Positions 1-28,480 of a DNA stretch of 28,480 nucleotides are shown here, piece by piece (within the stretch, counting starts at the first letter, position 1; each line of letters begins with the position of its first letter). Source of the DNA: a virus; the IMG/VR virus record IMGVR_UViG_3300031608_000033, positions 1-28,480 of that record. One strand, written 5' to 3'. Below the pieces are notes generated by a model that saw nothing but the letters and a program-made list of their open reading frames with translations, was not told the origin of the DNA and ran no database searches. Position numbers and translations under genes: made by a program.

Positions 1-131
1 AATAACATATCTATAGCGGGAGTTCCGACTTTGTATTTGGCTTTAGCCCAATACCTTATCACCCTCCAGTACTTCATGTAATCATGAGAGGGTTGAACTC
101 TATCGTAGTTCTTACGTATTATATTTGGCAT
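1..131 (-). CDS. 5' part of a leftward gene, possible DNA-binding regulator (partial)
   Basis: The complement strand is open from an ATG at 131 to the window edge, giving 43 codons. The protein begins MPNIIRKNYDRV and continues with SHDYMKYWRVIRYWAKAKY, a basic, aromatic and probably helical N-terminus. It is the only leftward gene and diverges from the late region. I have a memory of similar N-termini (YD.V.PS.DY.K.WR..RY) in small winged-helix/MarR-like proteins of Bacteroidetes phages, but only the first 43 residues are visible, so the function is an inference. The reading frame itself is convincing: it has a good start, no stops, biased amino-acid use and a plausible promoter at 159-166. 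Confidence 0.7.
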   Translation of the reverse strand, partial: MPNIIRKNYDRVQPSHDYMKYWRVIRYWAKAKYKVGTPAIDML

Positions 132-144
132 TAAATTTAATTTG

Positions 145-152
145 TATCTTTG
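145..152 (+). promoter_or_regulatory. Rightward -7 box (TATCTTTG) starting the late run
   Basis: TATCTTTG matches the Bacteroidetes primary-sigma -7 consensus TAnnTTTG. A TTTG at 124-127 could be the -33 box, with 17 bases between. Transcription would start near 159, just before the ATG at 175. The box excludes the possible upstream TTG start at 142, which would place the promoter inside the coding region. Confidence 0.7.
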
Positions 153-158
153 CGGAAA

Positions 159-166
159 CAAAAGTA
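159..166 (-). promoter_or_regulatory. Leftward -7 box (TACTTTTG)
   Basis: Read on the complement strand, this site is TACTTTTG, matching the Bacteroidetes -7 consensus TAnnTTTG. Transcription would start near 152, leaving about a 20-base leader before the leftward ATG at 131. No clear -33 TTG lies at the expected distance, so the call rests on the -7 box and the position. Confidence 0.45.
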
Positions 167-174
167 CTAAATTT

Positions 175-567
175 ATGTCAAGCAGAAAAGATAGAAAAAG
201 AAAAGAGATAGATAAAGCAAGAAAAGAGTCTATTGCAAAGGCAAAATTAAAGAGAGATAAAAAAGTTTCTTCTATTTCAGAAAAAGAAGCTAAGTTAGCG
301 GATAAAGTTGATAAGCTTTCTAAAAAAACTACAGTTACTAAGCCAGCTGATAGAACTAAAAGAACAGAAAGAAAAGAAAGAAGAGCTGATAATAAAAGAA
401 ACAAATCTATTGATAAGCTTAATGCTTTTAAAAAAGAAAAGTCAGTAAGAAAAACAGCAAGAGCAGACAAAAGATTAGCTTCAGCTAAAAATAGAGCAGA
501 GAAAAAAGCGAACAGAAAAAAAAGAAACATGGGTAGTCGTACTCGTTGGGACACTACTTGGAATTAA
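175..567 (+). CDS. Very basic coiled-coil-like small protein (130 aa)
   Basis: This 130-aa protein is about 39% lysine plus arginine (51 of 130 by my count), with Glu/Asp and Ala filling most of the rest. That pattern predicts a long charged helix or disordered polycation. There is no signal peptide or hydrophobic segment. The C-terminus changes to GSRTRWDTTWN. I chose the ATG at 175 because a longer frame from TTG at 142 would overlap the promoter box at 145-152. It is the first gene of the rightward block. I do not recognise a family; a nucleic-acid-binding or internal virion role is only inferred from charge and from its place among structural genes. Confidence 0.75.
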   Translation: MSSRKDRKRKEIDKARKESIAKAKLKRDKKVSSISEKEAKLADKVDKLSKKTTVTKPADRTKRTERKERRADNKRNKSIDKLNAFKKEKSVRKTARADKRLASAKNRAEKKANRKKRNMGSRTRWDTTWN

Positions 568-578
568 AAAATAATAAC

Positions 579-586
579 TATCTTTG
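579..586 (+). promoter_or_regulatory. -7 box (TATCTTTG) upstream of the MPDP gene pair
   Basis: TATCTTTGTAAAATATT lies in the 36-base gap between two genes and matches TAnnTTTG. A TTG at 558-560 sits 18 bases upstream as a possible -33 box. The downstream bases TAAAATATTAA recur almost exactly after the box at 5104, which supports a real shared element. Confidence 0.65.
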
Positions 587-603
587 TAAAATATTAAAAA
601 ATT

Positions 604-927
604 ATGCCAGATCCAAAAAAAAAGAAAGCAACTACTAAAACCAGAAAGAGATTGTTTGGTGGAAGTAAGACTGTTACTAAACATTCTGACGGAACTAAAG
701 TAAAAGAAGTTAAAAGAAAAGATGGTAGTACTAAAAAAATTAAAGTTACTAAGAAAAACAAGGGAACTACTAATACTAATATAACTCAGAAGTATAATAA
801 AAGTGGTATGTTAACAAAAACTAAAGTAAAAGATACTGACGGATTAAGTACTGTTACTAAGTATAAAAAAGACGGAACTTTAAAGAGAAAAAAAAGAACA
901 GGTTTAGTTTTTGGAAAAAGATACTAA
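604..927 (+). CDS. MPDP-type lysine-rich repeat protein (107 aa)
   Basis: This basic 107-aa protein begins MPDPKKKK. It is built from degenerate units of the form T-K-x(2-4)-K-x-D-G-[ST]-x-K-[KR], for example HSDGTKVKEVKRKDGSTKK and VTKYKKDGTLKRKK. The alternating beta-like pattern with DG turns suggests a chain of short beta hairpins. The next gene shares the MPDP start and the same repeats (RRDGTTKKVK, YRKDGSKKR), so the two are paralogues. It has no membrane segment and no recognised domain. It follows the promoter at 579-586 directly. The function is unknown; a DNA-associated or virion-internal role would fit the charge but is not shown. Confidence 0.75.
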   Translation: MPDPKKKKATTKTRKRLFGGSKTVTKHSDGTKVKEVKRKDGSTKKIKVTKKNKGTTNTNITQKYNKSGMLTKTKVKDTDGLSTVTKYKKDGTLKRKKRTGLVFGKRY

Positions 928-956
928 ATAAATATAAAAAATAAATAAAAAAAATC

Positions 957-1493
957 ATGCCAGATCCAGTAAAGAAAACTGTAGTTAAAAGAAAAAATAG
1001 AGTAACCGCTGTAAAGAATGCAGACGGAACTACTACTAAGACAAGAGTTCGTAGAGATGGTACTACTAAGAAAGTAAAGACTTATAAAGGTAAAAAAACG
1101 GTTGCATCTAAAGTTGTTAAATATAGAAAGGATGGTTCTAAGAAAAGATCACTAACAAGACCTGGAGATAAAACAGGAACTATAGTTAGGGACTTTAATT
1201 CAAAAGGAAAACAATCAGGGCCAGCAAGAAATAGAAAGAAGGTTGTTAAAAAAACTGTAAAAGGTATTGCTGTCGCAGCTGCAAGAACCGCAGGATCAGT
1301 GGCGGCTATGTCTGCACTATCACCTATTATGCCAGCAATTGCAGGTGTAACAGCAGCAGGTATTGCAGCTAACGAACTGAAAAAAGCAAGGCCTATAAAA
1401 GCTATGCAAAATGCAGCTAAGTGGATTAAGAAAGGAGTTAAAAATAAAATACAAACTGGAAACAGAAAAGGAATTACTAAAAAGAAAAAATAA
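957..1493 (+). CDS. MPDP-type basic repeat protein with Ala/Gly-rich hydrophobic helix (178 aa)
   Basis: The protein starts MPDPVKKTVVKRK. Residues 1 to about 95 are lysine/arginine-rich with DG-turn repeats (KNADGTTTKTRVRRDGTTKK, YRKDGSKKR) like those of the preceding gene. Residues about 98-140 form an Ala/Gly-rich hydrophobic stretch (GIAVAAARTAGSVAAMSAL, PAIAGVTAAGIAAN) that could span or insert into a membrane. A second basic tail (AAKWIKKGVKNK...KKKK) follows. The layout of cationic arm, hydrophobic helix and cationic tail recurs in the gene at 3132. The function is unknown. Possible roles are an ejected internal virion protein or a membrane-active peptide. Confidence 0.75.
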   Translation: MPDPVKKTVVKRKNRVTAVKNADGTTTKTRVRRDGTTKKVKTYKGKKTVASKVVKYRKDGSKKRSLTRPGDKTGTIVRDFNSKGKQSGPARNRKKVVKKTVKGIAVAAARTAGSVAAMSALSPIMPAIAGVTAAGIAANELKKARPIKAMQNAAKWIKKGVKNKIQTGNRKGITKKKK

Positions 1494-1495
1494 TT

Positions 1496-1705
1496 ATGAA
1501 TTACAAACAAGGTTACAATTCAAGACTTGATGAGTCATTAGCTGCTAAGAACGGAAAGAAGTCTCAATCAATGAAGTCAAGAAGAAACGAGTCTAAAGCT
1601 ATGTCATCAAAAGATTACGGTCATGCATACGGTGGAGATCACAACATGTCTTACGAGTGCATAAGCAACGTAAAGAAAAAGATTGGATCTGCAATACGTA
1701 AATAA
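1496..1705 (+). CDS. Small conserved-looking phage protein (69 aa)
   Basis: This 69-aa basic, hydrophilic protein begins MNYKQGYNSRLDESLAAKNG and has a centre rich in Ser, Arg and His-Tyr (KDYGHAYGGDHNMSYE). It ends in a short amphipathic helix, ECISNVKKKIGSAIRK. The start follows the previous stop by 2 bases, and its stop overlaps the next start by 1 base, so it is probably translated by coupling. I cannot assign a family or function. Confidence 0.7.
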   Translation: MNYKQGYNSRLDESLAAKNGKKSQSMKSRRNESKAMSSKDYGHAYGGDHNMSYECISNVKKKIGSAIRK

Positions 1706-1902
1706 TGGCTGGTAGAACTAAAAAGAAATTCCCACAAATTAAAAAGTCTAATGAAGGCAAGTTTACTAAGTGGGCAATGAATAACGGATTCAAAGATGCG
1801 TGTAGTGGTGCTTCTGCTGTAATGAAGAATACAAATAAGTATTCTAAGTCAGTAGTAGAAATGGCAAACTATGCTAATAATTTTGGATGTAAAAATAAAT
1901 AA
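1705..1902 (+). CDS. Small conserved crAss-like phage protein (65 aa), function unknown
   Basis: The 65-aa product contains KKKFPQIKKSNEGKFTKWAM, then NNGFKDACSGASAVM and YSKSVVEMANYANNFGCKNK. I recall small phage proteins of the form KFP.I...G.FT.WA...G......A..VM.N...YS..VV.MAN.A.NFG in Bacteroidetes phages, so this is probably a conserved family, though its role is not known to me. The sequence looks like a compact helical domain. It overlaps the preceding stop by 1 base (TAATG) and is followed after 1 base by the next ATG. Confidence 0.75.
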   Translation: MAGRTKKKFPQIKKSNEGKFTKWAMNNGFKDACSGASAVMKNTNKYSKSVVEMANYANNFGCKNK

Positions 1903-1903
1903 T

Positions 1904-2002
1904 ATGATTAAAGCAATAAAATGTAAATGGAACTGGTTATTAAATATGTTAATGTTTGATACAGAAAACTGTCCTTACCAAACTTGTACTTGTAAAAAGT
2001 AA
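1904..2002 (+). CDS. 32-aa cysteine-containing miniprotein
   Basis: ATG at 1904 opens a 32-codon frame, MIKAIKCKWNWLLNM...ENCPYQTCTCKK, ending in TAA at 2000-2002. Four cysteines (residues 7, 23, 28 and 30) and the C-P-x3-C-x-C-KK tail are unlike random sequence. I recall similar KCKWNWLLN...CP...C.CKK miniproteins in Bacteroidetes phages. The four Cys could bind zinc, which is inferred. It sits 1 base after the preceding stop and 2 bases before the next start, so it fits the packed run of genes exactly. Confidence 0.6.
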   Translation: MIKAIKCKWNWLLNMLMFDTENCPYQTCTCKK

Positions 2003-2004
2003 TT

Positions 2005-2184
2005 ATGAAAAGAACTCCAACACATCAAATTAAATCAAAAGGCCTGGGAGATAGTATAGAAAATTTTACCAGAGCAACAGGAATAAAAACTGTAGTTGAC
2101 ACTGTGGCTAAAGCAGCAGGAAAAGATTGCGGATGTAATAAAAGAAAGGACGCTCTTAACAGAATGTTTCCTTACGAAAAATAA
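2005..2184 (+). CDS. Small DCGC-motif phage protein (59 aa)
   Basis: This 59-aa frame contains GLGDSIENFTRATGIKTVVD, then AAGKDCGCNKRKDALNRMFPY. I recognise the pattern GLGD.I......TGIK..V......DCGC..R...LN..FPY as a recurrent small phage protein whose function is, to my knowledge, unknown. The CxC pair next to basic residues could bind metal or nucleic acid. It starts 2 bases after the previous stop and ends 10 bases before the fibre-like gene at 2195. Confidence 0.7.
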   Translation: MKRTPTHQIKSKGLGDSIENFTRATGIKTVVDTVAKAAGKDCGCNKRKDALNRMFPYEK

Positions 2185-2194
2185 AAAATAAAAC

Positions 2195-2590
2195 ATGGCA
2201 ACAATACCATTAACAAACAGGTTTCACACTACTACAGAAACTGTACCAACAGCTAATTTAGGATCTAAACAATCTAATTCTGACAGAGAATCTTTTTCAA
2301 TGCAGGATGTTGTAGATACTGTAAATGTGGGTAATATAGCAGGAACAATAACTACAGGTCAAGTTGCTTTTGGAGCTGCTACGGCTAACTCTATTGAAGG
2401 GAATGCAAATCTTACAACTAACGGAACAGATTTATTTTCAGCAGGTCAAGTAAATTTAACTAATTTAAACATAGCTCCAGCTACATCTACTTCAGCAGGA
2501 GTATTGGGAGAGATAAGATGGGCAGCAGATGCTGTTTATTTTTGTATAGCAACAAACGTTTGGGTTAAAGCAGCATTAACAACATTCTAA
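2195..2590 (+). CDS. Short fibre-like / virion surface protein (131 aa)
   Basis: This 131-aa protein is rich in Thr, Ala, Asn and Gly and low in Lys, unlike its basic neighbours. The C-terminus, STSAGVLGEIRWAADAVYFC followed by IATNVWVKAAL, matches a common phage fibre/tailspike ending in which a G-E-[IL]-R strand is followed by a 'Y.C...N.W' turn. The central segment, ITTGQVAFGAATANSIEGNA, resembles shallow beta-helix sequence. It lies next to the decoration-like gene at 2603, so the pair probably forms an exposed virion component, either a head fibre or a short tail fibre. Its exact location on the particle is not shown. Confidence 0.65.
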   Translation: MATIPLTNRFHTTTETVPTANLGSKQSNSDRESFSMQDVVDTVNVGNIAGTITTGQVAFGAATANSIEGNANLTTNGTDLFSAGQVNLTNLNIAPATSTSAGVLGEIRWAADAVYFCIATNVWVKAALTTF

Positions 2591-2602
2591 AAAATAAATA
2601 AA

Positions 2603-3130
2603 ATGGCATATCAAAAATTACAAACCAGAGAAGCTTTAGTGGTAATACCATCAGATGATGTTCGTATACCAGATCCTAACACAGTTGTTGTATTAGATTT
2701 AGGTAGAGGAGCTACAGTAGTTACTGGATCATTTGCTGTTGCAAACACATTAACAGGCATACTTACTAAGTTTTTAAGTGCAGGTATAAGCCCAGGAGCT
2801 ATTGTATATAACACTACGGCAGCAAAGGCATACTATGTTGTATCTGTGGATAGTGACACTCAGATTACTTTATCTGGAGCTACTGCAGGAGGCGCTGCTG
2901 ATGTGTATAGTATTTATACTAACGCTACAATTGGATGTACTTTATTTGTTGGTGGAACGGGTAATCTTAAAGTTCAGATGGCACAAATAAATGGAAACTC
3001 TGCAACTTTTGGAGGACCAGCTAATGAGGCGGTAACTTATAAAAATATTGCAGACGCATCTTTTTTACCAATACAAGTGGTTAGAGTAGATGATGACAGT
3101 ACGGCTACTGACATTATAGCAATGTGGTAA
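2603..3130 (+). CDS. Capsid decoration / head-fibre-type virion protein (175 aa)
   Basis: The N-terminus is YQKLQTREALVVIPSDDVRI and the C-terminus is FLPIQVVRVDDDSTATDIIA followed by MW. I recognise this ending ('LP.QVVRV...GTTATDI.A.W') from numerous phage virion proteins of roughly this size that are associated with the capsid surface. Residues about 50-106 form an inserted beta-rich module (PGAIVYNTT...AYYVVSVDSDTQITLS...YSIYT) that recurs in the proteins at 21706, 22563 and 24441. Cys112 lies in GCTLFVGG. There is no membrane segment. The gene sits directly after the fibre-like gene and 1 base before the next basic gene. The virion-surface call is fairly firm; the distinction between decoration and fibre is not. 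Confidence 0.65.
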   Translation: MAYQKLQTREALVVIPSDDVRIPDPNTVVVLDLGRGATVVTGSFAVANTLTGILTKFLSAGISPGAIVYNTTAAKAYYVVSVDSDTQITLSGATAGGAADVYSIYTNATIGCTLFVGGTGNLKVQMAQINGNSATFGGPANEAVTYKNIADASFLPIQVVRVDDDSTATDIIAMW

Positions 3131-3131
3131 T

Positions 3132-3527
3132 ATGCCTGATAAGAAAAAAACAAATGCTGTTAAACTTACTACGGTAGAAAAAAATAAGGCTCTTATGGCC
3201 AAGTATAAGAGAGAAAAAAATAATAAGACTAAAACCAAGAGTTCTAAAACTAATCGTACTACACTTAAGAAGAAAAAAAGAATGGTTGATAAGTGGGGTA
3301 ATCCTACAAAACACAATAAAGCAACTAATAAGAATTTAGCTTTTGTTAAAAAGACTGGTAATGATGTTTTAGCAGGTAAAGATAAGGTTAGTAAAGCATT
3401 TAGTTTAGTTGCAGGAGCAGGAGTGTCAGGGGCATTAGCTAAGGTTGCTGCTGCAAAAAAACTTCATAATACTGCTAAGGTTATTAAAACAACCGCTAAA
3501 GTTAAGAAGGGAAATAGTCTTAGTTAA
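3132..3527 (+). CDS. Very basic protein with Ala/Gly hydrophobic segment (131 aa)
   Basis: It starts MPDKKKTNAVKLTTVEKNKA and has a lysine-rich first 85 residues (KYKREKNNKTKTKSSKTNR, TLKKKKRMVDKWGN). A short hydrophobic stretch at residues about 93-112 follows (KAFSLVAGAGVSGALAKVAA), then a basic tail. This copies the layout of the gene at 957: MPD start, cationic arm, Ala/Gly helix, cationic tail. It begins 1 base after the decoration-protein stop. The function is unknown; membrane-active, ejection or DNA-binding roles are all compatible. Confidence 0.7.
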   Translation: MPDKKKTNAVKLTTVEKNKALMAKYKREKNNKTKTKSSKTNRTTLKKKKRMVDKWGNPTKHNKATNKNLAFVKKTGNDVLAGKDKVSKAFSLVAGAGVSGALAKVAAAKKLHNTAKVIKTTAKVKKGNSLS

Positions 3528-3532
3528 TTTTA

Positions 3533-3540
3533 TATATTTG
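3533..3540 (+). promoter_or_regulatory. Possible -7 box (TATATTTG) upstream of the lysis genes
   Basis: TATATTTG fits TAnnTTTG but lacks the TATC start and the TAAAA tail of the other boxes. It lies directly after the stop at 3527. A start near 3547 would give the 51-aa membrane protein at 3616 a leader of about 70 bases. Confidence 0.4.
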
Positions 3541-3545
3541 CAGCT

Positions 3546-3623
3546 ATGAATTGGATACAAACAAGCACATTAACAGAAGATATAATATATGTATCTACTT
3601 CTACAGAATTAAAAAATGACTAA
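3546..3623 (+). CDS. Possible 25-aa leader peptide
   Basis: ATG at 3546 opens a 25-codon frame (MNWIQTSTLTEDIIY...) that ends in TAA at 3621-3623, overlapping the start of the next gene by 8 bases. The overlap suggests translational coupling, but the length is short. The -7 box at 3533-3540 would place transcription start at or after this ATG, making the message nearly leaderless. I treat it as a possible gene only. Confidence 0.3.
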   Translation: MNWIQTSTLTEDIIYVSTSTELKND

Positions 3624-3771
3624 AGATTTGAAAGATACAGTAGAAGTGATCGCTGCCAATGGAGGAGCGTTAGGATTAACATTAGTACAGTGTAATGAAA
3701 TACTTCAATTTATTTCACTTACACTCGCAATAGGATTTACACTTTATAAGTTTATTAAGAAAACAAAGTAA
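3616..3771 (+). CDS. Small membrane protein next to the endolysin (51 aa)
   Basis: This 51-aa protein has a short charged N-terminus (MTKDLKDTVEVIAANGG), a long hydrophobic stretch at residues about 15-45 (LTLVQCNEILQFISLTLAIG) and a basic end, KFIKKTK. That means one or two membrane-spanning helices with a positive C-terminus. It stops 2 bases before the M15 endolysin start. Position and topology suggest a second holin, an antiholin or a lysis accessory protein. I recall similar 50-60 aa membrane proteins beside lysis genes in Bacteroidetes phages, but no defined role. The start ATG overlaps the 25-aa frame upstream. Confidence 0.65.
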   Translation: MTKDLKDTVEVIAANGGALGLTLVQCNEILQFISLTLAIGFTLYKFIKKTK

Positions 3772-3773
3772 TC

Positions 3774-4139
3774 ATGAAATATTTTACCTTACAGGAATTT
3801 GATTCCTCTGATAAGCCAGGCTCAGGTAAATATATGGATGATGATTTCTTAGAGATGATTGATTGTGCACGTGAAGAAGCACAGATTCCTTTTAAAATTA
3901 ATAGTGGGTTTCGTACTGAAGCTAAGAATAATGCTATCTATAAGAGTTTAGGTAAGGATCCGATCAAATCCTCACACTTAAAAGGGTATGCTGCAGATAT
4001 ACACTGTGATAATTCACACAATAGATCAATAATAGTTAGGGCATTAGTAAATGTCGGATTTACACGTTTGGGGATTGCAAAAACCTTCATACATGCCGAC
4101 AACGATTCATCTAAGCCTAACGCAATTTGGTTATATTAA
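3774..4139 (+). CDS. Peptidase M15 family endolysin (121 aa)
   Basis: This is a compact zinc peptidase of the M15A / Peptidase_M15_3 type, expected to cleave peptide crosslinks in host peptidoglycan at lysis. It shows the N-terminal FTLQEFDSSDKPG motif, then NSGFRTEAKN around residues 42-51. The metal motif SSHLKGYAADI follows, with His68 and Asp75 as ligands, and a C-terminal FIHADN carries His107 (third ligand) and Asp109. At 121 residues it is only the catalytic domain, with no signal peptide and no cell-wall-binding domain, so export would depend on a holin. It lies 2 bases after a small membrane protein, and a 3TM holin follows at 4675, forming a lysis module with three small basic genes between. 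Confidence in the family is high. Confidence 0.9.
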   Translation: MKYFTLQEFDSSDKPGSGKYMDDDFLEMIDCAREEAQIPFKINSGFRTEAKNNAIYKSLGKDPIKSSHLKGYAADIHCDNSHNRSIIVRALVNVGFTRLGIAKTFIHADNDSSKPNAIWLY

Positions 4140-4140
4140 T

Positions 4141-4296
4141 ATGGCAAAAAAAGGAAGAACAGGGAAAAAAGTATGTTGGGAGTACGGTAAGGGGAAGTAC
4201 TGTGGTACATTAATATCAAGTAAAGAAACTTCTACTCATAGATACGCAAGAACAGAAAACGGAAAGATTAAGTCTTTACCTAAAAATAAAAAATAA
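4141..4296 (+). CDS. Small basic two-cysteine protein (51 aa)
   Basis: The 51-aa product is MAKKGRTGKKVCWEYGKGKY, then CGTLISSKE, ending KSLPKNKK. It carries a C-x8-C pair flanked by aromatic residues. I chose the ATG at 4141 because it is 1 base after the endolysin stop; an ATG further upstream at 4051 would overlap the endolysin by about 90 bases and add a sequence of different composition. Its stop overlaps the next ATG by 1 base. Function unknown. Confidence 0.65.
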   Translation: MAKKGRTGKKVCWEYGKGKYCGTLISSKETSTHRYARTENGKIKSLPKNKK

Positions 4297-4424
4297 TGGC
4301 TAAGAAATTCAAAATACATAATATGTATAGTAAGACTGGTATTAAGAAAGTTGCTAAAACTATGAAGGATCATTTGTCTTTAAAGAAAAAAGGATATAAT
4401 CATACGCCAAAGAAGAAAAAGTAA
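4296..4424 (+). CDS. Small basic phage protein (42 aa), HL.LKKKGY motif
   Basis: This 42-codon frame overlaps the stop codons of its neighbours by 1 base at both ends (TAATG), a strong sign of a coupled gene. It reads MAKKFKIHNMYSKTGIKKVA, followed by MKDHLSLKKKGYNHTPKKKK. I recall phage miniproteins with 'MY...TG......HL.LKKKGY.H' of unknown function, so this is likely a conserved family. It is basic, with no membrane segment or cysteines. Confidence 0.7.
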   Translation: MAKKFKIHNMYSKTGIKKVAKTMKDHLSLKKKGYNHTPKKKK

Positions 4425-4678
4425 TGGCAACTCCCAGGAAAGGTAAAGCAAAAGTAAAAGTAACTGCTTCTGGAAAGAGAGTGAGTTATGGTCAGGCAGG
4501 AAAAGCTAAAGGTGGTGGATCAAGAGTAAAGCCTGGTACCTCAAAAGGAGATTCTTACTGCGCCAGAAGCTATGGAATAAAAATGGGATTACCTATAGGT
4601 AAAAGAAATGATCCTAACACTCCCAATAATTTATCTCGTAAGAGATGGAAGTGTGTAGGTAAAAAATCAAGACGATGA
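4424..4678 (+). CDS. Conserved basic phage protein (84 aa), YCARSYGIK motif
   Basis: This 84-aa protein has a glycine/lysine-rich N-terminal half (TPRKGKAKVKVTASGKRVSY) and a structured C-terminal half. The latter carries SYCARSYGIKMG, then NDPNTPNNLSRKRWKCVGKK. Two cysteines (in YCARS and WKCVG) frame the segment. I have seen the combination CARS.GI...DPN.PN.LSR..W.C in various phage genomes, typically near structural or lysis genes, without a known function. It overlaps the previous stop by 1 base and the holin start by 4 bases, so it is co-translated with the lysis cassette. Confidence 0.75.
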   Translation: MATPRKGKAKVKVTASGKRVSYGQAGKAKGGGSRVKPGTSKGDSYCARSYGIKMGLPIGKRNDPNTPNNLSRKRWKCVGKKSRR

Positions 4679-5082
4679 TAAAAAATATATTAGGAGGATT
4701 ATTTGGTAAGGTACTTGATAATGCAGAAGGTATATTGGATGAGATTATAACTACCGATGAAGAAAGAGAACAGGCTAAGTTTGCTATAAAAAAAATTATG
4801 TTGGAAGCAGAAAGAGAAGCTTTCAATAAAGAAGTGGAAGACCGTAAAGATGCAAGGTCTTTATACAAAGATGATGCTATTATTCAAAAAATATTAGCTG
4901 CATTATTTACTATAGCTTACTTTCTATTAACCTACACTATGTTTAAATATTTTGTACTTCATGATGTTGTTTTATCAGAGTATGAAATAGGTTTTATATC
5001 TACAGTTTTTGGAGCCATGTCTGCTAAGGTTAATACAATTATTGACTTTTTCTTTGGAGGAAGCAGTAAGCAAAATAAATAA
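4675..5082 (+). CDS. 3TM-superfamily holin (135 aa)
   Basis: Holins form membrane lesions that trigger endolysin access at lysis. The N-terminal half is soluble and helical: LGGLFGKVLDNAEGILDEII, then TTDEEREQAKFAIKKIMLEA. It ends in KDARSLYKDDAIIQK, a layout I recognise from the GTA/phage holin 3TM family (Holin_3TMs type). Hydrophobic segments follow at residues about 76-100 (ILAALFTIAYFLLTYTMFKY) and 105-128 (IGFISTVFGAMSAKVNTIID FFFGG). It overlaps the upstream gene by 4 bases (ATGA) and closes the lysis cassette. A T-rich stretch and a promoter follow. Confidence 0.8.
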   Translation: MIKNILGGLFGKVLDNAEGILDEIITTDEEREQAKFAIKKIMLEAEREAFNKEVEDRKDARSLYKDDAIIQKILAALFTIAYFLLTYTMFKYFVLHDVVLSEYEIGFISTVFGAMSAKVNTIIDFFFGGSSKQNK

Positions 5083-5103
5083 AGTTTATTACATAATTTT
5101 TTT

Positions 5104-5111
5104 TATCTTTG
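5104..5111 (+). promoter_or_regulatory. -7 box (TATCTTTG) opening the fibre operon
   Basis: TATCTTTGTAAAATATTAA repeats the sequence at the 579 site almost base for base. It sits 20 bases after the holin stop, behind an AT-only weak inverted repeat (5078-5090) and eight Ts, which might give mild termination. Transcription from about 5118 would cover the fibre genes from 5140. Confidence 0.7.
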
Positions 5112-5139
5112 TAAAATATTAATAATTAAATAAAATAAA

Positions 5140-5382
5140 ATGAAAAAAATTGAAGAACAAGAATTAAAAGAACTACAAGAATTAAATTCTGAGTTTTCTA
5201 AGTTAAAGATTAATTTAGGAGATTTAGAGTTACAAAAGCATGGTATTTGCTTAAGAGTAGAAGCAATAAAAAAAGACTTTGGAGCAGTTGAAGTAAAATT
5301 AATGGAGAAGTACGGTAAAGATTCTGTTATTAATTTAGAGACAGGAGAAGTAAAAGATAAAGAGAAAGAGGAGAAAGAATAG
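5140..5382 (+). CDS. Coiled-coil small protein (80 aa)
   Basis: This 80-aa acidic/basic helical protein has heptad-like leucine/isoleucine spacing in MKKIEEQELKELQELNSEFS and KLKINLGDLELQKHG. It then has a turn with YGKDSVINLETGEVKDK and a charged Glu/Lys end. I recall similar short coiled-coil proteins ending '.YG...INL.TGEV' in Bacteroidetes phages; the function is unknown. It uses an A-rich leader (AAATAAAATAAA) in place of a Shine-Dalgarno site. It ends with TAG, 1 base before the first fibre gene, which suggests co-expression with the fibres, perhaps as a chaperone or trimer-linked accessory (inferred). Confidence 0.7.
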   Translation: MKKIEEQELKELQELNSEFSKLKINLGDLELQKHGICLRVEAIKKDFGAVEVKLMEKYGKDSVINLETGEVKDKEKEEKE

Positions 5383-5383
5383 A

Positions 5384-6166
5384 ATGTCAAGAATTGAATC
5401 ATACGCTTTAGCTAACAATTTAAAACTTGGAGACAAGTGGATTGGAACTAAAGAAGGAACTAATGCTACTAAAAACTTTTCAATAGAAGAGGTTATGGAG
5501 TTTATTAATGTTACTTCTGCTATTGATTCTCAAACACTAAGATATAAATTTCAATATGTGGCAAACAATTTAGTCACAAGAGAAAAAGGTACAATATCTT
5601 TTGATCCTAATACTGGCATTATAAATGGAGCTGCCGTACCATTAAGTACAGTTCCATTTAATGCTGGGTTAATTGCTACTACAGGATTTTTATTAAGCGA
5701 CTTTTCTTTAAAATATTTATCTCAAGGATCACCTACAAACATCGGTACTTTTTATCCTCAGTTAGTAGATTCAATAGTTTTTATTAGCAATACTCAGGAT
5801 ATTAGTGAGTTTGGAGTTTTTTCATGGAACTCTGCTGTCCCTAACACTAATCCTAATGAACCAGATTTTTATAGGGTTAAATTAAACCATTTAGCTTCTC
5901 AAGGCTCCTTCCAGCAAGATAAAGAATATTTTGTATCTTTGCTGAATTGGAACCCAACTGCAGTAGGTGGTGATAAGACATTTGTTTTTGATCAAGGAGT
6001 ACCAGCATTAGTTTGGGTGGTGAATCATAATTTAAACAAGTTCCCTTCTGTTTCAGTAGTGAATACGTTAAAACAACAAGTGTACGGAAAAGTAGATTAT
6101 ATAAATAATAATAAATTAACAATAACATTTAACGCTCAGTTCTCAGGACAAGCGTTTTGTAATTAA
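5384..6166 (+). CDS. Short tail fibre / fibre adaptor protein (260 aa)
   Basis: The N-terminus (MSRIESYALANNLKLGDKWI then GTKEGTNATKNFSIEEV) resembles that of the 785-aa fibre at 9215 (MARIENTT...DDLLIGTDVSNDN...TFLVSSL), so both probably dock to the virion the same way. The last 60 residues (VWVVNHNLNKFPSVSVVNTL, then VYGKVDYINNN, then FSGQAFCN) match the widespread fibre-tip beta domain 'W.I.HNL...P.V.V......V......N...I.F....SG.A'. Middle residues are mixed alpha/beta with no repeats. The protein is short compared with the following fibres and could be an adaptor or a separate receptor-binding protein. Confidence 0.75.
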   Translation: MSRIESYALANNLKLGDKWIGTKEGTNATKNFSIEEVMEFINVTSAIDSQTLRYKFQYVANNLVTREKGTISFDPNTGIINGAAVPLSTVPFNAGLIATTGFLLSDFSLKYLSQGSPTNIGTFYPQLVDSIVFISNTQDISEFGVFSWNSAVPNTNPNEPDFYRVKLNHLASQGSFQQDKEYFVSLLNWNPTAVGGDKTFVFDQGVPALVWVVNHNLNKFPSVSVVNTLKQQVYGKVDYINNNKLTITFNAQFSGQAFCN

Positions 6167-6177
6167 AGAAAAGTAAA

Positions 6178-8073
6178 ATGGCAATAAATTTTTTAGACGG
6201 AATAGATTTTAATGGAACAGAAATATCTAAGGTATTAGTAGAGAGTTTAACTTCAAATCCATCAGGAGCGGCAATCCAAGGTGCGGGACAAATTATTTTT
6301 AATTCAACTATAAATAAATTATCTTACTACAATGGAACTGTATGGGTAGCTTTAGATTCTTCTGGCGCTCCAGGTACGGTTACTTCTGTTAATGGAGGAA
6401 CCTCTACATTTGTTACTAATACAGTTACTAATTCTACAAGTGCTGCGGTATTAACATCTACATTAAGTGCTACTGGAACTCCAGGAGTAGGTAATTTTTT
6501 AAGAGGTGATAACACTTGGGCAGCTATTCCAGCAAGTATGTCTTTTAACTTTTCTGATGGTACAAACACCTTTCAGGTTAGTCAAAATAACACTGTTACT
6601 GTAGAAAGTTCAAATAGTACAATATCAATTTCAGCAGCTACAGCTGATGAGCTTGACTTTAGTTTAGTAAATTCAGGAGTAGCTGCAGGTTCTTATATTT
6701 CTGCAAATATTACAGTAGATGCTTTTGGTAGAGTTACAGCAGCATCTGCTGGTGGTGCTGGAACAATGACTTCTTTTAATGTTGAAGGTAATAGTGGTAG
6801 TACACAAACCATTACTAATGGAGAAACTTTGTCTATTGATGGAGTAGGAATTATCTCTACTGCAATGACTACTGACACTGTTACTATAAAACATGGTCTC
6901 TCAGGTGTTACTGCTGCTTCTTATACTAATCCATCTTCACTTGCAGTTAATGCAGATGGTCACATTACTTCTATTACTTCAGGAGCTGCACCAGGCACAA
7001 TGAGTTCTTGGAGTTTAGCTGCTGACAGTGGTTCTGCTCAATCTATAACTAATGGTAACACAGTAACTATACAAGGTTCTACAGGAATTGACACAGCTGT
7101 TAGTGCAACAGATGATTTAACAATTAACTTAGACTTAGCTGAATTACCTACAGCATCAGCTTTTGTATCTGCTAATGACAAAGTAGTTATTACAGATAAT
7201 GGAGCTAATTCACTAATATTAGCATCATCAATACCAATTAATGATTGGGGAACTGCTGACGGTAATATTGCAATGGGTGCAAATAAATTTACAGGGCTTG
7301 CAGTTGGTACTGCTGGTACAGATTCAGTTAATTTATCACAAGTTCAAGCTTTAGTTGCAGGTGTTGGTGTATTCCAAGGAGCATATAATGCAACTACTAA
7401 CTCTCCAGCATTAACAGGTTCAAGTAATATTGCTCTTACAACAGGTGATTACTTTGTTGTATCAGTAGATGGTACTAATGCAGTATTAGGAACACTTGAA
7501 GTTGGTGATTTAATATTTGCTAATAATACTATTGCAGCTAATTCTTCTCCAAATATTTCTAATTATACAGTAGTAATTCAAGACGCAAACATTGCAGGTG
7601 CAGGATCGACAGATGGAGGTACTGAAAAAGGTGTTGCTGGATTTGACTCTGCAAACTTTACTGTATCAGTTAATGGTTGGGTTAGATTAGGAGCTTCAGG
7701 CGTAACTGCTGGTAGTTACGGAACAGCTTCAACAGTTGGAAAATTCACTGTAGACGCTAAAGGGTTAATAACAGCGGCATCAAATGAAACAATAAGCATA
7801 CCAGCTTCAGGTGTTATTAATTTCTGTAGTGAAGTTGAATCATGTATTTCAACTGCTACAACTAAAAACGGAATTCTTGGAGCTGGATCTTCATTTACTA
7901 TTACTCATAATTTTGGAACAAGAGCCGTTCAGGTAGGTGTATACTTAAATAGTGGTAATTACGATACTGTTTTTGCAAGAATAACAAGACCATCTATAAA
8001 TTCAATAACAATTTCAGTTGCATCAGCAGTATCAGCAAGTGCATTAGCATATAGCATAATTAAGGTAGCATAA
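6178..8073 (+). CDS. Long repeat-containing tail fibre protein (631 aa)
   Basis: This Thr/Ser/Asn/Gly-rich fibre begins MAINFLDGIDFNGTEISKVL, with an IIFNSTINKLSYYNGTVWVA segment typical of fibre N-termini. Residues 65-118 hold the APGTVTSVNGG motif and a GNFLRGDNTWAAIP motif common in Bacteroidetes phage fibres. Residues 166-241 and 242-320 are tandem repeats built on SGV.A.SY...., GTM.S and ITNG.T..I.G..GI. A third, partial copy of the SGVTAGSY...DAKGLITAAS unit lies near residues 500-540. The C-terminal 60 residues (FTITHNFGTRAVQVGVYLNS) form a tip domain like that in the gene at 5384. It should trimerise and bind host surface glycans or proteins. The start follows the A-rich leader AAAGAAAAGTAAA. 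Confidence 0.8.
   Translation: MAINFLDGIDFNGTEISKVLVESLTSNPSGAAIQGAGQIIFNSTINKLSYYNGTVWVALDSSGAPGTVTSVNGGTSTFVTNTVTNSTSAAVLTSTLSATGTPGVGNFLRGDNTWAAIPASMSFNFSDGTNTFQVSQNNTVTVESSNSTISISAATADELDFSLVNSGVAAGSYISANITVDAFGRVTAASAGGAGTMTSFNVEGNSGSTQTITNGETLSIDGVGIISTAMTTDTVTIKHGLSGVTAASYTNPSSLAVNADGHITSITSGAAPGTMSSWSLAADSGSAQSITNGNTVTIQGSTGIDTAVSATDDLTINLDLAELPTASAFVSANDKVVITDNGANSLILASSIPINDWGTADGNIAMGANKFTGLAVGTAGTDSVNLSQVQALVAGVGVFQGAYNATTNSPALTGSSNIALTTGDYFVVSVDGTNAVLGTLEVGDLIFANNTIAANSSPNISNYTVVIQDANIAGAGSTDGGTEKGVAGFDSANFTVSVNGWVRLGASGVTAGSYGTASTVGKFTVDAKGLITAASNETISIPASGVINFCSEVESCISTATTKNGILGAGSSFTITHNFGTRAVQVGVYLNSGNYDTVFARITRPSINSITISVASAVSASALAYSIIKVA
6673..7137 (+). repeat. Two ~77-codon tandem repeats in the 631-aa fibre
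   Basis: Units 6673-6900 and 6901-7137 encode parallel segments: SGV.A.SY, a DA.GR/AD.GHI turn, GTM.S., SGS.Q.ITNG.T..I.G and TD..TI...L. They are clear at the protein level but diverged at the DNA level, so this is old internal duplication. Confidence 0.65.
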
Positions 8074-8085
8074 ATAAATTAAATA

Positions 8086-9171
8086 ATGGCAATAGAATTT
8101 AAGGATTCACTTGTTATTGAGGGGGTAGCTTTAGGAACATTAGCATTTTCAAGTGCTACTATTCCGACTAATAACAACCAGTTAACTAATGGTCAGGGGT
8201 ATGTAACTTCAAGTGGAAACACAACTATAGGTATTAATCAAAATAATACTCTTAATACTGCCACTGTATTTGCAACTTTAAATTTTACAAATGGTGTTGC
8301 TACATCTGCAACAACAAGAACTTTAACTCTTGCTAATCTTGGTATTACTGGTTCAGGTGGTAATTCTGCAAATTGGAATACTGCATACCTTGACAGTGTG
8401 TCAGCTATAACTGCTTCAGGAACTTCTACTACAACAATTACTTTAGGTCAGCCAGGTGGTATTATTCAAGTGTCATTTAGTAATCCTCAAGGTACAGTAA
8501 CAAATGTTGCTGCTTCAGTAACTGGTAATGGATTAGCGGTTGCGGTTGCAAATCCAACAACTTCTCCCTCTATTGTTTTAGATTGGCAAGGATCTTCAAC
8601 AGAATATATAAGGGGAGATGGAAATAGAAGTACGTTTCCAACAATTCCAACTAATAATAATCAGTTAACAAATGGGGCTGGTTATATAACCTCAGTACCA
8701 ACGTCTAATAAAGGTTCTTGGTCTCCAGAAAATGCACAAACAATAGCTGGAGGTGGAGCTACTGAAACTCGAGTAACAGTTTTATTTGATACTCCTGAAA
8801 TAACAGAAGTAGGTATGTCTTCTAATGCAAGTGGAAGTGAAGTAGATATTACTGCTGCACAATTAGTAATGATTAGCTTTAATTTTGCAAGTGAAAACGG
8901 TTCAGTTCCTAATAGATTGTTAGCTGGTGCAGTTGTGCAATACGCTCCAAATCGTGGTTCCTTCTCAGATATACAAGGAACACAAGTTTTTAATTATGTT
9001 AGAGGAAACGGTAGTGTAGATAGAGATAGTGGATCGGCTACAGTTTTACATAATGTAGGTGCTAACTCAAAAATCAGGGCTCAATTTTGGATACAAGGAA
9101 GGACATCAACAACATCAGCACTAATATCTCTTATTAGTGGATGTAGATTATCAATAAATCAAATCTCATAA
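8086..9171 (+). CDS. Tail fibre protein (361 aa)
   Basis: It begins MAIEFKDSLVIEGVALGTLA, like the N-terminus of the preceding 631-aa fibre (MAI.F.D...). The motif PTNNNQLTNGQGYVTSSG recurs as PTNNNQLTNGAGYITSVP at residues about 190-207, bracketing a fibre shaft that includes the EYIRGDGNRSTFP element. The C-terminal about 150 residues change to a compact beta domain (TRVTVLFDTPEITEVGMSSN, RAQFWIQGRTSTTSALISL, ending GCRLSINQIS), likely the receptor-binding tip. It lies in the fibre cluster, 12 bases after the previous stop. The fibre family is clear; which receptor it binds is not visible. Confidence 0.75.
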   Translation: MAIEFKDSLVIEGVALGTLAFSSATIPTNNNQLTNGQGYVTSSGNTTIGINQNNTLNTATVFATLNFTNGVATSATTRTLTLANLGITGSGGNSANWNTAYLDSVSAITASGTSTTTITLGQPGGIIQVSFSNPQGTVTNVAASVTGNGLAVAVANPTTSPSIVLDWQGSSTEYIRGDGNRSTFPTIPTNNNQLTNGAGYITSVPTSNKGSWSPENAQTIAGGGATETRVTVLFDTPEITEVGMSSNASGSEVDITAAQLVMISFNFASENGSVPNRLLAGAVVQYAPNRGSFSDIQGTQVFNYVRGNGSVDRDSGSATVLHNVGANSKIRAQFWIQGRTSTTSALISLISGCRLSINQIS

Positions 9172-9183
9172 TTTTATTTTTAC

Positions 9184-9191
9184 TACCTTTG
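9184..9191 (+). promoter_or_regulatory. -7 box (TACCTTTG) before the 785-aa fibre
   Basis: TACCTTTGTAAAAATTAATAA fits TAnnTTTG and shares the GTAAAA tail with the boxes at 579, 5104 and 22537. It lies in the 43-base gap after the 361-aa fibre. Transcription would start near 9198, giving a short leader to ATG 9215. Confidence 0.65.
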
Positions 9192-9214
9192 TAAAAATTA
9201 ATAAAAATTGAGTA

Positions 9215-11572
9215 ATGGCAAGAATTGAAAACACCACCGTATATCCTACAATAGTACCATCAGCTGACGATTTACTTATTGGTACTGATGTTAGTAACGA
9301 TAATGAAACGGTTACGTTTTTAGTTAGTAGTTTAACTGGAGGTGCAGGTGTACTTCAGGGTTTACAATCAGTTTTAAATACAGGTAATACTGCAACACAA
9401 AATATTAACTTAACAGGTAATATTGTTGTTGTTGGAACTGTATCACCAACTACTATTACAGCAGGAGGTGGAATTGGGACAGCTGGTCAAGTGCTAAGTT
9501 CAACAGGCGCAGGTTTACAATGGATTGCAGCATCAGGAGCAAATTCTTCTTGGAATGATACTCTATTAATAGGGAATACTGCTACTACAGCATCTGTTGT
9601 AAGTGGAACAAGTATGACATTTACAGGTGTAGGAGCTGATTTAATTATTGCATCCTCTGCTACTTTAACAGGTGTAGGAGTAAGTACTTTTACAGGAAAT
9701 GTAAATATTAATTCAACAGATTTAATATTTAACTCTACAGGTCAAATAAACGCTGGTGGATCTACAGGTACAGCAGGACAATGGTTAGTTTCTACAGGAA
9801 CAGGCTTACAATGGTCATCAACTATTCCAGGATCATCATGCTGTACATTACAAGCTACATTAAGTGCAGGTAATATTGCTAATAATATTGGGATAACATT
9901 TACAGGAACAAGTGTAACTACTTTTTCTTCTGGAAATTCAATTACATCTGCAGCAGCTAATGTTTGGAGTGGTAACAATACTTTTAGCAATAATGGAACA
10001 ACTTCAGTTACAGCTGGAATATATTTATCAGGAACGTTGGCGGATTCAACTGGTGTAGTTGGTACGGCAGGCCAAGTATTAACTTCTACAGGAACTGGAG
10101 TGACATGGTCTCCATCTTCATCAGGAACAAATACATTACAACAAGTATTAAATGCAGGTAATGTTGCTACGGGAGCAAATGCACTTATAAATATAACAGG
10201 TTCTCTTACAGCAGGAACTATACTTGACACATCTTTATCTGCTGGAGCAGCAGGCCAGGTATTAAGCTCAACAGGTTCTGGGTTAGCTTGGGTTGCAACT
10301 ACATGTTGTAATTTAAATGACACTTTAGCTGTAGGAGCTACTTCAGCTTTAAGTATTACCTTAACAGGTACTGCAAGTATTACCTTACCAACAGTTATAC
10401 CAACAAATATACAGGCTAATGGATCTATAGGATCAAACGGTCAGTTTTTAGGAATTAGTGGAGGAATTCTAACATGGATCAATCCAAGTCTTGTAAATAC
10501 CACTTACACTTATTCAGTTCCAGCTGCTACTACTAATTTAAATCTTCTTGATAACAATGGGAATAATCAAAATATAACATTAACGGGAGTTAATGGCGTA
10601 GTTATCACAAGAAGTAGTTCTTCTCAATTAGTAATAGCAAATTCTGGAATAATTTCACTTACAGTAGGTTCTCCACTTATTTCTGCAGGTGCTCCACTTA
10701 CTACGAGTACTACTAATGGAGTAGTTACTCTATCGCAAAGAGTATACGTTGGAGGTTCTAACCTTGGTGTAGTTCCATCTGGAGGAACAAACACAACTTT
10801 TTTAAGAGGAGATGGTACATGGGTAATACCTTCTGGTGGATCTGTAGGAGTTACACAAGTGTTGTTAGGAGCAAGTGGCACATCGGTAGGACAACCTTTA
10901 ACTGTAACTACTGTGGGAACTGTAGCTACTGTTAGTCCTAAAAGATATGCAGGGGGAACTTTAGAAGGATTTGTACCGCAGGGAGGAACAAACACAACTT
11001 TTTTAAGAGGAGATGGTTCGTGGGTAACACCTTCTGGATCAGGAGGAGGATCAAACAATTTTTCAACTAATTTTAAATTTGGAGTTAAAGATGTTAATAT
11101 GTATCAGGAGTATTATTCTTATGGTAATATATCTCAAGGTTCATGGAGTCCAAGTGGTGCTGATCAATTAGTTTATGTAAGTACTTCTACTGGATCTGGA
11201 TGGACTAATTCTCAAAAATTAGGAGCTACAATATATGGTAATGCAAATAATGGAACTTCTTCTTGCGCAACTGACACTCTTCAAAGTAATTTATGTGGTG
11301 GTGTCGTATCTATAGCTGGTACTTCTGGTGCTCCATTTCTTATAGAATTTTTTAAATATGATCCATGTAATGCTTCTTATACTCCTTCAAAAGTTGGAGC
11401 CGTATCTATTACTACTACTGGTACAGACAATTTAGTATGTGGTAATGTAAGTTTATCTCCAAATTCATTTGTGGGTACAGAAGCTTTATATTTTACTATA
11501 ACACAATCATCATCAGGTACTGTAAGTGTTCAAGGAAGATGTGATTTAAGATGGGCATATACAGCAGTATAA
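9215..11572 (+). CDS. Largest fibre / receptor-binding protein (785 aa)
   Basis: The N-terminal anchor (MARIENTTVYPTIVPSADDL, LIGTDVSNDN) parallels that of the gene at 5384. The shaft carries five copies of a G.AGQ.L.STG.GL.W motif at residues about 88-103, 186-200, 283-298, 345-359 and 405-421, alternating with TLQ..L..GN.A units. Two of these intervals contain vicinal cysteines (GSSCCTLQ, TTCCNLND). Residues about 520-610 hold two near-identical GGTNTTFLRGDG.WV.PSG blocks. After a GSGGGSNN linker comes a 170-residue C-terminal domain (YYSYGNISQGSWSPSGADQL, SSCATDTLQSNLCGGV, ending GRCDLRWAYTAV) with several cysteines, likely the receptor-binding tip. It probably forms a trimer on the tail. 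Confidence 0.8.
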   Translation: MARIENTTVYPTIVPSADDLLIGTDVSNDNETVTFLVSSLTGGAGVLQGLQSVLNTGNTATQNINLTGNIVVVGTVSPTTITAGGGIGTAGQVLSSTGAGLQWIAASGANSSWNDTLLIGNTATTASVVSGTSMTFTGVGADLIIASSATLTGVGVSTFTGNVNINSTDLIFNSTGQINAGGSTGTAGQWLVSTGTGLQWSSTIPGSSCCTLQATLSAGNIANNIGITFTGTSVTTFSSGNSITSAAANVWSGNNTFSNNGTTSVTAGIYLSGTLADSTGVVGTAGQVLTSTGTGVTWSPSSSGTNTLQQVLNAGNVATGANALINITGSLTAGTILDTSLSAGAAGQVLSSTGSGLAWVATTCCNLNDTLAVGATSALSITLTGTASITLPTVIPTNIQANGSIGSNGQFLGISGGILTWINPSLVNTTYTYSVPAATTNLNLLDNNGNNQNITLTGVNGVVITRSSSSQLVIANSGIISLTVGSPLISAGAPLTTSTTNGVVTLSQRVYVGGSNLGVVPSGGTNTTFLRGDGTWVIPSGGSVGVTQVLLGASGTSVGQPLTVTTVGTVATVSPKRYAGGTLEGFVPQGGTNTTFLRGDGSWVTPSGSGGGSNNFSTNFKFGVKDVNMYQEYYSYGNISQGSWSPSGADQLVYVSTSTGSGWTNSQKLGATIYGNANNGTSSCATDTLQSNLCGGVVSIAGTSGAPFLIEFFKYDPCNASYTPSKVGAVSITTTGTDNLVCGNVSLSPNSFVGTEALYFTITQSSSGTVSVQGRCDLRWAYTAV
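9476..10477 (+). repeat. Five G.AGQ.L.STG.GL.W repeats in the 785-aa fibre
   Basis: The repeated motif starts at codons about 88, 186, 283, 345 and 405, so spacing is about 98, 97, 62 and 60 codons: two long units, then two shorter ones. The last copy is degenerate (GSNGQFLGISGGILTW). This is a typical fibre-shaft repeat that can expand or contract by recombination. Confidence 0.65.
10781..11017 (+). repeat. Exact 36-base direct repeat in the fibre gene
   Basis: An identical 36-base segment encoding GGTNTTFLRGDG occurs at 10781-10816 and 10982-11017, 201 bases apart. Flanking codons are also similar (TGGGTAAYACCTTCTGG after each). Such exactness in a gene with otherwise diverged repeats points to a recent duplication or ongoing gene conversion. 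Confidence 0.75.
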
Positions 11573-11597
11573 AATAAAATAAATTAAATAAAATGAA

Positions 11598-11816
11598 ATG
11601 GACATTAGAAAAATATCAATTGGCGCAGACTATAAGTCTGGCGCAATGCACTACATAGTAGGGCAAGACGTTTTAGGAGGATCTCATAAAATACATCTTA
11701 TTCAATCAATAGAAGGATCATATAAAATATGGATTCAAAAAGGTGAGGTTGTTTATTTATGGAAAGAATTTTTAAATACACTACCAATATCATTAGAGTT
11801 TAATATAAACTTTTAA
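11598..11816 (+). CDS. Conserved small protein upstream of the packaging genes (72 aa)
   Basis: The 72-aa product reads MDIRKISIGADYKSGAMHYI, then VGQDVLGGSHKIHLI, and ends PISLEFNINF. I recall near-identical small proteins ('M.I.KISIGADYK.AMHY.VGQ.VLGG...IH.I') next to terminase genes in Bacteroidetes phages, so it is a conserved family. Its function is unknown to me. It looks like a compact beta-rich domain and is neutral in charge, unlike the small genes at the left. The ATG at 11598 was chosen over one at 11593, which gives only a 21-codon frame. It overlaps the next gene by 1 base. Confidence 0.75.
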   Translation: MDIRKISIGADYKSGAMHYIVGQDVLGGSHKIHLIQSIEGSYKIWIQKGEVVYLWKEFLNTLPISLEFNINF

Positions 11817-12379
11817 TGAGATCTCCATATAACTTTATTGTTAAACCTTTAAATGGAAGAAGGTATGACAATATTAAAAAAATAGCAGACACTGAATTTA
11901 TAACAAGTGTATCTCAAGAAGATCATGTATCTTCTAATCGTTTTGCTGAAGTTGTGGCATTACCTATAAATTATAGTGGTCCAGTAAAAAAAGGAGATAG
12001 TTTGTTAGTACATCATAATGTATTTAAATTTTATTATGATATGAAAGGAAGACAAAAAAGTGGAAGAAGCTTTCTTAAAGACGATTTATTTTTAATAGAC
12101 AACGAACAATTTTTTTTATATAAGAATAAAGAAACTTGGATGGCTCATAGTAAATATTGTTTTATAAAACCCATTAAAACTAAAGACTCTTATCTATTTA
12201 AAAATTGTGAAGAAGAGCCATTAATGGGAATAGTTAAATATATAAATAAAGAGTTGTTAGACTTAGGAGTTTCTGTTGGTGATCGTATTTCATTTACACC
12301 AGATAGCGATTATGAATTTACAGTAGACGATGAAAAACTATATAGAATGTTTACTAATAACATAACAATGATATTATGA
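11816..12379 (+). CDS. GroES-like (co-chaperonin fold) protein, tandem domains (187 aa)
   Basis: Co-chaperonins cap GroEL and help fold capsid proteins; T4 gp31 is the known phage example. Here residues 112-187 resemble a GroES barrel: FIKPIKTKDS, GIVKYIN, VSVGDRISFTPDSDYEFTVD, DEKLYRMFTNNITMIL. These align in order with the GroES elements RPL, G.V..VG, GD.V.F....G.E...DGE.....ES.I.A.L. Residues about 4-107 look like a second, diverged copy (NFIVKPLNGRR, RFAEVVALPINYSGPVKKGD, SLLVHHNVF, DLFLIDNEQFFLYK). At 187 residues it is about twice a normal GroES. A long mobile loop is not obvious. It lies in the packaging operon, overlapping its neighbours by 1 and 4 bases. Fold call moderate; GroEL partnership inferred. 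Confidence 0.6.
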   Translation: MRSPYNFIVKPLNGRRYDNIKKIADTEFITSVSQEDHVSSNRFAEVVALPINYSGPVKKGDSLLVHHNVFKFYYDMKGRQKSGRSFLKDDLFLIDNEQFFLYKNKETWMAHSKYCFIKPIKTKDSYLFKNCEEEPLMGIVKYINKELLDLGVSVGDRISFTPDSDYEFTVDDEKLYRMFTNNITMIL

Positions 12380-12948
12380 TATATACTGTAGATAACTTCA
12401 TAGATAAAGATTTATTTAAAATAGCTACAAATTATTTAAATAAAGGAGAATTTATAAAACATACTGTAGGTGAAAAAAACTTTTACGTTCAAGAGTCTCC
12501 AGAATCTTTTAATGAATACGTTTTAAAAAAATTAGAAATAATAGAGGGTAGGTCTTTAGAAAATATATTAAGTTTTTTTAGAGTATCTACAGATGAGTTC
12601 GATAATACTTGGAGAATACATTCTGATTTAAATATAAAAGGAGAAAAACCTGATAGAGCTGCAGTTATTTATATGTCACCCAGAGAATTAGAGGAGTTAA
12701 ATGGAACTGCATTTTGGGAGCATGAAATATACGGTAATAGTTTACCTTCTTCTGTAACAAATGAAGAGTATGATAGAACTATAAGAGAAGACTCAGAGAA
12801 CTTAGATATGTGGAGATTAATTTCTGTTTCTGGATATGAGCAGAATAGAATCATATCTTATCCATCTAATTACTTTCACAGTAAGTATCCTAACAAGTCT
12901 TGGAAAGAAGGAAGACAAGTATACGTAATGTTTTATAAATACAAATAA
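12376..12948 (+). CDS. 2-oxoglutarate/Fe(II)-dependent oxygenase-like protein (190 aa)
   Basis: The sequence fits a small double-stranded beta-helix dioxygenase of the prolyl-hydroxylase-like type. It would use Fe(II), O2 and 2-oxoglutarate to hydroxylate a protein or other substrate. The start IYTVDNFIDKDLFKIA is the usual opening 'DNF...'. The iron motif His82-x-Asp84 lies in WRIHSDLN, followed by RAAVIYMSP and GTAFWEH. The distal His168 is in ISYPSNYFHSKYP and the 2OG-anchoring Arg180 is in EGRQVYVMFY. Length is typical for phage members. It overlaps the GroES-like gene by 4 bases and the next gene by 1 base, so it belongs to the late packaging operon. The substrate is unknown; a virion or chaperone-associated protein is a guess from context. 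Confidence 0.75.
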   Translation: MIYTVDNFIDKDLFKIATNYLNKGEFIKHTVGEKNFYVQESPESFNEYVLKKLEIIEGRSLENILSFFRVSTDEFDNTWRIHSDLNIKGEKPDRAAVIYMSPRELEELNGTAFWEHEIYGNSLPSSVTNEEYDRTIREDSENLDMWRLISVSGYEQNRIISYPSNYFHSKYPNKSWKEGRQVYVMFYKYK

Positions 12949-13226
12949 TGGACATAAGAGAAATTAAATTAAGCATAATAGAGGCTGGAGAAAAAGCTGT
13001 TAAACAATTAGTTAAAGTAGCTAAAGAAGATATTATTAAGTATGAAGCTGAAGATCCATTGGCGGCCGATAGATTAAAAAATGCAGCAGCAACTAAAAAG
13101 TTAGCTATTTTTGATGCTTTTGAAATATTAAAAAGAATAGAAGAAGAAAGATCACTGTTAGATGGTAATGTTGCCGAAAGAAAAAATAATACACCTAAAG
13201 GATTTGCAGAATCAAGATCAAAATAA
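12948..13226 (+). CDS. Candidate terminase small subunit or TerL accessory (92 aa)
   Basis: This 92-aa helical protein (MDIREIKLSIIEAGEKAVKQ, then LVKVAKEDIIKYEA) contains AADRLKNAAATKKLAIFDAF and EILKRIEEERSLL, then a flexible end, TPKGFAESRSK. Its place directly upstream of and overlapping terL, its size and its helical, charged make-up fit a small terminase subunit, which recognises DNA and activates TerL. I do not see a diagnostic helix-turn-helix. The -AAATKKLAIFDAFEIL- segment recalls conserved proteins before terL in crAss-like phages. Function is inferred from position. It overlaps terL by 65 bases if terL starts at its first ATG. Confidence 0.65.
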   Translation: MDIREIKLSIIEAGEKAVKQLVKVAKEDIIKYEAEDPLAADRLKNAAATKKLAIFDAFEILKRIEEERSLLDGNVAERKNNTPKGFAESRSK

Positions 13227-15450
13227 ATTATATAAAGAAGTAACAAAACTTATTCCTAATACTATTATATCTAATAAAAATAGAGGTAGGTCTTGGTTGT
13301 ATGGGTATAATGAAAAATACGATGTAGTTGTTATATCTAAAAATGGTCAGATAGGTTCTATTATTAATATTAATGGATTACAAATAGCCTTACCAAAACC
13401 TCCAAAAGAAATATATAAAAGATCTAAAACTAAAGAAGAACAGTATTGGGAAACAACTCCAATTTCTAAAGAATTAAATAGAGTTAAATCTATATTTCAA
13501 TGGCATGAAACTCCAGCTAATTTTAAGTCTCAATGGGTAGACTATATAGAAGAAGAATTTAATAGAAGAGAGCAGGGTTATTGGTTTATAAATAATGGGA
13601 GCCCTACATATATAACAGGGACTCATTACATGTACTTGCAATGGACAAAAATTGATGTAGGAAACCCTGACTTTAGGGAAGCTAATAGAATTTTTTATTT
13701 ATTTTGGGAGGCTTGTAAAGCTGATAAACGAAGTTTCGGTATGTGTTATTTAAAAATAAGACGTTCAGGATTTTCTTTTATGAGTTCATGTGAGGGAGTT
13801 AATCAAGCTACTATTACTAAAGATTCAAGAATAGGAATACTTTCCAAAAGTGGGGCGGATGCTAAAAAAATGTTTACCGATAAAGTTGTCCCTATATCAA
13901 AGAATTATCCATTCTTTTTTAAACCCATACAAGATGGTATGGATAAACCTAAAACTGAATTAGCATATAGAGTTCCTGCATCTAAAATTACAAAAAAGAA
14001 TATGTTTAATCTCGCTGATGATGAACTGGAGGGATTAGATACAACTATTGACTGGAAAAACACTGGTGATAATAGTTATGATGGTGAAAAATTACAGTTA
14101 CTATTACATGATGAAAGTGGTAAATGGGAAAGACCAGATAACATATTGAATAACTGGCGTGTAACTAAAACATGCTTACGATTAGGTAGTAAGGTTATTG
14201 GTAAATGTATGATGGGATCAACATCAAATGCTTTAGATAAAGGAGGTAGAAATTTTAAATCTCTTTTTGACGATTCACTTCCTTCTAAAAGAAATGCTAA
14301 CGGACAAACAAAAAGTGGATTGTATTGTTTATTTGTTCCTATGGAATGGAATTTTGAAGGATATATTGACAGATATGGAATGCCTATATTTAAAACTCCA
14401 AAAGCTCCTGTCATGGGAATAGATGGAGAATTAATTAGTATAGGGGCTATAGATTATTGGGAAAATGAAGTAGCTTCTTTATCTCAAGATCCTGATGCGT
14501 TAAATGAATTTTACAGGCAATTTCCTCGTACTGAGTCTCATGCGTTTAGAGATGAAAGTAAACAGTCTATATTTAATTTAACAAAAATATATCAACAAGT
14601 AGATTATAATGATTCTTTAATAATAGATCATCATATTACAAGAGGATCTTTTTCTTGGGAAAACGGAATAAAAGATAGCAAAGTAATATGGTCGCCAAAC
14701 AAACATGGAAGATTTTTAGTAAGTTGGACTCCTCCTCCTGGAATGGATAATAAGGTAATAATGGAAAGAGGAAAAAAGAAGCCAGGTAATGAGCATATCG
14801 GTTCATTCGGTTGTGACTCTTATGATATATCTGGAGTTGTTGTTGGTAAAGGATCTAATGGATCATTACATGGTCTTACTAAATTTAGTATGGATCAAGC
14901 TCCAGTTAATCATTTTTTTTTAGAGTATATAGCTCGACCTCAGACTGCTGAAATATTTTTTGAAGAAGTATTAATGGCGTGTATATTTTATGGAATGCCA
15001 ATACTTTGTGAAAATAATAAACCTCGATTACTTTATCATTTTAAAAATAGAGGATACAGAGGTTATTCATTAAATCGACCAGATAAAGTATACACTAAAT
15101 TATCTAAAACAGAAAAGGAATTAGGAGGTATTCCTAACACTTCTGAAGATGTTAAACAATCACACGCATCAGCTATTGAATCGTATATAGAAAAATATAT
15201 AGGTATAGATTTTAATGGAGATAATCGTGAGCCAGGAGACATGGGAGTGATGTATTTTGGAAAGACTTTAGAAGATTGGGCTAAGTTTGATATAAGCAAT
15301 AGAACTAAGTTTGATGCTGCTATTAGTTCGGGGTTAGCTATTATGGCTAATCAGAAGCACTTATATACACCCTCTAAAGAAAAATCAAAAATAAGTATTA
15401 ACTTTGCGAGATATAATAATTCAAGCAATACAAGTCAAATAATTACATGA
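13162..15450 (+). CDS. terL: Terminase large subunit (762 aa)
   Basis: TerL is the ATP-driven motor and nuclease that packages DNA through the portal. After an N-terminal region with WFINNGSPTYITGTHYMYLQ, the ATPase begins with a deviant Walker A, K198-I-R-R-S-G203-F-S205, which aligns with lambda gpA KSARVGYS and not the usual GK[ST]. Walker B is LLLHDE (Asp317, Glu318), and motif III is GSTSN (352-356). The C-terminal RNase H-like nuclease shows GCDSYD (Asp552, Asp555) and CENN (Glu617). Length (762) suits crAss-like TerL. The start could be ATG 13162 or 13168, or TTG 13204, which would cut the overlap with the upstream gene from 65 to 23 bases. It overlaps the portal gene by 4 bases. Confidence 0.92.
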   Translation: MVMLPKEKIIHLKDLQNQDQNKLYKEVTKLIPNTIISNKNRGRSWLYGYNEKYDVVVISKNGQIGSIININGLQIALPKPPKEIYKRSKTKEEQYWETTPISKELNRVKSIFQWHETPANFKSQWVDYIEEEFNRREQGYWFINNGSPTYITGTHYMYLQWTKIDVGNPDFREANRIFYLFWEACKADKRSFGMCYLKIRRSGFSFMSSCEGVNQATITKDSRIGILSKSGADAKKMFTDKVVPISKNYPFFFKPIQDGMDKPKTELAYRVPASKITKKNMFNLADDELEGLDTTIDWKNTGDNSYDGEKLQLLLHDESGKWERPDNILNNWRVTKTCLRLGSKVIGKCMMGSTSNALDKGGRNFKSLFDDSLPSKRNANGQTKSGLYCLFVPMEWNFEGYIDRYGMPIFKTPKAPVMGIDGELISIGAIDYWENEVASLSQDPDALNEFYRQFPRTESHAFRDESKQSIFNLTKIYQQVDYNDSLIIDHHITRGSFSWENGIKDSKVIWSPNKHGRFLVSWTPPPGMDNKVIMERGKKKPGNEHIGSFGCDSYDISGVVVGKGSNGSLHGLTKFSMDQAPVNHFFLEYIARPQTAEIFFEEVLMACIFYGMPILCENNKPRLLYHFKNRGYRGYSLNRPDKVYTKLSKTEKELGGIPNTSEDVKQSHASAIESYIEKYIGIDFNGDNREPGDMGVMYFGKTLEDWAKFDISNRTKFDAAISSGLAIMANQKHLYTPSKEKSKISINFARYNNSSNTSQIIT

Positions 15451-17882
15451 AAGACGTTACAATAAATATAAGGTCAACTGCTTTCCCTGATCAATTTGCT
15501 CCTGACAAAGAAAAAGCTAAAGTTGAATTCGGATTAATAGTAGGTCAAGCCATACAATATGAGTGGTTTAGAAAGGAAGGAAGTGGTTGTAGGTTTTATG
15601 ATCAGTGGGGAGAATTTCATAGATTAAGGCTGTATGCACGTGGAGAACAGTCTGTATCTAAATACAAAAATGAATTAGCAGTAGATGGTGATTTGTCTTA
15701 TTTAAATTTAGATTGGACACCAGTTCCAATTATTCCTAAGTTTGTAGATATAGTAGTTAACGGGATGTCAGATAGATTATTTAAAGTTAATTGCACTGCT
15801 ATGGATGCAATGTCAGCTGAAAAAAGAAATGAATTTCAGAAAATGGTTCAGACTAATGTTGTAGCTCAAGACTTATTTAAACAAATAGAAAAAGACTTTC
15901 AGATGGAAGTGTTTCAAGTAGATCCTAAAACACTACCAACAAGTGATGCTGAAATGGAATTATATATGCAGCTTAATTATAAACCAGGGATTGAGATAGC
16001 AAATGAAATAGCTATTAATACCATGTTTAATGAAAATCATTATGCTGATACAAGAAAAAGAATTGATCTTGATATTACTACTTTAGGTGTAGGTATAGCT
16101 AAACATACTTTTCAAAAAGGAGATGGTATAAAGGTTGAGTATGTAGATCCCGCTAATGTTGTTTATAGCTACACAGAAGATCCGTATTTTAAAGATACTT
16201 TTTACTGGGGAGAAATAAAAACAGTTCCGATTGGTGAAGTTGTTAAAATTGATCCAACTATTACTCTTGAACAAATGGAAGAAATATCCAAGTATAGTCA
16301 GTCTTGGTATGATTACTATAACAGTCAAGCAATGTATAACAACAGTATGTTCTCAAGAGATACTTGTACTTTATTATATTTTAATTACAAAAGTACTAAC
16401 AGTTTTGTGTACAAGAAAAAGAAAATGGCTGAAGGCAACTTTAAGACTGTAGAGAAAGATGATGAATTTAATCCTCCACAAGAAATGATGGATGAGGGTA
16501 ATTTTGAAAGAGTAGAAAAAAGAATTGATGTTTGGTATGAGGGTGTTATGGTTATGGGAACAAACATTATGCTGGAATGGAAAATGATGGAGAATATGGT
16601 TAGACCTAATTCTGCTAACCAATATGCTATGCCTAATTATGTGGCATGTGCTCCAAGAATGTATAAGGGAAATTTAGAATCTTTAGTTAGAAGAATGATT
16701 CCTTTTGCTGATTTAATACAAATAAGCCATTTAAAAATACAACAAGTTGTAGCTAAAGTAGTTCCAGATGGTGTGTTTATAGATGCAGATGGATTAAGTG
16801 AAATAGACTTAGGTACTGGCCAGGCTTATAATCCTGAAGATGCATTACGATTATATTTCCAAACAGGTTCCGTTATTGGTAGAAGTTATACTCAAGATGG
16901 AGAATTTAATAATGCTAAAGTTCCAATTACTCAACTTACTTCAAACAGTGGACAAAGTAAAATGCAAATGCTTATTGGGAACTATAATCATTATTTAGGA
17001 ATGTTAAGACAAGTTACTGGACTTAATGAAGCAAGAGATGCAAGTATGCCAGATCCTAATTCTTTAGTTGGGGTTCAGAAATTGGCAGCTTTAAATTCTA
17101 ATGTAGCTACACGACATATTTTACAATCAAGTCTTTACATAACTAAAACTTTAGCAGAATGTTTATCTATAAGAACTGCTGATGTATTAGAGTATGCTGA
17201 AAATAGAGATGAATTTGCTATGCAAATTGGTAAATATAATTTATCAATATTAGAAGAGATAAAAAATCTTTATCTTCATGACTTTGGTATATTTATTGAA
17301 ATGAGTCCAGATGAAGAAGAAAAGTCTCAGTTAGAAGCTAATATACAAATGTCTTTACAACAAGGTGGAATTGATTTAGAAGATGCTATTGATATTAGAA
17401 CTATTAATAATTTAAAAATGGCTAATCAACTTTTAAAAGTAAAAAGAAAACAAAGAGCAGCAGAAGTTCAACAGCAAGAACAACAGAAACAAGCTATGCA
17501 AGGACAGCAACAACAACAACTTCAACAACAAGCTGCTCAAGCTAAAATGCAACAAACTCAAGCTGAACTACAAGCTAAAATACAAATTAAGCAGGCAGAG
17601 ATAGCATTTGAAATTGAGAAACAAAAAAATGAAGCAGATCTTAAGCGCCAATTAATGCAAGTTGAGTTTAACATGAATATGCAGTTAAGAGGAATGGAAG
17701 AACAACAAGTTGATGTAAGAGAAAATAAAAGAGAAGATGCAAAAGCTGAACGTATAAGTCAAGCTGGAACTCAACAATCTAAAATGATTCAACAAAGAAA
17801 AACAGGAGGAACGCCTATAAATTTTGAGTCTAATGAAGATAGCTTAGATGGTTTTGATTTATCTGAATTTGATCCAAGATAG
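15447..17882 (+). CDS. Portal protein (811 aa)
   Basis: The portal is the dodecameric ring at the unique capsid vertex through which DNA enters and leaves. The protein shows portal-like core segments: PIIPKFVDIVVNGMSDRLFK around residues 95-114, VEYVDPANVVYSYTEDPYFK at 230-249, and MQMLIGNYNHYLGMLRQVTG, LNEARDASMPDPNSLVGVQK at 506-545 (a likely crown/stem part). Residues about 660-775 form a glutamine-rich coiled coil (QQEQQKQAMQGQQQQQLQQQ and following). The tail is acidic, ending in LDGFDLSEFDPR. Length is near that of other crAss-like portals. It overlaps terL by 4 bases and precedes the scaffold gene, the normal order. It ends with TAG. Confidence 0.88.
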   Translation: MKDVTINIRSTAFPDQFAPDKEKAKVEFGLIVGQAIQYEWFRKEGSGCRFYDQWGEFHRLRLYARGEQSVSKYKNELAVDGDLSYLNLDWTPVPIIPKFVDIVVNGMSDRLFKVNCTAMDAMSAEKRNEFQKMVQTNVVAQDLFKQIEKDFQMEVFQVDPKTLPTSDAEMELYMQLNYKPGIEIANEIAINTMFNENHYADTRKRIDLDITTLGVGIAKHTFQKGDGIKVEYVDPANVVYSYTEDPYFKDTFYWGEIKTVPIGEVVKIDPTITLEQMEEISKYSQSWYDYYNSQAMYNNSMFSRDTCTLLYFNYKSTNSFVYKKKKMAEGNFKTVEKDDEFNPPQEMMDEGNFERVEKRIDVWYEGVMVMGTNIMLEWKMMENMVRPNSANQYAMPNYVACAPRMYKGNLESLVRRMIPFADLIQISHLKIQQVVAKVVPDGVFIDADGLSEIDLGTGQAYNPEDALRLYFQTGSVIGRSYTQDGEFNNAKVPITQLTSNSGQSKMQMLIGNYNHYLGMLRQVTGLNEARDASMPDPNSLVGVQKLAALNSNVATRHILQSSLYITKTLAECLSIRTADVLEYAENRDEFAMQIGKYNLSILEEIKNLYLHDFGIFIEMSPDEEEKSQLEANIQMSLQQGGIDLEDAIDIRTINNLKMANQLLKVKRKQRAAEVQQQEQQKQAMQGQQQQQLQQQAAQAKMQQTQAELQAKIQIKQAEIAFEIEKQKNEADLKRQLMQVEFNMNMQLRGMEEQQVDVRENKREDAKAERISQAGTQQSKMIQQRKTGGTPINFESNEDSLDGFDLSEFDPR

Positions 17883-17907
17883 CTTAAAAAAAGAATTAAA
17901 TTAGTAT

Positions 17908-17915
17908 TAACTTTG
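17908..17915 (+). promoter_or_regulatory. -7 box (TAACTTTG) before scaffold and capsid genes
   Basis: TAACTTTGCACAAATTAAATT lies in the 53-base gap between portal and scaffold genes and matches TAnnTTTG. It would boost expression of scaffold and major capsid protein, which are needed in many copies. The GCACAAAT tail resembles the 145 box (GCGGAAAC) more than the GTAAAA group. Confidence 0.6.
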
Positions 17916-17935
17916 CACAAATTAAATTAAATAAA

Positions 17936-19042
17936 ATGGAAAACCAAGAAAAATTTATCGTCAAGGACGTTAGTGGGATTGAAAAATCCAAAGTAGAAGT
18001 AGAAGAGCAATTACTTAAGGAGCATGAAGAGAAGTTTGATCCAGTAAGTGAAGAAGAAAAAATAGATAAGGTAGAAATACCTACAGAAAAAACTTCAGCG
18101 CCAGAGTTAAATGACGCAGACGTTCTTTCATATATTAAAAATAGATACGATAAAGATATCGAATCGGTAGATCAATTGTTTGAAACGAAAGAATCAAATG
18201 AAGAATTACCTGAAGATGTATCAGCGTATTTTAAGTACAAAAAAGAAACTGGTCGTAGTATTCAAGACTTTGTAAGATTACAAAAAGATTACACTGATAT
18301 GGATGGCGATCAAATACTAACTGAGTATTATTCATCTACAGAAGAAGGATTAGATGCAATAGATATTCAAGATATTATTGAGGATAAGTTTTCGTATGAT
18401 GAAGACTTAGATGATCCTAAAGATATTAAGAAAAGTCAGTTAGCTAAAAAAAGAGAACTTGTAAAGGCTAAAAAGTTTTTAAATGAACAGAAAGATAAAT
18501 ATAACATTCCTCTTGAGTCAAGTGGGGATGGATTATCTGCAGATCAACTTGAGAATTTTAATAGCTATAAAAGTTATGTAGAGGAATCTACTACTGCAAA
18601 AGAAGCACAGAAGAAAAGGTATGATTACTTTTTAGATAAGACTGATGAGGTCTTTAACGATGAGTTCAAAGGTTTTGAGTTCAATATCGGAGATAAAAGT
18701 ATGGTCTTTAAACCTGGTGATAACGAGGAGCTGAAAAGTAAACAGTCTAACGTAAACAATTTCGTGGATAAATTCATGGATAAGGAATCGGGACTGATGA
18801 ATGACGCTAAAGGTTATCATAGAGCAATGTCAGTAGCTATGAATCTTGACAAATTTGCTGAATTCTTTTATAATCAGGGTATGACACAAACTGTAGAAAA
18901 TGTTTCTAAAAAATCAAAAAACATTAATATGGATATGCGTCCAACCCCACAGAATTTTAGTAAAGATGGATTGAAGATTAGAGCTGTAAGCGATACAGGC
19001 AGTGGAAGTGGACTCAAAATTAGAAGTGCAAAAAAATTATAA
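17936..19042 (+). CDS. Capsid scaffolding protein (368 aa)
   Basis: This 368-aa, highly charged, Glu/Asp/Lys-rich helical protein sits between portal and major capsid genes, the usual place for a scaffold. It begins MENQEKFIVKDVSGIEKSKV and is acidic through residue about 170 (EEKIDKVEIPTEK, DVLSYIKNRYDKDIESVDQL). It then has helical segments (DQLENFNSYKSYVEESTTAK). The C-terminus is basic and holds a doubled motif: KDGLKIRAVS at 343-352 and GSGLKIRSAKKL at 357-368. Scaffolds of many phages bind the capsid protein through such basic C-terminal tails, so these two motifs are the likely contact sites (inferred). No protease signature is visible. Confidence 0.75.
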   Translation: MENQEKFIVKDVSGIEKSKVEVEEQLLKEHEEKFDPVSEEEKIDKVEIPTEKTSAPELNDADVLSYIKNRYDKDIESVDQLFETKESNEELPEDVSAYFKYKKETGRSIQDFVRLQKDYTDMDGDQILTEYYSSTEEGLDAIDIQDIIEDKFSYDEDLDDPKDIKKSQLAKKRELVKAKKFLNEQKDKYNIPLESSGDGLSADQLENFNSYKSYVEESTTAKEAQKKRYDYFLDKTDEVFNDEFKGFEFNIGDKSMVFKPGDNEELKSKQSNVNNFVDKFMDKESGLMNDAKGYHRAMSVAMNLDKFAEFFYNQGMTQTVENVSKKSKNINMDMRPTPQNFSKDGLKIRAVSDTGSGSGLKIRSAKKL

Positions 19043-19062
19043 ATTAATAAAAAAGAAACAAA

Positions 19063-20511
19063 ATGCCAGTAATTACACCCCCAGGCTTTGACTTGCAGCC
19101 AAGTGGCCAGCAAGTAGCCTTAGCAACAAACTACATCACTAACTTTGATTTTCTTAATCAGTATCTTCCAGATACATACGAGAAAGAATTTGAGCGTTAT
19201 GGTAATAGAACAGTAGCATCATTCTTAAGAATGGTAGGCGCTGAAATGCCTTCAAACTCAGACCTTATTAAATGGGCTGAACAAGGAAGGTTACATACTA
19301 AATACACAGGAGCAACATCTGCAGCAGCACCTGGAGTTGCTGTTGACACATGGACTATCCCAGTAGCACAACAAAACCCACCTGCTCCAGCATCAAGTGC
19401 TCCAGCAAATGGATTTTCAGCTATTAGAGTTGGACAGACTCTTATGATCTCTGATGAGACTGCAGGATCTGTATTAAGTAACAAAGCAATTGTAACTGCA
19501 GTAAATGCAGCAAATGGAGCAGTAACAGTAGCTTACTATGAGGCAGGAGGAAAAACTATGTTAGCAGCAGCTAATTGTACTATCTTTATTTACGGTTCTG
19601 AATTTCAAAAAGGAACTTTAGGTATGGCTGGATCAATAGAAGCTCAAGACCTTATTTTCCAAAATTCTCCAATCATCATCAAAGACACTTACGAAGTAAG
19701 CGGTTCTGACATGGCACAAATTGGATGGGTTGAGATTCAAACAGAAAACGGAGGTACAGGATACCTATGGTACTTAAAATCTGAGCACGAAACAAGACTT
19801 CGTTTTGAAGACTATCTTGAGACTGCAATGGTTGAAGCGGTTCCAGCAGCAGCAGGTTCTGGTGCAGCAGCAATTGCTTTAGGTGCAGCAGGAGGTATGG
19901 GTAACAAAGGTTCTGAAGGAATTTTCTTTGTAGTTAATAACAGAGGAAATGTTTGGAATGGAGGTAACCCAGTTGCTCTTGCAGGATTTGACAGTGTTAT
20001 CCAGAGATTAGATAAGCAAGGTGCTATTGAAGAAAATGTTATTTTCTGTAACAGACAATTCTCATTTGATATTGACGATATGTTAGCTGCTCAAAACTCT
20101 TACGGAGCTGGAGGAACTTCATACGGTTTATTTGATAATGACGAAGAAATGGCTTTAAACTTAGGTTTCACAGGATTCCGTAGAGGTTATGACTTCTACA
20201 AGTCTGACTGGAAATACTTAAACGATCCTACAATGAGAGGTGGTTTAACAGGAGGAGCAATCAATGGACTTATGGTTCCAGCTGGTTCAACTACTGTATA
20301 TGACCAAATCTTAGGTAAGAACGCTAAGAGACCATTCTTACATGTAAGATACAGAGCTTCTGAAACTGAAGATAGACGTTACAAAACTTGGATCACTGGT
20401 TCAGCTGGTGGAGCAAGAACATCTTCTTTAGATGCAATGACTGTTAATTTCTTATCTGAAAGAGCTGTATGTACTTTAGGTGCAAACAACTTCTTCTTAT
20501 TTAGAGATTAA
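19063..20511 (+). CDS. Major capsid protein, crAss-like HK97 fold (482 aa)
   Basis: The sequence TNFDFLNQYLPDTYEKEFER, then YGNRTVASFLRMVGAEMPSN and SDLIKWAEQGRLHTKYTG, matches what I recall of crAss-like major capsid proteins, including those of Cellulophaga podoviruses. Residues about 118-180 form a beta-rich insertion (IRVGQTLMISDETAG...NKAIVTAVNAANGAVTV... CTIFIYGSEF). Later segments (GGMGNKGSEGIFFVVNNRGN, NLGFTGFRRGYDFYKSDWKY, FLHVRYRASETEDRRYKTW) complete the capsid core. At 482 aa it is of normal length. Codon use differs slightly from neighbours (more C-ending codons such as TTC, AAC and GAC), as expected for a very abundant protein. It is preceded by scaffold and followed at once by a strong terminator. 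Confidence 0.93.
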   Translation: MPVITPPGFDLQPSGQQVALATNYITNFDFLNQYLPDTYEKEFERYGNRTVASFLRMVGAEMPSNSDLIKWAEQGRLHTKYTGATSAAAPGVAVDTWTIPVAQQNPPAPASSAPANGFSAIRVGQTLMISDETAGSVLSNKAIVTAVNAANGAVTVAYYEAGGKTMLAAANCTIFIYGSEFQKGTLGMAGSIEAQDLIFQNSPIIIKDTYEVSGSDMAQIGWVEIQTENGGTGYLWYLKSEHETRLRFEDYLETAMVEAVPAAAGSGAAAIALGAAGGMGNKGSEGIFFVVNNRGNVWNGGNPVALAGFDSVIQRLDKQGAIEENVIFCNRQFSFDIDDMLAAQNSYGAGGTSYGLFDNDEEMALNLGFTGFRRGYDFYKSDWKYLNDPTMRGGLTGGAINGLMVPAGSTTVYDQILGKNAKRPFLHVRYRASETEDRRYKTWITGSAGGARTSSLDAMTVNFLSERAVCTLGANNFFLFRD

Positions 20512-20527
20512 TAAATAACAATTATGA

Positions 20528-20554
20528 GGGGAGGAGAAATCCTCCCCTTTTTTT
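20528..20554 (+). terminator. Strong intrinsic terminator after the major capsid gene
   Basis: An 8-bp perfect stem, GGGGAGGA (20528-20535) with TCCTCCCC (20540-20547), closes a GAAA loop and is followed by seven Ts. It starts 16 bases after the capsid stop. This is the most GC-rich element in the region and clearly ends the capsid transcript. Confidence 0.95.
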
Positions 20555-20561
20555 AACTTTA
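20554..20561 (+). promoter_or_regulatory. Weak possible -7 box (TAACTTTA) after the capsid terminator
   Basis: TAACTTTA differs by one base from the TAACTTTG box at 17908 and follows the T-run of the terminator directly, 16 bases before ATG 20577. The missing final G makes it doubtful, but some restart of transcription is needed for the next gene unless readthrough suffices. Confidence 0.3.
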
Positions 20562-20576
20562 ATTAAATTATATCCA

Positions 20577-21332
20577 ATGAAAAAAACAAAAACCGCTGTT
20601 ACAAAACAGTACAGATTAAAAGGAGACGTGGCGCCATTATGCTTCATGTTAGCCTCAAACCACAATAAAAGAACCTCATTACTTTATTTTGATGAAGAGA
20701 AAGGAACAAACAGACCTCTTCGTTATGCAAGAAATCAAAAAAGCCCATTTGAAGATGAGCAAGATGGAAATGCTATTTTAGAACCTGTTGTATTTGAAGA
20801 TGGATTCTTAAGTGTAGATAGAGCTAATCAAGTTCTTCAAGAATTTTTACATTATCATCCAGGTAACGGAATGATCTTTGAAGAAATAGATAATAAAAAA
20901 GATGCTGCTGAAGAATTAGAAATTGAAGAATTAATTTTAGACGCTCAACTTTTAGCAAGAGACTTAGATATTGCAATGCTTGAAACAGTAGCAAGAGTTC
21001 TTATTGGTGCTAATTCAGACAAACTAAGTACAGCAGAACTTAAAAGAGATATATTGGTTTTCTCAAGAAATTATCCTGAAGAGTTTATTGACGTATTAAA
21101 TGATCCTGCTTTACAAATGTATGATGATGTTGTTCAATTTTTTGGAAGTCAATTAATCCAACTAAGAAATCAAAACAGAGATGTATACTTTAACTTATCT
21201 AAAAATAAAACTAAAATGTTAACAGTACCTTATGGTGAAGAGCCTAATGATATTGTAGCTTCTTACTTTCAAACAGATGATGGAGTAGAAACTTATAAGC
21301 TATTAAAAAACAATATGAATAAGAAAAAATAA
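20577..21332 (+). CDS. Conserved head/neck-region protein (251 aa), function unknown
   Basis: The N-terminal about 100 residues carry KTAVTKQYRLKGDVAPLCFM, LASNHNKRTSLLYFDEEKGT, NRPLRYARNQKSPFEDEQDG, NAILEPVVFEDGFLSV and FLHYHPGNG. I recall this block as conserved in proteins just downstream of the capsid gene of Bacteroidetes phages. Residues about 105-195 are acidic and helical (AAEELEIEELILDAQLLARD), with an EELKRD-type continuation (TAELKRDILVFSRNYPEEF). It ends KLLKNNMNKKK. It has no membrane segment or enzyme motif. It is a single-gene unit, flanked by terminators on both sides, so it is expressed separately from capsid and tail genes. A structural or assembly role is likely from position only. 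Confidence 0.8.
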   Translation: MKKTKTAVTKQYRLKGDVAPLCFMLASNHNKRTSLLYFDEEKGTNRPLRYARNQKSPFEDEQDGNAILEPVVFEDGFLSVDRANQVLQEFLHYHPGNGMIFEEIDNKKDAAEELEIEELILDAQLLARDLDIAMLETVARVLIGANSDKLSTAELKRDILVFSRNYPEEFIDVLNDPALQMYDDVVQFFGSQLIQLRNQNRDVYFNLSKNKTKMLTVPYGEEPNDIVASYFQTDDGVETYKLLKNNMNKKK

Positions 21333-21356
21333 TTTCTTATTATATACTACAGAAAG

Positions 21357-21383
21357 AGCACCTTAATAGGGTGCTTTTTTTTT
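21357..21383 (+). terminator. Intrinsic terminator fused to the next promoter
   Basis: The stem AGCACC (21357-21362) pairs with GGTGCT (21370-21375) around a 7-base loop, and a few A-T/G-T pairs can extend its foot. Nine Ts follow, to 21383. The -7 box at 21387-21394 comes directly after, so its upstream promoter region lies inside the hairpin. Confidence 0.9.
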
Positions 21384-21386
21384 GTT

Positions 21387-21394
21387 TATCTTTG
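21387..21394 (+). promoter_or_regulatory. -7 box (TATCTTTG) restarting transcription
   Basis: TATCTTTGTAC matches TAnnTTTG and starts 12 bases after the first T of the terminator run. Transcription from about 21401 would serve the gene at 21428. The -33 position falls on the terminator loop, an arrangement repeated at 22500-22544. Confidence 0.7.
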
Positions 21395-21427
21395 TACTTT
21401 ATTAACCCATTAAAAACTTTTTATAAA

Positions 21428-21706
21428 ATGGAAAAATTCTTATCAATCCCAGTTACAGGCGCAGGGAACGTTCTTTTGAACGTAAATGAAGTCCTGTCAG
21501 TAACAGCTGCAACCGCAACAAATGTAGAAACAGTTATTACTTACCTTAACGGTAACACTGCAACAATTACAGCGGCAGCTCAAGTAGCATTTAGTGTTAG
21601 AAAAGAAATTCAAGACGCAATGGTATTTGCTCTTCAAACTTCTTGGACAAGAGTAGTTTACAAAGTAATTCCTTCTAAAGCTGTTTCTGCAATAGTAATA
21701 GCATAA
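21428..21706 (+). CDS. Small virion protein, short paralogue of the next gene (92 aa)
   Basis: The 92-aa product (MEKFLSIPVTGAGNVLLNVN, then EVLSV...VETVITYLNGNT) continues with RKEIQDAMVFALQTSWTRVV. It aligns along its length with the two ends of the next protein: MGKFINVPL at the start, then GGRLVNIENVLNS and AFEELMIDTLESNWKHIV at the C-terminus. The two genes are therefore duplicates, the second with an insertion. The ATG at 21428 was chosen because the upstream ATG at 21371 lies inside the terminator and would run through the promoter. The beta-rich N-part plus amphipathic helix suggests a small structural or decoration protein. It overlaps the next ATG by 1 base. Confidence 0.75.
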   Translation: MEKFLSIPVTGAGNVLLNVNEVLSVTAATATNVETVITYLNGNTATITAAAQVAFSVRKEIQDAMVFALQTSWTRVVYKVIPSKAVSAIVIA

Positions 21707-22479
21707 TGGGAAAGTTTATTAATGTGCCTCTCCCGCTTTACAGTGTAACAGCGGACATGGCTACACCAGCTATAGCAGGAACTTCTTCGGGAGCTGCGAC
21801 TGGTAAATTAACTTTCGCTACAGGTGGCTTTAATGCTACGGTAGCAGTAGGATATGTAGTTTTAAATACTGCAACATTTACTGTGTCTACAGTAACTGCT
21901 GTAGATAGTGATACTGTTTTAAGTATTTCTGGAAACGGTAACGCTACTTTAGAAGCTTCAGGAGCTACATTTAAAATATGGTCTGCTACAGCTGCTTTTG
22001 AATTTTTAGTTGCTTCTGGAAATTTTAAAACTGACGTTAGAGTAGGCGATGTTGTTGTTAATTTTACTTCTGGTAGAACTGCTACAGTTGCTAAAGTAAA
22101 CAGTGACATTTCATTACAATTAGATCGTGTAATTTTTGATGATAATGGTAGTGATGCTGCTGTCGTAATATCTCAAAATGGATTTGGAGGTAGATTAGTT
22201 AACATAGAAAATGTTCTTAATTCATCTCCAATAATTGGAGGCGCTGGAACTGCACCTGTTGAATTAACTTATAGAACTAAAACTGCAGCTACTGACACTC
22301 TAACTATTAATATCTCAGAAGCACAAGCTAATTATAGTTGGCAAATGGCTTTTGAAGAACTTATGATTGACACATTAGAGTCTAACTGGAAACATATTGT
22401 AAATGAAATGCCTTTAATTGCTTCTCCTTCAGGATCGGGAGCTCCAATATTATATGCAACATCTGTGACTTTAGCTTAA
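21706..22479 (+). CDS. Virion protein with two inserted beta modules (257 aa)
   Basis: The N-terminus (MGKFINVPLPLYSV) and residues 163-257 (RLVNIENVLNSSPIIGG, VELTYRTKTAATDTLTINIS, MAFEELMIDTLESNWKHIVN) match the 92-aa protein encoded just upstream. Between them lie two copies of a roughly 60-residue beta-rich module: residues about 34-93 (VGYVVLNTATFTVSTVTAVD, SDTVLSISG, FKIWS) and 98-155 (VGDVVVNFTSGRTATVAKVN, SDISLQLDRVIF). The same module appears in the proteins at 2603, 22563 and 24441. An exposed structural role (decoration or neck) is likely. It overlaps the upstream gene by 1 base and is followed by a terminator. Confidence 0.75.
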   Translation: MGKFINVPLPLYSVTADMATPAIAGTSSGAATGKLTFATGGFNATVAVGYVVLNTATFTVSTVTAVDSDTVLSISGNGNATLEASGATFKIWSATAAFEFLVASGNFKTDVRVGDVVVNFTSGRTATVAKVNSDISLQLDRVIFDDNGSDAAVVISQNGFGGRLVNIENVLNSSPIIGGAGTAPVELTYRTKTAATDTLTINISEAQANYSWQMAFEELMIDTLESNWKHIVNEMPLIASPSGSGAPILYATSVTLA

Positions 22480-22499
22480 GTTATATTATATATATTAAC

Positions 22500-22534
22500 A
22501 GAGGCCTACAAATAAAGTGGGCCTCTTTTTTTTT
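22500..22534 (+). terminator. Strong intrinsic terminator fused to the next promoter
   Basis: A 10-bp stem, AGAGGCCTAC (22500-22509) with GTGGGCCTCT (22517-22526) including one G-T pair, closes a 7-base loop and is followed by nine Ts. The -7 box at 22537 begins 11 bases after the first T, nearly the same geometry as at 21357-21394. Confidence 0.93.
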
Positions 22535-22536
22535 AT

Positions 22537-22544
22537 TATCTTTG
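22537..22544 (+). promoter_or_regulatory. -7 box (TATCTTTG) opening the tail/connector operon
   Basis: TATCTTTGTAAAAATGTTTAA matches TAnnTTTG and the GTAAAA tail seen at 579, 5104 and 9184. It lies 19 bases before ATG 22563. The -33 position falls inside the terminator hairpin. It would drive the two connector genes and the giant tail gene. Confidence 0.7.
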
Positions 22545-22562
22545 TAAAAATGTTTAAATAAT

Positions 22563-23516
22563 ATGGCGGCATCAATAAACGAAGTAAGAAATACTGTATT
22601 AGCAATAGCGAATAAAAATAACTACGGATATATATCTCCACAAGACTTTAACCTTTATGCAAAGCAAGCTCAAATGGATATGTTTGAGGACTACTTTTAT
22701 TCATATAATAATTGGATCAATAGAGAAAATGGAAGAACTTCTGGAACAGGATATGCTAATATAACAAAAGGATTAGTTGAGGTAATGGATGGTTTTTCTA
22801 CTCAAGTTTTTTTAGGTCAAGCAAATGCAAATACATTTAATTTGCCTAATGATTATTATCTAATAAATAAATTATTTTATTATTCTACTGTTTTATTTAC
22901 AGGAACAGCAACAGGTGTTAATACTAATCAATTAATAGATGCTGCAGCTGTAGGATGGACTACAATACCAGCTTCAGCACCAACGCCAAAAATAGGTGCA
23001 ATAGTAGTAAATACAAGTACGCTACAACAAGCATATATAACTGGGGTAGTAAGTACTAATACAATTACTTTAAGTTCTGATATATTTTTAGCAGTAGGAA
23101 ATAGTTATGCTATATATTCTAATACTAATATTAGAGAAGTAGAAAGAGTAAATCAAAATAAAATATTTCTTTTAACTAATTCCATGTTAACAGCTCCAAA
23201 TAAAACATATCCAGCGTATGTACTGGACGGAAATATAATTACAGTATATCCATCTACTGTTTTAAATGTAGGAGATATACAAGCACAATATATAAGATAT
23301 CCACTTTCTCCAAGATGGACTTTTCAAAATTTATTATTAGGAGAACCACAATTTGATCCTAATCAAGCTGACTTTCAAGAATTTGAATTACCAGATTCTG
23401 ACGAACCTACTTTGATTGCAAAGATTTGTCAGTATGTAGGAATAGAAATTAGAGAGGCTGATGTTTATAATTTTGGATCAACTGAAGAAAATAACGATAC
23501 ACAAGAAACAAGTTAA
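22563..23516 (+). CDS. Head-tail connector / ring-type protein (317 aa)
   Basis: The N-terminus INEVRNTVLAIANKNNYGYI, then SPQDFNLYAKQAQMDMFEDY, followed by INRENGRTSGTGYANI and LPNDYYLINKLFYYS, is a signature I recall from conserved crAss-like phage proteins of the connector/tail-ring region. Residues about 118-188 are an inserted beta module (IGAIVVNTSTLQQAYITGVV, STNTITLSSDIF, SYAIYS), also present in three other virion proteins here. After it comes REVERVNQNKIFLLTNSMLT, then YPAYVLDGNIITVYPS and QAQYIRYPLSPRW, a gp4/gp11-like adaptor feature in which a return to a beta core precedes the end. The acidic C-terminus (STEENNDTQETS) looks flexible. It starts the last operon; the next gene follows after 2 bases. 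Confidence 0.75.
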   Translation: MAASINEVRNTVLAIANKNNYGYISPQDFNLYAKQAQMDMFEDYFYSYNNWINRENGRTSGTGYANITKGLVEVMDGFSTQVFLGQANANTFNLPNDYYLINKLFYYSTVLFTGTATGVNTNQLIDAAAVGWTTIPASAPTPKIGAIVVNTSTLQQAYITGVVSTNTITLSSDIFLAVGNSYAIYSNTNIREVERVNQNKIFLLTNSMLTAPNKTYPAYVLDGNIITVYPSTVLNVGDIQAQYIRYPLSPRWTFQNLLLGEPQFDPNQADFQEFELPDSDEPTLIAKICQYVGIEIREADVYNFGSTEENNDTQETS

Positions 23517-23518
23517 CT

Positions 23519-24439
23519 ATGGCATATATTACAGATTATCAATACTACGAAAATGGAGGAATAGTACCTGAAGATGCGAATTGGGGTTCTTATCAATATG
23601 TTACATTAGAAAATATTGTAAATAATTTTATGTTAATGTATCAAGGTAATAATGAATTAATTAATAACATTAATCGTTATCAAGTATTATTTCATGCAAA
23701 AAGAGGAGTTCAAGAATTGAACTATGATGCAATGAAAGAAATAAAAATATTAGAGTTAAGGGTGTGTGATCAATTAAGATTTATATTACCACAAGATTAT
23801 GTTAACTGGGTAAGAGTTTCAGAAATGAGAGATGGAATGTTATTTCCTTTAACTGAAAATATTCAAACAAATTGGAGCGGAGCTTACTTGCAAGACCATG
23901 ACTGTAAAATATTATTTGATGTAGATGGTAATGTTTTAAAACCTCATAATTCTGTCTTTGATATTGCAAGATTAGCTGGTCAACAAAAAAATATGTATTT
24001 AGGAAGTGGTCCTTATAATGGTCAAATGGGTTATTGTTGTGATGGTAACTGGGCTTTTGATTATAATGTACAAGGAAGATTTGGTTTAAATACAGAAACA
24101 GCAAACATAAACCCTACTTTTAGTATTAATAAAAAGGGAGGTGTAATTAATTTTACATCAGTAATGGCAGGTAAGTATGTGGTATTAGAATATGTTTCTG
24201 ATGGAATGGAAAATGGTGATGACTCAAGTGTAAGTGTAAATAAAATGTTTGAAGACTTTATTTATGCATATATTAAATATGCTATTTTAAACAGTAAACA
24301 TGGAGCGCAAGAATATATTATTAATAGAGCAAGAAAAGATAAATCTTCTTTATTAAGAAATGCTAAAATAAGATTAAGTAATATACATCCAGGAAGACTT
24401 TTAATGAATATGAGAGGTCAGAATAAATTGATAAAATAA
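23519..24439 (+). CDS. Tail-tube/ring-type connector protein (306 aa)
   Basis: The sequence YYENGGIVPEDANWGSYQYV, then TLENIVNNFMLMYQGN and RYQVLFHAKRGVQELNYDAM, KEIKILELRV continues with LPQDYVNWVRVSEMRDGMLF, PLTENIQTNW. I recognise this as a conserved crAss-like family annotated as a tail tubular or ring protein, comparable in role to P22 gp4 or T7 gp11, which extend the portal into the tail. The second half (KKGGVINFTSVMAGKYVVLE) leads to an amphipathic helix, FEDFIYAYIKYAILNSKHGA, and a basic end, NIHPGRLLMNMRGQNKLIK. It follows the ring-type gene by 2 bases and precedes the giant tail gene by 1 base, consistent with an ordered tail-assembly operon. Confidence 0.78.
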   Translation: MAYITDYQYYENGGIVPEDANWGSYQYVTLENIVNNFMLMYQGNNELINNINRYQVLFHAKRGVQELNYDAMKEIKILELRVCDQLRFILPQDYVNWVRVSEMRDGMLFPLTENIQTNWSGAYLQDHDCKILFDVDGNVLKPHNSVFDIARLAGQQKNMYLGSGPYNGQMGYCCDGNWAFDYNVQGRFGLNTETANINPTFSINKKGGVINFTSVMAGKYVVLEYVSDGMENGDDSSVSVNKMFEDFIYAYIKYAILNSKHGAQEYIINRARKDKSSLLRNAKIRLSNIHPGRLLMNMRGQNKLIK

Positions 24440-24440
24440 T

Positions 24441-27400
24441 ATGGCTAAATCATCAACTAATTTCATAGGTGGTAAGATGAATAAAAGCGTGGATGAACGT
24501 TTAGTTCCACCAGGTGAATATATAGACGCTCTTAATGTACGTTTAGGATCTACTGAAGCTACTGAAATAGGAGCTGTAGAAAATTCTAAAGGTAACACTG
24601 CTCTTACAGCAGTTCAGTTTTTAGGAGAAAACATAAGTCCATCAGCAAGAACGATTGGTTGTTATGAAGATGGGGTTAATGAAACTCTTTACTGGTTTAT
24701 AACTGATCCTGATAATTCACTTTCTATTGTTACAGGTAAAGTTGATTTAATAGTTTCTTACAATACACAAACATCTACGTTAGTGTATCATGTTATTAGT
24801 ACTCAAGTTTTAAATTTTGATAAAGAATTTTTAATTACAGGTGTTAGTAAAATAGAAGATCTTTTATTTTTTACTGATGATTTAAATCCTCCAAGAGTTA
24901 TAAACGTACAAAAATCACCACCAGGATATTTACTTCCACTTCCTTCAGGTTTAGATCAGTTAGTTGAAGAGGATATTAGTGTAATTGTAAAGCCACCTGG
25001 CTATGAGGAATATGGTGTAGGTACACCAGGGATTCGTCCTTTAGCAACTCCTTCTGTACAATTAATTAATATTGAACCACCTACAGCAAATAATGTTTTA
25101 TTGCCTGATGAAATAGTAGTTGGAGGACAAGAAAATTATATAAAGACAAGATTTTTATCTTTTGCTTATAGGTATAGATATGAAGATGGTGGATATAGTG
25201 CTATATCTTTATTTTCAGTTCCCGCATTTCAACCTTTGACATTTGAATTTAGTATTCAAACCTATTTAAATGCTGGTATGTTTAACAGATTTAATGCTTG
25301 TAATGTTACTTTTTCTACAGGACCAAAACAAGTAGTAGAAGTAGATTTACTTTACAAACAGACCACAAGTAATGTTATATATGTAATTAAAAGATATAAC
25401 AAAGTAAACGAGGGATGGGCTAATAATGATTTTAAGACTATTTTATTTGACAATAGTGAAATATATACTACGTTAGGATCAGATGAATTATTAAGATTAT
25501 ATGATAATGTTCCAAGAATTGCTAAAGCTCAAACTATTCAAGGAAATAGATTAGTTTATGGTAACTACATAGATGGGTATGATATTAAAGATGCTCCAGA
25601 TGGAAATGAAATAAAAATAACTTATAATACTCAACCATTTTCAGAAGAGATTTCAGGTGTAACATTAGGTGATGATACTGTTCCTAATCCTTTTCTTTCT
25701 ACTTTAGCTTATACTATAGGGCCAGGGGATCCAGGAGTTGACTCTGTAATTACATGGGATTTATCAAAAGTAGATGTTGATTTACCAACTGGTATTCCAG
25801 AAGGCGTAGTATTTAACTTTAGATTTGAAATGTCTTCTCAAACTGTAACTTCAAGTGGATATACTCAAGAATCTCCGTTTACTATAAGTATGACATATAC
25901 TGTTGCTACAATTGGTGGATTTCCTAATGTGGCTGCTATGTGTGCATCAACAGAATTTAAAAATAGAATTGGTGGCTCATTAGCTCAAAATCAAGGAACA
26001 TTGGCTCAAAATCTTTATCCTTGTAATAACTCTGATCAAGGGACAACATTAACAGATAAATTTTATTCAGAAGCATTAGCAATAGAACCATCAACAGGTT
26101 TTGAATTAGTAAATGGTGGTAGATTTACTGGAGATACCTGTGTTTTTCCTACAACATCTTTTCCTGCTCCTTGTACTTCTACTGCTTTTGGAAGTGGAAT
26201 AACTTATTGTGGTCCACAAGTACCTCCATTAACTGTTGCTTTAGGACCTTGTACAGCAGGGCTTTTAACAGATGAGAGTGGTGTAGATTTTACTGATACC
26301 ACTCAATATCCACCCCTTGGCGTTTTAGCTGGTGATATAGTTAAAGATAATATAACAGGGTTTATAGCAACAATTTCAGCGGTTACCGCTACTACATTAA
26401 CAATAGCTAATATAACACCTATTGCTCCTGCTGTACTTCAAGATGCTGTTTCATTATTAGAGGTTTCAGGTCGTTCATATCAACTGTTCCCAGGTGGAGC
26501 GGGAACTGCCCTTTGTTCTCCTCAAGGATTTGAATACACTTCTGATGCAACTACTCCAGATGGATTTAGTCTTGCTATCCCTGCTACTCAATATTATGAT
26601 GCTGGTGGCCTAAGTAACTTCTTATTTTATGAGTTTGTTTTATATGGATGTAGTGCTGGATATATTCTGGATGCAGATCAAGGTAGTTTACATTCTAACA
26701 GAGATTATGAAACAGGGGTTGTATATTTGGATAATCAAGGTAGAGCATCTACTGTATTAACAAGTGATAATAATACAACATTTTTTGATCCTAAGACTTC
26801 AGTATATAAAAACAAAATAAAAGTAACACTTGAAAATAAACCTCCTTATTGGGCTACTCATTATAAGTTTGTAGTTAAACCAAGTGAAGGAACTTATTTT
26901 ACTGTATTCTCTAATATATTTTATGCTCAAGATGGTACTGGTAAAAATGAAGCAGGTTATAGTAATGAAAACGATCCAAGTTTAGTATGGTTTCAATTAA
27001 ATGGTAACAACCAAAATTTAATAAAAGTAGGTGATGAGCTTATAGTAAAAGTTGATACTGCAGGTCCAATTCAAGACGAAGAAAAAACTACAGTATTAGC
27101 AGTTGAAGGCTTTGGATCAAAAGGTATTACGAATAAATCTTTAGCTGGATTATATATGTTACTTAAACCATCTGGCTGGACTATTGAATCTCAAAAGAAA
27201 AGTTATTATAGAGGAAATAAAAGTAAAGACGCAGAAGATAGTAAGGGATCTGATAGATATTCATCTGGATGTATTTCTAATTATTCTTTAAATGAAGATG
27301 AATCGGTAACCCCTCCAGTTCCTTATGATATACCTGCTGGATCAACTATTAGAATAAAAATTAGTAATTGGAGAGGTGGTGGTGGTGGAAAATGTGATAG

Positions 27401-28480
27401 TAAAAGATTACGATATGATAAAAGTTTTGTTTCTACAACTGACTACCCAAATTTTTATACATGGGCAGTAGGTGATGACTTATTAAGTCAAATGAATTGT
27501 ACTAATGCAGATGAATGTTTTGAAACTGAAATTGAGTTTAGGAATACTTTAGGTACAACTACACTTTTAACAAGTCCATTTCTTCCTTCCTTAACAATTA
27601 GTTTTAGTTCGGGATGTGTGAATGATGCTTTTAAAGCTGTGTGTTCAGTAAGTGAAGAGCCATCAGGAGCAATGTATTTTGTTAATTCTTGTGGCATACC
27701 CAGATGTTGGGAATGGACAGAATATTATAATGGTCATTGTTCTACTCTTATTGAAGTAACAAGAGGGGGATCGTTATTAGTATGGGAAACAGTACCTCAA
27801 GATGCAGATCCAAACTTGTTTTATGATGCTTCTGATTTATTAGAAATTGATGTAAATCGAAATCATCAATCTGAAAGAACTTTTTCTTTAGTACCAAGTC
27901 CTGGATATAGTTTAGATGATGGAGGTCAAGATCAAGATTTTGCTTTAGGTGTTCCTTTGATTACAGATTTAGATTTTATAAACTGTTTTACTTTTGGGAA
28001 TGGTGTAGAAAGTTTTAGAATTCAAGATAGTCCTGTAGGTAAAAGTTTTAATTTAGGAGAAAGAGTTTTAGCCGTTTCTAATCAAGACTTTAAAGAGGCA
28101 GATCGGTTTGCTGGATTAACATATAGTGGCGTTTATAGTGATTCTAATAATTCTAATAATTTAAATGAATTTAACTTAGGATTAGTGAATTATAAAGACT
28201 TAGAAACTTCCTTTGGACCTATACAAATATTACATTCCAGAGAGACAGATATATTAGTTTTACAAGAAGACAGAATATCTTATGTATTAACAGGTAAAAA
28301 TGTTATTACAGACTCTACAGGTGGTGGGGCAATTGCATCAGTAAAAGAAGTATTAGGTACACAGGTAGCGAGGATAGAAGAATTTGGTATTAGTTTTAAT
28401 CCTGAAAGTTTTGCTGTTTGGGGAAGTGAAATATTTTTTACAGATGCTAAAAGAGGTACTGTACTTAATTTAAGAGGTTC
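24441..28480 (+). CDS. Giant tail-stabilisation-type protein, 3' end outside the window
   Basis: ATG at 24441 opens a frame with no stop to the window edge: 1,346 full codons and more beyond. It begins MAKSSTNFIGGKMNKSVDER, LVPPGEYIDALNVRLGST, and continues with TLYWFITDPDNS and ITGVSKIEDLLFFTDDLNPP. Later come GFGSKGITNKSLAGLYMLLK and FGPIQILHSRETDILVLQED, then FAVWGSEIFFTDAKRGTVLN at the edge. I recall this set from the large tail-hub/'stabilisation' proteins of crAss-like phages. Codons about 480-1120 hold many cysteines, and codons about 607-683 a copy of the shared beta module (LAGDIVKDNITGFIATISAV...SYQLF). It starts 1 base after the preceding stop. It probably forms the tail hub or barrel (inferred). 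Confidence 0.85.
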   Translation, partial: MAKSSTNFIGGKMNKSVDERLVPPGEYIDALNVRLGSTEATEIGAVENSKGNTALTAVQFLGENISPSARTIGCYEDGVNETLYWFITDPDNSLSIVTGKVDLIVSYNTQTSTLVYHVISTQVLNFDKEFLITGVSKIEDLLFFTDDLNPPRVINVQKSPPGYLLPLPSGLDQLVEEDISVIVKPPGYEEYGVGTPGIRPLATPSVQLINIEPPTANNVLLPDEIVVGGQENYIKTRFLSFAYRYRYEDGGYSAISLFSVPAFQPLTFEFSIQTYLNAGMFNRFNACNVTFSTGPKQVVEVDLLYKQTTSNVIYVIKRYNKVNEGWANNDFKTILFDNSEIYTTLGSDELLRLYDNVPRIAKAQTIQGNRLVYGNYIDGYDIKDAPDGNEIKITYNTQPFSEEISGVTLGDDTVPNPFLSTLAYTIGPGDPGVDSVITWDLSKVDVDLPTGIPEGVVFNFRFEMSSQTVTSSGYTQESPFTISMTYTVATIGGFPNVAAMCASTEFKNRIGGSLAQNQGTLAQNLYPCNNSDQGTTLTDKFYSEALAIEPSTGFELVNGGRFTGDTCVFPTTSFPAPCTSTAFGSGITYCGPQVPPLTVALGPCTAGLLTDESGVDFTDTTQYPPLGVLAGDIVKDNITGFIATISAVTATTLTIANITPIAPAVLQDAVSLLEVSGRSYQLFPGGAGTALCSPQGFEYTSDATTPDGFSLAIPATQYYDAGGLSNFLFYEFVLYGCSAGYILDADQGSLHSNRDYETGVVYLDNQGRASTVLTSDNNTTFFDPKTSVYKNKIKVTLENKPPYWATHYKFVVKPSEGTYFTVFSNIFYAQDGTGKNEAGYSNENDPSLVWFQLNGNNQNLIKVGDELIVKVDTAGPIQDEEKTTVLAVEGFGSKGITNKSLAGLYMLLKPSGWTIESQKKSYYRGNKSKDAEDSKGSDRYSSGCISNYSLNEDESVTPPVPYDIPAGSTIRIKISNWRGGGGGKCDSKRLRYDKSFVSTTDYPNFYTWAVGDDLLSQMNCTNADECFETEIEFRNTLGTTTLLTSPFLPSLTISFSSGCVNDAFKAVCSVSEEPSGAMYFVNSCGIPRCWEWTEYYNGHCSTLIEVTRGGSLLVWETVPQDADPNLFYDASDLLEIDVNRNHQSERTFSLVPSPGYSLDDGGQDQDFALGVPLITDLDFINCFTFGNGVESFRIQDSPVGKSFNLGERVLAVSNQDFKEADRFAGLTYSGVYSDSNNSNNLNEFNLGLVNYKDLETSFGPIQILHSRETDILVLQEDRISYVLTGKNVITDSTGGGAIASVKEVLGTQVARIEEFGISFNPESFAVWGSEIFFTDAKRGTVLNLRG

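Follow-up and report, generated by a model that had tools for sequence, protein, structure and literature searches.

One homologous module occurs five times in four virion proteins of an uncultured phage: the head-spike base, the protein G257, the tail ring protein and the muzzle. It spans about 60-80 residues and, according to structure prediction, probably folds into a six-stranded beta-barrel. Its unity was established by the recovery of copies in a leave-one-out test and, for the muzzle, by HHalign comparison of the orthologues; on these profile comparisons, the recurring block is one real sequence family. Since some relatives are without some of the copies, the module looks like an add-on inserted in loops. 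The window analysed here is the whole stretch of 28,480 nucleotides of IMG/VR record IMGVR_UViG_3300031608_000033, and its source is, as judged from sequence and model likeness of the muzzle and ring proteins, the two tested, an uncultured crAssphage-like virus.

Results

Virion proteins of the window

The features are collected in Table 1. The product labelled "decoration-type" in the preliminary description was reassigned as a head-spike base, because a module-free orthologue (L139) reaches 63.6 bits against NF048002, above the curated cut-off of 28; the window protein itself scored 25.2 bits in the NCBIfam scan, below that cut-off. The same orthologue matches the spike base chains of PDB 8cjz and 6tb9 (E 2.8e-5 and 7e-5). 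The start of G111 was placed at an ATG, the ORF list having a GTG at 21371. No PDB match was found for the ring protein by sequence; its AF2 model matches chain 7qoj_D of the phicrAss001 tail barrel (Foldseek E 2e-6, VIA Z 11.4). The muzzle reaches 38.8 bits against Pfam crAss_MUZ (gathering cut-off 27) over residues 5-159 only, and E 4e-181 against its PHROG. Profiles of capsid and muzzle orthologues returned no solved relative by sequence.

Table 1. Module copies and their host proteins in the window
Feature	Coordinates	Strand	Evidence
Head-spike base protein, RCAP_Rcc01079 family, 175 aa, module in loop	2603..3130	+	NF048002 match
Module copy 1, spike base aa 38-112	2714..2938	+	18.7 bits, leave-one-out
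Capsid-protein block, about aa 80-184, taken as the capsid's own I-domain	19300..19614	+	
G111, module-free short paralogue of G257	21428..21706	+	HHalign to G257
G257, two tandem modules, gene between capsid and ring genes	21706..22479	+	
Module copy 2, G257 aa 22-98	21769..21999	+	27.3 bits, leave-one-out
Module copy 3, G257 aa 99-160	22000..22185	+	14.8 bits, leave-one-out
Crassvirus-type tail ring protein, 317 aa	22563..23516	+	phrog_14543, E 4e-40
Module copy 4, ring aa 112-191	22896..23135	+	29.7 bits, leave-one-out
Muzzle protein, at least 1346 aa, truncated by window end	24441..28480	+	PF25731, phrog_14478
Module copy 5, muzzle aa 598-692, most divergent copy	26232..26516	+	orthologue-profile HHalign

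Membership of the module family

All five blocks were found at the positions originally proposed for them, with limits now refined. The expectation that a profile would retrieve the remaining copies held for four of the five: in the leave-one-out test, searched against the 18 window proteins, the spike base, both G257 copies and the ring were recovered, and the muzzle was missed at -0.6 bits. In another profile search, the first and second copies of G257 scored 65.7 and 38.5 bits and the ring copy 86.2. The motif printed in the preliminary description is fitted exactly by none of the 18 proteins; the spike base, the ring and the first G257 copy agree with it at 12 of 14 fixed positions, against a maximum of nine in 200 shuffles of the joined proteins, while the muzzle fits at seven, which is chance level.

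The muzzle copy scored 3.5 bits with a profile of 71 segments taken from related loci (38 ring, 32 G257 and 1 muzzle), under which just four of 76 muzzle ORFs fall individually below E 0.05, then 9.7 bits once spike copies had joined the profile and 12.8 bits (E 9e-5) with profile A3, which contains no muzzle row. Comparison of 16 muzzle rows, the window's included, with 62 non-muzzle module rows gave an HHalign result of 97.2% (E 3e-11) and a score of 50-57 (50.5 in the control run), whereas none of 183 control windows, 83 forward and 100 reversed, exceeded 15.5. Through its orthologues, and at the level of profiles, the muzzle copy is confirmed as a member of the family.

Presence, absence and insertion sites

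Module-free orthologues or a paralogue were found for all four host proteins. The earlier view of the module as a removable insert was borne out by G111, which does not contain it and to which residues 156-237 of G257 align (HHalign 95.2%, E 2.6e-8). Among 77 unique spike-base ORFs, 42 have the module in one particular loop and 12 in the hairpin that follows (four of these 12 were aligned), 19 are short and module-free, and the remaining four contain a divergent block that the module profile misses. In the ring, the module is present in all of the best 80 loci of 515 relatives; it was not found in elemo, Manatee and Panino, the more distant relatives taken for comparison. Three insertion sites are known among muzzle relatives, namely the window's site, residues 131-195 in L172 and residues 1289-1349 in L170. 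The rows with the module at the window's site (16 of the 30 in the muzzle alignment) form one side of the tree with a support of 100, and since the outer branches of the midpoint-rooted tree are without it, a single gain is the simplest history. Across relatives, the module is cleanly present or absent, with identical limits. The median dN/dS of the ring module is 0.26 against 0.11 for the ring body (338 pairs, 33 of 37 rows): selection constrains the ring copies, yet they evolve more quickly than the body, as an exposed part may.

Distribution and known relatives

On a broader scale, 353 copies were recovered in 290 ORFs from 266 partly redundant loci, with host proteins falling into 22 clusters after masking. 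The module is found in about 20 kinds of protein, mainly from uncultured viruses, and is rare among the cellular genomes searched; none was found in the plasmids searched. The preliminary description had placed similar blocks in other Bacteroidetes phages, which proved true but too narrow, as the module also occurs in many other uncultured-virus proteins, in a tail-like protein from a deltaproteobacterium and in a flavobacterial protein that looks secreted. Further hosts are one protein bearing Laminin_G_3 domains and another that resembles a tail collar. The nearest cultured relatives from the ring search that were scanned, elemoF and Panino, gave no module match each; both infect their hosts without any copy, which counts against the adhesive role proposed below.

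A Pfam scan of 23 module sequences returned no family below E 0.011, the only Ig-type match being Big_14 (E 0.032, 14.6 bits for member 1, cut-off 27). In the NCBIfam scan, which covered nine proteins including four that carry the module, the spike base alone received a name and the module stayed unmatched. Matches to PHROGs among 23 members are weak and fall on the N-terminal regions of tail-fibre families and of families without a name (phrog_17834 at E 1e-4 for one member; phrog_1980 for six, best 0.0018), so that a distant kinship with fibre N-termini may exist. Profiles A1 and A3 matched no PDB sequence at E 0.001 (best 0.033 and 0.29, both other molecules). For isolated phages, a tblastn search of 50,697 phage records with two module consensus sequences, weaker than a profile search, gave no match at E 1; by profile, a single copy turns up in MW202828, an uncultured record. 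Among the literature matches listed, no description of the module was recognised in titles and abstract openings.

Across host proteins, the best-scoring of the best 60 of 1,341 pairs of module DNA is 74% identical over 162 bases, with shorter stretches of up to 83% over 59; with identity this low, no recent burst of copying is seen. Homogenisation within genomes was not seen on a tree of 140 modules (63 columns, most forks unsupported), on which 36 changes suffice to explain the host-protein labels, compared with 93.7 after shuffling; the spike copies are scattered on it (11 changes).

Predicted fold

AF2 models were obtained for the spike-base copy alone (mean pLDDT 78.6) and for the ring module (pLDDT 84-93). 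The preliminary description anticipated equal folds, and for these two of the five copies this was upheld, as the separately modelled copies match the same stretches of solved chains. The two models match the GTA hub 6tba_7A, a chain taken as the hub from its length and residue range, with Z of 8.1 and 8.5 over 75-76 residues, the tailspike 24qj with 8.4 and 8.2, and residues 489-569 of the lambda tail tip 8k35 with 7.7 and 7.9; LKA1 gp49 (4ru4) is matched with Z 7.2. These six-stranded barrel matches span Z 7.2-8.5 over 68-76 residues, and a Z near 8, which is no proof, may reflect no more than a common arrangement. Foldseek alone gave no PDB match at E 0.001; the P22 I-domain 2m5s stands at rank 18 (E 0.17, probability 0.98, TM 0.62). 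Further matches to this barrel lie in F1- and V-ATPases, in E1 enzymes and in alanyl-tRNA synthetase, which gives no hint of sugar binding.

Discussion

We propose, at roughly even confidence, that the module is an insertable accessory barrel which faces outwards and offers many weak host-binding sites, likely for polysaccharide. Its coding sequence would have entered loops of virion proteins that already functioned, at various points and with their function left intact, in the head-spike base, in G257 (twice in tandem), in the tail ring and in the muzzle, and each copy would afterwards have been mostly inherited along with its host protein. On the particle, the outer faces of head spikes, tail barrel and muzzle would carry the barrels, in positions and copy numbers that we infer, and there the barrels would act as many weak sites for host extracellular material, most likely polysaccharide, whose weak binding would keep the phage near the cell until the true receptor is met.

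The module is probably outward-facing on the particle, a position arrived at by inference because the insertion points could not be placed on that of phicrAss001. Sugar binding is plausible by analogy: the stretch 168-249 of the GTA hub has been called oligosaccharide-binding, in a paper which proposes that head spikes and tail bind the capsule polyvalently (PMC7296036). The module hosts that have Laminin_G_3 domains, resemble a tail collar or look secreted also favour the proposal. The role of the insertion domain of LKA1 in enzyme activity is described by its authors as unclear, and even for the GTA and LKA1 barrels a role with sugars is largely inferential. No conserved exposed aromatic of a classical carbohydrate module was seen in the module by eye, without scoring. 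A broader version, to which we give only tentative credence, is that one sugar-binding barrel, copied into head spike, capsid-region protein, tail barrel and tail tip, would make much of the surface of a marine-type Bacteroidota phage a polyvalent adhesive, and would move between unrelated viruses, and into a host-secreted protein, as a mobile domain.

Of the two roles offered in the preliminary description, polysaccharide binding and particle stabilisation, either may apply, as such barrels are found both in tailspikes and in capsid I-domains. In the structural case, the barrel would bridge neighbouring subunits and so stiffen spike, tail barrel and muzzle, a role of the kind ascribed to the capsid I-domain of P22. 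The P22 I-domain is among the Foldseek matches, the LKA1 authors saw a similar barrel in the P22 coat protein, likely stabilising subunit contacts, and oligomeric spike bases, rings and muzzle are described for RcGTA and phicrAss001 (PMC7296036, PMC10172136). We consider this role rather unlikely, given that the host proteins differ in symmetry, that one and the same protein can have several insertion sites, that module-less relatives still assemble and that the module evolves faster than the ring body. The many unrelated host proteins, the several insertion sites and the patchy occurrence in spike base and muzzle would also suit a domain-sized sequence which spreads by recombination, does little harm in exposed loops and has no function for the phage; the purifying selection on the ring copies, their presence in every one of the best 80 ring loci and the lack of a recent burst among the best 60 cross-protein DNA pairs make this improbable.

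The capsid insertion at 19414-19602, originally considered a looser relative, did not prove to be a member by sequence: HHalign gave 1-2% in both muzzle-type tests, the control level, and at most 4.1% against one sub-family profile, and the capsid protein's domain scores fell below 0 in the leave-one-out profile test. The block is present in all 48 aligned capsid rows, always at one place, and this universal presence, together with HHalign at control level, ruled it out as a module copy by sequence. Kinship by fold alone is possible, because capsid I-domains also include six-stranded barrels; the I-domain of crassvirus capsids is described in PMC10172136. That the block is a sixth, older copy, perhaps the module's source, seems very improbable to us: its local likeness over 24-25 columns is the top of the 83 forward control windows (15.5), the phicrAss001 I-domain is said to resemble that of P22 (PMC10172136), and the latter is a six-stranded barrel like the module's structural matches (PMC11243222), but HHalign stays at 1-4%, reversed control windows reach up to 15.0, and the block is also found in the capsid proteins of Panino and elemoF, whose records have no module. 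Finally, chance likeness among Thr/Ser/Val-rich beta proteins, which the loose motif without an exact fit in any copy and the failure of the four other window copies alone to find the muzzle copy might suggest, is scarcely credible in view of the leave-one-out recovery of four copies, the muzzle score far above its controls and the clean presence and absence at identical limits.

Comparison with known systems

Accessory domains common to unrelated phage proteins are already known. Four proteins of one virus that bear a sequence-recognisable module, each with module-free relatives, are a natural experiment on the gain of a virion part, and in two of the host proteins the module has several insertion sites. 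If glycan-binding, it would explain how proteins of head and tail barrel, distant from the receptor-binding tip, take part in adsorption, and as a short, expressible domain it is suited to a direct test of this. It would also put a name to a block in about 20 kinds of protein which the Pfam, NCBIfam and PHROGs scans leave unnamed.

The RcGTA hub, the best or near-best structural match, is likewise a domain within a longer virion protein, and it was proposed as one of many sugar sites per particle (PMC7296036). The sites described in that paper are of several kinds, whereas here one sequence family occurs in several proteins, and profiles against the PDB found no sequence relation to the hub. 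Insertion barrels of tailspikes (LKA1 gp49, 4ru4 residues 284-370; KP34 gp57; Acinetobacter phage Solidus, 24qj) resemble the module as six-stranded barrels inside a host domain; in LKA1 and KP34 the barrel is described as completing the catalytic groove, whereas none of the module hosts in the window matched a depolymerase family. The I-domain of P22-type phages and crassviruses is also a barrel inserted in a virion protein, with 2m5s as a Foldseek match, but the window's capsid block has no sequence relation to the module and is fixed at one place.

Ig-like domains of phages are accessory domains, often appended to proteins, with a possible role in host binding. The module is instead inserted inside proteins, and among 23 members no Ig-like or BACON Pfam match above cut-off was found. 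Host binding has been proposed for BACON arrays (PMC6949934), and domain shuffling is documented for tail fibres and tailspikes (PMC10684548). With Ig-like and BACON domains the module shares its occurrence in unrelated virion or tail proteins.

Results

The preliminary description of this DNA proposed that one beta-rich module recurs as an insert in several virion proteins, and this main point stands in a stronger form, with three corrections. The proposed motif has no exact match anywhere, but the spike base, the ring and the first copy of G257 (the 257-aa protein) each satisfy 12 of its 14 fixed positions, compared with at most nine in 200 shuffles. When each of the five copies was left out of the profile in turn, four were recovered (14.8 to 29.7 bits) but the muzzle copy was not, and 4 of 76 muzzle ORFs scored singly under E 0.05, even using profiles built on related loci. 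Muzzle membership is settled by the pooled orthologues, since these align with the module profile: 16 muzzle rows, including the window's, matched 62 module rows, none of them from a muzzle, at 97.2% (HHalign, E 3e-11, 64 columns). The muzzle insert scored 50.5, against maxima of 15.0 (100 reversed windows) and 15.5 (83 forward windows outside modules) in a control set of 200 windows across the muzzle, capsid and ring alignments. In G001, a longer related record, five places were matched by a profile whose single muzzle row came from a different phage, the muzzle place at 21.2 bits (E 1.4e-5); there, the profile without muzzle rows gave 16.9 bits (E 3e-4).

The window carries structural genes of an uncultured phage whose relatives include Maribacter phage Panino and the Flavobacterium 'elemo' phages; by tblastn of the ring protein, identities among the records listed run from 27 to 43%. 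The muzzle is of crassvirus type (Pfam crAss_MUZ, 38.8 bits). So is the ring protein, whose AF2 model matches chain 7qoj_D of the phicrAss001 tail barrel (Foldseek E 2e-6; Z 11.4). In PHROGs, the terminase and portal are identified by name; the families matched by capsid, ring and muzzle are labelled 'virion structural protein'. G001 (51,977 bases; window record, 28,480 bases) encodes a ring and a spike base 100% identical to the window's. The four left-end lysine-rich ORFs, three of which begin MPDPKKK, MPDPVKK or MPDKKK, resemble DNA-binding or packaged basic proteins. The module profile gave no score in any of the three fibre-like proteins, two of which have LRGDGTW- or GQVLSSTG-type repeats.

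Features of the window and of related loci
Record	Position	Feature
Window	142-567	small, very lysine-rich ORF
Window	604-927	small, very lysine-rich ORF
Window	957-1493	small, very lysine-rich ORF
Window	2714-2938	module, spike base
Window	3132-3527	small, very lysine-rich ORF
Window	3774-4139	small ORF; from place and reading, a possible counterpart of the gene called peptidase M15 or D-Ala-D-Ala carboxypeptidase in relatives L154 and L153
Window	6178-8073	fibre-like protein
Window	8086-9171	fibre-like protein
Window	9215-11572	fibre-like protein
Window	19300-19614	capsid block
Window	21769-21999	module, G257, first copy
Window	22000-22185	module, G257, second copy
Window	22896-23135	module, ring
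Window	26232-26516	module, muzzle
L062	7093-7777	neighbouring G111-family paralogues
L181	2342-2996	neighbouring G111-family paralogues
L267	from 2754	secreted-looking flavobacterial protein
L268	from 2781	secreted-looking flavobacterial protein
L269	3993-6191	deltaproteobacterial tail-like protein

The 175-aa protein, initially called decoration-type, is instead a head-spike base, family RCAP_Rcc01079. Split by the insert, it scores 25.2 bits (cut-off 28); a module-free orthologue reaches 63.6 bits and has sequence matches to solved spike bases. G257 is a protein like G111, its short module-free paralogue, with two tandem modules (residues 156-237 aligned to G111, HHalign 95.2%). G111-family paralogues adjoin in some relatives, and G257 is therefore one of a small family expanding beside the capsid gene.

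The module was rightly described as removable, as module-free forms of spike base, ring and muzzle exist alongside the G257 and G111 pair; it is also re-insertable, occupying more than one site in spike bases and in muzzles. A profile search gave 77 unique spike-base ORFs. The module profile detects a copy in 54 of them (42 in one loop, 12 in the next hairpin, a group in which four ORFs were aligned), 19 of 88-120 aa lack it, and the other four, 184-191 aa long, contain a divergent block. The long spike bases of L096, L110, L117 and L122 have at the module site a block too divergent for the profile, possibly a decayed or sister module. The best 80 ring loci of 515 relatives all carry the module, and the three more distant relatives compared all lack it. 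In the muzzle, 16 rows have it at the window's site and 14 do not; two rows without it there carry one elsewhere (aa 131-195, aa 1289-1349). In the muzzle tree, which includes the window and L001 with identical sequences and leaves out three rows that were partial or divergent, a branch with support 100 sets the bearers apart from the rest. Since bearers cluster and the outer branches of the midpoint-rooted tree lack the module, a single gain is the simplest history, although counts on an unrooted tree cannot separate gain from loss.

The capsid block, put forward as a looser relative, was rejected as a module copy: HHalign gave 1-4%, and the block is present where no module exists. All 48 aligned capsid rows have it, including those of Panino and elemoF, and a profile search of these two complete records yielded 0 module matches in each. 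By position and reading it fits the crassvirus beta-barrel I-domain, described as widespread in crassviruses in a section of PMC10172136. Solved capsid structures gave no sequence match to window-type capsid proteins, and if block and module are truly alike, the likeness would be in fold.

Consensus-driven IMG/VR scans returned 32 and 143 relatives (80 of the 143 kept). Across 266 partly overlapping loci, 353 module copies lie in 290 ORFs, which with the module masked form 22 clusters (BLASTP 1e-4); three of these, two G257-like and one G111-like, probably belong to a single family, leaving about 20 protein kinds, and ten of the 22 hold one unique ORF each, outside the large clusters. Among the host proteins are one that is tail-collar-like, one of 800 aa whose function is unknown, one with Laminin_G_3 domains and one that is leucine-rich (DUF285). 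Carriers were rare in the cellular genomes searched. A consensus-based scan of cellular genome contigs gave 3 loci; with carriers counted, 2 of 395 genomes sampled in one carrier's order and 5 of 395 in another's phylum have the module. In a flavobacterial ORF of 2,393 aa that begins with a signal-like stretch, one cellular copy occupies aa 750-817, amid a series of cadherin-like repeats (names by reading). The L267 and L268 proteins (~2,400 aa) hold one module each (82-83 bits), beside genes not phage-like by reading; the L269 protein holds two, as does one ORF in each of two further genomes of its phylum (716 and 751 aa).

The ring model has pLDDT 84-93 across the insert; the spike-base module modelled alone averages 78.6, falling below 60 at both ends. 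VIA-align placed both copies on the same chain stretches, namely 6tba_7A ~163-263 (Z 8.1 and 8.5), tailspike 24qj 390-476 (8.4 and 8.2) and lambda tail tip 489-569 (7.7 and 7.9), with ATPase and E1 barrels also matched (Z ~6.4-7.3). Foldseek of the module against the PDB gave no match at E 0.001, the P22 I-domain being listed at E 0.17 (probability 0.98); 12 predicted viral proteins, four with tail names, matched at E 0.001 or better. The predicted fold is thus a common six-stranded barrel. The third correction is that the fold, for the two modelled copies, is a known one, while none of the scanned libraries has a name for the sequence family. The LKA1 authors, in part of their report, had noted this barrel in tailspike, P22 coat protein and V-ATPase.

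Discussion

Ring copies are constrained, with a median dN/dS of 0.26 against 0.11 for the ring body (338 pairs, many near saturation at silent sites), a pattern which fits an exposed binding part and, equally, a lightly constrained structural part. There is an even chance that the module is an exposed adhesion part, with putative binding of sugar or host material. Structural cement is a distinctly less probable role, and it is improbable that a block with such constraint in the ring is a hitch-hiker.

As adhesion parts, barrels on spike bases, rings and muzzle could number dozens per particle, by analogy with relatives: spike bases are pentamers in RcGTA (in a section of PMC7296036), and the phicrAss001 rings are dodecamers and its muzzle a hexamer (in a section of PMC10172136). 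Structurally, the module resembles the RcGTA hub stretch in 6tba_7A, which is called oligosaccharide-binding in a passage of PMC7296036 because it resembles the insertion domain of LKA1; the authors propose there that the particle crosses the capsule by means of many sites of this sort on its head spikes and tail.
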